A stretch of DNA of 64,000 nucleotides from Deltaproteobacteria bacterium (GTDB lineage Bacteria > Desulfobacterota > Binatia > UBA9968 > JAJDTQ01): NCBI GenBank assembly GCA_028818775.1, contig JAPPNE010000084.1, forward strand, positions 1 to 64,000, written 5' to 3'. Positions 1 to 64,000 of the stretch are shown in pieces (within the stretch, counting starts at the first letter, position 1; each line of letters begins with the position of its first letter). The notes beneath the pieces are model-generated. The model was not told the origin of the DNA. It saw only the letters and a program-made list of their open reading frames with translations, and did not search any database. The position numbers and the translations under genes were made by a program.

Positions 1-2
1 AC

Positions 3-365
3 AAGATGCCGGCCAACCAGTACTGGGAGGTCTGGGACAAGGCGCCCTGGGGCTATACCGCCTGGACGCACCGTCCCCTCGGCACCATGGTGCTCGGCCT
101 GGGCTACCGCGCCGGCGTGCCCTGGAACGAGAGCGCCTACAACAACCCGAAGTTCGACGCCGCTCTCGACGATGCCGAGGCCACCCTCGACGTCAACGAG
201 CGCAAGAAGAAGATGGCCGTCTGCGAGAAGATCCTCCAGGACGACGCCATCATTCCGCAGCCCTTTTGGCGCTCGGTCTTCAAGGCGGCCAACAAGCGGG
301 TCAAGGGGCACCAAACCCATCCGACGCTGTACCACCAGTTCCACAACGTGTGGCTGGAGGGGTAA
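3..365 (+). CDS. Peptide ABC transporter substrate-binding protein, C-terminal fragment
   Basis: This is the last 120 residues of a gene that begins before the window. The fragment reads in one open frame from the first bases to TAA. Its composition fits the C-terminal lobe of family 5 extracellular solute-binding proteins (DppA/OppA type): an aromatic-rich stretch (YWEVWDKAPWGYTAWTHRP), then a conserved-type pattern of an Asn-Pro-Lys-Phe-Asp element, a helix rich in Lys/Glu and an ending in which the last strand carries aromatic residues. Members capture peptides or similar small solutes in the periplasm and pass them to the permease. The two permeases and a double ATPase follow directly on the same strand, which strongly supports the assignment. 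The substrate cannot be told from this fragment. Confidence 0.85.
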   Translation, partial: KMPANQYWEVWDKAPWGYTAWTHRPLGTMVLGLGYRAGVPWNESAYNNPKFDAALDDAEATLDVNERKKKMAVCEKILQDDAIIPQPFWRSVFKAANKRVKGHQTHPTLYHQFHNVWLEG

Positions 366-475
366 CGGGCTAAGCCGCGGTGGCTTGGACAGGGGCGGCC
401 GGCCGGTCGCCCCTGTCTTCCACGGCCGGATCGCGTACACCGGCCGACTCGCCCTGCCGAGCACCGGAGACCGAC

Positions 476-1408
476 ATGACACAACTGATTCTGCGGCGGG
501 TGGGCATGATGCTCCTCATCATGCTGGTGGTGGCGCTGCTTCTCTTTCTCATGAACGAGGGCGACCCCCGGCTTATCGCGCGCAGCGTCCTCGGGCCCTA
601 CGCCCAGGACCAGCAGCTCGACGCCTGGATCGCCCAGCACGGCTACGACCGGCCGATCATGGTCCGCTACTTCGATTGGATCGGACGCGTGCTCTCCGGC
701 GACCTGGGCGATTCCATCATCTACAAGCGGCCGGTGAACGAGATCTTCTGGGACCGGCTCGGCAACACCGGCATCCTCGCCGGCGTGACCTTCGTGGTCA
801 TGGTGGTGGTGGCGCTGACCCTCGGGGTGCTGGCGGGCATGAAGGAAGGCTCGGCGCAGGACCGGGTGATCTCGGTCTTTTCCATCACCACGACCTCGAT
901 CCCGGAATACGCCAGCGCGGTGCTGCTGGCCTGGATCTTCGTCTTCGGGCTCGGCTGGCTTCCGGGCACCTCGGCCATGACCGGGGGTTTCAACGTCGTC
1001 GAACTGATCCTGCCCGTGATGGTGCTGACGCTGTACGGTTTCGGCTACGTGGCGCGCATGACCCGGGCGTCCATGGCGGAGGTCATGACCAACCACTACA
1101 TCCGCACCGCCATGCTCAAGGGGCTGCCGTACCGGCACATCATCATGAAGCACGCGCTGCGGAACGCGCTCATCGCGCCGTTCACGGTCATCATGCTGCA
1201 GATCAACTGGCTCCTGTCCGGGGTGGTGGTGACGGAGTTCGCCTTCGGCTACAAGGGGTTCGGCGCGCTCCTGCTGGAGGCGGCGCTGCGGCGCGACATC
1301 TTCGTCATCGAAGCCTGCGGGCTGGCGGCGGTGTTCGTGGCGGTCTTCACCCAGACCATCGGCGACGTCGGCTACACCTACCTGAACCCGCGGATCCGGT
1401 TCAAGTGA
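476..1408 (+). CDS. Peptide-type ABC transporter permease, DppB family
   Basis: This is an inner-membrane permease of 310 residues. The chosen start (MTQLILRRVG) has a GGAGA five bases upstream and gives the usual DppB-family N-terminus, in which a short basic segment precedes TM1. A longer open frame back to 380 lacks a ribosome site. Several hydrophobic helices are visible. The EAA-type cytoplasmic loop lies around MLKGLPYRHIIMKHALRNAL, which contacts the ATPase. DppB-type proteins form the translocation path with a DppC partner, and that partner begins 10 bases downstream. The C-terminal sequence ends in YTYLNPRIRFK, typical of the family. It is likely cotranscribed with the binding protein 110 bases upstream. 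Confidence 0.92.
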   Translation: MTQLILRRVGMMLLIMLVVALLLFLMNEGDPRLIARSVLGPYAQDQQLDAWIAQHGYDRPIMVRYFDWIGRVLSGDLGDSIIYKRPVNEIFWDRLGNTGILAGVTFVVMVVVALTLGVLAGMKEGSAQDRVISVFSITTTSIPEYASAVLLAWIFVFGLGWLPGTSAMTGGFNVVELILPVMVLTLYGFGYVARMTRASMAEVMTNHYIRTAMLKGLPYRHIIMKHALRNALIAPFTVIMLQINWLLSGVVVTEFAFGYKGFGALLLEAALRRDIFVIEACGLAAVFVAVFTQTIGDVGYTYLNPRIRFK

Positions 1409-1418
1409 GGAGGGGAGC

Positions 1419-2312
1419 ATGGCTACGAATTCCGACAGCACACCCCTCGTAAGACCGGATTCGACCATCGTGAACGCGGTCAAGGCCGCGGCCCTCCTGC
1501 GCGAGAGCCCGGTGGGCATGGTGGGCGCGTTGATCGTCGTCTTCTTCGTCCTGCTGGCGATCTTCGCGCCGCTGGTGTCGCCCTACGATCCCAACGCCAC
1601 GATGCTGCCGTTCGCGTTTCCGGGCACGGCCGCGCCGGACGGCGGCGTGTTCCTGCTAGGCACCGATCACCTGGGCCGCGACATCCTCTCGCGCATCATC
1701 TGGGGCGGCCAGCGGGTGCTGTTCTACGCCACGATCGCGACGATCTCGGCGTACATCGTCGGCATCGTCATGGGCTTGGCGGCGGGTTATTTCCGCGGCT
1801 ACCTGGATGAGATCATCTCGTTCTTCGCCAACGTGATCCTGTCGTTTCCCATCATGGTGCTCTACGTCCTGATCATCGCCAAGCTGGGCGCGTCGGGGCT
1901 CAACATCGTCTTCGCGGTGGTGTTCGCGTCCTCGCCGGGCATCATGCGCATCGTGCGCGGCGTCACCATGGACATCGCTACCCGAGACTACATCGCCGCG
2001 TCGCAGACACGGGGCGAGGGCCCCTGGTACATCATGCTGGTGGAGATCCTGCCCAACGCGCGCAGCCCGCTGATCGTCGACTTCTGCCTGCGCATGGGCT
2101 ACACGACCATCACCATCGGCGCGCTCGGATTCCTGGGCCTGGGCCTGCCGCCGCCCGACCCCGACTGGGGCGGCATGATCACCGAGACCCGCGCCTTCGT
2201 CACCGGCGGGTTCCCGCACATGGCCATCATGCCCGCGTGCGCGGTGTCCCTGCTGGTGCTGGGATTCAACCTGCTGGCCGACGGACTGCGGGAAGTGTCG
2301 TTGAGAGACTAG
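1419..2312 (+). CDS. Peptide-type ABC transporter permease, DppC family
   Basis: This is the second permease of the importer, 297 residues, with a GGAGGGGAG ribosome site just before the ATG. The N-terminal OppC-type segment (about residues 20-70) leads into a first hydrophobic helix followed by the family pattern LVSPYDPN. A periplasmic LLGTDHLGRDILSR motif, strongly diagnostic of DppC/OppC proteins, follows at about residues 80-93. The EAA loop lies near ATRDYIAASQTRGEGPWYIM. The sequence ends in NLLADGLREVSLRD, again typical. It lies 10 bases after the DppB-like gene and 10 bases before the ATPase gene, so the three are surely one operon. Confidence 0.93.
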   Translation: MATNSDSTPLVRPDSTIVNAVKAAALLRESPVGMVGALIVVFFVLLAIFAPLVSPYDPNATMLPFAFPGTAAPDGGVFLLGTDHLGRDILSRIIWGGQRVLFYATIATISAYIVGIVMGLAAGYFRGYLDEIISFFANVILSFPIMVLYVLIIAKLGASGLNIVFAVVFASSPGIMRIVRGVTMDIATRDYIAASQTRGEGPWYIMLVEILPNARSPLIVDFCLRMGYTTITIGALGFLGLGLPPPDPDWGGMITETRAFVTGGFPHMAIMPACAVSLLVLGFNLLADGLREVSLRD

Positions 2313-2322
2313 GAGGAACGTG

Positions 2323-4455
2323 ATGGCGGATCACAACGGCAACGGAGGCGGCGACGCGCCGGTGCTCGATATCTCGGGTCTCCGGCTCAGCTACTACACG
2401 CGCGCCGGGGAGATCCCCGCGGTGATGGACTTCGACCTCACCATCGCCAAGGGCGAATCCGTGGGGCTCGTGGGCGAGTCCGGATGCGGCAAGTCCACCG
2501 TGGCCAACGGCATCATGCGCTACATGGGCAAGAACGGCGGCATCGTCGGCGGCACCATCAAGTTTCAGGGCCGGGACATGGCGGAGATGAGCGAGGAGGA
2601 GATCCGGCGGGTGCGCGGCAAGGACATCGCCATGATCTACCAGGAGCCCATGGCCGCGCTCAATCCGAGCCTGACCATCGCCGCTCAGCTCATGGAAGTC
2701 CCCATGATCCACGAGGGGGTCAGCGAGGAAGAGGCGTTCCAGCGCTCCTTCGACATGCTGTCGGCGGTGCACATCCCGGACCCCAAGCGCCTGATGGACT
2801 CGTACCCGCACCAGGTTTCCGGCGGCCAGCAGCAGCGCGTGGTCATCGCCATGGCGCTCCTGTCGCGGCCGGCGCTCCTGCTCCTGGACGAGCCCACCAC
2901 GGCGCTGGACGTGACCGTGGAGGCGGGCATCGTCGAACTGATCGCGGAGTTGAGCAAGGAATCCGGCACCTCGCTGCTCTACATCTCCCACAACCTGGGC
3001 CTGATGCTGGAGGTGTGCGACCGCATCTGCGTCATGTACTCCGGCGAGGTGGTGGAGGAGGGGCATATCAGCTCCATTTTCTCCTGGCCCAAGCACCCGT
3101 ACACCCACGGCCTGTTCGGCTGCATCCCGCTGCCGCACGCGGACAAGAACGCGCGTCCGCTGAACGCCATCAAGGGCCAGCTTCCGCTGCCGCACCAGCG
3201 CCCCACGGGCTGCTATTTCGGGCCACGCTGCGACTTTTTCCAGGCCGGACGCTGCGACAGCGACCACATCCCCATGGAGGAAGTCTTCACCGACGACGAC
3301 GACGCCCACCGGGTACGCTGCCTGCGCTGGAACGAGATCGATCACGACGAGGCGCGTAGCGTCGAGACGACGCGCGAGCCCATCGAGGTGGGCGATACGG
3401 TCCTCGAAGTCGACAACATGCGCAAGTACTACGAGGTCAAGGAGAGCACGCTGGCGGCGATGGTTTCCGGCGGCTCCGTGCGCCAGGTCAAGGCCAACGA
3501 GAGCATCAGCTTCGACGCCGGAGAAGGGGAGACGGTGGCCATCGTGGGCGAGTCGGGGTGCGGCAAGTCCACCTTCGCCAAGGTGCTCATGGGGCTGGAG
3601 ACCGCCACGGAAGGGGAGGTGCGCCTCGACGGCACGGACCTCGGCAGCATCGAGGTCAAGAAACGCACTCCCGAGCAGCTCGCGTCGCTGCAGATGGTGT
3701 TCCAGAATCCCAACGACACCCTCAATCCGTCCCACAGCATCGGCTACCAGATCGGACGGGTGATCAAGCGTTTCGGCATCGAATCCGATCCCGCGAAGAT
3801 CCAGGATCGGGTCCACAAGCTGCTCGATACGGTGAAGCTGCCGCGCGACTTCGTCAACCGCAAGCCGCGCCAGCTATCCGGCGGACAGAAGCAGCGGGTG
3901 GGCATCGCCCGCGCCTTCGCAGGCAATCCCAAGACCGTCATCGCGGACGAGCCCATCTCCGCCCTCGACGTCTCCGTGGCCGCGGCCGTGACCGAGCTGC
4001 TGATGGACATCCAGCGCGAGCACCGCACCACGCTCCTGTTCATCAGCCACGACCTGTCCGCGGTGCGCTATCTCGCAGACCGCATTGTGGTCATGTACCT
4101 GGGACAGATCATGGAGCGGGGGACCACGGACGAGGTCTTCGCGCCGCCGTACCACCCCTATACCGAGGCGCTGCTGTCGGCCGTGCCCATCGCCGACCCC
4201 GAGGTGGAGAAGCGCCGCATCGTGCTGGAAGGCAATCTCCCGAGCCCCCTGGACCCACCCAAGGGATGCCCGTTCTCCACCCGCTGCCAGCGCAAGGTCG
4301 GCGACATCTGCGACAACGAGCCGCCCCCGGTCCAGCTCGACGGCGAGGGCCACTCCATCGCCTGCCACATTCCGCTGGACGAGCTGCGCGAGGTGGAACC
4401 GGTGATCACCATCCCGGACCGGGACCTGGAAGCGCCGGCGCCGACGCAGGCGTAA
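2323..4455 (+). CDS. Fused oligopeptide ABC transporter ATPase (DppD-DppF in one chain)
   Basis: This 710-residue protein contains two complete ABC ATPase domains. Domain 1 has a Walker A motif at residues 51-58 (GESGCGKS), a signature SGGQQQR at 166-172 and a Walker B ending LLLLDEPTTALD. Domain 2 has Walker A at 409-416, SGGQKQR at 519-525 and a Walker B-like VIADEPISALD. Each domain is followed by the oligopeptide-transporter C-terminal extension with paired cysteines (CYFGPRC...C and CPFSTRC...C), which in this family can hold an iron-sulfur cluster or pack against the permease. Most relatives encode DppD and DppF separately. Here one chain would power the importer. The ATG at 2323 is six bases after AGGAGG; a GTG at 2320 is possible but too close. 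Confidence 0.93.
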   Translation: MADHNGNGGGDAPVLDISGLRLSYYTRAGEIPAVMDFDLTIAKGESVGLVGESGCGKSTVANGIMRYMGKNGGIVGGTIKFQGRDMAEMSEEEIRRVRGKDIAMIYQEPMAALNPSLTIAAQLMEVPMIHEGVSEEEAFQRSFDMLSAVHIPDPKRLMDSYPHQVSGGQQQRVVIAMALLSRPALLLLDEPTTALDVTVEAGIVELIAELSKESGTSLLYISHNLGLMLEVCDRICVMYSGEVVEEGHISSIFSWPKHPYTHGLFGCIPLPHADKNARPLNAIKGQLPLPHQRPTGCYFGPRCDFFQAGRCDSDHIPMEEVFTDDDDAHRVRCLRWNEIDHDEARSVETTREPIEVGDTVLEVDNMRKYYEVKESTLAAMVSGGSVRQVKANESISFDAGEGETVAIVGESGCGKSTFAKVLMGLETATEGEVRLDGTDLGSIEVKKRTPEQLASLQMVFQNPNDTLNPSHSIGYQIGRVIKRFGIESDPAKIQDRVHKLLDTVKLPRDFVNRKPRQLSGGQKQRVGIARAFAGNPKTVIADEPISALDVSVAAAVTELLMDIQREHRTTLLFISHDLSAVRYLADRIVVMYLGQIMERGTTDEVFAPPYHPYTEALLSAVPIADPEVEKRRIVLEGNLPSPLDPPKGCPFSTRCQRKVGDICDNEPPPVQLDGEGHSIACHIPLDELREVEPVITIPDRDLEAPAPTQA

Positions 4456-4495
4456 CAAAAGGGCAAACGGACGGCTCTCCAAGACGAGAGGTACC

Positions 4496-5065
4496 ATGAA
4501 CCGGCTTTTGTCAGGCTGGCGCGGCTGGCTCGCCGCGGGTCTGGTTGGCTGCACGACCGTCGCCGTGGCGTTGGCGATGCCGGTTCCCCTAACCGAGCCT
4601 CCCCCGACGGCTCCCCCGGCGCCGCTGCCGGTACTCTCCGACGAGGTGGCTGCGGTGGCGGCGAGAGACGACTTCAAGATTTTTCTCCAGAGCGCGCGCT
4701 GGGGCGACCACGGGCCGAGGACGCCAAAGCGCGCAGGCTCGCCCGCACCGGCCGCGCCGCCTGCTCCCACGACCAACCCTGAACTCGCCAGGATGAACTA
4801 CGTGGGGTTGATCACCATCCATGACCAGCGAACCGTGTTGTTCGACGTGCCGGATGTGGGGGTTGTCCGGTACGTACCGGGTGACAGGCTCCCCGACGGC
4901 CGCGTACTGGTTTCGGTCACGGATGACAGTCTGACGCTCAGAGCGGATGGCCGCGCCGACGAAGTGCTCGTGCTGTTCCCGACCATAGAGAACAACACCC
5001 GGAACGCCGCGCCGAAATCCGACGAAACCGAAATGCGCTCCCGCGGCTCCAAGGGTTCGAGATGA
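4496..5065 (+). CDS. gspC: Type II secretion system protein C-like (GspC, inner-membrane/periplasmic clamp)
   Basis: This is a 189-residue protein with one N-terminal membrane helix (about residues 8-28), a Pro-rich linker, then a compact C-terminal segment. In that segment, MNYVGLITIHDQRTVLF and VVRYVPGDRLPDGRVL look like the homology region of GspC/PilP proteins, which links the secretin to the inner-membrane platform. No PDZ domain is visible after it. Its stop overlaps the start of gspD (ATGA), and this placement directly before the secretin is the usual one for gspC. Overall sequence match is weak, so the name rests partly on position. A GAGAGG ribosome site precedes the ATG. Confidence 0.68.
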   Translation: MNRLLSGWRGWLAAGLVGCTTVAVALAMPVPLTEPPPTAPPAPLPVLSDEVAAVAARDDFKIFLQSARWGDHGPRTPKRAGSPAPAAPPAPTTNPELARMNYVGLITIHDQRTVLFDVPDVGVVRYVPGDRLPDGRVLVSVTDDSLTLRADGRADEVLVLFPTIENNTRNAAPKSDETEMRSRGSKGSR

Positions 5066-7206
5066 ACGTTTCCATTCGGTATTTCCGTACCACCCTGCTC
5101 CTGGCGCTGGCGTGCCTGGTGCCGGCGTGCGCGGAGGTTCAGGTGGAGCCGTTTCCCGAGCCGATCCGGCCGGCCAGGGAGCAGCCGCCCACGCCCGCCG
5201 TGGCTCCGCCGCCCGCGGACGAGATTCCCGCCCAAGACGGTACCCGCACATCCCGGGCTCCGGGTGTTGTCATCCAGCGGTCGGTGGCGGAAGGCATTAC
5301 CGACCGGTTGGGCGAGGATCTTGTCGGAGATCCCATCCAGGTCAGCTTCCACAACATTCCTCTTGTGGCCTTCATAAACGAGATCTTCGGTGAAGAACTC
5401 AAGATGTCTTTCGTGATCTCGCCTGGCTTGCGCCAGAAGGTCGATCTGGTCACCCTCAAGCTGACCGAGCCGCTGGCGCCGCGCCTGCTGTTTGCAACCG
5501 CCCGCCGCGTGCTGCGGGAATTCGGCGTCGATATCGTCGCCACCGACGAGGGGATCCTCACTTTCGTCCTGAGCCAGGACATCGCCTCACGGGACGTGCC
5601 CCTGTTCGTGAGCGGCCGCGCCCTGCCGGATGTCCCGCCCAGCCATCGGGTGATCTTCCAGCTCGTGCCGCTCAAGGTGGTGCGCGGTCCGCAGGTGAGG
5701 GGATGGCTGAGCGCGGCATTCGACCGGCAGGACCTGGAGATCATCGAGGATCCGGACCGCAACGCCCTACTGCTCAAGGGCAACAGCGACATGCTGGTGC
5801 GGGCGCTCGCCATGATCGAGGTCTTGGACCAGCCGCTGCTCCGCGGGCGCTACGGCGTGATCGTCGAGCCGGTCTTCATGAGGTCCCAGGACCTGGCCAA
5901 GGCGCTGAACGAGGTTCTTCACGCCGAAGGATACCAGTCGAGCGTCGGAACCGCCGGGAAGGGCGGCTCGATCATTCTCCTCGCGCTGCCCGAGGTGAAC
6001 AAGATGGTCGCCTTCGCGGGAGATCAGGCCACGCTCGACCATGTCGAGGAATGGGCCCGAATACTGGATACCGGCCGCAAGGAGTCCATCGAGACGGCGC
6101 TCTTCACTTACGAGGTTCGCAACACGCAGGCTGAAGAGTTGACCGAAACCCTGAACCGGATGCTCACTCTCGGCGTGACGGGGAAGGGAAAGGCGGCGCC
6201 TGCACCGAAGCCCGCGCCGGCGACCGGGGCCATGGGTACCCGGCGGGGGGCGCCGCCCCCGCGGCCGGCCGAGGCCGAGCCGCCCAGCGACCGCATCGTC
6301 GTCGACAAGAAACGGAACATGTTGCTCTTCCGCGGCTCCGGCAAGGAATGGGCGGAGATCCGAAGCGTCATCGAGAAACTGGATAAATCCGTGCCGTTGG
6401 CGCTGATCGAAGTGCTGATCGCCGAGGTGACGCTCACGGACCAGGAGAAGACGGGCATCGAGTATCTCTTCAGGGGCAGCATCAGTGACTACGGCCTTGT
6501 CGGCAAGCTGGGGGGGCTCGGTATCGGTGAATCAGGCCTGTCGGTGATTCTCGACAGCGCGGGGGAGACTCGCGCGCTGCTCAACCTGTTCTACCGTGAC
6601 GACCGGGTCGTGATCCGGTCGCGGCCCCGTCTTCTCGTCAAGAGCGGTGAGACCGCCACCATCGACGTCGGCAACGAGATCCCTGTGATCACCCGTATTT
6701 CCGATGACAATCGTCAGAGCGCCAATTCGATCAACATCCTGCAGGACGTCACCTACCGGAAGACCGGAGTACAACTCGAGATCAAGCCGATCGTCCAGGC
6801 CAACGGACTGGTGGACCTTCAAATCTCGCAGCAGCTCAGCGAGGCCCGTCCGACGGCGGCGACGAGCCTGGCGGGCACGCCGACCATTCTGAACCGGCAG
6901 ATCAGCACCAGCCTGACGCTCCGGGACGGCGGCTCCCTGTTGCTCGGCGGACTCATTTCCGGCAGTCAGAGCGCGGGTGAGACCGGTGTTCCCATCCTCG
7001 GACAACTGCCCCAGATAGGCCGGCTGTTTCGCGCCGATTCGGTCGAGAAAGACCGGACCGAGCTGATGATCATGGTCACTCCTTACGTGATCACGGATCA
7101 CGAGGAGGGCTGGGAGCTCACCCGGCGGATTCGCGACCGTCTGGAACTGCATTCCGACATGGCTGGGGAACAGAAGAGCTCGCAGCGGCTTCAACCCGAC
7201 AAGTGA
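5062..7206 (+). CDS. gspD: Type II secretion system secretin GspD (lipoprotein form)
   Basis: This is the outer-membrane secretin, 714 residues. It begins with a lipoprotein-type signal peptide whose lipobox is LVPAC (cysteine at about residue 23), so the secretin is probably acylated and may not need a separate pilotin. An N0 domain (around residues 90-170) is followed by N1-N3 ring domains containing the recurrent VPLKVVRG / RALAMIEVLD and VVDKKRNMLLFRGS patterns. The C-terminal secretin barrel has the classic VPILGQLPQIGRLFR and ELMIMVTPYVI motifs. A Pro/Ala-rich insertion lies at about residues 375-410. The start overlaps gspC by four bases and the stop overlaps the peptidase start (GTGA). 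Confidence 0.96.
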   Translation: MNVSIRYFRTTLLLALACLVPACAEVQVEPFPEPIRPAREQPPTPAVAPPPADEIPAQDGTRTSRAPGVVIQRSVAEGITDRLGEDLVGDPIQVSFHNIPLVAFINEIFGEELKMSFVISPGLRQKVDLVTLKLTEPLAPRLLFATARRVLREFGVDIVATDEGILTFVLSQDIASRDVPLFVSGRALPDVPPSHRVIFQLVPLKVVRGPQVRGWLSAAFDRQDLEIIEDPDRNALLLKGNSDMLVRALAMIEVLDQPLLRGRYGVIVEPVFMRSQDLAKALNEVLHAEGYQSSVGTAGKGGSIILLALPEVNKMVAFAGDQATLDHVEEWARILDTGRKESIETALFTYEVRNTQAEELTETLNRMLTLGVTGKGKAAPAPKPAPATGAMGTRRGAPPPRPAEAEPPSDRIVVDKKRNMLLFRGSGKEWAEIRSVIEKLDKSVPLALIEVLIAEVTLTDQEKTGIEYLFRGSISDYGLVGKLGGLGIGESGLSVILDSAGETRALLNLFYRDDRVVIRSRPRLLVKSGETATIDVGNEIPVITRISDDNRQSANSINILQDVTYRKTGVQLEIKPIVQANGLVDLQISQQLSEARPTAATSLAGTPTILNRQISTSLTLRDGGSLLLGGLISGSQSAGETGVPILGQLPQIGRLFRADSVEKDRTELMIMVTPYVITDHEEGWELTRRIRDRLELHSDMAGEQKSSQRLQPDK

Positions 7207-7874
7207 TACCGGCCGCGATGCGGGAAGCTCATTGCTGTCACCCAGCGGCCTTTCGGCTCGGACTTCCCAGTCTGATTCCTCTTCTTCCATGGGTTCTCAA
7301 GCGTGGCCGGTGCGGCTATTGCGGCGGGAGAGTTTCGCTGGCTGTCCCGTTTATCGAACTCGTCATGGTTGCGGTGGTGGTGTTGACGGCCGTGCAGGCG
7401 CAGGATATCGCGCACGTTGTCGCAAGCGGTCTCTTCGGTTGGCTCCTGATTGTGTTGATGGACACCGATCTCCGGCACCAGATTCTTCCTGACAGTCTGA
7501 CCGCGGCGCTCCTGGCGAGCGGCCTTCTGGCGGCGCTGTTCTTGTCGGCGCCGGGCTTTGCCGAGGCATTTGCCGGCGCGGCGATAGGCGCCGGCAGCTT
7601 CTTCTTGCTGCGCTTCTTCTACTTTCGCTACCGCGGCATCGAGGGCCTCGGGCTGGGGGACGTCAAGTTGATGGCCGGGCTCGGCGCATGGTTGGGCGCG
7701 TCCTGGTTACCCTTGCTGGTCATCGTTGCCGCCGTTTCCGGGCTGCTGTCGGCATTCCTGCGGGCATGGAGCGACGGAGCCAGAGTCTCGGCGACGAGCG
7801 CGGTACCCTTTGGCGCCTACCTTGGCGGCAGCGCGCTTGTGCTCTCGTACTTGAGGGCGGCGGGCGTCTGGTAG
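7203..7874 (+). CDS. gspO: Prepilin peptidase (A24 family), N-terminally short
   Basis: This is an inner-membrane aspartyl protease, about 223 residues, that removes leader peptides from pseudopilins (GspG-K). The two catalytic-type aspartates are visible, in LIVLMDTDLRHQILPD and in the GLGLGDVKLMAGLGAWLG motif. The N-terminal region is shortened. The usual first membrane helix and the first CxxC of the zinc/methylase part are missing; only a CC pair and a later CGYC remain, before a recognisable IPLLPWVLKRGRC segment. Family members are usually 250-290 residues. The GTG start overlaps the gspD stop; an ATG at 7218 is the alternative. Position inside the T2SS operon supports a dedicated role. 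Confidence 0.87.
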   Translation: MIPAAMREAHCCHPAAFRLGLPSLIPLLPWVLKRGRCGYCGGRVSLAVPFIELVMVAVVVLTAVQAQDIAHVVASGLFGWLLIVLMDTDLRHQILPDSLTAALLASGLLAALFLSAPGFAEAFAGAAIGAGSFFLLRFFYFRYRGIEGLGLGDVKLMAGLGAWLGASWLPLLVIVAAVSGLLSAFLRAWSDGARVSATSAVPFGAYLGGSALVLSYLRAAGVW

Positions 7875-7980
7875 TGATAGGCCGGTCCATGGCCACGTCC
7901 CTCCGGCAGGCGCCTCTCGTCAGGACGATGCCGCTTTTGATATGATACGGCGCGGGTTACGACAGGATCAGGTCCTCACG

Positions 7981-9696
7981 ATGAACAAGATGCCGGAACC
8001 AAGACCGGACGCCGCATCGCAGGGCGCGTTTTCCGAAAAGCGTCTTGCCGAGTTGCTCGTCGAAAGAAACGACGTCCAGCAGGCGGATCTGGACAATGCT
8101 CTCCGGATTCAGCGCTCCGTCGGCGGCCGTCTCGACGTGTTGCTGCTCCGGACCGGGACGGTCTCGGAAGACCTGCTGCTGCAACGGCTCGCCGAACTCC
8201 AGGGCGCGACCTACCTCCGCAAGGCCGAGGATCTGCCGGACAGCCTCGAGGTGCACCGGTTCGTTTCCGAGTCGCCGATCAAACGGGAGTGGTTTCTGGA
8301 CAACGGCGTTCTGATGTGGCGCCGGGACGGCCGTCTCTTCTGCATCGCCCGGGATATCCGCGATCACGGAGTGCTCGCCACCCTTTCCTACTTCTATCCG
8401 GGCGAGGCTGTGACCTTCTGCCTCACCGCCGGCCACCAGATCGACCGTCTGCTCGATGCCGTTGACGGGGGGCAGGCGGCCGAGCGCCTTCGTGCCGGCG
8501 ATAGCGCCAGACAACTCGCCGAAGTGGCCGAGGAGGCTCCGGTCATCGAATTCGTCAACAACCTGCTCGCACAGGCCGTGGACCTGAAGGCATCGGACAT
8601 CCACATCGAACCGGCTGAAGAGCAGTTCGCGGTCCGGATGCGTGTCGACGGCGTGCTGCAAACCAGGTTGGTGCAGCCGGTGGAGCGCTTCCCGGCCATC
8701 GCATCCCGGGTCAAGCTTATATCCGGCCTCGACATCGCGGAACGGCGGTTGCCCCAGGACGGCCGGATCTCGACCCGGATCGCGGGACAGGAGATGGACA
8801 TCCGGGTATCGACGGTGCCCTGCGCGTTCGGCGAATCGGTAGTGCTGCGGATGCTGGCGAAGGAGCGGGCGGACCTCGTTCTGACGAATCTGGGCATGGA
8901 AACCGACCATCTCGCCCTGTTTCGAAGCTGGTGCCAGACGAGCAGCGGTATCGTGCTGGTCACCGGGCCCACTGGGTCCGGCAAGTCCACCACGCTCGCC
9001 GCGGCGCTCACCGAGATCGACGACGGCGTCAAGAAGATCATTACGGTGGAAGATCCGGTCGAGCACCAGATGCCCAACATCACGCAGATCCAGACCCATG
9101 CGGAGATCGGCTATACGTTTGCCCGGGCGCTGCGCGCCATTCTGCGTCAGGACCCGGACGTCATCATGATCGGCGAGATACGTGATCTTGAGACCGCGGA
9201 GATCGCCGTGCGCGCGGCGATGACGGGGCACCTGGTGCTGTCGACGGTCCATACCAACGATGCGCTGTCGAGCTTTACCCGCCTCATCGACATGGGAGTG
9301 GAGCCGTTTCTGGTGTCGGGATCGGTCCGCGGGGTCCAGGCACAACGGCTGGTGCGCAAGGCATGCTCGGGTTGTTCGATCCACACCGCCCCCCCGGAGG
9401 GTTTCCGCGCGCGCCTCGAACACCTTCCGCCGCACATGCTCGGCGATCGGTGGGTGGCTGTCGCCGGTTGCGATGCTTGCGGGGGCACCGGCTACAGCGG
9501 CCGGACCGGCATCTACGAACTCGTTCCCGTGTCCGGCGAGATCCAGGAACGGATCGTATCCGGGGCAAGACTCACGGAGTTGAAGACACTGGCGCTTCGT
9601 CAGGGCCATCGCACTCTGTTGGAGGATGGCCTCCTGAAGGCGTCTCATGGGTGCACCACAGTGGAGGAGGTTGCGCGCCTGGGGATCGAGGAATGA
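7981..9696 (+). CDS. gspE: Type II secretion ATPase GspE
   Basis: This is a cytoplasmic hexameric ATPase that drives pseudopilus assembly, 571 residues from the ATG chosen here. An in-frame ATG at 7942 would add 13 residues and has no ribosome site. The N-terminal MshEN/GspE-N domain (about 20-150) precedes the ATPase core. Walker A GPTGSGKS is at residues 329-336, and an Asp-box/Walker B region follows around RQDPDVIMIGEIRDLETAEIA. A His-box sits in LVLSTVHTNDA. A zinc-type pair of cysteine motifs (CSGC and CDAC followed by GGTGYSGRTGIYE) lies near the C-terminus, as in most GspE proteins. gspF starts 6 bases after its stop. Confidence 0.95.
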   Translation: MNKMPEPRPDAASQGAFSEKRLAELLVERNDVQQADLDNALRIQRSVGGRLDVLLLRTGTVSEDLLLQRLAELQGATYLRKAEDLPDSLEVHRFVSESPIKREWFLDNGVLMWRRDGRLFCIARDIRDHGVLATLSYFYPGEAVTFCLTAGHQIDRLLDAVDGGQAAERLRAGDSARQLAEVAEEAPVIEFVNNLLAQAVDLKASDIHIEPAEEQFAVRMRVDGVLQTRLVQPVERFPAIASRVKLISGLDIAERRLPQDGRISTRIAGQEMDIRVSTVPCAFGESVVLRMLAKERADLVLTNLGMETDHLALFRSWCQTSSGIVLVTGPTGSGKSTTLAAALTEIDDGVKKIITVEDPVEHQMPNITQIQTHAEIGYTFARALRAILRQDPDVIMIGEIRDLETAEIAVRAAMTGHLVLSTVHTNDALSSFTRLIDMGVEPFLVSGSVRGVQAQRLVRKACSGCSIHTAPPEGFRARLEHLPPHMLGDRWVAVAGCDACGGTGYSGRTGIYELVPVSGEIQERIVSGARLTELKTLALRQGHRTLLEDGLLKASHGCTTVEEVARLGIEE

Positions 9697-9702
9697 CCGG
9701 CG

Positions 9703-10899
9703 ATGCGGGAGTACGAGTACGAGATCATCGATCGTGACGACCGGGTCGTGAAGGGACGCGCCAAGGCGGCCTCGGTGAACGAGCTTGTTCGCGGCTTGAA
9801 TGCCGAGGGCCATACCGTCGTCGAGGTGAAGGAACCCCGGGCCGCGCGGCCGTCGCCGTTCCGCCGCCGGCCCGGCGTACAGGACCGCATAGTGGCGCTT
9901 CACGAGTTGGCGACGCTGCTCGAATCCGGAGTTTCTCTGGGCAACGCCGTACAGGCCCAGGCCGACGGCACCCGGCACCCGGCACTGACGGCTTCCTTCG
10001 AGGCGATGGCCATGGCGCTGGTGCGTGGAGAGAGCTTTCTCCAGGCCCTTCGCGCCGGGCACCTGTCCCTCCCCGAGTATGTCTACCAACTGGTTGAAGC
10101 CGGCGAATTGAACGGTCAGCTTGCCACCGCGCTCCGCCAGGCCGTCGAGCAGATGCAATACGATCAACGTGTGGCCTCGGAAATCCGGGGCGCGCTGCTC
10201 TATCCGGCAATCCTGGTCGTTTCCGGCTGCACCGCGGTCCTCATCGTCTTCGTGTTCGTCATCCCGCAGTTCTCCGGCCTGCTGGAGAGCGGCAACGAGT
10301 TGCCGCTGCTCGCGGAAGCCGTGTTGCGCGCCGGACTATGGTTCGACGCCAACGGCTGGCTGCTTGCCGGCGTATCTGTCATCTTCGCCGTCGCCATTGC
10401 CGCCCTCTCACGCAGTGAAGGGGTACGCCAACAGGTACGGGACACGTTGTCCGCCTTGCCGGTCCTCCGTGACTGGTTTACCGAAGCCGATACCGCCAAA
10501 TGGGCCTCGCTCATGAGCGCCATGCTGGCGAGCCGCGTCGGCATCATGGACGCCCTCCCCCTCGCCGCGCACAGCGTCCGGATTTCCCGCCGCAGGGCGA
10601 CGCTGGAACAAGCCACCGGCGATGTCCGCGGCGGAGCATCCCTGTCAGAGGCGCTTGAGAAGCGCCGCGCGCTCACCCCCACCGGCTACAACCTGCTCCG
10701 GGTCGGCGAGCAGTCGGGCCAGCTCGCCGAGATGCTGCACGCCCTCGCAACCCTCTGTGACGAGAACGGCCGGCGGCGCATGAAGCGATTCCTTACCCTG
10801 ATCGAGCCGCTGGCGGTCGTGCTGGTCGGCGGCTTTCTCGGTCTAATCATGATCGGGGTCATCCTTGCCATCACTAGTGTGAATGATGTGACGTTCTGA
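9703..10899 (+). CDS. gspF: Type II secretion inner-membrane platform protein GspF
   Basis: This is a polytopic inner-membrane platform protein, 398 residues, typical length for GspF/PilC. Two T2SSF domains are visible, at about residues 65-190 and 265-390. Each carries the helical bundle pattern (LHELATLLESGVSLGNAV; WASLMSAMLASRVGIMDAL) and ends in hydrophobic helices, for example ILVVSGCTAVLIVFVFVIPQF and the C-terminal VVLVGGFLGLIMIGVIL. It interacts with GspE and GspL in the assembled machine. It is the last + strand T2SS gene; 216 bases separate it from the first giant gene. The other half of the system (gspG to gspM) lies on the opposite strand beyond that array. Confidence 0.94.
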   Translation: MREYEYEIIDRDDRVVKGRAKAASVNELVRGLNAEGHTVVEVKEPRAARPSPFRRRPGVQDRIVALHELATLLESGVSLGNAVQAQADGTRHPALTASFEAMAMALVRGESFLQALRAGHLSLPEYVYQLVEAGELNGQLATALRQAVEQMQYDQRVASEIRGALLYPAILVVSGCTAVLIVFVFVIPQFSGLLESGNELPLLAEAVLRAGLWFDANGWLLAGVSVIFAVAIAALSRSEGVRQQVRDTLSALPVLRDWFTEADTAKWASLMSAMLASRVGIMDALPLAAHSVRISRRRATLEQATGDVRGGASLSEALEKRRALTPTGYNLLRVGEQSGQLAEMLHALATLCDENGRRRMKRFLTLIEPLAVVLVGGFLGLIMIGVILAITSVNDVTF

Positions 10900-11028
10900 T
10901 GTGTTGGTGCGATTCGTGATGCGCGAAATCGGCTCGGGGCACGTTTGCGGTCGTAGGGGCAGACGGAAACAACAGAGTTTCCCAAATCCAATCGTCCTTC
11001 CACTAGAGCAAAAAAATTCCTCTTTAGT

Positions 11029-11058
11029 TTGACCAGGGTGAGTCCGCAGTGGTAATTC
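11029..11058 (+). promoter_or_regulatory. Weak candidate sigma-70 promoter before the giant-protein array
   Basis: The 216-base gap between gspF and the first giant gene has an A/T-rich patch near 11008-11030, unusual for this GC-rich region. A TTGACC hexamer lies at 11029-11034, followed 18 bases later by TAATTC (11053-11058). The -10 match is poor. It is reported because a separate promoter would be expected if the array is regulated apart from the secretion genes; a read-through transcript from gspF is equally possible. Confidence 0.25.
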
Positions 11059-11115
11059 TGTATCGTTTCGAACGCCGAAGGGCCGTCCAGCGCGGTATCG
11101 GCGAGGGTTGGAACG

Positions 11116-14100
11116 ATGGATCTCCGAAGCCTGACGCGGGGCTTACGCAGGGCCTTGGTGTTTCCGCTGCTGCTTGGAGGCGCCATTTCGGTGCCAGCTC
11201 CGGTCCTATCGATGATGGGGCCGGTGGGCCACGGCGCGGCGGGCGAACCGGGGCTGGTCCCTGCGGCGATGACGGCGCCGATCACGGTTCCGTTCTTCAC
11301 CCAATCCACCTCCACGGGTAGCGTCAGCTACCTGCGCATCATCAACCACTCAACAGAAGCAGGCACGGTCAGCATCGTGGCGTATGACGATGCAGGGACG
11401 AGGTACGGTCCCGCGACGCTGGAAGTGGACGCGGGCGAGTCGGTTCACTTCAATGCCGGGGACCTAGAGGCGGGGAATGCGGACAAGGGGCTGGGGGACA
11501 AGGACCAAGGTTTCAGGGAGGGAATCGGCACCGGCACGGGGGCGTGGCGGCTGGAGCTGACGAGCACTTTGGAGATCGAGGCATTTTCCTACAGCCGGAC
11601 GGAGGGCGGGGTGGTGAGCGGCATGCAGGCGGTGGTGCCGCGGACGGGTTCTGGGCATTGGATCGGGCTCTTCAATCCGGCGAGCACGATAGGGCGGGAG
11701 AGCCGCTTGCGTTTGGTCAACCGTGGGGCGGCGCCTGTGGCGGTGACCATCGAGGGAGTGGATGACGCGGGCGAGTCAGGGTCCGGAGCAGTGCGTCTGA
11801 CGTTGCCGGCATGGGGCGCACGGATCGTAACGGCGGAGGAGTTGGAGAGCGGTGAGGGCGAAGGGTTCACGGGAGCGTTGGGAGACGGGAGCGGGAGGTG
11901 GCGGCTGTTGGTGACGGCGGGCGGTGCGATCGAGGTGATGCACCTCTTGGCGAGCACAACGAGCGGAGAGATGACAAACCTGTCTGCGGGGCCGGTATCA
12001 CCCGTGGACGGGGACGACGGGGCGACGACGATCCACAAGGTGGGGCTGTTTCCCGCGGCGTCGGAGGAGGGGTTGGAGGGAGTGCTGCGGATCGTGAACC
12101 GGACGCGGCAGGCGGGACGTGTGAGCATTGAGGCCATCGATGACACGGGAGCGAAGTTCGGTCCGGTGACGGTGTACCTGAGCGCTTTGAAAGGACTGGT
12201 TCTGACGTCTGGAGACCTGGAGGAAGGGAATTCGAGCAAGGGAGTGTTCAGGGGCACGGGAGCCGGGACGGGAGACTGGCGGCTGCGGCTGAGCACGAGT
12301 TTGGAGATCGAGGTGCAGTCCTATGTGTACCCGCTGGGTGTTCAGGACGGGCTGCTGTCGGCGATGCACACCCTGGTGTCGCGCGGGGCAAAGGGTCACC
12401 GGGTGACGCTGTTCGACCCGGGGGAGGTTGCGGGATCGAGCGGGAGTCTGCGGTTGATCAACCCGTCTGAAACGGAAGCGGCGGTGACGATCCGGGGAGT
12501 GGACGGCACGGGAGCGACACCGGGAGGAGAGGTGAGGCTTACGCTTGGGGCGGGCGAGTCGCGCGAGGTGACGGTGGCGGAGTTGGAGGAAGGGACTGGA
12601 ACGGGGCTGGTGGGAGCGCTGGGGGACGGCACCGGTCAGTGGCACCTGTCGATAGAGTCAAACCGGCGGATTGGGGTGATGAGCTTGTTGTCAGGACCGG
12701 GGGGTCGGCTAGCTAACCTGTCCTCACCGCCGGGGGGAACCATGGCGGCGTTTCAGGATGCGCCTGCCGGGTCGGGGGACACGGCGACAGCGGCGGAGGT
12801 GTTCGGCGCACACATCTCCGAGCCGGTGGTGCACTCGCGCTGCATCTACTGTCACGTGGAAGAGGGGCGATCGGGCCACACTCGGCTGGTGTTCGAGGAG
12901 TCGACGACCGAGGATCACGAGGCGTTGAACCTGGCGGTCTTCGAGCACTTCCTGTCCGTAGTGGAGGGGGGAGCGTCGCGCATTCTGAACAAGATCCAGG
13001 GGGTATCGCACGGGGGTGGAGAGCAAGTGCCGGCGAACAGTGATGACTTCGCGCAGATGGAGCGGTTCCTGGCGGCACTGGAAGGGCCGCCGGAGCTGTT
13101 CAGCCGCCACATCTCGGAGCGTGTGGTGCAGTCGCGGTGCATCTACTGCCATGTCATGGGTGGCAGGTCAGCTCATACACGGCTAGTGTTCCAGCCGGAG
13201 ACGAATCCGGACCACGAGGCGCTGAACTTGGCAACGTTCGAGAACTTCCTGGCGGAGGTGGGGGGTGGAGCATCCCGCATCCTGAACAAGATCCAGGGGG
13301 TCTCTCACGGGGGCGGGGAGCAGGTACCCGCGGACAGCGACGACTTTGCGCAGATGGAGCGGTTCCTCGGCCGGCTGGACACAGGGGTAGTGCCTGCGGC
13401 GATCACCGTAGATACGCTGTTCGACCCGGTACGGATGGCGCCGTTGCGGAAGACTTTGCGGCGGGCGGCGCTGATCTTCGCGGGGCGGGTGCCGACCGAA
13501 GAGGAGTACGCCTCGATCTACGGCGGCGGCGGGGCGTTTCGTGCTGCCATCCGCAACCTGATGACCGGGCCGGAGTTTCATGAGTTCCTGATCCGGGGGG
13601 CGAATGACCGGCTGCTGACCGATCGGGACGATGGCAATATCATCGACCACGACCAGTTTGTGGACTTCACTAGAGAGCACTATCGCCGGAAAAAGGCGGC
13701 CGTTGCCAGCGGGGACTTGAGCAGTTTCCGCTCTTGGTACCGCAACGTGGAACATGGTGCGCGCCGCGCACCCTTGGAGCTTATCGCACATGTGGTTGAG
13801 AGTGACTTGCCGTATACGGAAATCCTGACGGCCGACTACATCATGGCAAATCCATATGCAGCCAGGGCGTACGGGGCATCGACGACATTCGATGACCCTG
13901 ACGATCCCCGTGAATTCAGACCGACAAAGATTGTCTCGTACTATCGAATGGGCGACGATTTCGAACGCGAACACGATCGCATCGTCGACGCCACCCGCAT
14001 CATTAACCCTGGTTCTTTGCGTACGGACTATCCGCACGCGGGCATTCTAAACACGACCATGTTCCTCAGCCGCTACCCTTCCACGGCCACCAACCGCAAT

Positions 14101-16323
14101 CGGGCACGGGCGCGCTGGACCTATTATCACTTCCTTGGCCTGGACGTCGAGAAGTCAGCGTCACGGACCACCGATCCCGTCGCGCTGGCAGACACCAATA
14201 ACCCGACCCTGCATAATCCGGCCTGCACCGTCTGCCACAGCGTACTGGACCCGGTCGCTGGAGCGTTCCAGGACTACGGCGATGACGGATTCTACAAGGA
14301 CCAGTGGGGTGGCATGGATTCGCTGCACCGGTTGTACAAGCAGGATCGTGGAACTCCACTGAATGTTGAAGTCGAATCCTGGCAAGATCGACAGACACTG
14401 ACGTGGCCGCTGCTGCTGGCCGCGGGCACCCATACGGTGAAGGTGGCCTTCGTCAACGATTTCTGGGACGAAGCCACCCGTCAGGGCGGCGAAATATTCA
14501 TCGACCGACTGGTGATCCTCGATGCTCAGGGTCGACAGGTAAGCAGCGTGGAGTTCGAGGACGTAGAACCGCCGGTCAAAGCCGATGGCGGCCGTTGCGG
14601 GCGCATTTCGCGTAACCCCGCCACCGGGCGCGAAGATCACTTTATTCTGACGAGTAGTAACCGGCGGTGTGTATGGCGTATCGATGTCGAGGTTCCGACC
14701 CTGGATGTCTATACGGTCGAGGTGGTTGCGTGGTCGAACGGGCATCGCGAGCACTACAGACCGGACGGCTATGCCAGGCTCGCCGTCAGTGCCAACGGCT
14801 ATGAAGACGGCGACACTTGGTATCGCGACATGCGTATACCGGGCTTCAGTGCAGAACAGGCGCCCGAGGGCCAGGACAGTCTGCAGTGGCTGGCACAACA
14901 GATCGTCGACGACCGGCGCTTCGCCGAGGCGACGGTCAGGTTCTGGTGGCCGGCGATCATGGGGAGCGAGTTGGTGGAGCCGCCGGCGGAAGAAGGCGAC
15001 GCGGATTTCAAGGGTAAACTGCTTGCCGCCAACGCACAGAGCGCGGAGGTGAGGCGGTTGGCGCATGGTTTCCAGCAGGGGTTTCATGGCGGGTCGGCGT
15101 ACAACCTCAAGGATCTTCTGGTCGAAATCGTACTCTCGAAATGGTTTCGTGCAGATGTGCTGTATGATTCGGATACGGTACGCCGGGTAGCGCTCCGGTA
15201 CGCCGGCGCGCGTCGGTTGCTGACACCGGAGGAACTGGCACGCAAGACCACAGCACAGACGGGCTACCAATGGGACCGGTGGTTCAACAAAACCTGTAGG
15301 TGGGACACTTGCGAGCCTTTGCCCAATCGTCTGACGCAACGTCTCAGGCTGCTGTACGGTGGAATCGACTCGGATGGTATTACAGAGCGTGCGCGGAACA
15401 TGACGTCGGTGATGGCCGGGGTAGCCAAGCGGTACGCGGTGCGCACAAGTTGTCCGGTCGTCATGCGCGAGCTCTTTCTGTTGCCGGACGGAGGCCGGAA
15501 ACTGTTCACGGGCGTCGACAGGAACGTGACGCCCGAACTGGACTTCCGCACCTCCTTCGAGATCGAGGCTGAAGAAGACTGGGAAAAGCTTTCTGTGGAG
15601 GGATGGTTACCCCAGGCTTCCAGAACGGTGCGATTGACGTTCCCTAACGACTGGTACGGCGGACGGGGCATGGACCGCAATGTTCGTCTTGACCGACTGG
15701 ACCTTCAAGACGCTGCCGGCCGGGTTGTTGTCAGCTACGAGCTTGAGAGCCTGGAGCCGTTAAGTGATTGCAACCGTCCGGTGCACGATCACTTCGCATT
15801 GCACTGCCGTGGCTCATTGGACGTGATGATCGACATCCCGCGGGCAGGACGTTACACGATAGAGGTTGTCGCACGGGCCGACCAGGCCGGCGATGAGCTT
15901 CCGCGGCTGGAGGTTGCGGTTCTGGATGCAGAGCTTTCAAGTGCTGGCGCTCTCGCTATCAGGGAGAAGCTGGTCGAGTTGCACGAGAAACTCCTCGGCG
16001 TCGAGGTGACGCTCCATTCTCCGGACGTGGATGCCGCATTCAACCTGTTCGTGGAGGTCATGAAACGCGGACAGGGTTTGGATGAAGAACGCTTCCCGTG
16101 GTGGAGGTGTGGCTTCGACGATATGTACTATTTTGACGGAATCCGCGATGACATTGTAGTAGAAGGGAAGCACGATGACGGACGAACTTTCTATGACTAC
16201 GACAAGGAACGTCAGGACGCCTTTATGTCCGGCGTCGACTTCACGGACATCCACTACGGCGCGCGCACCTGGGTTGTAGTCCTGGCGTATCTGCTGACGG
16301 ACTACCGCTATCTGATGCTGTAG
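11116..16323 (+). CDS. Giant secreted DUF1592/DUF1588-like multihaem protein, paralogue 1
   Basis: This is a predicted exported protein of 1735 residues. After a signal peptide (about 1-32) come four related beta-rich repeats of about 115 residues (roughly 55-175, 178-290, 305-423, 425-537), each with an SLRLIN-type strand and a GTGxWxLxL ending. Two haem-binding modules follow with CIYCH at 576-580 and 675-679. A DUF1592/DUF1588-like core then contains a third CxxCH (CTVCH, 1037-1041) in the NPACTVCHSVLDPVAGAFQ pattern of planctomycete-type proteins. Two segments (near 1095-1135 and 1485-1545) resemble CBM60 xylan-binding modules. A DUF1585-like NLKDLLVEIVLSKWFR motif lies between them. Periplasmic c-type haem attachment is inferred from the motifs. 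The enzymatic role is unknown; an extracellular redox or polymer-processing role is an inference. Confidence 0.88.
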   Translation: MDLRSLTRGLRRALVFPLLLGGAISVPAPVLSMMGPVGHGAAGEPGLVPAAMTAPITVPFFTQSTSTGSVSYLRIINHSTEAGTVSIVAYDDAGTRYGPATLEVDAGESVHFNAGDLEAGNADKGLGDKDQGFREGIGTGTGAWRLELTSTLEIEAFSYSRTEGGVVSGMQAVVPRTGSGHWIGLFNPASTIGRESRLRLVNRGAAPVAVTIEGVDDAGESGSGAVRLTLPAWGARIVTAEELESGEGEGFTGALGDGSGRWRLLVTAGGAIEVMHLLASTTSGEMTNLSAGPVSPVDGDDGATTIHKVGLFPAASEEGLEGVLRIVNRTRQAGRVSIEAIDDTGAKFGPVTVYLSALKGLVLTSGDLEEGNSSKGVFRGTGAGTGDWRLRLSTSLEIEVQSYVYPLGVQDGLLSAMHTLVSRGAKGHRVTLFDPGEVAGSSGSLRLINPSETEAAVTIRGVDGTGATPGGEVRLTLGAGESREVTVAELEEGTGTGLVGALGDGTGQWHLSIESNRRIGVMSLLSGPGGRLANLSSPPGGTMAAFQDAPAGSGDTATAAEVFGAHISEPVVHSRCIYCHVEEGRSGHTRLVFEESTTEDHEALNLAVFEHFLSVVEGGASRILNKIQGVSHGGGEQVPANSDDFAQMERFLAALEGPPELFSRHISERVVQSRCIYCHVMGGRSAHTRLVFQPETNPDHEALNLATFENFLAEVGGGASRILNKIQGVSHGGGEQVPADSDDFAQMERFLGRLDTGVVPAAITVDTLFDPVRMAPLRKTLRRAALIFAGRVPTEEEYASIYGGGGAFRAAIRNLMTGPEFHEFLIRGANDRLLTDRDDGNIIDHDQFVDFTREHYRRKKAAVASGDLSSFRSWYRNVEHGARRAPLELIAHVVESDLPYTEILTADYIMANPYAARAYGASTTFDDPDDPREFRPTKIVSYYRMGDDFEREHDRIVDATRIINPGSLRTDYPHAGILNTTMFLSRYPSTATNRNRARARWTYYHFLGLDVEKSASRTTDPVALADTNNPTLHNPACTVCHSVLDPVAGAFQDYGDDGFYKDQWGGMDSLHRLYKQDRGTPLNVEVESWQDRQTLTWPLLLAAGTHTVKVAFVNDFWDEATRQGGEIFIDRLVILDAQGRQVSSVEFEDVEPPVKADGGRCGRISRNPATGREDHFILTSSNRRCVWRIDVEVPTLDVYTVEVVAWSNGHREHYRPDGYARLAVSANGYEDGDTWYRDMRIPGFSAEQAPEGQDSLQWLAQQIVDDRRFAEATVRFWWPAIMGSELVEPPAEEGDADFKGKLLAANAQSAEVRRLAHGFQQGFHGGSAYNLKDLLVEIVLSKWFRADVLYDSDTVRRVALRYAGARRLLTPEELARKTTAQTGYQWDRWFNKTCRWDTCEPLPNRLTQRLRLLYGGIDSDGITERARNMTSVMAGVAKRYAVRTSCPVVMRELFLLPDGGRKLFTGVDRNVTPELDFRTSFEIEAEEDWEKLSVEGWLPQASRTVRLTFPNDWYGGRGMDRNVRLDRLDLQDAAGRVVVSYELESLEPLSDCNRPVHDHFALHCRGSLDVMIDIPRAGRYTIEVVARADQAGDELPRLEVAVLDAELSSAGALAIREKLVELHEKLLGVEVTLHSPDVDAAFNLFVEVMKRGQGLDEERFPWWRCGFDDMYYFDGIRDDIVVEGKHDDGRTFYDYDKERQDAFMSGVDFTDIHYGARTWVVVLAYLLTDYRYLML

Positions 16324-16336
16324 GGGAGGCGCGGAC

Positions 16337-17605
16337 ATGAGACGACGCACGTTTCTCAAGGCCCTGCTGGGGGTGGCCGCCATGGCACCCGGCTTCCGGC
16401 TGCCGCTGGTGCACGCCCAGGACGGCTACAGCGGCAAGCTGTTCGTGTTCGTCCAGGCGGACGGCGGCTGGGACGTGACGAGCTTCTGCGACCCCAAGAT
16501 GAACACCCCGGGCGAGCCGATCATCAACCACTGGGCGGAACACGATGAGACCCGCCAGGTAGGCAATCTGAGTTATGCGCCCTTTGCCAAGAACCAGGAG
16601 TTTTTCGAGAAGTACCACCGGATGATGCTGGTCATTAATGGCGTGGATGCGCAGACGAACGCGCACACGGTGGGTATCGTGCACAACTGGAGCGGGCGGA
16701 ACTCGGAGGGATATCCGACGCTGGGGGCGTTGGCGGCGGCGCATTTTGCTCCGGCGCTGCCGGTGGGGTACCTGAGCTTCGGGGGGTTCTCGAACACGTC
16801 GGGCCTGACGCGGTTCACGCGGCTGGACGATCCTCGGCTATTGCGGGAGATCGCGGAGCCACGGGCGGACATGGGACGTTTCATCAGCGACGCGGACTGG
16901 GAGGCGATGGGGCGGCACCGGGCGAATACGGTGGCGCGGTTGGCATCCGCCCCGGGTCTGTTGCCCGGGGACGAGGCTCACCTGGAGTTCTACCGTACGG
17001 CGTTCGCCACGGAGGGTCTGAAGGCATATGCGGATGCGATTCCGCCGGAAGACCAACTCGAGGATCAGGAAGAGTGGGAGGACTTCCGGAGTACCCTGCG
17101 TCGTCAGGCGCAGTTGACGGTGCTGGCATTCAAGACGGGGGTGGCGGTGTGCGCGGACCTGTGGCTGGGAGGGTTCGACACGCACACGAACCACGACCCT
17201 CCGCACGAGTGGCTGTTGGGGAACCTGACGGGCGGTGTGGACTACCTGTGGGACTACGCGGAGGAGCACGGGGTGGCGGACCGGATGGTGGTGGTGATCG
17301 GGTCGGACTTTGGGAGGACGCAGCACTACAACTCTGTGAACGGGAAGGACCACTGGCCGATCGGGAGCTACGTGGTGATGGAGAAGAACCAGAGTTGGAC
17401 GGGGCAGGCGGTAGGGGAGACGGACGAGTTGCATTTTACGCAGAAGATGGATCCCGCGACGCTACGGCGGGATGACACGAACGGGACGATCATCTATCCG
17501 AAGCACGTACACAAGGCGTTGCGGGAGCATCTGGGGGTAGCGCAGACGGCGGGAGCGTTGCGGTTTCCTTTCAACAACACCGAAGACTTCCCCTTCTTCA
17601 GCTAG
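16337..17605 (+). CDS. DUF1501 family protein with Tat signal
   Basis: This is a protein of 422 residues that starts with a twin-arginine signal (RRRTFLK, then a hydrophobic stretch and a VHA-QD cleavage site). It would therefore be folded before crossing the inner membrane. The body fits DUF1501, an alkaline-phosphatase/sulfatase-like fold: a GGWDVTSF element near residue 41, GFDTHTNHD around 277 and the FGRTQ...DHWP motif around 330-345. In planctomycetes and other bacteria DUF1501 genes pair with DUF1592- or DUF1549-type cytochrome proteins, exactly the partner next door. It begins 13 bases after paralogue 1 and ends 5 bases before paralogue 2. It is the only copy in the array, so one DUF1501 protein may serve all three giants. 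Substrate unknown. Confidence 0.88.
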   Translation: MRRRTFLKALLGVAAMAPGFRLPLVHAQDGYSGKLFVFVQADGGWDVTSFCDPKMNTPGEPIINHWAEHDETRQVGNLSYAPFAKNQEFFEKYHRMMLVINGVDAQTNAHTVGIVHNWSGRNSEGYPTLGALAAAHFAPALPVGYLSFGGFSNTSGLTRFTRLDDPRLLREIAEPRADMGRFISDADWEAMGRHRANTVARLASAPGLLPGDEAHLEFYRTAFATEGLKAYADAIPPEDQLEDQEEWEDFRSTLRRQAQLTVLAFKTGVAVCADLWLGGFDTHTNHDPPHEWLLGNLTGGVDYLWDYAEEHGVADRMVVVIGSDFGRTQHYNSVNGKDHWPIGSYVVMEKNQSWTGQAVGETDELHFTQKMDPATLRRDDTNGTIIYPKHVHKALREHLGVAQTAGALRFPFNNTEDFPFFS

Positions 17606-17610
17606 GGACG

Positions 17611-20600
17611 ATGGGACCGAAGGAACACCGAAGCCGCACGTGGGGCTTTCGTTGGGTCCGAGTGTTTTCGCTGGCGTTGGCGGGCACTCTTTCGGTGGCG
17701 GCTCCGGTCCTATCGATGACGGGGCCGGTCGGTCAGGGTGCGGTGGAAAGACCGGGGTTGATTCAAAACACGGCGACTGCGCCGATCATGGTGCCGTTTT
17801 TCACCCAATCCACTTCCACGGGTAGCGTCAGCTACCTTCGTATCATCAATCACTCCGACGAGTCGGGTATGGTCAGCATCGTAGCGTATGACGACGCGGG
17901 GTCGAGCTACGGTCCTGCGACGCTGGAACTGGACGCGGGCGAGGCGGTTCATTTCAATGCCGCGGACCTGGAGGCGGGGAATGCGGCCAAGGGCCTGGGG
18001 GACAAGGGCAAGGGTTTCAGGGAGGGGATCGGCACAGGTACGGGAGCATGGTGGCTGGAGTTGACCAGCGCTCTGGATATCGAGGTGTTCTCCTACAGCC
18101 GGACGGAGGACGGAGTGGTGAGCGGGATGCAGGCTGTGGTGCCGCGGACGGGGTCGGGGCATCGGATCGGACTGTTCAATCCCGCGAGCACAGTAGGGCA
18201 GATCAGCCGGTTGCGGCTGGTCAACCGTGGGGCTGAGGCGGTGGTGGTGACCATCGAGGGGATGGACGACGCCGGGCGGTCACCGGGTGGAGCGGTGCGC
18301 CTGACGTTGCCGACGCGTGGGGCACGGATGGTGACGGCGGAGGAGTTGGAAAGCGGGGACGGTGAGGGGTTGACCGGAGCGCTGGGAGACGGGAGCGGGA
18401 AGTGGCGGCTGGTGGTGACGGCGGACGGACCGATCGAGGTGATGAACCTCTTGGCGAGCACGGCGAGCGGAGAGATGACGAATCTGTCTGCGGAGCCGGT
18501 GGCACCCGTGGACGGTGACGACGGAGCGACGACGATCCACGAGGTGGGGCTGTTTCCTGCGGCGTCGGAGGAGGGGTTGGGGGGAGTGTTGCGGATCGTG
18601 AACCGGACGCGGCAGGCCGGACGTGTGAGCATCGAGGCCATCGATGACGCGGGAGTGAAGTTCGGTCCGGTGACCGTGTACCTGAGCGCGTTGAAAGGAC
18701 TGGTGCTGACGTCGAGGGATCTTGAGGAGGGCAATACAGGCAAGGGTCTCCATACCGGCACGGGAGCGGGGAGTGGGGACTGGCGGCTGCGGCTGAGCAC
18801 AAGTCTTGAGATTGCGGTGCAGTCGTATGTGTACCCATTGGGGATTCAGAACGCACTGCTGTCAACGATGCACACGCTCGTCCCGCGCGGCGCGAAGGGT
18901 CATCGTGTGACGCTGTTCGACCCGGAGGAAGTGCCTGGATCGAGCGGGAGTCTGCGGTTGATCAACCCGTCTGCGACCGAAGCGGCCGTGACGATCCGGG
19001 GAGTGGACGGAACGGGGACGACGCCGGGAGGAGAGGTACGGTTGACGCTTGCGTCGGGGGAGTCACGTGGGGTGACGGTGGCGGAGTTGGAGGAAGGGAC
19101 AGGGACGGGTCTGGTGGGAGCGTTGGGGGACGGGACCGGTCGGTGGCATCTGTCGATCGAGTCGAACCAGCGGATCGGGGTGATGAGTTTGTTGTCGGGA
19201 CCGGGGGGACGGCTGGCCAACTTGTCCCTGCAACCGGCGGGCGCCCTCAGCGAGTTTCTGGAGGCCCCGGCGGGTTCGGGGGACACGGCGACGGCGGCGG
19301 AAGTGTTCAGCGCGCACATCTCCGATCGGGTGGTGCACTCGCGCTGTGTCTACTGCCATGTGAAGGGGGGCCGATCCGGCCATACGCGGTTGGTGTTCCA
19401 GCAGACGACGAACCCGGACCACGAGGCGTTGAATCTGCTGACCTTTGCGAACTTCCTGTCGACGGTGGAGGGCGGAGCGTCGCGCATCCTGAACAAGATC
19501 CAGGGGGTATCGCACGGCGGCGGAGAGCAGGTACCGGCAGACAGTGACGACTTCGCGCAGATGGAGCGCTTCCTGGGGCGCCTGGACGCGGACGTCGTGC
19601 CCGCGGCGATCACAGTGGAGACGCTGTTCGATCCGGTGCGGATGGCGCCGTTGCGGAAGACGCTGCGGCGGGCGGCGCTGATCTTTGCGGGGCGAGTGCC
19701 GACCGAAGAGGAGTACGCCGCGATCTACCGCGGGGCCGGGGCGTTTCGCGCCACCATCCGCTCACTGATGACGGGACCGGAGTTTCATGAGTTCCTGATT
19801 CGAGGAGCGAACGACCGTCTGCTGACAGATCGCGACGATGGCAATGTCATCCAAGGGTACAATTTTGTGGACTATACCAGAGAATTGTATCGGCGGAAGA
19901 AGGCCGGCCGGGTGCGCGGGGACTCACGAATCTACAACGATTGGCGCGATAATGTGCAGCATGGTGCACGCCGCGCACCGTTGGAGCTGATCGCGCATGT
20001 GGTTGAGAACGACTTGCCTTATACGGAGATCCTGACGGCCGATTACATCATGGCTAACCCGTTCACGGCCAAGGCCTACGGGGCAACGACGAGTTTCGAT
20101 GATCCCGACGATCCTCGCGAGTTCAGACCCTCGGAGATCGTTTCGTACTATCGGGAAGGTGATGAATTCAAACGTGAATACGATTCCGATCTCCGTGCTA
20201 CCCGCATAATCGACCCAGGACCTCTGCGAACGGACTATCCGCATGCGGGCATTCTGAACACGACGGTGTTCCTCAGGCGTTACCCCACCACCGCCACCAA
20301 CCGCAACCGAGCGCGGGCGCGCTGGACCTACTATCACTTCCTCGGCGTCGACATCGAGATGTCTGCATCGCGGACCACGGACCCGATTGCTCTCGCGGAT
20401 ACCAACAACCCGACCATGCACAATCCGGCCTGCACCGTCTGTCACGGCGCTCTGGACCCGATCGCGGGAGCGTTCCAGGACTACGGTGACGAGGGGTATT
20501 ACAAGGACCAGTGGGGCGGCGCGGATTCGCTGCACCGAGCGTACAAGCGGGATCGGGGAACCCGACAGAATGTGGAAGCCGAGTCCTGGCAGGATCGGGA

Positions 20601-22509
20601 GACACTGACGTGGCCCCTGTTCCTGGCGGCAGGCACCCAGACGGTGAAGGTGTCCTACGCGAACGATTTCAGTGGGGGCGGGAGAGTATATCTGGATCGG
20701 TTCGTACTGCTCGATGCCCAGGGCCGGCAGGTGAGCAGCGTGGAGTTCGAGGATCTGGAACCACCGGTCAGGGACGATGGTAGCCGTTGCGGACGCTTGT
20801 CGAATAATCCTGCAACAGGACGCGAAGATCATTTCATTCTGTGGAGCAGTAACCGTCAGTGTGCGTGGGGTATCGATGTCCAGGTTCCCGCACTGGATAG
20901 TTACACCGCCGCAGTGGTTGCGTGGTCGAACGGGCATGATGACAGGTACGAACCTGACGGCCGTGCCCAGCTCGCGGTCATCGCCAATCCGTATGAAGAA
21001 GGGGACACTTGGTATCGCGACATGCGGTTTCCGGGATTCAATGCCGAACAGGCGCCCGAGGGCCAGGACAGTCTGCAATGGCTGGCGCGGCAGATCGTCA
21101 ACGACCGGCGTTTCGCCGAGGCGACGGTCAAATTCTGGTGGCCGGCGATCATGGGGAACGAGGTGGTGGAGCCGCCGGCGGAAGAGGGGGATGCGGACTT
21201 CGAGGGGCGGTTGCTCGCCGCCAATGCCCAGAGCGAAGAGGTGAGACGGCTGGCACATGGGTTCCGGCAGGGATTTCACGGTGGGTCGGCGTACAACGTC
21301 AAGGATCTTCTGGTGGAGATGGTGCTCTCGAAATGGTTCCGGGCGGATACGCTGGAGGATTCGGATCCGGTGCGCCGGGTTGCGCTCCGGTATGCCGGCG
21401 CCCGCCGGCTGCTGACACCGGAAGAGCTGGCACGGAAGACGGTTGCTCTGACGGGCTATCAATGGGGGCGCCGCATCAAGCCCAGGTGCCGAGGAAATTG
21501 CGATGCTTTTCCCAACAAACTGACGGACGAGTTTCAGATGCTGTACGGCGGCATCGACTCGGACGGGATTCCGAAGAGGGCACGGGACATCACGTCGGTC
21601 ATGGCCGGTGTCGCCAAGCGGCACGCGGTGCGCACGAGTTGCCCTGTCGTCATGCGGGAGCTGTTTCTCCTCCCCAACGAGGACCGGCGCGTCTTCGGCG
21701 GGCTTGATCGGTCGGTGACGCCCACGGTAAACTTTAGTGCGTCGTTCGATATAGAGGCCGCGTCCCAGGCAGAGCGGGAGGTCCTTTCACTGGAGGGATC
21801 GCTGTCGGAAGGTTCCAGTACGGTGCGGTTGACCTTTCTCAACGAATGGCGGGGGGCCACGGATCGCAATGTCCGTCTCGATCGCCTCGACCTGCGCGAC
21901 GCGACAGGCCGCGTGGTGGCCAGCCGCGAGCTTGAGTCTGTCGAGCCGCAGGATGGTTGCCAGAGGGCCGGCGACCACCTCCGGTTCTACTGCAACAGTT
22001 CGCTGGACGTCGCGATCGAGGTCCCGGTCGCAGGACGTTACACGATAGAGGTAGTCGCATGGGCGGACCGGGTCGGTGATGAGCTTGCGCGACTGGAGGT
22101 TGCGGTTCTGGATGCGGCGCTTTCGGGCGGCGGCGCCGTGGCGATCAGGGATAAGCTGGTCGAGCTGCACGAGAAGCTTCTCGGTGTCGAGGTAACGCCC
22201 TATTCCCCGGACGTAGACGCCGCATTCAGCCTGTTCGTCGATGTCATGGAACGCGGACAAGGTTCGGAAAAATCTGCCTTTCGTTGGTCGTATTGCGCCT
22301 ACTACGAAGACATGTACTTCTTCAACGGAATCCTCGACGGCACCATTGTAGAAAAGCAACATGACTGGGGGATTGAATATGCATGGGACCATGACCGTGT
22401 GTATACCTCCATGTCCGGCATCGACTTCTCGGACATTCACTATGCCGCCCGCACCTGGGTTGTAGTCCTGGCGTATCTGCTGACGGACTACCGCTATCTG
22501 ATGTTGTAG
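17611..22509 (+). CDS. Giant secreted DUF1592/DUF1588-like multihaem protein, paralogue 2
   Basis: This is the second tandem paralogue, 1632 residues. It has the same order as its neighbours: signal peptide, four N-terminal beta repeats, haem module, DUF1592/1588-like core, two CBM60-like segments and a C-terminal ARTWVVVLAYLLTDYRYLML ending. It differs by carrying only one CxxCH haem module before the core (CVYCH, 579-583) instead of two, which accounts for most of its shorter length. The core haem motif is CTVCHGALDP at 941-945. The fourth-repeat and haem-module sequences diverge more from copies 1 and 3 than those two do from each other. The start codon lies five bases after the DUF1501 stop, with TAGGGACG upstream. 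Confidence 0.87.
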   Translation: MGPKEHRSRTWGFRWVRVFSLALAGTLSVAAPVLSMTGPVGQGAVERPGLIQNTATAPIMVPFFTQSTSTGSVSYLRIINHSDESGMVSIVAYDDAGSSYGPATLELDAGEAVHFNAADLEAGNAAKGLGDKGKGFREGIGTGTGAWWLELTSALDIEVFSYSRTEDGVVSGMQAVVPRTGSGHRIGLFNPASTVGQISRLRLVNRGAEAVVVTIEGMDDAGRSPGGAVRLTLPTRGARMVTAEELESGDGEGLTGALGDGSGKWRLVVTADGPIEVMNLLASTASGEMTNLSAEPVAPVDGDDGATTIHEVGLFPAASEEGLGGVLRIVNRTRQAGRVSIEAIDDAGVKFGPVTVYLSALKGLVLTSRDLEEGNTGKGLHTGTGAGSGDWRLRLSTSLEIAVQSYVYPLGIQNALLSTMHTLVPRGAKGHRVTLFDPEEVPGSSGSLRLINPSATEAAVTIRGVDGTGTTPGGEVRLTLASGESRGVTVAELEEGTGTGLVGALGDGTGRWHLSIESNQRIGVMSLLSGPGGRLANLSLQPAGALSEFLEAPAGSGDTATAAEVFSAHISDRVVHSRCVYCHVKGGRSGHTRLVFQQTTNPDHEALNLLTFANFLSTVEGGASRILNKIQGVSHGGGEQVPADSDDFAQMERFLGRLDADVVPAAITVETLFDPVRMAPLRKTLRRAALIFAGRVPTEEEYAAIYRGAGAFRATIRSLMTGPEFHEFLIRGANDRLLTDRDDGNVIQGYNFVDYTRELYRRKKAGRVRGDSRIYNDWRDNVQHGARRAPLELIAHVVENDLPYTEILTADYIMANPFTAKAYGATTSFDDPDDPREFRPSEIVSYYREGDEFKREYDSDLRATRIIDPGPLRTDYPHAGILNTTVFLRRYPTTATNRNRARARWTYYHFLGVDIEMSASRTTDPIALADTNNPTMHNPACTVCHGALDPIAGAFQDYGDEGYYKDQWGGADSLHRAYKRDRGTRQNVEAESWQDRETLTWPLFLAAGTQTVKVSYANDFSGGGRVYLDRFVLLDAQGRQVSSVEFEDLEPPVRDDGSRCGRLSNNPATGREDHFILWSSNRQCAWGIDVQVPALDSYTAAVVAWSNGHDDRYEPDGRAQLAVIANPYEEGDTWYRDMRFPGFNAEQAPEGQDSLQWLARQIVNDRRFAEATVKFWWPAIMGNEVVEPPAEEGDADFEGRLLAANAQSEEVRRLAHGFRQGFHGGSAYNVKDLLVEMVLSKWFRADTLEDSDPVRRVALRYAGARRLLTPEELARKTVALTGYQWGRRIKPRCRGNCDAFPNKLTDEFQMLYGGIDSDGIPKRARDITSVMAGVAKRHAVRTSCPVVMRELFLLPNEDRRVFGGLDRSVTPTVNFSASFDIEAASQAEREVLSLEGSLSEGSSTVRLTFLNEWRGATDRNVRLDRLDLRDATGRVVASRELESVEPQDGCQRAGDHLRFYCNSSLDVAIEVPVAGRYTIEVVAWADRVGDELARLEVAVLDAALSGGGAVAIRDKLVELHEKLLGVEVTPYSPDVDAAFSLFVDVMERGQGSEKSAFRWSYCAYYEDMYFFNGILDGTIVEKQHDWGIEYAWDHDRVYTSMSGIDFSDIHYAARTWVVVLAYLLTDYRYLML

Positions 22510-22511
22510 GC

Positions 22512-25500
22512 ATGGTCGGGACGAAAGAACACCGAAGCCGCACGTGGGGCTTTCGCAGGGCCTGGGTGTTTTCACTGGCGTTGGCGGGCGCTCTTTCGAT
22601 GGCGCCGCCGGCTGTTTCGATGACGGGGCCGGTCAACCAGGGTGCAGCGGCCGGACCGAGATTGATTGCAGCCACGGCGTCGGCACCGATCACGGTCCCG
22701 TTCTTCACCCAATCCACATCTACGGGTAGCGTCAGCTACCTGCGCATCATCAACCACTCCGACGAGTCGGGCACGGTGAGCATCCTGGCATATGACGATG
22801 CGGGGACGACGTACGGTCCTGCGACGCTGGAACTGGACGCGGGCGAGGCGGTTCATTTCAATGCCGAGGACCTAGAGACGGGGAACGCGGACAAGGGACT
22901 GGGGGACAAGGAGCAAGGTTTCAGGGAGGGCATTGGCACGGGTGCGGGGGCGTGGCGGCTGGAGCTGACGAGCGCGTTGGATATCGAAGTGTTCTCGTAC
23001 AGCCGGACGGAGGACGGGGTGGTGAGCGGCATGCAAGAGGTGGTGCCGCGGACGGGTTCTGGGCATTGGATCGGGCTCTTCAATCCAGCGAGCACGATAG
23101 GGCGGGAGAGCCGCTTGCGTCTGGTCAACCGTGGGGCAGCGCCTGCGGCGGTGACCATCGAGGGAGTGGATGACGCGGGCGAGTCAGGGTCCGGAGCGGT
23201 GCGTCTGACCTTGCCGGCATGGGGTGCACGGCAGGTGACGGCGGAGGAGTTGGAAAGCGGGGACGGCGAGGGGTTGACGGGAGCGCTGGGTGACGGGACG
23301 GGGAGGTGGCGACTGTTGGTGACGGCGGGCGGTGCGATCGAGGTGATGAACCTCTTGGCGAGCACGGCGAGCGGAGAGATGACGAATCTGTCTCCGGGGC
23401 CGGTGGCACCGGTGGACGGGGACGATGGGGCGACGACGATCCACGAGGTGGGGCTGTTTCCCGCAGGGTCGGAGGAGGGGTTGGAGGGAGTGCTGCGGAT
23501 CGTGAACCGGACAAGGCAGGCGGGACGTGTGAGCATCGAGGCCATCGACGACACAGGGGCTAAGTTCGGTCCGGTGACGGTGTACCTGAGCGCTTTGAAA
23601 GGACTGGTGCTGACGTCCGAAGACCTGGAGGAGGGGAATTCGAGCAAGGGCGTGTTCAGGGGCACGGGAGCAGGGACGGGAGACTGGCGGCTGCGGCTGA
23701 GCACGAGTCTGGAGATCGAGGTTCAGTCGTATGTTCACCCGCTGGGTGTTCAGGACGGGTTGCTGTCGGCGATGCACACCCTGGTGCCGCGCGGGGCAAA
23801 GGGTCACCGGGTGACGCTGTTTGATCCGGGGGAGGTTGCGGGATCGAGCGGGAGTCTACGGTTGATCAACCCGTCCGAGACGGAAGCGGCGGTGACAATC
23901 CGGGGAGTGGACGGGACGGGAGCGACATCGGGAGGAGAGGTGCGGTTTACGCTTGGGGTGGGCGAGTCGCGTGAGTTGACGGTGTCGGAGTTGGAGGAAG
24001 GGACGGGGACGGGCCTTGTGGGAGCGTTGGGGGACGGGACGGGTCGGTGGCACCTGTCGATAGAGTCGAACCGGCGGATCGGGGTGATGAGCTTGTTGTC
24101 GGGACCGGGGGGGCGGCTAGCCAATCTATCCGCCCAACCCAGGGGAACCATAGGCGAGTTTTTGGATGCACCTGCTGGGTCGGGGGACACGGCGACGGCG
24201 GCGGAGGTGTTCAGCGCGCACATCTCACCGAGTGTGGTGCAGTCACGTTGCATTAACTGTCACGTGCAAGGCGGCGTTTCAGGCCACACGCGGCTGGTGT
24301 TCCAGCGGGCGACGAACCCGGACCACGAGGCGCTGAACCTTCAGACCTTCGCCAACTTCCTGTCCACGGTGGTGGGTGGAGCGTCCCGTATCCTGCACAA
24401 GATCCAGGGAGTGTCGCACGGGGGTGGGGAGCAGGTGCCTGCAGACAGTGATGACTTTGCGCAGATGGAGCGTTTCCTGGCGGCATTGGAGGGGCCACCG
24501 GAGTTGTTCAGCCGCCACATCTCGGAGCGGGTGGTGCAGTCGCGCTGCATCTACTGCCATGTCATGGGTGGAAGGTCGGGTCATACACGGCTGGTGTTCC
24601 AGCCGGAGACGAACCCGGACCACGAGGCGTTGAACCTGGCGACCTTCGAGAACTTCCTGGCGGAGGTGGAGGGTGGAGCATCGCGCATATTGAACAAGAT
24701 CCAGGGAGTATCGCACGGGGGCGGGGAGCAGGTACCGGCCGACAGCGACGACTTTGCGCAGATGGAGCGTTTTCTGGGCCGGCTGGACTCAGGGGTGGTG
24801 CCCGCTGCGATCACGGTGGACACGCTGTTCGACCCGGTGCGGATGGCGCCGTTGCGGAAGACGCTGAGGCGAGCGGCGCTGATTTTCGCGGGGCGGGTGC
24901 CCACTGAAGAGGAGTACGCCTCGATCTACGGCGGCGCCAGGGCGTTTCGGAAAGCGATTCGCTCACTGATGACAGGGCCGGAGTTCCATGAGTTCCTGAT
25001 ACGGGGGGCCAATGACCGGCTGCTCACGAATCGAAGAGGTGGCATCATCGACGGTGGCAGCGGTTTTGTCGACTATGCCAATGAAGAGTATGCGAGAAAA
25101 AAGATCGCACACGAGAGCGGCGATTGGGACCCATTCAATCAATGGTTGAACAAAGTACAATACGGTGTCCGCCGGGCACCGTTGGAGTTGATTGCCCATG
25201 TGGTCGAGAATGATCGGCCGTATACCGAGATTATGACCGCCGACTACATCATGGCTAATCCTTTTGCAGCCAAGGCCTACGGCGCAACGACGAGCTTCGA
25301 TGATTCCGCGGATCCACGCGAATTCAAACCTTCTAAGATTACCAAACACTACCGCGAAGGCGACGGTTATGATGCAGAATACGATCCTGTAGTTGGAGCG
25401 ACACGCGTCTTCGATCCCGGACCTTTGAAGACAGACTTTCCACATGCCGGGGTTCTCAACACGAACTCGTTCCTGTTCCGCTATCCCTCGACGGCCACCA

Positions 25501-27695
25501 ACCGCAACCGGGCACGAGCGCGTTGGACCTACTATCACTTCCTCGGAGTGGACGTTGAGAAATCCGCGTCGCGGACCACGGATCCGGTCGCTTTGGCCGA
25601 TACTAACAACCCGACGATGTACAACCCCGCCTGTACTGTTTGCCACAGTGTTCTGGATCCCGTGGCGGGGGCCTTTCAGGACTATGGCGACGACGGAGAC
25701 TACAAAGACCAGTGGGGCGGCATGGATTCGCTGCACGAACTCTACAAGAGAGACTACGGAAAATCGCAGAACGTCTTAGCGGAATCCTGGCAGGATCGGG
25801 AAACCCTCACTTGGCCGCTGTTACTGACGGCCGGCATCCAACCGGTGAGGGTGACCTTCACTAACCATTTCTGGGATGAAGCTGCCCGTGAGGGCGGGGA
25901 ACTGTATCTCGATCGCTTGGTGGTGCTCGACTCTCAGGGCCGACAGGTCGCCAGTGTGGAGTTCGAGGATTTGGGACCGTCCTTGGGGCAGTGTGGAGGT
26001 AGGCGGCAAAATCCCGCCACCGGACGCGAGGATCACATCGTGTTGTGGAGTGGCGCCTGGTGCCTATTCCGCATCGATGTCGAAGTCCCGGCGCTCGATA
26101 CTTATACCGCCGAGGTCGTTGTTTGGTCTGACGGGCATGATGCGCGCTATGAACATGGCGGTTATGCAAGGTTGGCGGTCATTGCCAATCCCTATGAAGA
26201 GGGCGACACATGGTACCGCGACATGCGGGTCCCCGGCTTTAGTCACGAACAGGCGCCCGGGGCAGAAGACAGTCTGCAATGGCTGGTGCAGCAGATCGTC
26301 GACGACCGTCGTTTCGCCGAGGCAGCGGTCAAGTTCTGGTGGCCGGCGATTATGGGGAGAGAGTTGGCTGAGCCGCCAGCGGAGGAGGGGGACGCGGACT
26401 TCGTGGGGCAACTGCTTGCCGCTAATGCCCAGAGTGCCGAACTGAGACGGCTGGCGCATGGGTTTCGGCAGGGCTTCCATGGCGGGTCGGCGTACAACCT
26501 CAAGGATCTTTTGGTGGAGTTGGTGCTTTCGAAATGGTTCCGGGCGGATGCGCTGGACGATTCGGATCCGGCGCGCCGCGTGGCGCTCCGCGATGCCGGC
26601 GCGCGGCGACTGCTGACGCCGGAAGAGTTAGCTCGGAAAACGCTTGCCCTGACGGGTTATCGATGGGGCCGGCAAATCAGTACCGGTTGCTGGGACAATT
26701 GCGAGGCTTCGCATGACCCCTTGACGGACGACTTTCAGCTACTGTACGGCGGCATCGACTCGGACGGGATCACGAAGCGGGCACGGAACATGACGTCGGT
26801 GATGGCCGGGGTCGCCAAGCGGCATGCGGTGCGAACGAGTTGTCCCGTGGTCCTGCGCGAGGTATTCCTCCTACCTGACGAAGGCCGGAAGCTGTTCGCA
26901 GGTGTCCATGAGAATATGACGCCCCGTCTGGATTCAAGCACTTCCTTCGAGATCGCGTCTGAAGAGGACTTCGAAACGCTTTCGCTCACAGAATCGTTGC
27001 CAGACGGTTCCAGCACGGTAAGACTGAGCTTTATCAATGAAGGTTCGGGCCGACACATACGGCTTGACCGAATGGACGTTCGCGACGCGGGGGGTCAGAT
27101 TGTCGCCAGCTACGAGCTCGAGAATTTGGAGGCGCCCCGTGATTGTAACCATCCAGTCCACGACCACTTCGCCCTACACTGTCGTGGGTGGTTGGATGTT
27201 CCGGTCGAGGTCCCGGCGGCGGGGAACTACACGCTGGAAATCATCGCAAGGGCCGATCGGGGCGGGGACGAGCTTCCACGACTGGAGGTATGGGCGCTGA
27301 ATGCGACGCTCTCAGGCAGTGGCGCTGCTGCGATCCGGGACAAGCTAGTCGAATTGTATGAGAAGCTCCTCGGTGTCGAGGTCACGCCCCATTCCCCGGA
27401 CGTGGACGCCGCTTTCAACCTGTTCGTGGAGGTCATGGAACGGGGACAAGGGTTGGACGAAACTCACTTTCTTTGGTGGGAGTGTGGCTTCGACGACATA
27501 TATTACTTCAGCGGGCTCCGAGACGACATCCTGGTGGAAATTCAACATGGAGGGGGAAGCTACTATGATTACGACCATGCCCGTAAGGACGACTTCATGT
27601 TCGGCTTTGACTTCTCTGACATCCACTATTCTGCTCGCACGTGGGTGGTGGTCCTGACGTATCTCCTGACAGACTACCGCTACCTTCAGTTGTAG
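22512..27695 (+). CDS. Giant secreted DUF1592/DUF1588-like multihaem protein, paralogue 3
   Basis: This is the third tandem paralogue, 1727 residues, beginning two bases after the stop of paralogue 2. It has two pre-core haem modules (CINCH at 580-584 and CIYCH at 679-683) and the core CTVCH at 1041-1045, as in paralogue 1. The N-terminal repeats are nearly identical to paralogue 1 over long stretches, while the segment after residue about 850 is distinct in each copy. Two CBM60-like segments and the same C-terminal motif are present. The stop lies 13 bases from the stop of the convergent gspM gene; no clear terminator hairpin is visible between them. Covalent haem is inferred from CxxCH only. 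Confidence 0.87.
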   Translation: MVGTKEHRSRTWGFRRAWVFSLALAGALSMAPPAVSMTGPVNQGAAAGPRLIAATASAPITVPFFTQSTSTGSVSYLRIINHSDESGTVSILAYDDAGTTYGPATLELDAGEAVHFNAEDLETGNADKGLGDKEQGFREGIGTGAGAWRLELTSALDIEVFSYSRTEDGVVSGMQEVVPRTGSGHWIGLFNPASTIGRESRLRLVNRGAAPAAVTIEGVDDAGESGSGAVRLTLPAWGARQVTAEELESGDGEGLTGALGDGTGRWRLLVTAGGAIEVMNLLASTASGEMTNLSPGPVAPVDGDDGATTIHEVGLFPAGSEEGLEGVLRIVNRTRQAGRVSIEAIDDTGAKFGPVTVYLSALKGLVLTSEDLEEGNSSKGVFRGTGAGTGDWRLRLSTSLEIEVQSYVHPLGVQDGLLSAMHTLVPRGAKGHRVTLFDPGEVAGSSGSLRLINPSETEAAVTIRGVDGTGATSGGEVRFTLGVGESRELTVSELEEGTGTGLVGALGDGTGRWHLSIESNRRIGVMSLLSGPGGRLANLSAQPRGTIGEFLDAPAGSGDTATAAEVFSAHISPSVVQSRCINCHVQGGVSGHTRLVFQRATNPDHEALNLQTFANFLSTVVGGASRILHKIQGVSHGGGEQVPADSDDFAQMERFLAALEGPPELFSRHISERVVQSRCIYCHVMGGRSGHTRLVFQPETNPDHEALNLATFENFLAEVEGGASRILNKIQGVSHGGGEQVPADSDDFAQMERFLGRLDSGVVPAAITVDTLFDPVRMAPLRKTLRRAALIFAGRVPTEEEYASIYGGARAFRKAIRSLMTGPEFHEFLIRGANDRLLTNRRGGIIDGGSGFVDYANEEYARKKIAHESGDWDPFNQWLNKVQYGVRRAPLELIAHVVENDRPYTEIMTADYIMANPFAAKAYGATTSFDDSADPREFKPSKITKHYREGDGYDAEYDPVVGATRVFDPGPLKTDFPHAGVLNTNSFLFRYPSTATNRNRARARWTYYHFLGVDVEKSASRTTDPVALADTNNPTMYNPACTVCHSVLDPVAGAFQDYGDDGDYKDQWGGMDSLHELYKRDYGKSQNVLAESWQDRETLTWPLLLTAGIQPVRVTFTNHFWDEAAREGGELYLDRLVVLDSQGRQVASVEFEDLGPSLGQCGGRRQNPATGREDHIVLWSGAWCLFRIDVEVPALDTYTAEVVVWSDGHDARYEHGGYARLAVIANPYEEGDTWYRDMRVPGFSHEQAPGAEDSLQWLVQQIVDDRRFAEAAVKFWWPAIMGRELAEPPAEEGDADFVGQLLAANAQSAELRRLAHGFRQGFHGGSAYNLKDLLVELVLSKWFRADALDDSDPARRVALRDAGARRLLTPEELARKTLALTGYRWGRQISTGCWDNCEASHDPLTDDFQLLYGGIDSDGITKRARNMTSVMAGVAKRHAVRTSCPVVLREVFLLPDEGRKLFAGVHENMTPRLDSSTSFEIASEEDFETLSLTESLPDGSSTVRLSFINEGSGRHIRLDRMDVRDAGGQIVASYELENLEAPRDCNHPVHDHFALHCRGWLDVPVEVPAAGNYTLEIIARADRGGDELPRLEVWALNATLSGSGAAAIRDKLVELYEKLLGVEVTPHSPDVDAAFNLFVEVMERGQGLDETHFLWWECGFDDIYYFSGLRDDILVEIQHGGGSYYDYDHARKDDFMFGFDFSDIHYSARTWVVVLTYLLTDYRYLQL

Positions 27696-27708
27696 CCCTC
27701 CCCCTTTC

Positions 27709-28302
27709 TCACTTGACCGGCCCCTCCTTCACCCCCACGAAATACGACGAGACGATCAGCACCAGATAGCCCTCATTCGGCCCGTGGCGCTTCAAGTCGA
27801 GCCGATCGACGATCATCTTTTTCGGATGTGTCGAGAGCGCGTGGACGATGCGAAGCTCCAACCCCGGCCGGTAGCTGGCGTCGGCGCGGATCTGCACGCG
27901 CCAGACTCCCGGCAGGTCCGGCACGGGCCGGCTGGAACCGGTGCGGAGCCGGGTCTTCCGTAAGCCGAGACGGCTCAACAATCCGCCGAGAGCGGACTGG
28001 AGCTGTGCCTGCGCCAGCCCTTCGGTCTCGGCCTTCCAGAACATCGAGCTGATCCGGCGATGGGTCTCGCGTTCGGCGTCCAACAAGGCAAGGCTGTCCT
28101 TCTGCCCCAGCAAGGCCTCGGCTCTTGCCAGTTGCTCGGTCACGGCTTCGTAGTCGCGATGCGCCTCCGCCAGACGGTCGGACTGCCAGAGGATCGCGTA
28201 GCCGAGCAGCAGGCCCAGAATCAGCACGACCCCCCACCGCAGCCGTGCATTGGCGTCCAACTCGGCTGCCAGCGGATGAAAGAGGCGCGACGCGACGCTC
28301 AT
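27709..28302 (-). CDS. gspM: Type II secretion protein M-like (GspM)
   Basis: This is a bitopic inner-membrane protein of 197 residues: a short N-terminus, one membrane helix (about residues 22-39), a coiled-coil-like stretch (about 45-85) and a C-terminal ferredoxin-like domain. This plan matches GspM/PilO, which pairs with GspL. Direct sequence similarity is low, so the name rests on architecture and on its place after gspL; the two overlap by four bases. It is the last gene of the - strand operon and ends 13 bases from the giant-gene array. Confidence 0.75.
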   Translation of the reverse strand: MSVASRLFHPLAAELDANARLRWGVVLILGLLLGYAILWQSDRLAEAHRDYEAVTEQLARAEALLGQKDSLALLDAERETHRRISSMFWKAETEGLAQAQLQSALGGLLSRLGLRKTRLRTGSSRPVPDLPGVWRVQIRADASYRPGLELRIVHALSTHPKKMIVDRLDLKRHGPNEGYLVLIVSSYFVGVKEGPVK

Positions 28303-29384
28303 TCCCGCACCTTGAGGGTGAACTCGACGCGGTCACGGTTGCGATGCGGCTTGGCCTTGACTTGGTCGAACAGCGGCAGGGCTTCGAGTGAACGGATGTA
28401 GGAGATCGGGTCGGGGTTGCGGTCCTCGATCAACACCGAGAGTTCTCCCCGCTGATAGCGCCATTCCCGGAACTCGGCGTCCGGGCTGGGAATGGCGCGG
28501 TCGACGGCGTCCATCAAGCGGGCCTGCGACGGTTCCCGGAGCGCGTCCAGCAATGCCAAGTTGGTCCGGCGCAGGTTCAGCAAGGATCTCCGGGCCTCGA
28601 AGATCGGCGTGAGTTGTGCCTGCAAGGTGTCGAGTCCGCGTGCGGCTGTTCCCTCGAGATGCCGGATTTTCCAGTACCGTGCTTCCTGCCAAAGCAACAC
28701 GACAACCAGCGGAAGGAGACATGCGGCGGCGAGAAGCCGCTGATTCGACGCCAGCCACTCCCGCGGATCGGCGGATACGGGCCACGGTTCCGGCGCCATG
28801 GTCCCGCTGGCCGCAGCCGGCATTTCACCGGCGGCAAGCGATGACGCATCGGCATCGCCTACCTGTCGCGCGAGGAACCAGCTTAGCTGGCTCGCCTGCG
28901 GTTCTTCCGGAAACCAGAACGAGTCGGCGAGCACATCGGCTCGCCAGTACTGGATTTCGAAACCCTCCACGCAGGGCTGTAGGTAAAGCCCGTCCGGTTT
29001 TCTCTCGTAGAAGACCGTCTCGGGAAGGATCCGGGGGCGCGGCGTCCGGTCGCCGCCCGTCGGCACCCTCGTGGCCGATTCCGCTCGGGCCGAGGCGACC
29101 TTGTCACTGTCCCAGAACCAGACCATGGCGACGCCGCCACGCCACGCGGCGTGGTAGCCGGTGTGCTCGAAGGGGCTCCAGAGCGGCAGCTTGAAGTCGA
29201 GCGCCGCACGGCGGCGGCCACGCGGGACCGCGGTGAAGTCCTCGCGGCGGTACATGCAGAGTCCGCGCCCGACGACCCAGTTGGACGAGGACGACCGGAA
29301 TCCGAGCGGGCGCACGCCCGCCGCGGTCTGGATGGCGTTGGGTCTACCGAAGAAGAGGCGTCGCAGCTTCGAGAGGGCGATCAC
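28299..29384 (-). CDS. gspL: Type II secretion protein L-like (GspL)
   Basis: This is a 361-residue protein with a cytoplasmic N-terminal part (about 1-215), one membrane helix (about 217-233) and a periplasmic domain of about 125 residues that ends in a small ferredoxin-like fold. GspL docks GspE through its actin-like cytoplasmic domain. Actin-type motifs are not obvious here, so this may be a divergent form, with position between gspK and gspM as the main support. The start overlaps the gspK end by 41 bases; a later start is possible. Confidence 0.72.
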   Translation of the reverse strand: MIALSKLRRLFFGRPNAIQTAAGVRPLGFRSSSSNWVVGRGLCMYRREDFTAVPRGRRRAALDFKLPLWSPFEHTGYHAAWRGGVAMVWFWDSDKVASARAESATRVPTGGDRTPRPRILPETVFYERKPDGLYLQPCVEGFEIQYWRADVLADSFWFPEEPQASQLSWFLARQVGDADASSLAAGEMPAAASGTMAPEPWPVSADPREWLASNQRLLAAACLLPLVVVLLWQEARYWKIRHLEGTAARGLDTLQAQLTPIFEARRSLLNLRRTNLALLDALREPSQARLMDAVDRAIPSPDAEFREWRYQRGELSVLIEDRNPDPISYIRSLEALPLFDQVKAKPHRNRDRVEFTLKVRE

Positions 29385-30390
29385 CGGGTGTTCTCGAATC
29401 GTTACGGTTACGGGCGGTGGCGGGTTCCGAGTACCGGTAATCTCTTCGCCACGGCGCGGACTTGCCGAGAGGCGTCAATTCAATACCGACGACGGTGCGA
29501 GGCCCCAAGGTATCATGCCAGACCACGAGCCTCAAGAAGTTGGACGGGACCACCGCCACGTCCATGGCGTCGATTTCCAGATGCTTTCCGCTCAACATGG
29601 CGACTTGGGTGAGTCGCGACAACGAGCCCTTGCGCCGTTCTTCCAAAACGCCGCGCAGCCCTTGCGTATCCAGATCGAGCAGGGCCGCCAACACCTCGGG
29701 GTGCATCGTGTTGAAGTTGTAGCTGGACACCGGACGCATGGTGAGCAGCGGTCGCAGCCGTGACCACTGCGCCGGCGCCACCAGCTCCTCGATGCCGAGA
29801 ACCTCCATCAATTCAAGCGGGCTCGACATGAGCCAGTTGAGGGGCGGCTCCTTGCCCCGGAGCCGGTACTCGTGACGTTCCGCGCCGTTGAGGTTCAGGG
29901 AGTCATCGGAATCGATGTAGTCCTCGATGCGGGCGGTGATCTGCGCCACGTCCTCTTCGGGAACCCCCACCCGCCCGAGGAAGGACCCTAGCGGCGGGAA
30001 CTTCGGCGTATTGACCGGTATGAGACCGCCCTCGTCCTGAAGCGAGAAACGCGCGCCGCCGAGGCCGGCATAGGCGGCGCCGGTCACTCGCAGCTCCCCG
30101 AGCGACCCGAAGCGCGACGCGGTCCGGTCCCGCCGCGGGTCGGAGAAACGCTGTGTCTGTTCCAGGATCAGCGCATGATGGTTCATGCGGCCGGTGGCGA
30201 GGAGATAGGTCACCGTGGCCTCGGTGTTGCGCCGCTCCAGTTCGGCCTCGAAGACGCGCTTGTCTTCGATGGCGAACTCGACGTCGGCCGTCACCACGTG
30301 GTTGATGTAGGCGCCGAGCAGCGCCAGCGCGGCGAGCGCCCACAGCGTCGTCACCAGCACAAAGCCCTTGGCGTTGCCGGGGCCGGCCAT
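29344..30390 (-). CDS. gspK: Type II secretion minor pseudopilin GspK
   Basis: This is the tip pseudopilin, 348 residues. The ATG at 30390 has GGGAGGAG upstream and overlaps the gspJ stop (TGATG); a longer open frame to 30537 is discarded. The leader MAGPGNAKG is followed by FVLVTTLWALAALALLGAY. As is usual for GspK, the +5 position is not glutamate (Thr here). The rest matches GspK: a large insertion domain with DYIDSDD and a helix-rich region, and a helix-hairpin-helix-like segment at VLGIEELVAPAQWSRLRPLLT. It caps the pseudopilus with GspI and GspJ. Confidence 0.93.
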   Translation of the reverse strand: MAGPGNAKGFVLVTTLWALAALALLGAYINHVVTADVEFAIEDKRVFEAELERRNTEATVTYLLATGRMNHHALILEQTQRFSDPRRDRTASRFGSLGELRVTGAAYAGLGGARFSLQDEGGLIPVNTPKFPPLGSFLGRVGVPEEDVAQITARIEDYIDSDDSLNLNGAERHEYRLRGKEPPLNWLMSSPLELMEVLGIEELVAPAQWSRLRPLLTMRPVSSYNFNTMHPEVLAALLDLDTQGLRGVLEERRKGSLSRLTQVAMLSGKHLEIDAMDVAVVPSNFLRLVVWHDTLGPRTVVGIELTPLGKSAPWRRDYRYSEPATARNRNDSRTPGDRPLEAATPLLR

Positions 30391-30980
30391 CAGAACTCCT
30401 CCCGGTAGTTCGGGACCGGCTCGGGGAACAGGTCGAAGCGCGCAAGCCACAGGACCCGGCCGTCGGCCGAGCGCAGACGGACCATGCGCGGGATGTGCTC
30501 CCCGCTCCTGTGGGGCGGCGGCCACCTCTCGTGCCACTCGCCCGAGGAACCGGCATATTGGAACCCGAGTGTCCGGTCATGCCGGCTCTGGACGGTCCAG
30601 GGTTGTGCGCCGCCCTCCGTGTAGAGGACACGGCCCGAGTCGATGGACCATCGGATCCGCACCGGCTGGCCTGCCCGGGCGGCCAATGGCTGCAGGGTAA
30701 CGCCTTCGAAGGAACGATCGTCACCGGTGAAGCGTCTTGTCGCCAGACGGGACGGCACCATGGCCGCCACCGTCGAGAGGAACCAGTGCTGCCGAAGGGC
30801 CGCAAGGGATGACTCGCGGTGGATGCGCTTGACCGCTCCGTACTGGCCGAGGAAAAAGCCCGTGCCCTGGATAACGAGAGTGCCCAGCAGCGAGACCAGC
30901 ACGAGGACCACGAGCATCTCGACCATGGTGAAGCCCCCAATGGTGTCGCCGCCGGTCGCGGCCTGGTGACGGCGCGTCAT
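30390..30980 (-). CDS. gspJ: Type II secretion minor pseudopilin GspJ
   Basis: This minor pseudopilin has 196 residues. The start at 30980 gives a short leader ending in GG before FTMVEMLVVLVLVSLLG, with the +5 glutamate expected for pseudopilins. A longer open frame to 31379 has no leader-like N-terminus. The C-terminal part is a beta-rich domain of the usual GspJ size. It overlaps gspI by four bases and gspK by one base, so translation of the three is probably coupled. Confidence 0.88.
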   Translation of the reverse strand: MTRRHQAATGGDTIGGFTMVEMLVVLVLVSLLGTLVIQGTGFFLGQYGAVKRIHRESSLAALRQHWFLSTVAAMVPSRLATRRFTGDDRSFEGVTLQPLAARAGQPVRIRWSIDSGRVLYTEGGAQPWTVQSRHDRTLGFQYAGSSGEWHERWPPPHRSGEHIPRMVRLRSADGRVLWLARFDLFPEPVPNYREEF

Positions 30981-31414
30981 GGGGCCGGCTCCCGCACCTT
31001 CTCGTATCCCGGCACTCGCAAGCGCCAAGTGCCGAGAGACCGCCCCGCGTCTCGCAGCTCGAACTCGACCTCGTAAAGGCCGATCTCGAAGTACCCTCGC
31101 TCCCCGGTCACGGTCTGGCTCTGGCGCGGCGGTTCCAGCAGCCTCGCGGACCAGAGCAAGTCGATCCCGTCCAGCTCGGCTCGCCCCGCGCTCGCCTCGC
31201 GCGGATTGACGCCGGCGAGATGCTCGATCGCATGACGGGCGGCCGTCATCTGCCGCGAGGCGTCGTGTACGCGTCCCAGCGCCGTGAGATTCGTGTTGAA
31301 AAGCGCGTAAAGCGCCATGGCGGCGCCGGCGAAGACAACCATGGCGACCATGGTCTCCAGGAGGGTGAAGCCCGCGCACCGGGCCATTGCGGTGCTAGTC
31401 GCGGTTCTGGTCAT
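30977..31414 (-). CDS. gspI: Type II secretion minor pseudopilin GspI
   Basis: This minor pseudopilin, about 145 residues, has the processing site ARCAG-FTLLETMVAMVVFAG with +5 glutamate. The start is uncertain: ATGs at 31426, 31414 and 31387 all keep the leader and none has a clear ribosome site. The first two overlap the gspH end, so the third gives the shortest leader. The rest of the protein is the short beta domain expected for GspI. It nucleates the pseudopilus tip with GspJ and GspK. Confidence 0.85.
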   Translation of the reverse strand: MTRTATSTAMARCAGFTLLETMVAMVVFAGAAMALYALFNTNLTALGRVHDASRQMTAARHAIEHLAGVNPREASAGRAELDGIDLLWSARLLEPPRQSQTVTGERGYFEIGLYEVEFELRDAGRSLGTWRLRVPGYEKVREPAP

Positions 31415-31898
31415 CAGTGGCAACACGGCAGTAGGGTGGTTCGAGGGCGAGGCGGATGTCCACTCTGCCTTCGTGACGCAAGGTCAGTCCGGATCCGAGG
31501 CACACTCCGTTGGCCTTGACCAGCAGGGGCCGGCTGAGTTCCATCGACCATCCCGTCGGTAGATCGATGGTGTAGGGGTCGGCGTCCGGACCGAGCGGCG
31601 CGGCGGGCCGCGGTTCCGGCAATGCCCTTGATTCCGCGCCGGACGCCCGGTTGGACGAAACCACGTAGGTCCGTCCGTGGCTCAACGCGGTCCGGCCAAG
31701 GCCCGCAAACTGGTCCAGGATATATTCGCGTTCCGTCTTTCCCTGGATGCTCGTGTAGAGGCGCTCCAGATTAGGCGCCGCCAGGGCGGCGATCATGGCC
31801 ATCAGCAACAGGACGACCAGCAGCTCCAGCAGGGTGAATCCGCTGGCGTGGGGCCGGGTGGTCCGAGCCCGTCTCCATTTTAACGGAATGCTGTCCAT
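31395..31898 (-). CDS. gspH: Type II secretion minor pseudopilin GspH
   Basis: This pseudopilin has 167 residues, with a 20-residue leader ending in ASG before FTLLELLVVLLLMAMIAALAAP, +5 glutamate present. Its position between gspG and gspI, and a C-terminal beta domain of the GspH type, support the name. It would link the major pilin shaft (GspG) to the GspIJK tip. The start at 31898 is 15 bases downstream of the gspG stop. Confidence 0.9.
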   Translation of the reverse strand: MDSIPLKWRRARTTRPHASGFTLLELLVVLLLMAMIAALAAPNLERLYTSIQGKTEREYILDQFAGLGRTALSHGRTYVVSSNRASGAESRALPEPRPAAPLGPDADPYTIDLPTGWSMELSRPLLVKANGVCLGSGLTLRHEGRVDIRLALEPPYCRVATDDQNRD

Positions 31899-31913
31899 GG
31901 CGATCGAAAACGA

Positions 31914-32357
31914 TCAGCGCGATGAAGGTGCTTTTGGAAGGTAGCCGATATCGGCATTGATGCCTTCTCCGCCATCCTTCGAGTCGGCGCCCAGCGAATA
32001 GAGCGCGAAACCCTGGAGGTTGTCGGCGGGATACTTGTATCGATAGGGCGTACGCCAGGGGTCGTCAGGGACCTCGTCGTCGAGATAGGGTCCGCGCCAG
32101 AAATCGGCGGCCTCGGGAGAAGGACGGACCAGGGAGGCCAGCCCTTCCGCCGTCGTCGGGTATCGGCCCAGGTCGAGCCGAAACGCCTGCAGGGCGCCGC
32201 GCAGCATCTTGATCTGCGTTTCGGCGGTCTGCACCTTCGATCTGTCGATCCTGCCGAACAGCCGCGGTCCGACCAGTCCCGCCAGCAGCCCGAGGATGAC
32301 CAGGACGACCATGAGCTCGATGAGAGTGAATCCTGCCGTCCGGTGAGAACGCGACAT
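31914..32357 (-). CDS. gspG: Type II secretion major pseudopilin GspG
   Basis: This is the major shaft pseudopilin, 147 residues from the chosen ATG. The leader MSRSHRTAG is cleaved before FTLIELMVVLVILGLLAGLVGP. The core carries the hallmark GspG pattern RLDLGRYPTTAEGLASLV and DDPWRTPYRYKYP, and ends with a likely calcium-binding SLGADSKDGGEG loop. An in-frame ATG at 32399 would overlap a good -10 box, so the start at 32357 is preferred. It leads the - strand operon gspG-H-I-J-K-L-M. Confidence 0.95.
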   Translation of the reverse strand: MSRSHRTAGFTLIELMVVLVILGLLAGLVGPRLFGRIDRSKVQTAETQIKMLRGALQAFRLDLGRYPTTAEGLASLVRPSPEAADFWRGPYLDDEVPDDPWRTPYRYKYPADNLQGFALYSLGADSKDGGEGINADIGYLPKAPSSR

Positions 32358-32397
32358 TGTTGACACGGCCGATCCCAGAAAGCGTCGGTATTGCAAC

Positions 32398-32426
32398 ATT
32401 GTAACGAAACGATGCGGGTATGGCAG
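32398..32426 (-). promoter_or_regulatory. Candidate sigma-70 promoter for the gspG operon
   Basis: On the - strand a CTGCCA -35 box (4 of 6 consensus; + strand TGGCAG at 32421-32426) is followed after 17 bases by a TACAAT -10 box (5 of 6; + strand ATTGTA at 32398-32403). The transcript start would be about 33 bases upstream of the gspG ATG. It lies in the 100-base gap after the lipoprotein gene, so the pseudopilin operon can be independent of that gene. Confidence 0.45.
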
Positions 32427-32457
32427 TGAGTGCCGGGATGTTACCACGGTCCACCAG

Positions 32458-34608
32458 TCATTCGCGGTATGCCCTGAAAACCCCGAGCAGACTCTCCACG
32501 CTGTCGAGCGATGTCGCGCCGAAGGTTCCGGCAACGGATCCGGGAGGCTCGACGAAGGAGACGGGGATGTCGGTGGTGGCAGGACCGTTGCCGTAGAACT
32601 GACCGCCCCAGTCGCCCTCCAGGTACTTCCCATTCATGAGGCCCCTCACCTCGCTTCCAAAAAAGGCGGCGTCGGCGGTTTGTATCGAAGCCTCTTCCAG
32701 CACCAGCCCCTCGAAGAGTTGCTCTCCGGTGGCCGCGTCTCTGCCGTCGGTTATCGTCCCGCCGATCGAATTCTCATCGAAGTCCGCGGTCAACCTGACG
32801 TCGGCGCCGAAGCCCCGAAACGCAGGAGACTCGTTGGAGGCCGCATAGAGTCCGTTGGCGGCGCCTTCGTACGTCGCCCGGCCTGAGACAGCCACGATGT
32901 GTCCCACCAGAAATGGATCGTTGCCGCTGGCGGCCGCGCCGACGAACGGCGTGCGAAAGCTGCCGGGACCCGGTATCCAGGCCCAATACCCGAGTGCCAG
33001 GTAGTCGGTGTCGGCGTTGTCTTCGATGTCCGAATAGTATGCGGAGTAGTATCTGCCTCCCGTGCGGGTGACGGCGAAATCCTCAACTCCCTGCCATTGA
33101 GGCGCGTCGGGCGTGACAGGTATCGGTTCGAGGTAACCGGGAGGTTCGGGTTCATCAATCGTGTGGTGCCTGAAACCCAGTTCCATCTGTATCCTCTCGA
33201 ATACGAGCTTGCCGCGCACATACCGTGCGTTGATGGCCCTGTTGTCGACGGGGGAGGCCGGGTCCGAGTTGCCCGAGGCCTGTGTCACGCCGGTATTCCA
33301 GCCGCCCGCGGTGAAGGGCCGGACGTTGGTGGTGGAGGCCCTGCTTGAAACGACTCGCCGGACGGCAGCCACCGCCACCCTTCTCGCCACATTGTCCTTG
33401 ACCCGTCCGGAATAGTCGTTGAGGGCCGCGACCATCGGGCTTGTGTAACCGTCGCCGCCATCGAGCGGTGTGGGCCGCTCGGGGACACCGGTCGGCTGTT
33501 CGTCGCGATGAGCGCCGAACGCGCCAATCAGGTACGCGTTCGGATCGTACCTGGGCGCGGCGTCGAACACCCCCGCGACGGACCCCGGCATGGCGGATGA
33601 AGCGGCGTTGCCGAAGAACTGACCGCCCCACTCGCCGCGGAAATACTGCCCGTCGACGATGCCGGTGGCACGGCTCCGAAAGAATGCGGCCGGATTGGAC
33701 TCTATGTCGTCGCGTTCCAGGAGGAGGGTCCCCGGTATGGGCTCGTTGGAGGCCGGGTCCGTGAAGTCGGTGACCGCACCGTGAATGTCGTCGCGGTCGA
33801 AGTCGGCGGTCAGCCTGACGTCTGCTGTGAAGTAACGGAAGGCCGGACTCAGGCCCTTTGCAGCATACAGGCCGGCCGCGATGCCCACATACGCCGCCCG
33901 GCCGGCGAGGTGCACGATGCTCCCGGCCCGGAACGGATCGTTGCCGCTCGCGGCCGCTCCGGCGTAGGGTTTGCGGGCATCGTCAGGGTCGGTGAGATCT
34001 GGCAGCCAGACCCAGAAACCCAGGGCCAGATAATCGGCGTCATCGTTGTCCTCGATGTCCGAATACAAGACGTTGTGGATCCATCCGTCGGTGTCTGTGA
34101 CAAGGGAGTGTTCGACACCCTTCCATGGTGAGCCGAGTATGGATGTTGGTCGGCTGTAACCCGGCGCGGTCGGCTCGGTCGCCGTGCTGAATTGGTAGTC
34201 GTCGGTCAAGTCCCGCCAGTCGAAAGCCAGCGTGTTATCGACGTACCGCGCGTTGATCGAGACGTTTCGAGCGATTCGTGCCGGCATGCCGGACATGGGG
34301 TCCGTGTTGAACCGGGACTTGGTGACGCCGGTGTTCAGACCTTCAGTGTCAACGGGAGTGGCGGCGCTGGAAACCACGTTCCGATACCGCCCGGCCACCA
34401 TCCCCGCCGTCACACGGTCTTTCTCCGGGTCCGAAAGGGCGTTGAGGGTGGCGGCCATCCGGCCTGCCGGCGGGTCCTCGACTGCGGGTCCGCCGCCGAC
34501 AGAGCAAGCCGACAACGCAAACACGCACAGCCCCGCAAGCACCGTTCGCAGACACTTGGCGGTCGGTATCGTGTCGCCCTCCGGATGAGGTGTTCCGCGT
34601 GGAATCAT
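32458..34608 (-). CDS. TbpB-like two-lobed surface lipoprotein
   Basis: This is a lipoprotein of about 716 residues with the lipobox LSAC after a hydrophobic signal segment; the ATG at 34608 gives a signal peptide of reasonable size. Two homologous lobes follow (about 60-345 and 350-715). Each has a handle-like half and then a beta-barrel half with the repeated patterns YxGxAxGLYAA, ADVRLTADFD, GxxxGxxxxGEWGGQFFGN and PGSVAGVF. This duplicated plan resembles transferrin-binding protein B and Slam-dependent surface lipoproteins, which bind host or environmental ligands at the cell surface. Iron-carrier binding is not shown. The gene ends 101 bases before gspG on the same strand. Secretion by the neighbouring T2SS is an inference. 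Confidence 0.72.
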   Translation of the reverse strand: MIPRGTPHPEGDTIPTAKCLRTVLAGLCVFALSACSVGGGPAVEDPPAGRMAATLNALSDPEKDRVTAGMVAGRYRNVVSSAATPVDTEGLNTGVTKSRFNTDPMSGMPARIARNVSINARYVDNTLAFDWRDLTDDYQFSTATEPTAPGYSRPTSILGSPWKGVEHSLVTDTDGWIHNVLYSDIEDNDDADYLALGFWVWLPDLTDPDDARKPYAGAAASGNDPFRAGSIVHLAGRAAYVGIAAGLYAAKGLSPAFRYFTADVRLTADFDRDDIHGAVTDFTDPASNEPIPGTLLLERDDIESNPAAFFRSRATGIVDGQYFRGEWGGQFFGNAASSAMPGSVAGVFDAAPRYDPNAYLIGAFGAHRDEQPTGVPERPTPLDGGDGYTSPMVAALNDYSGRVKDNVARRVAVAAVRRVVSSRASTTNVRPFTAGGWNTGVTQASGNSDPASPVDNRAINARYVRGKLVFERIQMELGFRHHTIDEPEPPGYLEPIPVTPDAPQWQGVEDFAVTRTGGRYYSAYYSDIEDNADTDYLALGYWAWIPGPGSFRTPFVGAAASGNDPFLVGHIVAVSGRATYEGAANGLYAASNESPAFRGFGADVRLTADFDENSIGGTITDGRDAATGEQLFEGLVLEEASIQTADAAFFGSEVRGLMNGKYLEGDWGGQFYGNGPATTDIPVSFVEPPGSVAGTFGATSLDSVESLLGVFRAYRE

Positions 34609-34784
34609 GAACTGTCCGTTTCGGAAACGTATACCAGGGAACCTCCGATCAATTGCCATAGTTCGGCTTTGGAATAAAGGGGTGGGAATCCGGGTCTTGC
34701 ATGGAAGAATTGGCTTTCCGGGCCGAAGGTGGTAGTTTCCCCTGTTGAAACACGTGCCGAAAATCACGATCGAGGGAGAAGAAC

Positions 34785-35807
34785 ATGGGTAAGATCGATT
34801 CGTCCGTCAAGGTGATCGACGCGGACGCGCACGCGCGCGACAACGACGATCTCGTCAAGCCGTTCCTGGGCGAGGCCTTCCAGAACCGGCGTCCGCCGTT
34901 CATTCCGCGGGAGACCTACGACCGCAACCTCGGCGGGACCCTCGGGCACTCGGGCATCAAGCACGAGGAACGGCTGGCGGCCATGGACACCCAGGAGATC
35001 CACACCGCGGTCATGTACCCCACCAGCGGGCTGGGCATCGGGCGCATTCGCGAGCCCGGCTACCAGACGCAGTTGTGCCGCGCTTACAACGAGTTCATCT
35101 CCGACTACTGCAAGGCGTCGCCGCGCCTCAAGGCGGTGGCGAACCTGCCGGTCAACGCCCCGGCGGCCGCGGCCGAGGAGTTGCGCTATGCCGTCCAGGA
35201 GCTGGGACTGGTGGGGGGCATGATGGCGGCCCAGGCCCACAGCAAGAACTTCGGCTCGGCCGAGTTCTTTCCGCTGTACGAGGAAGCGCAGAAGCTCGAT
35301 ACGCCGCTGGCGATCCACGCCTTCGGCGGCGACGAGCCGGGCAGCGAGATCTTCGACCAGTTCATCTCCATCCACACCACCGGCCACCCGTTCCCGGTGC
35401 TGCGTCAGCTCACGGGCATGATCTTCGGCGGCATCCCCGAGATGTTCCCCGACCTCAAGATCGGCTACCTCGAGATCGGCTGCGGCTGGATTCCCTACTG
35501 GTCGGACCGGATGGACGAGGAGTGGGAGAAGCGCGGCGCCGTGGAGGCCCCGGAGTGCAAGCACGAGCCCAGCCACTACATCACCAGCAAGAACGTGTTC
35601 TACGGCTGTGAGCCCGACGAGAAGACCATCGGCTACGTGGTGGGTGAGATCGGCTCCGAGACCATCATGTACGCGTCGGACTATCCCCACTGGGACATGA
35701 GCTGGCCGGAGTCCGGTTCCTTGATCTGGGAGCGGGACGACATTTCGCTGGAAGCCAAGCAGAACATACTGGGGGACAACGCCCGACGCTTCTACGGCTT
35801 TGACTGA
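34785..35807 (+). CDS. Amidohydrolase family protein (metal-dependent hydrolase)
   Basis: This is a 340-residue TIM-barrel hydrolase of the amidohydrolase-2/ACMSD-like type, preceded by a good ribosome site (GGGAGAAGAAC). An N-terminal DADAHARDN replaces the usual DxHxH-type strand 1 motif, so the first metal histidine is altered. Later conserved elements include the AIHAFGGDEP and SIHTTGHPF strands, the GCGWIPYWSDRMDEEW region and the terminal aspartate in YASDYPHWDMSWPES. Members decarboxylate or hydrolyse small acids, often aromatic. It heads a group of four further + strand genes (HDO-like oxidase, cyclase, DapA type, small protein) and may act in the same pathway. The substrate is unknown. 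Confidence 0.87.
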   Translation: MGKIDSSVKVIDADAHARDNDDLVKPFLGEAFQNRRPPFIPRETYDRNLGGTLGHSGIKHEERLAAMDTQEIHTAVMYPTSGLGIGRIREPGYQTQLCRAYNEFISDYCKASPRLKAVANLPVNAPAAAAEELRYAVQELGLVGGMMAAQAHSKNFGSAEFFPLYEEAQKLDTPLAIHAFGGDEPGSEIFDQFISIHTTGHPFPVLRQLTGMIFGGIPEMFPDLKIGYLEIGCGWIPYWSDRMDEEWEKRGAVEAPECKHEPSHYITSKNVFYGCEPDEKTIGYVVGEIGSETIMYASDYPHWDMSWPESGSLIWERDDISLEAKQNILGDNARRFYGFD

Positions 35808-35867
35808 GCACCGCGCGTCAACCCACGGGTTGCGATCCGTCCGGCTTTCAAGTAACTAACTGACTTC

Positions 35868-35920
35868 GTTGAAGGAATCCCTTCAGGTTGCCGGCGCCGC
35901 CGGCAACGGAGACCTTCAAC
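35868..35920 (+). promoter_or_regulatory. Mutually exclusive stem-loops in a 5' leader
   Basis: GTTGAAGG (35868-35875) can pair with the local CCTTCA at 35880-35885 (six pairs, AATC loop) or with the distal CCTTCAAC at 35913-35920 (eight perfect pairs). The long pairing encloses a nine-pair hairpin (35887-35895 with 35899-35907, loop GCC). The two outer foldings exclude each other, as in attenuators. The region lies 31 bases before the HDO-like gene. No T-tract follows, so a simple intrinsic terminator is not indicated. Confidence 0.4.
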
Positions 35921-35951
35921 GAGATTCCACGTAATACAGGGAGCAGATTCG

Positions 35952-36701
35952 ATGGCTCTATCCGGCGAAGACTTTGTTCAGGAAATACAGGAGGCGGTCC
36001 GCGCCAAGCACTCCAAGGACAACCCGCTGATCGGGATGATCGAACGGGGCGAGATCGATCGAGAGGCGCTCAAGGGGTTCGTGGGCCAGTTCTACCTCTT
36101 TTTCCCCAAGCCCTTTCCCAAGCCCATCGCGGCCATGCTGGGGCGCTGCCCCGACGATCCCGACCTGGAAAGGATGTGGATCGAGAACGTGGTGGAGGAG
36201 GGCACGGGCGAGATCTCCGGCACCGACAGCCACCGCGGCCTCTTCATCCGCTTCGCCATGTCCTGCGGCTACGAGTCCAAGGCGGAGCTGGATTCGGTCC
36301 AGCCGTTGCCCGAGACCTCCGCGTTCCTGGACTGGAGAGAGCTGCTGATGTACCAGCGTTCGTGGCTGGAGCTCTTTGCGTGCCAGGGCTTTTGCCTCGA
36401 AGGCACCGCCAGCGAACGCATGGCCCGCATCGTCACCGGCCTGACGACGCACTACGGCTTCGACCGCGAAAGCGAGGACATCCGCTACTGGACGCTCCAC
36501 ATGGGGGTGGACGAAGAGCACATGAAAGTGGGTCCGGAGGCGGTGCGGAAATACGCCGTCACCGATCAGCAACAGGAGACGGTGCGCCAGTCGATACACA
36601 AGACCCTGGACCAGTTCTGGCTGGCCTTCGACGGCATCAAGCGGGCGTTCGTCGACAAGGATCCCGTCTACGCCGCTTGGCGCAACGGGGGTTCGGCCTG
36701 A
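35952..36701 (+). CDS. PqqC/haem-oxygenase-like fold oxidase (HDO type)
   Basis: This is a helical protein of 249 residues that fits the TenA/PqqC-like haem-oxygenase-fold superfamily. Likely metal or substrate ligands are visible: the E-rich ENVVEEGTGEISGTDSH run (E and H, about 77-94) and VDEEHMKVG (D/E and H, about 183-191). That arrangement is seen in HDO-type non-haem di-iron oxidases and in CADD-like proteins. PqqC itself closes the quinone ring of PQQ, but no other pqq genes are present here, so a different oxidation or C-C cleavage is more probable. It is preceded by AGGGAG and by a structured leader, and followed after 39 bases by a cyclase-family gene. Confidence 0.78.
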   Translation: MALSGEDFVQEIQEAVRAKHSKDNPLIGMIERGEIDREALKGFVGQFYLFFPKPFPKPIAAMLGRCPDDPDLERMWIENVVEEGTGEISGTDSHRGLFIRFAMSCGYESKAELDSVQPLPETSAFLDWRELLMYQRSWLELFACQGFCLEGTASERMARIVTGLTTHYGFDRESEDIRYWTLHMGVDEEHMKVGPEAVRKYAVTDQQQETVRQSIHKTLDQFWLAFDGIKRAFVDKDPVYAAWRNGGSA

Positions 36702-36740
36702 CGCCCGGCCGGGCGTTTCTCACGCTTCAGGAACACGACC

Positions 36741-37394
36741 ATGTCCATGATCGATCTCTCACGGATTATCTACGACGGCATGCCCAAGATCCCGGTGCTG
36801 CCGGACGTGCACGTGCAGCGGTTCTTCGACCTCGGCAAGGGGCATCCGCTCAACGTCACCGAGATCAACCTGCCGTGCCACGCCGGCACCCACGTGGACG
36901 CGCCGGTGCACATCGTGCCCAACGGCAAGTCCATCGAGGAACTGCCCCTCGACGCCTTCGTCGGTCCGGGCGCGGTCATCTCGGTGCAGACGGGCGGCGG
37001 CGAGGAGGTCACGGCGGCGGATCTCGAAGGGTCCGGGGTCGCGGTCAACCGCGGCGACATCCTCATGCTGCACACCGGATGGGACGAGAAATTCGAAAGT
37101 GAAGAATACAACATGCATCCCTATCTGTCCGTGGATGCAGCGGAATGGATCGTCGAACGCGGGGTGAAGCTCTTCGGCATCGACTGCATCACGGTGGACC
37201 TGCCCACGCCGCTTCGCCCCAAGGGATTCGACTTTCCGGTGCACCGGACGCTGCTGGGCAACGACGTACTGATCGCGGAGAACGTCACCAACCTCGGCGC
37301 CATCGCGGGCCAAAGCTGCCGCATCATGGCGCTGCCCCTGAAGGTGCAGGGCAGCGACGCGGCGCACGCGAGGATCGTCGCGGAATTGCAGTAA
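36741..37394 (+). CDS. Cyclase family protein (kynurenine formamidase-like)
   Basis: This protein has 217 residues and the family signature HAGTHVDAPVH (about residues 48-58), which holds the Zn ligands in kynurenine formamidase and related cyclases (HxGTHxDxPxH). A further conserved strand, FGIDCITVDLP, precedes the C-terminal half; the last strands are typical. Members hydrolyse amides or lactones or close rings, depending on the subgroup. It sits between an HDO-like oxidase and a DapA-type gene on the same strand, spacing 39 and 17 bases, indicating one transcription unit. The real substrate is unknown. Confidence 0.9.
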   Translation: MSMIDLSRIIYDGMPKIPVLPDVHVQRFFDLGKGHPLNVTEINLPCHAGTHVDAPVHIVPNGKSIEELPLDAFVGPGAVISVQTGGGEEVTAADLEGSGVAVNRGDILMLHTGWDEKFESEEYNMHPYLSVDAAEWIVERGVKLFGIDCITVDLPTPLRPKGFDFPVHRTLLGNDVLIAENVTNLGAIAGQSCRIMALPLKVQGSDAAHARIVAELQ

Positions 37395-37411
37395 GAAAGC
37401 TGGAGTGAGGG

Positions 37412-38377
37412 ATGCTGGCTAGCCCCATCAGAGGAATCATCGGCGCGGCGCTGACTCCGTTCACGGACGACGGGCAGGTGGACTACGATGCTCTCGCGCG
37501 CGAGATCGAGTTTCTCGTGGCCGATTGCGACGCCGTCTCCATCGCCGCGGTGGAAGCGTCGGAATACACGGTCCTCTCGCTCGAGGACCGCAAGGAAGTG
37601 ATGCGGCGCGCCACCGAGATCGTCAACAAGCGCGTGCCCGTCATCCTCGGGGCATCGAGCCACTCCATCGACACGATCCTGGATCTGGCGGAACATGCCG
37701 CGGCCGTGGGCGGCGACCTCATCCAGGTGCTGATGCCCATCCGTCCGTGGGGCGGTCAACCTACCATCTCGGATCTGATTCAGTTTTTCACCGAGGTGGC
37801 GTCGGCCAGTCCGTTGCCCATCGTCGCCTATCACAACCCCGGTCCCGGCGCGGATCCGCCGCTGGACGCGTTCGTGCGCCTGAGCGAGTTGAACAAGGTC
37901 GACTACTTCAAGGAAAGCTCGAGGGACATCACCAAGATTACGCGACTCATCGAGCAAATCCAGCTTGCCGGCAAGGCCAACTACTTCACCACCATGCAGC
38001 CGCTGCTGACCACCCTCATGATGGGAGGCGCGGGCGCCACCATGCCGCCGCCGGGCACACGCATCGGCGCACGAGTCGTACGTGCGTTCCGGGAGGGCGA
38101 CATCGACAGGGCGCGCTACTGGCAGCGCTGCTTCACCCTCTTTCCGGGCAAGTGGGGCGCCTACGGGCTGCCGCCGATCATGAAGTCGGCCCTCAAGCAC
38201 TTCGGGGTGGACATTGGCGACCCTGGCCGGCCGTACTCGCCGGTGAGCCCGCGGGACCACGCGCAGATCGGCCAGTTCCTGAGCCAGATCGGAATCCTCG
38301 GCGACGGAGAGCCGGACGAAGCCGCCTTCGACCAGGCCGCGGTGCAGCTTGCCCAGGAAGACACCTTCCTGCGTTAG
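37412..38377 (+). CDS. Dihydrodipicolinate synthase/N-acetylneuraminate lyase family protein
   Basis: This is a TIM-barrel aldolase, 321 residues (the family is typically 290-310). The Schiff-base lysine is the K of YFKESS (about residue 168), and the catalytic-type tyrosine sits in PIVAYHNPG (about 138). The N-terminal GIIGAALTPFTDDGQVDYDAL pattern is typical of DapA-like enzymes. It may be a 2-oxo acid aldolase or decarboxylase rather than lysine-pathway DapA, because neighbours are a cyclase and an oxidase and the C-terminal extension is longer than in DapA. The 69-aa gene starts eight bases after its stop. Confidence 0.9.
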   Translation: MLASPIRGIIGAALTPFTDDGQVDYDALAREIEFLVADCDAVSIAAVEASEYTVLSLEDRKEVMRRATEIVNKRVPVILGASSHSIDTILDLAEHAAAVGGDLIQVLMPIRPWGGQPTISDLIQFFTEVASASPLPIVAYHNPGPGADPPLDAFVRLSELNKVDYFKESSRDITKITRLIEQIQLAGKANYFTTMQPLLTTLMMGGAGATMPPPGTRIGARVVRAFREGDIDRARYWQRCFTLFPGKWGAYGLPPIMKSALKHFGVDIGDPGRPYSPVSPRDHAQIGQFLSQIGILGDGEPDEAAFDQAAVQLAQEDTFLR

Positions 38378-38385
38378 ACGGAGCC

Positions 38386-38595
38386 ATGTCCGGCGGACTC
38401 TTCACATGGTTTGCGGAGCGGGTCAAGGAGTGCTCCGATTATCTGGTGCTGCTTCTGATCCGCGGCACTTCACGATTTGAATCCGAGCTGACCGACGAGG
38501 GGCGGCAGGAACAGCGCATGTGGCGCGACCGGCGCATGCGCAATCTCAAGGGCCTCGCCCTGCGCGCCAAGCGGCGGCAGCGGGAAGCTTCCTGA
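38386..38595 (+). CDS. Small hypothetical protein (69 aa)
   Basis: This short gene has an ATG with GGAG five bases upstream. It lies eight bases after the DapA-type stop, in the same direction. The protein is MSGGLFTWFAERVKECSDY... with a central hydrophobic run (VLLLLI near residues 24-30) and a long basic tail. No known domain is recognised. The tight spacing and good start suggest translation with the upstream operon, but a shadow cannot be fully excluded. Confidence 0.55.
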   Translation: MSGGLFTWFAERVKECSDYLVLLLIRGTSRFESELTDEGRQEQRMWRDRRMRNLKGLALRAKRRQREAS

Positions 38596-38619
38596 CGACG
38601 GGGACGACAGGGTTCAGGG

Positions 38620-39615
38620 ATGCACTACCACAACGGAAGGAAACAGATCGTCGTGCTCGGAGGCGGGAGCGGCGGCGTGGTGGCGGCCACCAAGCTCGGC
38701 CGCGCGCTGGGGGCGGACCACGACATCACGCTCATCGACCGCCGCACCGATCACGTCTTCATGCCTGCTTTCCTGTTTCTCATGGTCGGGCAGCGCCGTC
38801 CCGAGGACATTTCCCGGAAACTGAAGCGTTTGGAGAAGCGCAACATCAGGGTCCTTCAAGCGGAGATCCTGGGAATCGACCCCGGCCGCCAGCAAGTGAT
38901 TCTCGAGAGCACGGCCATTCCCTACGACTACCTGGTGGTGTCCCTGGGGCTGGAAGTGAGACCCGACCTGCTGCCGGGCTTCGCGGAAGGGGCGCATCAT
39001 CCGTGGGAAATGGACGCCGCGCTGCGCCTCAAGACTACCCTGGAGAGCTTCCGCGAGGGGCGCGTCGTGGTGGGCGTGCCGCTGGGCCCCTACCGCTGTC
39101 CGCCGGCGCCGTACGAGGCCCAGTGGATGCTGGACAGCTATTTCAAGGAACGGAATATCCGCGACCTGGTGGACATCCAGTACTTTACCCGCGACCCCGA
39201 GCCCGCGGGCGAGGAACACATGCCGTCGGTGTGGATGGACGCCCAGAGCAAGAAACGCAACGTCACCATCCACTACGACTTCGTCATACAGTCCATCGAT
39301 CCGGAGAAGAAGCGGGTCCACGGCCTGTACGGCTACGAGCTTTCCTACGACCTGCTCTTCATGGTGCCGCCGCACCGGCCCTCCAAGGTGCTCTACGACT
39401 GCGGGCTGGTCGACAACGAGACCGGCATCCAGGTGGACTACGACACCCTGGAGACCAAGTGGGAGAACGTCTACGCCATCGGCGACTGCGCCAACATGCC
39501 CGCCTCCAAGGCCGGCGGCGTGGCGCACCAGGAGGCCGACGTGGTGGCGGACAACCTGGTAGCGGAGATCACCGGGGAAGGGGAGTTGTCCACCCTGCAC
39601 CTGCACACCATATGA
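38620..39615 (+). CDS. Sulfide:quinone reductase-like NAD(P)/FAD oxidoreductase, ends at an internal TGA
   Basis: This is a 331-residue flavoprotein. It has an N-terminal FAD-binding motif VVLGGGSGGVVAATKLG and a closing VYAIGDCANMP motif (about 284-294), as in SQR and flavocytochrome-c sulfide dehydrogenases. Two cysteines fit the redox-active positions (YRCPPAPYEA and YDCGLVDN). The frame ends at TGA (39613-39615), but the same frame continues for about 54 codons into a tail ending in a family-like KVLFEKWWLWRYF segment, so the true protein may be longer (see the tail entry). The next gene downstream is a persulfide dioxygenase-like fusion, so a role in sulfide or polysulfide oxidation at the membrane is likely. 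Confidence 0.85.
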   Translation: MHYHNGRKQIVVLGGGSGGVVAATKLGRALGADHDITLIDRRTDHVFMPAFLFLMVGQRRPEDISRKLKRLEKRNIRVLQAEILGIDPGRQQVILESTAIPYDYLVVSLGLEVRPDLLPGFAEGAHHPWEMDAALRLKTTLESFREGRVVVGVPLGPYRCPPAPYEAQWMLDSYFKERNIRDLVDIQYFTRDPEPAGEEHMPSVWMDAQSKKRNVTIHYDFVIQSIDPEKKRVHGLYGYELSYDLLFMVPPHRPSKVLYDCGLVDNETGIQVDYDTLETKWENVYAIGDCANMPASKAGGVAHQEADVVADNLVAEITGEGELSTLHLHTI

Positions 39616-39777
39616 CTGCTCTCCTGCGGCGCGGGACGCGCCGCCGCCAACCGCACCACGTACCCTCAAGGATGGCCGCCTTTCGGTGTCACCGATTCAC
39701 GCTCGTGGGGGCCGTCCCGGGCCATCTACTGGAGCAAGGTCCTGTTCGAGAAATGGTGGCTATGGCGTTATTTTTGA
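39616..39777 (+). other. In-frame continuation of the SQR-like gene after the TGA
   Basis: Directly after the TGA the same reading frame stays open for 53 codons: LLSCGAGRAAANRTT, a Pro/Gly linker and WSKVLFEKWWLWRYF, then TGA. The end looks like the amphipathic C-terminal membrane anchor of SQR-type proteins, where GxGxA and a K-x-F-x-K-W element are common. No start codon with a ribosome site is visible for a separate gene. This could be recoding, a recent nonsense mutation or a sequencing error. Confidence 0.55.
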
Positions 39778-39824
39778 GTTTGTGAAGGCCGGAAACGAAC
39801 GGAGAGTCGGGCGCATTTCCGTTC

Positions 39825-39856
39825 GTCCTGAGCGTAGCGAAGCGAAGTCGAAGGAC
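39825..39856 (+). repeat. Dispersed REP-like palindromic repeat
   Basis: This is a 32-base element reading GTCCTGAGC...GTCGAAGGAC. It resembles a very widespread intergenic repeat known from many GC-rich bacteria (variants of GTCCTGAGCCTGTCGAAGGAC). It ends one base before the ATG of the next gene, and its AAGGA is the only Shine-Dalgarno-like run available to that gene. Confidence 0.65.
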
Positions 39857-39857
39857 C

Positions 39858-40895
39858 ATGATCCTGCGCGAACTGAACGGAGAAAGCTGCAAGACCTACC
39901 TGATAGCCGACGAGGGCAGGGGACGCGCCGTCCTGGTGGACCCGCTCTACGCCCACGTCGAACGGTATCTTGCCGTGCTCGCCTACCACCGCCTGGAACT
40001 GGACCTGGCCATCGACACCCACACCCACGCCGACCACCTGAGCGGCTGTACCCAGTTGCGTTTCCTGGTCGGTGCGCCGTTCGCCATGCAGAAATGGGCG
40101 CCCAGCCCGGCCGTCGACATCCACCTGGAAGACGGTGAAGAGTTTTCCGTCGGCGACCTCACCGTGCAAGTGCTGCACACCCCAGGGCACACCCCTGACG
40201 GCATGAGTCTCGTGGTGGAAGGGCACGTCCTCACCGGCGACACCCTGTTCATCGGAGGTTGCGGCCGTACCGACTTCGCGGGTGGCGACGCCGGCGCTCA
40301 ATACGATTCCGTCACGCGGAAACTCTTCACGCTGCCGGAGGAAACCGTCGTCCACCCCGGCCACGACTACCGCGGCAACACCACCTCCACGATCGACGCC
40401 GAGAAGAGCACCAATCCTCGACTCGCCAACCGCACGCGGCCGGACTTCATCGACCTGATGAACAACCTCGGTCTCTCACCACCTCAGAACATCCAGGAGG
40501 TGCTCCAGCCCAACCAGTCCGCCCTTGGAAGAGACGAGATCAACTTCCCGGACTGGAGCGAGCTCAAGCTGGTGCAGGTTGTCGATGTCGCGGAACTCCG
40601 GACGATGCTGGTCTCCGACAAGCCGCCGTTGCTGGTGGACGTGCGCGAGCCCGCCGAATACTCGGGGGAACTAGGCCACTTGCCCGGCAGCGTCCTGGTG
40701 CCGCTGCGAGAGCTCATGAACCGCCTGGACGAGATCGAGGCACACAAGGAAGCCCCGGTGGTAACCGTCTGCCGGGCCGGCATGCGCAGCGCCACGGCCG
40801 CCGCCATCCTCGGCAGATCCGGCTTCACGGACGTCTCCAACCTAGCCGGCGGCCTCGTCGCCTGGAATGAAGCGGGCCTGCCGGTTGAACGCTAG
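39858..40895 (+). CDS. Persulfide dioxygenase-like MBL-fold protein fused to rhodanese
   Basis: This protein has 345 residues and two parts. Residues 1-235 form a metallo-beta-lactamase fold with THTHADHLSG (about residues 54-63), the GHTPDGMSL histidine and DTLFIGGCGRTDF, as in ETHE1-type persulfide dioxygenases. Residues about 245-345 are a rhodanese domain with active-site loop CRAGMRSAT (cysteine about 308). Such fusions oxidise glutathione persulfide and transfer sulfane sulfur. It follows the SQR-like gene and probably detoxifies or uses the persulfide that SQR makes. The ATG is two bases after a palindromic repeat. Confidence 0.93.
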   Translation: MILRELNGESCKTYLIADEGRGRAVLVDPLYAHVERYLAVLAYHRLELDLAIDTHTHADHLSGCTQLRFLVGAPFAMQKWAPSPAVDIHLEDGEEFSVGDLTVQVLHTPGHTPDGMSLVVEGHVLTGDTLFIGGCGRTDFAGGDAGAQYDSVTRKLFTLPEETVVHPGHDYRGNTTSTIDAEKSTNPRLANRTRPDFIDLMNNLGLSPPQNIQEVLQPNQSALGRDEINFPDWSELKLVQVVDVAELRTMLVSDKPPLLVDVREPAEYSGELGHLPGSVLVPLRELMNRLDEIEAHKEAPVVTVCRAGMRSATAAAILGRSGFTDVSNLAGGLVAWNEAGLPVER

Positions 40896-40957
40896 GCACC
40901 GGCACTGCATGATCGGAAAACATTTCGTACAGACCCTCCAAACAACCCCTGCCGATC

Positions 40958-41299
40958 ATGTCAAAGCAGTCCAAAAGCCGCCGCCGCTATCCCGAGTGGG
41001 AAAACACCTGCAACTACTGCCTCTACCTGCAACCGACACCCGGCAGCCCGGGTGCCGGAAACTGCACCTACCATCGCCAATGGATCCGGCGCTCCGCGCT
41101 CACCACGTGCAGCGACATGAGCTCCCAACCCCTCGCCGAGGGCATCTACACTCTCAGCGACAACGCCTACGGCGCCTGGAGCTACCACCGCCGCCGAGAG
41201 CACGTCCGGACCCGCCTGTTCGTCCTCCAGGGCGGCCGGGCCAGCCCAACCCCCCAGGAAACCGAAAAACAAACTCCCGCCAAGAAGCGGATGACCTGA
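40958..41299 (+). CDS. Small Cys/His-rich hypothetical protein
   Basis: This 113-residue protein starts with a basic segment and then carries CNYC (about 18-21), a C-T-Y-H run (about 36-39) and a later C (about 51), a spacing that could hold zinc or an iron-sulfur cluster. The C-terminal part is basic. No ribosome site is clear. It lies 62 bases after the rhodanese fusion on the same strand. No family recognised; coding is supported only by the ordered cysteine pattern and length. Confidence 0.5.
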   Translation: MSKQSKSRRRYPEWENTCNYCLYLQPTPGSPGAGNCTYHRQWIRRSALTTCSDMSSQPLAEGIYTLSDNAYGAWSYHRRREHVRTRLFVLQGGRASPTPQETEKQTPAKKRMT

Positions 41300-41321
41300 C
41301 GGGACCCAACCTCACCCCTGG

Positions 41322-41341
41322 ATTCCCGCTTGCGCGGGAAT
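41322..41341 (+). repeat. Short REP-type palindrome
   Basis: ATTCCCGC-TTGC-GCGGGAAT forms a perfect eight-pair stem with a four-base loop. It belongs to a very common class of intergenic palindromes (CCTGGATTCCCGCTTGCGCGGGAAT) found in many bacterial genomes. It lies 22 bases after the stop of the small Cys/His-rich gene. No T-run follows directly, so a termination role is possible but not shown. Confidence 0.6.
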
Positions 41342-41410
41342 AACGGTATAGGAGGGGCGGGGCGGCAGCTACCAGCCGTCGATTCCGCACCGACGGTGGG
41401 AATCTCCGGA

Positions 41411-41466
41411 TATGTTATGTCAGCTTTCGTATAGCGAGTCTGCCGCTATGCGAAAGTTGACATAAT
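41411..41466 (+). repeat. Long near-perfect inverted repeat
   Basis: The left arm begins TATGTTATGTCAGC at 41411 and the right arm ends GTTGACATAATATA near 41466. The arms are about 25-26 bases and nearly complementary, with an AGTCTGC-type loop. All three mismatches are transitions that an RNA could pair as G-U. The region is AT-rich relative to its surroundings. It could be a recombinase or transposon end, or a strong RNA hairpin. No flanking gene explains it. Confidence 0.7.
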
Positions 41467-41543
41467 ATACATTATCAGACGTTTGGGGTTTGAGTCGGAT
41501 TGCCGCCGAAGCGCCGGCGACACGCGGGATCGAATGAGATGTC

Positions 41544-42230
41544 TTAAGGGGTGGCGGGTTTGCCGGACGTGCCTTCCAATTGTTGCAGCCGCAGAGCGAT
41601 TTCCACGGTTTCCGCTTCGGGGAATTCCTTGAGGTAGGCCTTGTAAGTCTCTGCAGCGTCCGCGGTTTTGCCGAGTCGAGCGCTGCAGCGCGCTTTCCCC
41701 AGCATGGCTTCCTGGCGCAACGGCCCCGGTCGATCCAGGGCGCGGTTCAGGGTCGTGAGGGCTTCCTCACAGGCTCCGTTCATTTCCTGGGCCAGCCCCA
41801 GTGTCACCAGCATGACCTGGCCCACGAAACCGTCGCCGTCCGCGCCGGCGACGCCTTCCAGCACCTCCACAGCCTTGGCGGGTTGCTCCAGGGCGATGTA
41901 GCTGTTGGCAACGTAAAGATTCGCGAGTTTGTCGTAGGGTGCTTCCCCTTTCGCCCGGAGGTTTTCGAAGGCTTCCAGAGCGGCCTCGTAACGGCCTTCC
42001 TGGTACTCGACGAGAGCCTTGCTGTACTCCCGCACCGCCAAGTCTTGCCGGTAGCCGCGGTAGTACTGCCAGCCGACGACCGCAACTACCACCACCACGA
42101 TGGCGGTGCCCGCGCCGATCAACTGCCGCCGGTAGGCCTTGACCCAATCCAGGACCAGGCCGGTCCACACCATGAACCGGTCGGGCTGGCGGATCTCCTT
42201 TCGTAGAATGCGTTTTCTCGGCGCGGCCAT
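41544..42230 (-). CDS. YfgM-like tetratricopeptide membrane protein
   Basis: This is a 228-residue protein with a short basic N-terminus, one membrane helix (about residues 38-55) and a periplasmic chain of TPR-like helices (EYQEGRYEAALEAFENLR; SYIALEQPAKAVEVLEG; MLGKARCSARLGKTADAAETYKAYL). This fits the YfgM/DUF2133 type, which in E. coli helps periplasmic chaperone networks around the Sec translocon. No direct functional evidence. It is 24 bases downstream of a DUF151 gene and may be cotranscribed with it and miaB. Confidence 0.78.
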   Translation of the reverse strand: MAAPRKRILRKEIRQPDRFMVWTGLVLDWVKAYRRQLIGAGTAIVVVVVAVVGWQYYRGYRQDLAVREYSKALVEYQEGRYEAALEAFENLRAKGEAPYDKLANLYVANSYIALEQPAKAVEVLEGVAGADGDGFVGQVMLVTLGLAQEMNGACEEALTTLNRALDRPGPLRQEAMLGKARCSARLGKTADAAETYKAYLKEFPEAETVEIALRLQQLEGTSGKPATP

Positions 42231-42254
42231 TCAGACAAATTCTCCAGTGCTTCC

Positions 42255-42770
42255 TTACATCTTGTACTTGAAGTCGTCAGGCGACATCTTGTCCAGTATC
42301 TCGCCCCATTTCTCCTTGGAAACGTTGGCGAAGTCCGGGTCCTTTCCTTCTTCCGTCTGTTGCAGCACGCTGGACTGTTCCAGTACCTCCCGCGCCACGT
42401 ATATCGGAGTCTTGCTCCGCAGCGCCATGGCGATGGCGTCGCTGGGACGCGAGTCCATGGTGACCTCCCGGTCGCCCACCATCAGCGTAATGACGGCGTA
42501 ATAGGTATTCTCCTTCAACTCCGTGATGGCGACGCGCTTCACCGTGCCGCCCAACTCCCCCAGCAGGTTCTTCATGAGGTCATGGGTCATGGGGCGCGCC
42601 ATCTTGATGCCTTCCAGCTCGGTGGCCATGGCCGTGGCTTCCAGGAGCCCGATCCAGATGGGTAGCTGGAGCTTGTTCTCCGAATCTTTCAACACGACGA
42701 TGGGGGTCCGGGTCACCTGATCGAGCGTCAGCCCCGCGACCGTCATTTCAATGGCTTCCGGACTCTTCAT
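42255..42770 (-). CDS. Bifunctional nuclease (DUF151) family protein
   Basis: This protein has 171 residues with the chosen ATG at 42770, which overlaps the miaB stop (TGATG); a longer frame to 42842 is inside miaB. It matches the DUF151 pattern: a VVLKDSENKLQLPIWIGLLEA strand-helix unit, a REVTMDSRPSDAIAMALRSKTPIYVA segment (about 100-125) and a charged C-terminal extension. The family includes proteins with nuclease activity in plants and stress-linked bacterial proteins, but a cellular role is not established. Overlap with miaB implies coupled translation. Confidence 0.9.
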   Translation of the reverse strand: MKSPEAIEMTVAGLTLDQVTRTPIVVLKDSENKLQLPIWIGLLEATAMATELEGIKMARPMTHDLMKNLLGELGGTVKRVAITELKENTYYAVITLMVGDREVTMDSRPSDAIAMALRSKTPIYVAREVLEQSSVLQQTEEGKDPDFANVSKEKWGEILDKMSPDDFKYKM

Positions 42771-44104
42771 CACATGGTCTCCCTTGCTTCGATGGCCTCG
42801 CCGACCAGGGAGTTCGGCGTGGCGTCCACCACCCGTACGCACGCCATCTCCGCGGGCACAGTGGCTTCGTTGGGCGTGAAGTTCACGATGCGGTTGGTTC
42901 GGGTCCGCCCCATGAGCTGTGCGCGGCCGAGTCTGGAAGGCCCTTCCACCAGGATTTCCTGCTCCGCGCCGATCAGGCTCCGGTTCTTCTCGAGGGAAAT
43001 GCTCTTTTGCAGTTCCTGCAGCCTGTGGTACCGGTCGGCCTTGACCTCGTCCGGGACGTCGTCACGGTACACCTTGGCCGACACCGTGCGGGGCCGCGGC
43101 GAATACGTGAAGGTGAACATGTCGTCGTACCCGATCTCGCGAACGGCGGACAGAGTCTCCTCGAACTCCTCGTCGGTCTCGCCCGGAAAGCCGACGATCA
43201 TGTCCGTCGTGATAGCAACCTCGGGCCGGCGCCGGCGCAGCTCGTTGATGCGCTCCATGTACTCCCCGAGCCGGTAGCCCCGGCGCATGCGCGAGAGCAC
43301 GGCGTCGGAGCCCGACTGGAGCGGCAGATGGAGGTGCTCGCAGAGGTTCTCCAGCCGGACGAAGGCATCCACGAGCTCCGGAGAGAGATCCTGCGGATGA
43401 GACGTAGTGAACCGGATGCGCTGGATTCCGGGGACCTGGTTGATCCGCTCCAGCAACTCGGCGAAGGACCTCTCCCCCGCCACCGTGCGGCCGTAGGAGT
43501 TCACGTTCTGCCCCAGCAGCATCACCTCCTTGACGCCGCGGCGCACCAACTCCTCCACGTCCCGGACGATGTTCTCGCTGGCCCGGCTCACCTCGCGTCC
43601 GCGCGTGCGCGGAACGATGCAGAAGCTGCACACCTTGTTGCATCCTTGCATGATGGTGAGGTAGGCCTTGGCGCCCTCCACCTCCGGCGGCCCCGAGGGG
43701 TCCTCCAGATAGAACGGATCGCGGTAGAAGGCCGTCTCCACGGAGCGCCGGGCCGTCTCCCGGGCCTCCTCCACCATCTGCGGCAACTTGTGCATGTTGT
43801 GGGTGCCGAAGACCAGATCCAGGTGCGGCGCCCTGCGCAGCAACGCCTCCCCTTCCTGCTGCGCGACGCAGCCCCCCACACCCAGCACGGTGCCGTTCTC
43901 CTCCTTGAGCTTCCGCCACCGCCCCAGCGCGCTGTACACCTTCTGTTCCGCCTTGTCGCGCACGCTGCAGGTGTTCAGGATGATCAGGTCGGCCTCTTCG
44001 ACGCGGTCGGTGGGCTCGTAGTCCGCGGACTTCATGAGCTGGACGATCCTCGCCGAGTCGAGCTGATTCATCTGGCAGCCCCAGGTTTGCACGTAGAGCT
44101 TCAT
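42770..44104 (-). CDS. miaB: tRNA-2-methylthio-N6-dimethylallyladenosine synthase MiaB
   Basis: This is a radical-SAM enzyme of 444 residues that adds a methylthio group to i6A37 in tRNAs reading UNN codons. The start at 44104 gives the usual MKLYVQTWGCQMN N-terminus. Cysteines for the auxiliary cluster lie in GCQMN, NTCSVRDKA and GCVAQQ. The radical-SAM cluster motif is CNKVCSFCIVPRTRGREVSR (about 154-173). A C-terminal TRAM-like domain (about 375-444) is present. Full length and complete. It precedes and overlaps the DUF151 gene. Confidence 0.96.
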   Translation of the reverse strand: MKLYVQTWGCQMNQLDSARIVQLMKSADYEPTDRVEEADLIILNTCSVRDKAEQKVYSALGRWRKLKEENGTVLGVGGCVAQQEGEALLRRAPHLDLVFGTHNMHKLPQMVEEARETARRSVETAFYRDPFYLEDPSGPPEVEGAKAYLTIMQGCNKVCSFCIVPRTRGREVSRASENIVRDVEELVRRGVKEVMLLGQNVNSYGRTVAGERSFAELLERINQVPGIQRIRFTTSHPQDLSPELVDAFVRLENLCEHLHLPLQSGSDAVLSRMRRGYRLGEYMERINELRRRRPEVAITTDMIVGFPGETDEEFEETLSAVREIGYDDMFTFTYSPRPRTVSAKVYRDDVPDEVKADRYHRLQELQKSISLEKNRSLIGAEQEILVEGPSRLGRAQLMGRTRTNRIVNFTPNEATVPAEMACVRVVDATPNSLVGEAIEARETM

Positions 44105-44508
44105 GGGTTTCGCGTTACGCTGTTGGCGGGGAAACGGTGGATTTGCCGCAACTTGCGTTTCTCCGCAACGCAAACGCAGTATCCCACATATCGGGGGCTT
44201 TCGCTATACTGCACGGCTCTGGTGCATGCTCAACCGCGCTATGTCGGGCAACGCCGTGCTTGAGAGGATGCCCCTTCACTGCGGACGAATGGAGACCGAG
44301 ATCGTCGGTCATGGCGGAAAGAGAACTGAGGCGGGTGGTGCTGTAAGCAGGTGAATTGTCTGTTGACTACCGAAAAGTCGTGACTTTTCATCAGTTGGCC
44401 GATGCCGAGGTTCAATTCGGGGTGACGGCGGGATGTTGAGAGCACCCCCGCTTGGCCGAGCCATCACCCGCACCGCACATGCGGTTCCATTGCTGGTGTG
44501 AGCAGGGG
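44105..44508. other. 404-base region with no recognised gene
   Basis: This lies between miaB and the Ig-like/DUF4189 gene. Short open frames occur in several registers but none has a ribosome site or family-like content. Two small palindromes stand out: GAAAAGTC-GT-GACTTTTC at 44372-44389 (eight pairs) and ACCGCA-CA-TGCGGT at 44473-44486. They may be operator-like, or residues of a mobile element. No tRNA or CRISPR pattern is visible. Confidence 0.5.
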
Positions 44509-45936
44509 CTATTCCGCGCACTGAGCAAACCGGACTCCGCCGGCACCTCTCGTCAGCGAGCAGCTATACCCCCCTCTCCTACAATTAGCCAACGCATCCA
44601 ACTCAGCTGCAGATCTTGTTGCGCCTAACCCGGACTGCACACTGCAGCGTCCGTTACTGTCTTCGCCATGTGCAAGCGCGCCACATTCGTTACCAGCACC
44701 GTAGGCACTACCAAATACACTGACGCCGCAGTTTAGTCCACCCGCCTGGAGACATCCATTGAGGGCTGCGAACTCAGCTTCAACGCGGTTGGTGTGATTG
44801 GAAACTATGAAGGCGGCATATCCCCCTGAACATTCGTATTGGTCGTTGTTCCTCCTATTGCCAAACGCAATCGCGCCAAAGTAGCGCCTGGCAGGAGCAG
44901 AAACGTCCAAAATCCGGAAGCTGAGCTCGGCTGTTGCGCCGTGCGGATCGCGCGCCGTTACGGTGATCCTTACCTGGCCGCTCGAGAACGCCTGAACGGC
45001 GGTGAACGTGAGCCTACTGCCCGACATCGAGACCTGCACAAAGTTGGTCGCGCTCGACCTCGCGGAATAGGTCAGTGTGTCCCCATCGGGATCGGAGAAA
45101 TTATTCGAAACATCGGCGGACCTGCCTTGCCCCACGGTCATGCTGGCCACGTCCTGTATCCCACGCCGCACAACCGGAGCGCGGTTGCTCGGTGGCCGGA
45201 ATGTTGTCGTCAACCTGAAGCTTTGCGACGCCGTGAGGCCACCGGGATCCGTTGCGGTTACGGTAATGGTTGCGACCCCATCGAGCCCCGACGTCACGTT
45301 CAATTGGTTGCCCGTTACCCGAACCGCGGCAAAGAAGACATTGGTAGTCCTCGCAGTGTAAGTCAGCGTGTCGCCGTCCGGGTCCGAGAAAAATGAGACC
45401 AGGTTGAAAGTCCATGTCCTGCGCTGATCTTCCTGCGAGGATACCGTATGCGTCAGATCCTGAAACCGGGTCCTGACGACTGGTGCCTGGTTGCGCGATG
45501 TCGTTTGCCTCACTGTTACCCGGAACTGTTGTCTGGCTGTAAGCCCACCGGGGTCTGTAGCGGTGACCGTGATGGTCGCGGTACCTCCGCCTTGGGCCTG
45601 TACGATCACTATTTGCGGCGAACCAAGCACGACCTCCGCGACGTTGCGATTACTCGTGCTTACGCGATACGTCAGCGAGTCGCCATCCGGATCCGAGAAG
45701 TACGCATCAACTGTTTGTGGCGAACCCCATCTAAAGGAGCTGCCTATCTGGAGCGTCAGGGTTATGTCTGTAAAGCGTTGTACTATTACCGGCGCGCGGT
45801 TACCAGGCGGCAACACGATCGTCCCATTGCGACCTCCCCCGCCGTCACCGCCTCCACCACAAGATGCCAGCCCGACTGACATGATGCCGGCAACCACAAG
45901 GATCAATGTTATCCGCGAGAAAGCAATCCTATGCAT
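44509..45936 (-). CDS. Ig-like repeat lipoprotein with C-terminal DUF4189 domain
   Basis: This is a 475-residue surface-type lipoprotein. The signal peptide ends in the lipobox LASC (cysteine near residue 26), followed by a Gly-rich linker. Three cadherin/Ig-like repeats (about 48-150, 150-250, 255-345) share the pattern NRAPVV...DPDGDTLTY...TITVTATDPGG. The last about 125 residues are a DUF4189-like domain with ordered cysteines (for example RRGGYSCSLTRGAGG). Such proteins are exposed at the outer surface and may bind or contact other cells; the ligand is unknown. It lies 39 bases downstream of the barrel gene, so both probably form one transcript. Confidence 0.85.
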   Translation of the reverse strand: MHRIAFSRITLILVVAGIMSVGLASCGGGGDGGGGRNGTIVLPPGNRAPVIVQRFTDITLTLQIGSSFRWGSPQTVDAYFSDPDGDSLTYRVSTSNRNVAEVVLGSPQIVIVQAQGGGTATITVTATDPGGLTARQQFRVTVRQTTSRNQAPVVRTRFQDLTHTVSSQEDQRRTWTFNLVSFFSDPDGDTLTYTARTTNVFFAAVRVTGNQLNVTSGLDGVATITVTATDPGGLTASQSFRLTTTFRPPSNRAPVVRRGIQDVASMTVGQGRSADVSNNFSDPDGDTLTYSARSSATNFVQVSMSGSRLTFTAVQAFSSGQVRITVTARDPHGATAELSFRILDVSAPARRYFGAIAFGNRRNNDQYECSGGYAAFIVSNHTNRVEAEFAALNGCLQAGGLNCGVSVFGSAYGAGNECGALAHGEDSNGRCSVQSGLGATRSAAELDALANCRRGGYSCSLTRGAGGVRFAQCAE

Positions 45937-45975
45937 CGGGCAAACCTTTCGATTGGGTGCGGCGGTGTTTCGTCC

Positions 45976-47343
45976 TCACGAAGCCATGGATACGGTGGCG
46001 CCCAAGCTCCGCGGCTGCTCCATGTTGTCGTTCCGGAGAAGCGTGATCGAGACGGTGCTGCTCGCTGTACCCTTCGGAATCCTGGTCTCGACGGGCTCGT
46101 CAACGAAGTCCTCACCCGCCACTGCGGGATTCTCCCCGTCTCCCGGAACGAGCCGCACCACCACCCGAATGTCTTCGGGCGCGGCAGCCGGCAACAAGAC
46201 CTCCAACCGGACCGCTTCGCCGCTGCCGACGGCGTCCTGCAGGAACCGGACCCGCGCTTTTTTCACGAGGGCGGACGCGCTTTGCCGCTTGGCGACCCTG
46301 ATCGGGCCAATGTCCTCGATCGGCCGCCACAAGTCCTCGGTCTTTGGACGTGAATAGTCCGCGGCCACACCCAAACCTTCCCAAGCCGGCTTCTCCGACG
46401 GACCGCCGAACGGTAAGTGAAGCGCCACTTGAAAGCTGGTGGAACGCTTGCCCTCGCCGATGCCGTCGTAGTTAGCGCCGAACTTGAACCACGGGTGTGG
46501 GCGCCAGTCGAGGCCCACGCGGGTGCCCGTGTTCCACTGATTGGAACCGTCCTCGGCCCGCCAGCGGTAACCGACCGTGTTGAGTTGAAGAGTTGTGGTC
46601 AGATCGAAGCGCATCCCGAGTTCCATCCCTTCAAGGGCACGCTCCTGGTATCCCGAACTGCCCCGGCGCCAGTCTGTGGCGGGAACAAAGTAGCGGAACG
46701 AACCGATGCCCCACCTTCCGGTGTAGTCGATCCCCGGCGCCAGCACTCTGTGTCCACGCTCGGCGTTCAACAGGTGGAACGCCGAAATTCCGACGATGTC
46801 AGCGTCCGGCGCGCTCGAAACCCGGAAACGACGCACCACACCGTGCCGCAGATCGTTGCGGAACAGTCCGGAGCCGGATCCGTCCCACCAGCGGGTAACG
46901 CCCTGCTGGAAGAAGAACGAGGAAACGCCGTTCCTGTTACCGGACGATCCCGCGCCAGCGAACGGAAGCACCATGTCGATATCACCGTCGATCCCGAACT
47001 TGTGCGATACAGGGGAATAAGACAGGTTGCCGGCAACCTGGAAGTGCGGCCCGAACCTCCTTTTCCCGTATGCGTCCGCGAAACGCAGACTCTCCTCCAC
47101 GAAGAGCTTCAATCCGTTGCCCAAGAGACACCTTGTGCCTTCCGACGCCGTATCGTTGAGCGCGGCCTGACATCTGCTCGCGTGAATGAGGTAATCGCTC
47201 CAGAACCCGTTGCCGGACTCCGCCCGTGTGACGGAGGGACTCGAAACAAGCCCGATCATCAGCGTGGCGACGCACGCAGCCCGCCGGACATGGCGGAGAC
47301 GAGACAACTTGCCGCGAACCTTGGGGATTCTGTTCTCTATCAT
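45976..47343 (-). CDS. Inverse-autotransporter-like beta-barrel protein with Calx-beta-like end
   Basis: This protein has 455 residues with the ATG at 47343, which has GGAGGAA upstream; a longer frame to 47376 is less likely. A signal peptide (about 1-40) is followed by a long barrel-forming segment with alternating aromatic strands (RWGIGSFRYFVPATDW, LEGMELGMRFDLTTTLQLNTVGY, RVGLDWRPHPWFKFGANYDG) like the beta-domain of inverse autotransporters (intimin/invasin type). The C-terminal about 110 residues resemble a Calx-beta module. Normally a passenger follows the barrel; here it is short, so adhesion is possible but unproven. It is 39 bases upstream of the Ig-like lipoprotein gene. Confidence 0.73.
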   Translation of the reverse strand: MIENRIPKVRGKLSRLRHVRRAACVATLMIGLVSSPSVTRAESGNGFWSDYLIHASRCQAALNDTASEGTRCLLGNGLKLFVEESLRFADAYGKRRFGPHFQVAGNLSYSPVSHKFGIDGDIDMVLPFAGAGSSGNRNGVSSFFFQQGVTRWWDGSGSGLFRNDLRHGVVRRFRVSSAPDADIVGISAFHLLNAERGHRVLAPGIDYTGRWGIGSFRYFVPATDWRRGSSGYQERALEGMELGMRFDLTTTLQLNTVGYRWRAEDGSNQWNTGTRVGLDWRPHPWFKFGANYDGIGEGKRSTSFQVALHLPFGGPSEKPAWEGLGVAADYSRPKTEDLWRPIEDIGPIRVAKRQSASALVKKARVRFLQDAVGSGEAVRLEVLLPAAAPEDIRVVVRLVPGDGENPAVAGEDFVDEPVETRIPKGTASSTVSITLLRNDNMEQPRSLGATVSMAS

Positions 47344-47413
47344 CGGGTTCCTCCGTATCCCACGACACACCGCCATCCCAACTCCGTCACCAGCGTGAGT
47401 TCCCGTTGCTGCG

Positions 47414-47902
47414 CTACTCCAGGACCTGCCACAACTTTCCGTTCTTTGAGGCGACCTTTAGACACCTGAGCAATATCAGCTTCGTTTCTGCTGCCGTCTT
47501 TTTCGCGCCTTCGCTCATGGAACCGACCAATCCCGTCACGAGCCCCACACTTGCGCCGATGCCTGCCGCTTCCCCGATCTTGACGCCTCCGACACCCGCC
47601 ATATCGAAAATTTGTCCCATCCGGGTGGCCATCGCGGCCCCTTGCACCGTGGATTGAGCTGTATCGGTGAGGGTTGCGAGTTGTGCCTCTTGCGCGGCAG
47701 TCATTTGGCGGTTGTTGGCGACATTTCGACAGATCCCCAATACCTGCTTGTACTTTTCCTCTTGTCCCGGCTCCACGAAAACGGACGGTATGTATTGGCC
47801 GGAACCAAGCCCGCTGGAATCGACAACTCCCTTGTAGGCGGACCCACAGCCTGCGAGAAGAAACAACGACAGAAGAGTTATAATCACCAGTAGTCCACGC
47901 AT
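47414..47902 (-). CDS. Small predicted lipoprotein with Gly/Ala-rich centre
   Basis: This protein has 162 residues. The start at 47902 has GAGGAGG upstream and gives a lipoprotein signal with lipobox LLAGC (cysteine near residue 19). Further on there is a TAAQEAQLATLTDTAQSTVQG helix-like part and an IGEAAGIGASVGLVTGLVGSM glycine-zipper-like stretch that could insert in a membrane. No known family recognised. It is 70 bases upstream of the barrel gene on the same strand and may belong to the same surface group. Confidence 0.7.
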   Translation of the reverse strand: MRGLLVIITLLSLFLLAGCGSAYKGVVDSSGLGSGQYIPSVFVEPGQEEKYKQVLGICRNVANNRQMTAAQEAQLATLTDTAQSTVQGAAMATRMGQIFDMAGVGGVKIGEAAGIGASVGLVTGLVGSMSEGAKKTAAETKLILLRCLKVASKNGKLWQVLE

Positions 47903-48117
47903 TTTGTGCTCCTCCTCACGGTCCACCCAGTAAATCGTGCAGTCATTGCCGGAGTCACGCTCGCTCCGTCCAACTCGAGATGCCAGAGCGAGACCAAGAA
48001 GGAATTGCGAACTTCAAGGCAATCCGCGTCATCGCGCCTTCTCCGGAAGTTTGACGAGGTTGGTGTGACGGACCCCAAGTGCGAACAAGCCGACATTGCC
48101 GAGGTACCGGACATCGA

Positions 48118-48726
48118 TTACTTGGGAAGCGCTCGTTTGGCCTGGTCGCAAGCTGCCTGCACGAAATCGACCCCCATTGTCGGACTCTTCACCGTTTGTT
48201 GGCCGAATGCCGTGCCGTACTTGGCCAGAAGCTGCGACAAGACGGACATCGCCTCTTCAGACCCCCAGTCGCCTCCGCCGGAAAGCGTGGTCTGCATGGC
48301 GCTGTCAGCCGCCTTGAAAGCCGCCCTCACCCGGTCCACCTCGCCTTTGCTTTCGCTCAATGCCATTCCGTCAAAACCGAGGTTCTTTAAAACCAAGGAT
48401 AAGACGTAAAGGGCTTCCTTGAGACTCCACTCGCCAGGGCTCACCAGTTCCGTCCGAAGCCGGCGCCCGGTCGTTGCCCGGCTTCCATTGCCACTTATCG
48501 AGACCACTCCGGTTGGACGGTCATCCAGTACGAGAGCGGTCAGTTCCAAATTCAGTGCCCTTGCAAGAGCGAGAGCCGAATGGAGCCGGGTTCGGCTACC
48601 ACCCTGTTCGATCCGTCGTACCGTCCGTGCATCCAGATCAGATTTTTCTGCCAGCTCTTCGGGCGTCCAACCCAACTCCAAGCGCGTCCGGCGAAGCAAA
48701 TCGTGATCGATTCGGATCATGGTCAA
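48118..48726 (-). CDS. XRE-family HTH transcriptional regulator
   Basis: This protein has 202 residues. The N-terminal helix-turn-helix (about residues 10-62: LRRTRLELGWTPEELAEKSDLDARTVRRIEQGG) is the Cro/CI type and should bind an operator as a dimer. The rest has no recognised ligand or enzyme domain. An ATG two codons later is an alternative start. It is upstream of the small lipoprotein and barrel genes on the same strand, so it may regulate them. The neighbouring IS21 fragment suggests the locus is accessory DNA. Confidence 0.85.
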   Translation of the reverse strand: MTMIRIDHDLLRRTRLELGWTPEELAEKSDLDARTVRRIEQGGSRTRLHSALALARALNLELTALVLDDRPTGVVSISGNGSRATTGRRLRTELVSPGEWSLKEALYVLSLVLKNLGFDGMALSESKGEVDRVRAAFKAADSAMQTTLSGGGDWGSEEAMSVLSQLLAKYGTAFGQQTVKSPTMGVDFVQAACDQAKRALPK

Positions 48727-48993
48727 CCTCTTCTTCGCGGCCCGTCACTCTTTCGCCTCTTCGCGATTTCGTATCAAACTAGGAACAGCATTAGCTACGC
48801 TATAATCTGGCGCAACTGGACATGTAGCGACGTTTCCCGGACACAAAGGGTCGAACAATTGCAGGAGTGCCTTCCTACGTCCTTGGCGGGTCCCGAACTC
48901 GTCAGGACTTCGAGTGCGGCTGACCCTTGCGGCAGAAGTCGATCTTCGACTCAAGAGAGTTCTGTCCGTTGTCTCCTGTCAGGATGTTGGTGG

Positions 48994-49029
48994 CAACCGA
49001 AAATGTCCCATTTGTGTCAACCGAAAATG
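48994..49029 (+). repeat. Tandem 12-bp repeats, likely IS21-type element end
   Basis: CAACCGAAAATG occurs at 48994-49005 and again at 49018-49029, a 24-base period. Multiple internal repeats near the ends are a feature of IS21-family elements, where the transposase binds. They lie just upstream of an istA-like remnant in the same orientation. The surrounding 48727-49105 holds no other gene. Confidence 0.5.
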
Positions 49030-49105
49030 GCACACCTTGAAGTTGCTGGACGAGGTGCGGTGTTCCACGCTGTTGGCTAAGTCAATGGGAACGAGCGACG
49101 AACCG

Positions 49106-49490
49106 ATGCACGGATGGGAGACGTATCCGTACAAGGAGATCATCGAGACGCGACTGGAGGAGTTCCCCCGGTTGTCGGCGAAGCGGCTGTACGACGAGAT
49201 TCAGGCGGCGGGCTACACGGGCGGGTATGGCCGTGAGGGACTACGTTCGGGCAGTGCGGCGGTGGGAGTCAGTGGAGGCGGTGGTGCGGTTCGAGACGCC
49301 GGTGGGGCGGCAGGGGCAGGTGGACTTCGCCACGTTCTCGCTTCCTGGGGGCGGCGGCATGCGCTGGTGATGGTTTTGAGCCATTCGCGGCGGTTGTGGC
49401 TGCGGTTCTACCGCCGGCAGACGATGGCGGTGCTTATCGAAGGGCTGGAGAGTGCCTTCGGGCTGCCGCTGGCGAGCGGCTCCTTATCAG
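49106..49490 (+). pseudogene. istA: Decayed IS21-family transposase (istA-like) fragment
   Basis: The frame opened at 49106 encodes YPYKEIIETRLEEFPRLSAKRLYDEIQAAGYTGGY, a helix-rich segment typical of IstA. The matching continuation RDYVRAVRRWESVEAVVRFE...GQVDFATF lies in another frame from about 49230, and LVMVLSHSRRLWLRFYRRQTMAVLIEGLESAFG then returns to the first frame. Two frame shifts are therefore needed, and everything after the first DDE aspartate region is missing. It is a truncated non-functional copy; no istB is seen. Confidence 0.8.
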
Positions 49491-49529
49491 TGAGGTGTCC
49501 TCTCCGTTAAGATTGAGGCCTTTGTCGGT

Positions 49530-50510
49530 CTAAGTGTCCAGCACGCTCGGATGAAACAACTTCTCCACCGGGTACGGCGCCTCGATCAACGTCTGGTCGG
49601 TCAGGTACTTCATGAAGCGTTCGATGCTGGCGCGGTTGGCGGCAAGCCCGGACGGCCAGATGTCCGTGCCGAACAGGGTCCGCTCCTCCTCGAACTCGTT
49701 GCGCGCGAACGCAAGCTCGGAATAGCCCGGGTCGTCGTAGAATCCCGCCGCCTGGGTCTTGGAGTCTTCCCACATGTCCATGAGCGCGCGCGGCAGGTCG
49801 GGGTGACGGTCGGCGATTTCCTGCTTGTAGACCAGCACGTGCATGATCGGATAATCGCCGTACTTCTTGAAGTAGCGGGCGCATTCCGCCTTGGTGTCGG
49901 GGAACAGCCGCCGCACCGATCCTTCGCGCACACCCTCCAGCAGTCGCTCGGGCGGATGCGGGTGGATCATCATGGCCAGCTCGCCCGCGATCAACGCGTC
50001 CGGGGCGCTGGGCTCGTCGATGGTGGTCAGATTGGCGGCCTCGCGGCCCGGCCAGTCGACGAGTTCGGTGCTCATGGTCTGCCAGTCGAGATCCTGCCAG
50101 GGCACGCCGTACTCGAAGGCGAGGTCGCCCTTGGCCAGCACCGACATGGTGGTCTGGAAGCTGCGGCAGCAGACTTTCTTGCCGATCAGGTCCGTGGGCT
50201 TGTCGACGCCGGCGGCGGTGCTGACGAACATGTGGTTCTGGCTGAACAGGCGACGCGGGAACACCGGCGTCGCCGTGTAGTTCAGGCCGCGGCTCTTGGC
50301 CGTCAGGTAGGATGAAACCGACATCTCGCAGATGTCGAATTCGTCGCCGACCATGAAGCGCCTGTGGCGGTCGATGCCGTCCCGCCGCGGCGGCGCCATG
50401 CCGACCTCGAGCACCTTGAGGTCGATGCCCTCCGGGGGCGAGACCATTCCCATGAAAAACGGTACGTGCCGGTCATATCGCTCGAGCGCGATGGTCAACT
50501 CGGTCGCCAT
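49530..50510 (-). CDS. 4,5-dihydroxyphthalate decarboxylase-like / NMT1-type binding protein
   Basis: This is a protein of 326 residues of the periplasmic-binding-fold group that includes 4,5-dihydroxyphthalate decarboxylase (Pht5) and NMT1/THI5-like binding proteins. The start at 50510 has AGGAGA upstream; no signal peptide is seen, which fits a cytoplasmic enzyme better than a transporter component. Characteristic patterns include the FDICEMSVSSYLTAKSRG stretch, the GKKVCCRSFQTT turn and LFPDTKAECARYFKKYGDYPIMHVLVYK. It has no transporter partners here. It is separated from hom by the NUDIX-like gene. The substrate is unknown. Confidence 0.8.
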   Translation of the reverse strand: MATELTIALERYDRHVPFFMGMVSPPEGIDLKVLEVGMAPPRRDGIDRHRRFMVGDEFDICEMSVSSYLTAKSRGLNYTATPVFPRRLFSQNHMFVSTAAGVDKPTDLIGKKVCCRSFQTTMSVLAKGDLAFEYGVPWQDLDWQTMSTELVDWPGREAANLTTIDEPSAPDALIAGELAMMIHPHPPERLLEGVREGSVRRLFPDTKAECARYFKKYGDYPIMHVLVYKQEIADRHPDLPRALMDMWEDSKTQAAGFYDDPGYSELAFARNEFEEERTLFGTDIWPSGLAANRASIERFMKYLTDQTLIEAPYPVEKLFHPSVLDT

Positions 50511-50591
50511 ATCAAGTTCTCCTGCTTGAAGGGTCACGATGCGTGTCTTCGCACCGGACCGGGCCATGGATCAAACCCCCCGCGCATGTGC

Positions 50592-51266
50592 TCAGGGGGT
50601 CTGGTATTCGGACAGAAGACTATCACAGGAGGAGAAATCCGTCAGGATGCGCAGACACGCAAAGGTGGCGAAGTCCAGGGTCAGGGCGCCGTCGCGCCAC
50701 AGCAGCAACGCCTTGTCTGGAGCGTGCCACACGGAACCGGCACCGCGCAGGTCGCCCGGGACCTTGACCAGGAAGAACCTCGTGGCGTCACCCGAACCCG
50801 GCTCGACCCATTGGGTGAAGAAGGACAGCCGGCCCAGGTCGCAATGCAGTTGCTCCCGGTTCAAGAAATCGGCGAAGTCCACTCCCCTGCCGCTCACGAG
50901 GTGACGTTCACGGGGAGGCACCTTTCGGTGCACTGGACTGCGGCCTTCTCCCTCGACCGCGAAAAGAAGCCCCGTGGCGGCCAGGAGGACCCTGGCGGCC
51001 GCGACCCAGCATCCCATGGCGTACGCCGGGCTCATCCCGGACCCCAGCAGCCGGCGCGCCTTGGCGGCCTCCAGGCCGTGGCATTGCCGCAGGGTCGCGG
51101 GCGCGTGGTCGCCGATGTCGATGCGCTCCGCGGGAAACGACGCGTTTCCAGTGCCGGCGCGTACGGCCGGGGCGGATGCCGGCGACAACAGCACCTGAAG
51201 ACCGAAGCGGGGGTTGTCGCGCACGGCCACGAGCCCGACCCGATCGCCCCGCTCATCCGTGGGCAT
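50592..51266 (-). CDS. NUDIX-fold protein lacking the catalytic glutamates
   Basis: This protein has 224 residues. Segments align in order with NUDT19-type NUDIX hydrolases: VGLVAVRDNPRFGLQVLL, the FPAERIDIGDHAP turn (usually FPGGRVDPGD), DLGRLSFFTQWVEP (usually FAHWVTP), ATRFFLVKVPGDL and VWHAPDKALLLW. At the place of the NUDIX box (REUxEExGU) it has RVLLAATGL, so the metal-binding glutamates are gone. It is therefore probably a structural or regulatory pseudo-enzyme. A TTG at 51299 is another possible start. The gene is 48 bases downstream of hom. Confidence 0.68.
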   Translation of the reverse strand: MPTDERGDRVGLVAVRDNPRFGLQVLLSPASAPAVRAGTGNASFPAERIDIGDHAPATLRQCHGLEAAKARRLLGSGMSPAYAMGCWVAAARVLLAATGLLFAVEGEGRSPVHRKVPPRERHLVSGRGVDFADFLNREQLHCDLGRLSFFTQWVEPGSGDATRFFLVKVPGDLRGAGSVWHAPDKALLLWRDGALTLDFATFACLRILTDFSSCDSLLSEYQTP

Positions 51267-51314
51267 TGAGACGCAAACCCTGCCTGTCCCGGTATTCAAG
51301 CGCGGGAGGCCCGC

Positions 51315-52691
51315 TCAAGCCTTCCATATGGGCAGCCACAAGGGTTCCGCCAGCACGTAGTCCTTTTGCGCGATACGCTCCAGGGCTTGGCGCAATTGGC
51401 CCACGCTGGTCTCTTCCAGGGTGATCACGAACGGCAGGATCTCGTGAGCCTCGGTTCCGCCCTTCCCCGGCGCCACGAGCGACTCCAACTCTTCCTCCGT
51501 GTGCTGGAGTTGCCAGATCTCGGATACGTTGATCTGTTGGTCCCCGAAAATCTCGCAAAGCTCGCCGGCGATGCCGCTCTGGTCGCGCACCACGAAGCGA
51601 ACGTAGAAGGAGGCTCGAAGATCGTCTTGCGGACGCACCGTGTCCACCCCCGAGACGATGCTCTCCACCGGCAGAAAAGGCGCATCACCGGAACGCGCCA
51701 CCAACTCCTGGACGTCGCCGAGAACCGCAACGGCCGTGGCGCCCCCACCCGCCCCGGGGCCCGCGAACACGTAGTCCCAGTCACCCGCGCCGGGCGCGCC
51801 GCCGTCGCTGACCTGCCCCTTGAAGAACAGCGCGTTGGTGACGCCGTCGATGCCCGCGATGGGATGGCGTTCCGGCACCACCATGGGACTCACCATGGCC
51901 TCCAGGGCGCCGTCGACTCCGCGCGCCAGGGCCACGGACTTGATGGTGGCGCGGCCCTTGCGCGCCGCATAGAGGAAGTCGATGGCGTGGATCAGTTCGA
52001 TGCCCTTTCGGTGGATCGCGCCGGGCATGAGGCGCGCTCCGAATGTGACGGACGCGAGCAGCAGAAGCTTGGCCTCGGCGTCGCGGCCGCTCACGTCGGC
52101 GTCGGGGTCGGCCTCGGCGTAGCCCAGCGCCTGGGCGGAGGCCAGCGCATCCGCGTAGGATCGGCCCCGTTGCGCCATCTCCGTCAGGATGTAGTTGCTG
52201 GTGCCGTTCAACAGGCCGTAGACGGCCGCGGGCCGCTCGGCCGCGAGGCTCTGGGTGAGAGGTCCGATGATCGGGATACCGCCGCCGACGCAGGCCTCGA
52301 AACGAACCGCCCGGCCGCTCTCCCGGGCCGCGGCCCAGATCTCCGCGCCATGGGCCACGAGCAGCGCCTTGTTGGCGGTGACCACCGGCTTGCCGTGGCG
52401 TAGCGCATCGACGACCCAGTCCTTCTGGGCGCGCAGGTCCTCGGCCGCGCCGGCTCCGAGCACCTCCACCACGATGTCGACGTCGGGGTGACCCGTGACC
52501 GCGGCCGGATCGGTCGTGAAAAGCTCCGGCGCCGCCGCGTACCCTGGCTTGCCCTCGGGCCTTCGCGTGAACACCTTGACCACCTCGGCGTCCACTCCGA
52601 AACGCGCCAAGTGCCCCTTGGCCACCAGATCGTGAACGGCGCCGCCGACGGTGCCGGCGCCGAGGATGCCGATGCGGACCGGGGACCCCAT
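51315..52691 (-). CDS. hom: Homoserine dehydrogenase
   Basis: This enzyme reduces aspartate semialdehyde to homoserine (Thr/Met/Ile branch). It has 458 residues. An N-terminal Rossmann motif GILGAGTVGGAV (about 7-18) is followed by the catalytic domain with the EVLGAGAAEDLRAQKDWV and NGTSNYILTEMA stretches and by a C-terminal ACT domain (about 350-430; FVVRDQSGIAGELCEIFGDQQINV), which usually confers threonine feedback. It is 9 bases downstream of the aminotransferase gene, a common operon pairing in this lineage. Confidence 0.96.
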   Translation of the reverse strand: MGSPVRIGILGAGTVGGAVHDLVAKGHLARFGVDAEVVKVFTRRPEGKPGYAAAPELFTTDPAAVTGHPDVDIVVEVLGAGAAEDLRAQKDWVVDALRHGKPVVTANKALLVAHGAEIWAAARESGRAVRFEACVGGGIPIIGPLTQSLAAERPAAVYGLLNGTSNYILTEMAQRGRSYADALASAQALGYAEADPDADVSGRDAEAKLLLLASVTFGARLMPGAIHRKGIELIHAIDFLYAARKGRATIKSVALARGVDGALEAMVSPMVVPERHPIAGIDGVTNALFFKGQVSDGGAPGAGDWDYVFAGPGAGGGATAVAVLGDVQELVARSGDAPFLPVESIVSGVDTVRPQDDLRASFYVRFVVRDQSGIAGELCEIFGDQQINVSEIWQLQHTEEELESLVAPGKGGTEAHEILPFVITLEETSVGQLRQALERIAQKDYVLAEPLWLPIWKA

Positions 52692-52700
52692 GACCTTGCG

Positions 52701-53879
52701 CTATTCGGGCAGCACGCCCATGGCGTTGCGGATGGTGCGCACCGCCTGTCGGGTACGGTGCTCGTTCTCGATCAGGGCGAAGCGCACATGCTGGTCGCCG
52801 TACTGGCCGAAGCCGATGCCCGGGGAGACCGCCACCTTGGCCTCGTTGAGCAGGAACTTGGAGAACTCCACCGAGCCCATGGAACGGTAGGGAGCGGGGA
52901 TCTCGGCCCACACGAACATGGTGGCCTTGGGCTTGCGGATCATCCAGTTGAGCCGGGCCAGGCCGTCCACAAGCGCGTCGCGCCGGCTCCGGTACTTCTC
53001 GGAGATCTCGTGCACGTCGTCGTCCTGGTGGTTCAGGGCATGGATGGACGCGATCTGAACCGGCTGGAAGATGCCGTAGTCCATGTAGCTCTTGAGCCGC
53101 GCCAGGGCGTGGATCATGGTGGCGTTGCCCACCGCGAAGCCCACGCGCCATCCGGGCATGTTGTAGCTCTTGGACATGGTGAAGAACTCGACGCCCACGT
53201 CCTTGGCTCCCGCGGCCTGAAGGAAGCTGGGAGGCTCGTACCCGTCGAAGGTCAGGTCCGCGTAGGCCAAGTCGTGAATCACCAGCATCTCGTTGGCCTT
53301 GGCGAACTTCACGATGCGCTCGAAGAACTCCAGGTCCACCACCTCGGTGGTGGGATTGTGGGGGAAGTTCAGGATCAGCAGCTTGGGACGCGGCCACGTC
53401 TGCTTGATGGCTTCCTCGAGCTGCTCCATGAACCCCTCGCTGGAGACCAGCGGGATGCTGCGCAGGTCGCCACCGGCGATGACCACCGAGTACTGGTGAA
53501 TGGGATAGGTGGGACTGGGGCACAGCACCACGTCGCCGGGATCGATCATGGCCAGCACCAGATGCGCCAGCCCTTCCTTGGAGCCGATGGTGACGATGGC
53601 CTCGTCGTCCGCGTCGATGGAGACGCCGTAGCGTCGCTGGTACCAGTCGGCGATGGCCAGCCGCAGCTTGTAGATGCCGCGCGACACCGAGTAGCGGTGG
53701 TTCTGCGGCTTCTGCACCGCCTCCACCAGCTTTTCGACGATGGGCGCCGGCGTGGCCATGTCCGGGTTGCCCATGCTGAAGTCGACGATGTCCTCTCCCC
53801 TCCTCCGGGCCTCCTGCTTGAGGTCGTTGATGGTGTTGAAGACGTACGGCGGCAGCCTCTTGATTCGGTTGAACTCCAC
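52701..53879 (-). CDS. AlaC/AspC-type aminotransferase (pyridoxal-phosphate fold I)
   Basis: This is a 392-residue PLP enzyme. The GTG at 53879 has AGAGGGA upstream and gives [15 protein letters not shown], the usual N-terminus of AlaC-type enzymes. Class I features are present: the [20 protein letters not shown] segment, [12 protein letters not shown] and the [16 protein letters not shown] motif with the PLP-binding lysine (SK) and the conserved Arg that binds the substrate carboxylate. It may make alanine or aspartate. The hom gene follows after 9 bases. An ATG at 53915 is an alternative start. Confidence 0.9.
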
Positions 53880-54054
53880 TATTGCTGTCCCTCTCGTCCC
53901 TTCCGGCGCGGCCATATAGGGGGTTTCCGGACCATCGCGAGGTCCGCATGGTCCTTCATCGGCCGTGAAAACAGCCGGAATAACCATGAGTTATAAGCCA
54001 TTCCCCCTACCGGCGCAACGATTCGGCCGATTGCGGCTCCCGTCGCTGCGCTGC

Positions 54055-56223
54055 TCAATCGGCCCACGCTCCCAATTCCATGGCATTTCCCCAACGGCGT
54101 CGAAGTTCCCGCCGAACGCGCCGGGACACGTCGCTCTCCCGGCGCGGGTTCCGTGTGAGCCAGTCGCGGGCCTCGCGCCGTGCCTCTTGCAGCACCTCGT
54201 GGTCGCGCACGAGATGGGCGGTGCGGAATCCCTGAGATCCCGCCTGGCGGGTGCCAAGGATCTCTCCGGCGCCGCGGAAACGGAGGTCGGCCTCCGCCAC
54301 CTCGAATCCGTCCGTATGTCGTTCCAGAACTTCCAGCCGCTGTCGTGCGTCGTCGTCCCGCGCGCCATAGTGGATCAGCACGCAATAGGATTCGTCCCGG
54401 CCCCGGCCGACCCGACCCCGGAGCTGGTGCAACTGCGCCAGCCCGAACCGCTCCGCATGCTCGACCACCATGAGTGTGGCGCCGGGCACGTCGATGCCCA
54501 CCTCGATGACGCTGGTGGCCACCAGTACCTGGATCCCTCCTTGCCGGAAGCGGCGCATCACCTGGTCCCGTTCGGCTGCGGGCATCTGGCCGTGAACCAG
54601 GCCCAGGCGCAGCCCGTGCATGACCGTGCCGGAGAGTTCCCGCGCCATGCGCTCGGCCGCGGCCAGCGGTATCTTGTCGGAATCTTCCACCAGCGGATAG
54701 ACGAGATACGCCTGGCGGCCGTCGGCCACCGCGGCGCGGACCCGTTCGTACACCTGCTGTCGCCGGGCTCCCTGCACCACCACCGTGCGCACCGGCGTCC
54801 GTCCCGGCGGCGGCTCGTCCAGAAGCGACACCTCCAGGTCGCCGGAAAGCACCATGGCGAGACTCCGGGGTATGGGCGTCGCGCTCATCAGGAGCAGATC
54901 GAGCTCGGGCGCCGCGTCATTCGCGTCATCCCGGGCAGCCAGCCGCGCGAAGGCGGTGCGCTGGGACACGCCGAACCGGTGCTGCTCGTCGACGATGCCC
55001 AGCCCCATGCGCGGCACCCGGACGCCCTCCTGGAACAGGGCATGGGTGCCCACGACGAAGTCCACCGCGCCGCTGCGGATGCGCTGGATGATGTCCTTCC
55101 GGGCGCCCGGACGGAGCGAACCGGAGAGCAGCGCCGCGCGCACGCGGAGTCTTTCGGCATAGGGACGGAGCCTTTCGTGGTGCTGCTCCGCGAGCAGCTC
55201 CGTGGGCGCCAGCAGCAGCGCCTGGCGGCCGTTCTCGATGGTCCGCAGAGCGGCGAGCCACGCGATGACGGTCTTGCCCGAACCGACGTCGCCTTGCAGC
55301 AGGCGGCGCATGGGGCTCGGCGACTCCATGTCCGCGTGGATTTCCCGCAGCACCCGCTCCTGCCCGCCCGTCAGACGGTAAGGCAGGAGGTTCCGCATGC
55401 GGTCGGTGAGGGAGCCTGCCCGCGCGGGGAAGGAGAAGCCGGGCGTGTCCAGGCGCTGCCGTTGCCGTAGCGCCAAGGCCAGTTGGAAGTAGAAGAATTC
55501 GTCGAAGGCAAGGGAACGGTGTGCCAGAATGCCGGCTTCGTCCGTGAGCGCCGGGGTGGGCGCCAAGGACGGTCGGTGGAGAGTCTCCAGCGCCTGCTCC
55601 AGGTCAACCAGCTTCTGCCGCAAGGCCACTTCAGACGGCAAGAAGCTGGGCAGGAAACCACCGAAACGCTCCAGCGCTTGCGCTATCCAGCCACGTAGAC
55701 TCGACTGCGGCACGTCACCGGGCTTCGCGTATATTGGACGGACCTCCGGTTCGCGCTCGGCGTCGCCTTCGAGCACCTCGAACTCCGGATGGGGCAGGCT
55801 GAGGCGCCCGCCCCGTTCGCCCGCGACCCTTCCGTACACGGAAAGCCGCTGGCCCACGCGCAAAGTGTCGGTGAGGTACCGCGGCGGATTGAACCAGACC
55901 AGCTCCAGGCTACCGGTGTCGTCGGTCAATGTGCCCGTGAGGATGCGGCGCCGGCCGCGCAACCGTCCGGCCCTGAGACTCGTCAGCCGGCCGACGAAGG
56001 CGCCGCCTTCCCCGGCCACCGCATCGCGGACGGCCGCTGCGCCGCGCCGGTCCTCGTAGCGGAAAGGCAGGTGGTAGAGCAGGTCCTCGATGGTGGCGAG
56101 ACCGCGTGCGGCAAGCTGCGCGGCCCGTACCGGGCCGATGCCTTTCAGCACGCTCAGAGGAAGCTGCAGTGCCTCGCGGCAGTCGGCGGGTTTGATGGGA
56201 TTGACGCGATACGAAGGAGTCAC
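54055..56223 (-). CDS. recG: ATP-dependent DNA helicase RecG
   Basis: This is a fork-remodelling helicase that acts on stalled replication forks and recombination intermediates, 722 residues. An N-terminal wedge domain (about 60-165) with LPFRYEDRRG precedes the helicase core: Walker A GDVGSGKTVIAW (about 310-321), motif II GIVDEQHRFG (DEQH variant) and motif III-type LLMSATPIPRSLAM. The C-terminal RecG-specific TRG motif region QLRGRVGRGRDESYCVLI is present. Full length. It lies 175 bases downstream of carB, the nearest unit, and is probably transcribed separately. Confidence 0.95.
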   Translation of the reverse strand: MTPSYRVNPIKPADCREALQLPLSVLKGIGPVRAAQLAARGLATIEDLLYHLPFRYEDRRGAAAVRDAVAGEGGAFVGRLTSLRAGRLRGRRRILTGTLTDDTGSLELVWFNPPRYLTDTLRVGQRLSVYGRVAGERGGRLSLPHPEFEVLEGDAEREPEVRPIYAKPGDVPQSSLRGWIAQALERFGGFLPSFLPSEVALRQKLVDLEQALETLHRPSLAPTPALTDEAGILAHRSLAFDEFFYFQLALALRQRQRLDTPGFSFPARAGSLTDRMRNLLPYRLTGGQERVLREIHADMESPSPMRRLLQGDVGSGKTVIAWLAALRTIENGRQALLLAPTELLAEQHHERLRPYAERLRVRAALLSGSLRPGARKDIIQRIRSGAVDFVVGTHALFQEGVRVPRMGLGIVDEQHRFGVSQRTAFARLAARDDANDAAPELDLLLMSATPIPRSLAMVLSGDLEVSLLDEPPPGRTPVRTVVVQGARRQQVYERVRAAVADGRQAYLVYPLVEDSDKIPLAAAERMARELSGTVMHGLRLGLVHGQMPAAERDQVMRRFRQGGIQVLVATSVIEVGIDVPGATLMVVEHAERFGLAQLHQLRGRVGRGRDESYCVLIHYGARDDDARQRLEVLERHTDGFEVAEADLRFRGAGEILGTRQAGSQGFRTAHLVRDHEVLQEARREARDWLTRNPRRESDVSRRVRRELRRRWGNAMELGAWAD

Positions 56224-56268
56224 GGCCGCGAGCTATCGGTTTTCGTATCCGGGTGGAGGCACGTTTGG

Positions 56269-59532
<3,264 letters not shown>

Positions 59533-59533
59533 C

Positions 59534-60646
<1,113 letters not shown>

Positions 60647-60671
60647 GTTGCGAACAAAACCGGGTGAAATG

Positions 60672-61349
60672 TCAGTAGATGAGCATGCCGATGCGCCACC
60701 AGCGCAACCGCTCCCCCCAGCCCTTCTCGTCATCCGAGTCCCAGGACCAGTACTTGACGAAGGCCCGGCCGCGCACGTCGTCGATGGGCACGAAGCCCCA
60801 GAAGCGGCTGTCGAAGCTTCGGTCCCGGTTGTCGCCCATGACGAACACGTGGCCTTCCGGCACCTTGACGGGACCGAGGTTGTCACGCAGATGACCCGCG
60901 CCCAGGGTCATGCCCTGGTCCTCGAAGTGGGCGTGCGGATCCTTCACCGGCTCCCCGTTGATGAAGACCTTCTTGTCCCGGATCAGGACCTCGTCGCCGG
61001 GCACCCCCACCACCCGCTTGATGAAGTCCTTGCAGCGGTCCTGCGGGTAGATGAAGACGACCACGTCGCCGCGTTCCGGCGCGTCCCAGTTGACGGCGTG
61101 GGAACCTCGTGCCATATCGACGCACCCGGCAAAAGGCAGCCAGTTCAAGTCCGGAAGCCGGATGCCGTAGGACAGCTTGTTGACCAGGATATGGTCGCCG
61201 ATGACCAGCGTGGGGATCATGGAACCCGAAGGGATCTTGAACGCCTGCACCACGAACGCGCGCAGGAACAGCGCCGCGATCAGGGCGATGACGATGGCTT
61301 CCGTGTACTCTCGGAACACGGATTTCCGACGCTTTGAGAATCTGGCCAC
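60672..61349 (-). CDS. lepB: Signal peptidase I
   Basis: This enzyme removes Sec and Tat signal peptides at the outer face of the inner membrane, 225 residues. An N-terminal membrane helix (about 15-35) precedes the catalytic Ser in SGSM (Ser 43), and the general-base Lys lies in FIKRVVG (Lys 111). The [15 protein letters not shown] box E is complete. It has one membrane helix as is common outside enterobacteria. It lies between carA (25 bases downstream) and lepA (83 bases upstream), a common block. It is likely to process the exported proteins in this window. Confidence 0.95.
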
Positions 61350-61432
61350 TCGGGGGTCCTTGATGTCTTTCCGGTTTGGGATGGGTCTAGCGAACCGCTC
61401 CTGAATTTAACAGCTTAACCCGCAACTTTGAA

Positions 61433-63226
61433 TCAAACCTTGAGGGCGGCGAGGAACGCCTCCTGCGGGATCTCCACCCGCCCCACCGACTTCATGCGCT
61501 TCTTGCCTTCCTTCTGCCGTTCCAGGAGCTTGCGCTTGCGCGTGATGTCGCCGCCGTAGCACTTGGCGGTGACGTTCTTGCGCAGCGCCTTCACCGACTC
61601 CCGTGCGATGACGCGGCTGCCGATAGCCGCCTGGATCACCACCTCGAAGAGCTGGCGCGGGATCAGCTCGCGCATGCGCTGGACCATGTCGCGACCGCGC
61701 ACGTAGGCCTTGTCGCGGTGCACGATCAGCGACATGGCGTCCACGAGGTCGCCGTTGATGCGCACGTCCAGCTTCACCAGCTTGGACGCCCGCATGCCGG
61801 CCATCTCGTAGTCCATGGAGGCGTAGCCCCGGCTCAGGGACTTGAGGCGGTCGTAGAAGTCATACACGATCTCGTTCAGCGGCAGCTCGTAGGTGACCAT
61901 GGCGCGGTTGAGGCCCGCGTAGCGCAACTCCTGCTGGACGCCGCGCTTTTCCTCGCACAGCTTCAGGACCGCTCCGAGGTAGTTCTGCGGCAGATGGATG
62001 GTGGCCCGGATGAAGGGCTCCTCGATGGTCTCGATGTCGGCCTCGTTGGGAAAGGCCACCGGGTTGTCGATGGCCAGCACCTCCCCGCCGTGCGTGGTCA
62101 CCTGGTAGACCACCGTGGGGGCGGTGGTGATGAGGGAGAGGTCGAACTCCCGCTCCACCCGTTCGTGTACGATGTCGAGATGCAACAGGCCGAGGAAGCC
62201 GCAGCGAAAGCCGAATCCCAGGGCTTGGGAGGTCTCCGGCTCGTAGGTGAAGGAAGAATCGTTCAGACTGAGCTTCTCCAAGGCGGTCCTTAGGGCCTGG
62301 TACTGTCCGGAGTCGGTGGGGTAGAGCCCGCTGAACACCATGGGCTTGAGCGGCCGGAAACCCTCCAGGGGTTCGCCGGCGGAGCCCTTGTGGCTGGTGA
62401 CGGTGTCGCCGATGCGCGCCTCGCGGATGTTCTTGATGGAGGCCATGAGGAAGCCCACCTCGCCTGGGCCGAGACTCTCCACCTCCACCGGACCCGGCGC
62501 GAAGACCCCCAGGCGGTTCACCTCGAAAACGCCGCCCGTGGACATGAGGCGGATGGAATCGCCGGTGCTCACCCTCCCGTCAAACACGCGCAGCAGGATC
62601 ACCGCGCCGTGGTACGGATCGAACCAACTGTCGAAGATCAGGCCGCGCAACGGCGCCTGCTCCACGCCTTGGGGGGGCGGGAAATTGGCGACGATGCCTT
62701 CCAGCACCTCCTCCGTACCCAAACCTTGCTTGGCGCTGGCAAGAATCGCCTGCGAGCTGTCCAGCCCGATGATGTCCTCGATCTCGCCCTTGACCCGCTC
62801 CGGGTCCGCGCTCGGCAGGTCGATCTTGTTGATGACCGGGAAGACCTGGAGGTCGTGGTCCAGCGCCAGGTAGACGTTGGCCACGGTCTGGGCCTCGACT
62901 CCCTGGGCGGCATCCACCACCAGGATGGCTCCCTCGCAGGCCGCCAGGCTCCGGGAAACCTCGTAGGTGAAGTCCACGTGGCCGGGGGTGTCGATGAGGT
63001 TGAGGACGTAGTCCTCGCCGCTCCGGGAGCGGTACTCGAGGCGCACCGGGCTCGCCTTGATGGTGATGCCGCGCTCGCGCTCCAGCTCCATCTTGTCGAG
63101 GAACTGGTCGGTCTTCTCGCGCTCGCTCAAGGCGCCGGTGTGCTCCAGCAGCCGATCCGCGAGCGTGGACTTGCCGTGGTCGATGTGGGCGATGATGCAG
63201 AAGTTGCGTATGCGGCTGCTATCCAC
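61433..63226 (-). CDS. lepA: Elongation factor 4 (LepA)
   Basis: This is a translational GTPase of 597 residues that back-translocates or stabilises ribosomes under stress. G1 is [10 protein letters not shown] (about 16-26), the switch II DTPGH motif is present, and the C-terminal LepA-specific domain (about 480-595) includes [20 protein letters not shown]. Full length. The start overlaps the end of the UDP-glucose dehydrogenase gene by eight bases, and lepB follows after 83 bases. Confidence 0.97.
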
Positions 63227-64000
63227 GGCCCCGTCCTATGGAGTAGTAGGTGAAGCCGTGCCGCCGCATCACGGCGGGGTCGTAGAGGTTGCGCCCGTCG
63301 AACAGCACGGGTTGGCGCAGCAGCGTCTTCAGGCGCGGGAAGTCGGGACTGCGGAACTCGTTCCATTCCGTCAGCACGAGCACGGCGTCGGCGCCGGCGG
63401 CCGCCTCGTAGTTGTTCTCACCGTAGGCGATGCGGTCGCCGTAGCGCTTGCGCGCCTCGGGCATGGCCTCGGGATCGAAGGCGCGCACGCCCGCGCCCGC
63501 GTCCAGCAGTCCGTCGATGACGCGGATGGAGGGAGCTTCGCGCATGTCGTCGGTGCGCGCCTTGAAGGCCAGACCCCACACCGCCAGCGTGCGATCCGCC
63601 AACGTGCCGTCGAAGTGCTCTGTCACCTTGTCCAGCAGGAGGCCCTTCTGGGTCTCGTTGACCAGGTCCACCGCCCGCAGGAGCGGCATCTCAAGCTCCT
63701 CGCCGCCCATGGCGATCATCGCGCGGATGTCCTTGGGCAGGCAGGAGCCGCCGAAGCCGATGCCGGGATAGATGAAGTGCGGGCCGATGCGGTGGTCGAG
63801 TCCGACGATGCGCCGCACCTGCTCGATGTCCGCGCCCTCCTTCTCGCACAGGCGCGCGGTCTCGTTGATGAAGGAGATCTTGGTGGCGAGGATGGCGTTG
63901 GCGGCGTACTTGCTCATCTCGGCGCTGCGCGAGTCCGTGCGGATGATGGGCTTGCCGGTGCGCACGAAGGGCTCGTAGAGCCGGCTGAGCAACTCCAAGG
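63219..64000 (-). CDS. UDP-glucose 6-dehydrogenase, C-terminal part
   Basis: This is a gene truncated at the right window edge; 259 residues of the C-terminal part are present. The active-site motif [10 protein letters not shown] (Cys nucleophile) and the preceding [17 protein letters not shown] helix identify UDP-glucose/GDP-mannose dehydrogenases, and the C-terminal NAD-fold-like domain ([25 protein letters not shown]) follows. The product would make UDP-glucuronate for surface polysaccharide. UDP-glucose is favoured over GDP-mannose, but this is not decided. The end overlaps lepA by eight bases. Confidence 0.92.

What the first reader, a model, noticed from the sequence alone, without database searches (positions are those of the whole stretch)
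4496..32357. A complete type II secretion system split in two halves that converge on a giant-gene array
gspC, D, a prepilin peptidase, E and F lie on the + strand (4496-10899). gspG, H, I, J, K, L and M lie on the - strand (27709-32357). Between them sit only three giant exported paralogues and one DUF1501 protein. In most genomes gsp genes are collinear in one operon. Here the second half is inverted and the two operons point into the same 16.8-kb block. The simplest reading is a T2SS locus with an inserted and amplified cargo cassette. T2SS export of surface c-type cytochromes is known in Shewanella and Geobacter.
Basis: partly seen in the sequence, partly recalled or inferred. Interest (0 to 1): 0.8.

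Follow-up and report, generated by a model that had tools for sequence, protein, structure and literature searches.

The report
Transferred secretion machine with its cargo
An alphaproteobacterium whose sister species lack it carries a 30-kb island that holds a complete type II secretion machine plus the giant haem proteins it probably exports, and its 'split' look is best explained by a local inversion rather than by cargo inserted into an older machine.

Summary
gspC-D, a prepilin peptidase and gspE-F (+, 4496-10899) and gspG-M (-, 32357-27709) face each other across three 1632-1735-aa paralogues and one Tat-signal DUF1501 gene.

The proposed history (a cargo cassette inserted into a T2SS locus) is not supported. 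All eight congeners lack this T2SS and the giants; in six the flanking genes are contiguous. The whole ~30.2 kb (about 4464-34690) is therefore an acquired island. Two sponge-associated MAGs outside the genus carry the same T2SS and cargo pair at ~80% identity (LepA only 60-61%), in two other gene orders. One has a collinear gspC-M facing DUF1501-giant; one inversion of that block plus duplication of the giant reproduces the window.

The giants have N-terminal beta-sandwich repeats, haem domains, a DUF1592/DUF1588 core and two CBM-like domains. 25 of 27 related loci lack a nearby T2SS, so the link is lineage-specific. The repeat module is common in gammaproteobacterial sponge symbionts that mostly carry this T2SS type; in the window genome it occurs only on the giants.

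Best reading: a transferable T2SS with its own surface-haemoprotein cargo. Export itself is inferred.

The parts
4464..34690 (.). whole acquired island; borders approximate (homology to congeners ends/resumes here)
   Evidence: empty-site alignments in congeners G001, G002, G003, G004, G007, G008
4496..5065 (+). gspC (XpsC/XpsN-like, short, weak profile match)
   Evidence: NF041515 E=0.005 only; position; orthologues in L003 and L078
5062..7206 (+). gspD secretin, probable lipoprotein secretin
   Evidence: PF00263 145 bits, TIGR02517 291 bits (below cut-off 351); lipobox-like N-terminus
7203..7874 (+). prepilin peptidase (A24)
   Evidence: PF01478 73.7 bits, PF06750 40 bits; also in the L003 and L078 clusters
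7942..9696 (+). gspE ATPase
   Evidence: PF00437 421 bits; TIGR02533 531 bits
9703..10899 (+). gspF
   Evidence: PF00482 149 bits; TIGR02120 218 bits
11116..16323 (+). giant G1, 1735 aa, CxxCH at residues 576, 675, 1037
16337..17605 (+). DUF1501 protein with twin-arginine-type signal (MRRRTFLK)
   Evidence: PF07394 63.5 bits against cut-off 27
17611..22509 (+). giant G2, 1632 aa, CxxCH at residues 579, 941
   Evidence: PSD4/DUF1592 27.4 bits over cut-off 23.3
22512..27695 (+). giant G3, 1727 aa, CxxCH at residues 580, 679, 1041
22677..24176 (+). N-terminal module of G3: four ~120-aa beta-sandwich repeats (also in G1 and G2)
   Evidence: AlphaFold2 mean pLDDT 88.2, pTM 0.89; single repeats resemble ASRT; distribution in 22 genomes
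27709..28302 (-). gspM
   Evidence: NF040576 XpsM 45.8 bits, below cut-off 60
28299..29384 (-). gspL (assigned by position and orthologues)
   Evidence: no profile match; orthologues in L003, L004, L084
29344..30390 (-). gspK
   Evidence: PF21687 30.9 bits (cut-off 26.2), NF037980 53 bits
30390..30980 (-). gspJ
   Evidence: N-terminal prepilin motif
30977..31426 (-). gspI
   Evidence: PF07963, TIGR01707 28.5 bits, below cut-off
31395..31898 (-). gspH
   Evidence: PF07963, TIGR01708, below cut-off
31914..32357 (-). gspG major pseudopilin
   Evidence: PF08334 114.6 bits
32458..34608 (-). TbpB-like beta-barrel lipoprotein inside the island; paralogues elsewhere in the genus; start codon approximate
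   Evidence: PF01298 33.2 bits; DNA paralogues at 69-70%

Best explanation
This is a horizontally acquired island that carries a complete Xps-like type II secretion system together with its own cargo operon. Shown: the gene content, the empty site in congeners, and the same T2SS clade linked to the same giant-DUF1501 pair in two genomes outside the genus, in different layouts. Inferred: an ancestor had gspC-D-peptidase-E-F-G-H-I-J-K-L-M facing a convergent DUF1501-giant pair, as in L004; one inversion of the block from gspG to the giant turned the second half of the T2SS around, and the giant was then copied behind DUF1501. Inferred mechanism: the giants enter the periplasm by Sec and receive c-type haems; DUF1501 enters by Tat already folded; the T2SS carries both to the cell surface. 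There the N-terminal beta repeats act as a stalk or surface/sorting module, the haem domains and DUF1592/1588 core do redox chemistry, and the CBM-like domains hold a polymeric substrate.
For: Empty site: the opp genes and the amidohydrolase genes are 29-236 bp apart in six congeners, 30.2 kb apart here. Congeners lack window-type GspD, giants and any close DUF1501. GspD-E-F-G are 79-81% identical to L003 and L078, and DUF1501 79-80%, while LepA is 60-61%. Clades agree: T2SS 100/100, DUF1501 100/99, giant core 99/97. DUF1501 and gspM are convergent neighbours in L004 and, apart from G2/G3, here. The N-terminal repeat module is on giants only in the window genome and G058, but on 9-39 matching places in ten gammaproteobacterial MAGs. 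Genomes with the module carry GspD >=49% identical to the window's in 10 of 12 cases, genomes without it in 0 of 10 (relatedness not corrected). The Tat-type and Sec-type signals fit T2SS cargo.
Against: No expression or secretion data. 25 of 27 related giant loci have no T2SS within the fetched flank (up to 10 kb; many contigs end sooner), and Entotheonella and Latescibacterota pairs sit in genomes with no close GspD, so this T2SS is not obligatory. The order of rearrangements is not fixed by the trees (WIN+L003 91/92 in one, WIN+L004 90/68 in the other). The giants' function is unknown; the helical core has no credible match in the PDB.
Confidence: 0.62

Rival explanations
1. One reading: an ancestral collinear T2SS locus received an inserted and amplified cargo cassette between gspF and gspG.
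For: Gene order alone; the giants are amplified here.
Against: Congeners have no T2SS at this site or of this type. A collinear relative already holds DUF1501-giant next to gspM. Insertion alone does not explain the reversed gspG-M.
Confidence: 0.1
2. The neighbourhood is a shared landing site only: T2SS and giant-DUF1501 pair travel together but the giants stay in the periplasm or leave by another route.
For: Most relatives of the pair are not linked to a T2SS; sister pairs occur in genomes without a close GspD.
Against: Linkage kept in three different layouts in three genomes with agreeing trees; repeat module and this T2SS type co-occur.
Confidence: 0.23
3. Assembly or binning artefact: the inversion or the triplication is false.
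For: Fragmented MAG (189 contigs); giants share up to 96% nucleotide identity in stretches.
Against: Longest exact match between giants is 59 nt; no long inverted repeats; all frames intact; both flanks belong to the genus.
Confidence: 0.05

Closest known systems
Xps type II secretion system of Xanthomonas
   Same: GspM matches the XpsM model; XpsN is the GspC homologue (PMC11981180); the unlinked relatives' order E-F-G-H-I-J-K-L-M-C-D resembles xpsE, xpsF and the xpsG-xpsD operon of that paper; secretin with lipobox-like N-terminus, as reported for XpsD and HxcQ (PMC6617341).
   Different: gspC-D moved to the front with a prepilin peptidase; second half inverted; cargo genes inside; carried on an acquired island.
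pul (pullulanase) and hxc T2SSs with few substrates and a linked substrate gene
   Same: A T2SS that serves one or few substrates; PulA is the only reported T2SS substrate of K. pneumoniae (PMC12802150). That pulA and lapA lie next to their T2SS genes is from my own knowledge.
   Different: Cargo here is a DUF1592/1588 haemoprotein family with a DUF1501 partner, in several copies.
Shewanella T2SS and outer-membrane cytochromes MtrC/OmcA
   Same: A T2SS is implicated in moving c-type cytochromes to the surface (PMC1974784).
   Different: The giants have 2-3 CxxCH motifs, not ten, and CBM-like and repeat domains; no sequence relation was shown; mtrAB-like partners were not searched for.
RoxC N-terminal third-haem domain
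   Same: Weak profile match (best E=5.6e-8 among family members; 10 of 26) over the N-terminal haem domain; invariant C-x-x-C-H and a second invariant His 52 residues on, like H44/H98 of RoxC (PMC10837239).
   Different: The matches whose position was seen are confined to the haem domain; the catalytic part is different, so the giants are not Rox proteins.
Planctomycete-type DUF1592/DUF1588 plus DUF1501 gene pairs
   Same: PSCyt3 matches 26/26 and PSD4 16/26 members at E<=0.01; DUF1501 directly next door.
   Different: N-terminal beta repeats, CBM inserts and T2SS linkage.

Membership tests
Type II secretion system | secretin GspD, ATPase GspE, platform GspF, major pseudopilin GspG, GspK | tested here: met
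Type II secretion system | GspC, L, M, H, I, J | tested here: inconclusive
   prepilin motifs and XpsM-like match below cut-offs; C and L by position and orthologues
Type II secretion system | prepilin peptidase present | tested here: met
Type II secretion system | secretes folded periplasmic proteins | not testable with these tools
   needs a gspD mutant
Xps/Hxc subtype | XpsM-type GspM and lipoprotein secretin | tested here: inconclusive
   45.8 bits against cut-off 60; LVPAC here, LAAC/MAAC in relatives
DUF1592/DUF1588 haemoprotein family | PSD4 and PSCyt3 domains with CxxCH | tested here: met
   G2 PSD4 27.4 bits over cut-off; PSCyt3 22-25 bits, below cut-off 27; CxxCH invariant in 26/26
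DUF1501 family | PF07394 over gathering score | tested here: met
   63.5 against 27 bits
Rubber oxygenase (Rox) | full-length RoxC model | tested here: not met
   14.5 bits against cut-off 900, haem domain only
Genomic island | absent from close relatives with contiguous flanks | tested here: met
   six congeners
Genomic island | integrase, tRNA site or flanking repeats | tested here: not met
   no integrase among the island's genes; no obvious repeat at the two borders; a tRNA scan was not run

The most novel reading that the evidence does not exclude
The N-terminal four-fold beta-sandwich module is a shared client or surface-sorting module for this T2SS type: machine and module spread together, and any domain behind the module is exported. 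That would give a natural, testable sequence handle on how T2SSs choose their substrates, which is still unknown (PMC11981180).
Probability: 0.25. Interest if true: 0.78.

Novelty: new variant of a known kind. Interest (0 to 1): 0.55.

Why it matters
T2SS genes are often one operon, and in Legionella the substrate genes are scattered rather than on an island (PMC6617341). A self-contained T2SS with peptidase and cargo that moves between distant lineages, with a clean empty site and three layouts to compare, lets machine-cargo coevolution be studied directly. It also offers a candidate client module to test.

Tried and rejected
Solved relatives of the giant core and of DUF1501 by sequence: none credible. 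Fold search of the core (model pLDDT 81.8): only beta-sandwich/CBM-type matches and large low-TM hits. Plasmids as vehicle: DUF1501 hits two Vibrio/Photobacterium replicons at 30-33%, GspE at most 44% among the listed records. Promoter/terminator scan of the gspF-G1 gap found nothing. Papers joining DUF1501 to T2SS: none in the held library. Full-length Rox identity rejected.

Full report
OBSERVATION. The + strand holds gspC, gspD, an A24 prepilin peptidase, gspE and gspF; the - strand, read from 32357 to 27709, holds gspG, H, I, J, K, L, M. The middle holds only G1, DUF1501, G2 and G3, tightly packed (gaps 13, 5, 2 bp) with 13 bp between the convergent stops of G3 and gspM. GspC and GspL are assigned mainly by position and by orthologues. 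Giants and DUF1501 occur nowhere else in this genome.

THE UNIT IS AN ACQUIRED ISLAND. Eight congeners have no secretin closer than 29-36%, no clear DUF1501 homologue (one hit at E=3.8e-4) and no giants (one weak hit to a repeat in G007). In six of them the opp transporter genes that precede gspC and the amidohydrolase genes that follow the island lie 29-236 bp apart, at 85-95% DNA identity to the window. Alignment places the borders near 4464 and 34690. The T2SS therefore did not pre-date the cargo at this site; both are part of what was gained. The island also contains a TbpB-like lipoprotein gene that has paralogues in the genus, so a later or separate gain of that gene is possible. No integrase or flanking repeat was seen.

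RELATIVES. A search of 84,980 genomes with G3 gave 27 loci. Two are linked to a T2SS of the same type. L003 (MAG named Defluviicoccus, RHO2_bin_2) reads gspD- gspC- | giant+ DUF1501+ peptidase+ E+ F+ G+ ... M+. L004/L078 (gammaproteobacterial MAG RHO1_bin_72) reads C D peptidase E F G H I J K L M + facing DUF1501- giant-. The other 25 have the giant, usually with DUF1501, but no T2SS in the fetched flank; some flanks are short. In several of those genomes a T2SS of the same subfamily lies elsewhere, in the order E-F-G-H-I-J-K-L-M-C-D. That the RHO bins come from a sponge is my reading of the isolate names, not a tool result.

TRANSFER. The concatenated GspD-E-F-G of the window is 79-81% identical to L003 and L078, and DUF1501 79-80%, whereas the highly conserved LepA is only 61% and 60%. 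The three form clades in the T2SS (100/100), DUF1501 (100/99) and giant-core (99/97) trees. The congeners' 16S carries the targets of two alphaproteobacterial probes (probe sequences from memory), so the window is probably alphaproteobacterial. L003's placement by LepA is unsure. Direction is inferred: the repeat module is on the giants only in the window genome and G058 but is widespread in gammaproteobacterial symbionts.

HOW THE SPLIT AROSE. Inverting the segment from gspG to the giant in the L004 layout gives C D peptidase E F > giant > DUF1501 > < M ... < G, which is the window without G2 and G3. The DUF1501/gspM convergent adjacency is kept. G2 and G3 are extra copies behind DUF1501. This is the simplest history for the window but the branching order of the three is unresolved. 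After the inversion gspG-M need their own promoter; that was not shown.

THE GIANTS. Residues ~56-555 are four ~120-aa beta-sandwich repeats (AlphaFold2 pLDDT 88.2), each resembling the ASRT fold (TM up to 0.81 by target length), with weak DUF5719 and Slr4 S-layer profile matches. Then come one or two haem domains with invariant CxxCH and a second invariant His, weakly matching RoxC's extra N-terminal haem domain (PMC10837239). The DUF1592/DUF1588 core has an invariant CxxCH motif, and is interrupted and followed by CBM-like sandwiches. Between paralogues the N-terminal half is mostly 78-96% identical in DNA, while stretches of the C-terminal half fall to 58-70%. This suggests homogenised N-termini and diversifying C-termini; gene conversion is an inference.

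MECHANISM. Inferred: Sec export and haem attachment for the giants, Tat export for DUF1501, then T2SS passage to the surface, where the repeats form a stalk or sorting module and the haem/core/CBM parts act on a polymer. T2SS-dependent surface cytochromes exist in Shewanella (PMC1974784). How T2SS substrates are recognised is unknown (PMC11981180). The repeat module co-occurs with this T2SS type in 10 of 12 genomes against 0 of 10 without it, but the genomes are related and incomplete, and G067 counts on fragments only. The GspD threshold of 49% was chosen after seeing the data; counting GspD down to 42% gives 3 of 10 in genomes without the module.

VERDICT. Real, more than a chance layout, and better explained as a mobile T2SS-plus-cargo island with a local inversion than as cargo inserted into a T2SS. 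T2SS clusters in several loci (Legionella, PMC6617341) and linked substrates are known, so this is a new variant of a known kind.

Noticed in passing
window 32458-34608: TbpB-like two-lobed lipoprotein inside the island, with ~70% DNA-identical paralogues elsewhere in this genome (C85) and in congeners.
   Followed up: partly
window ~39797-39857: A ~40-bp sequence repeated at near 100% at dozens of places in this genome and congeners, often in inverted pairs a few tens of bp apart: a dispersed repeat of the genus.
   Followed up: no
L003:178-1155 and L003:5647-6333: Two copies of the same reading-frame sequence beside the T2SS island of the Defluviicoccus MAG, possibly an insertion element; no Pfam match.
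   Followed up: no
L078:175-3012: ApbE, DUF3570 and redoxin genes directly upstream of the collinear T2SS in G059.
   Followed up: no
L084:16376-19900: A beta-repeat-module protein with a different C-terminal part about 4 kb from gspD in G068.
   Followed up: partly
window 44509-47376: Neighbouring Big_9/cadherin-like protein with a DUF4189 end and an inverse-autotransporter barrel gene.
   Followed up: no
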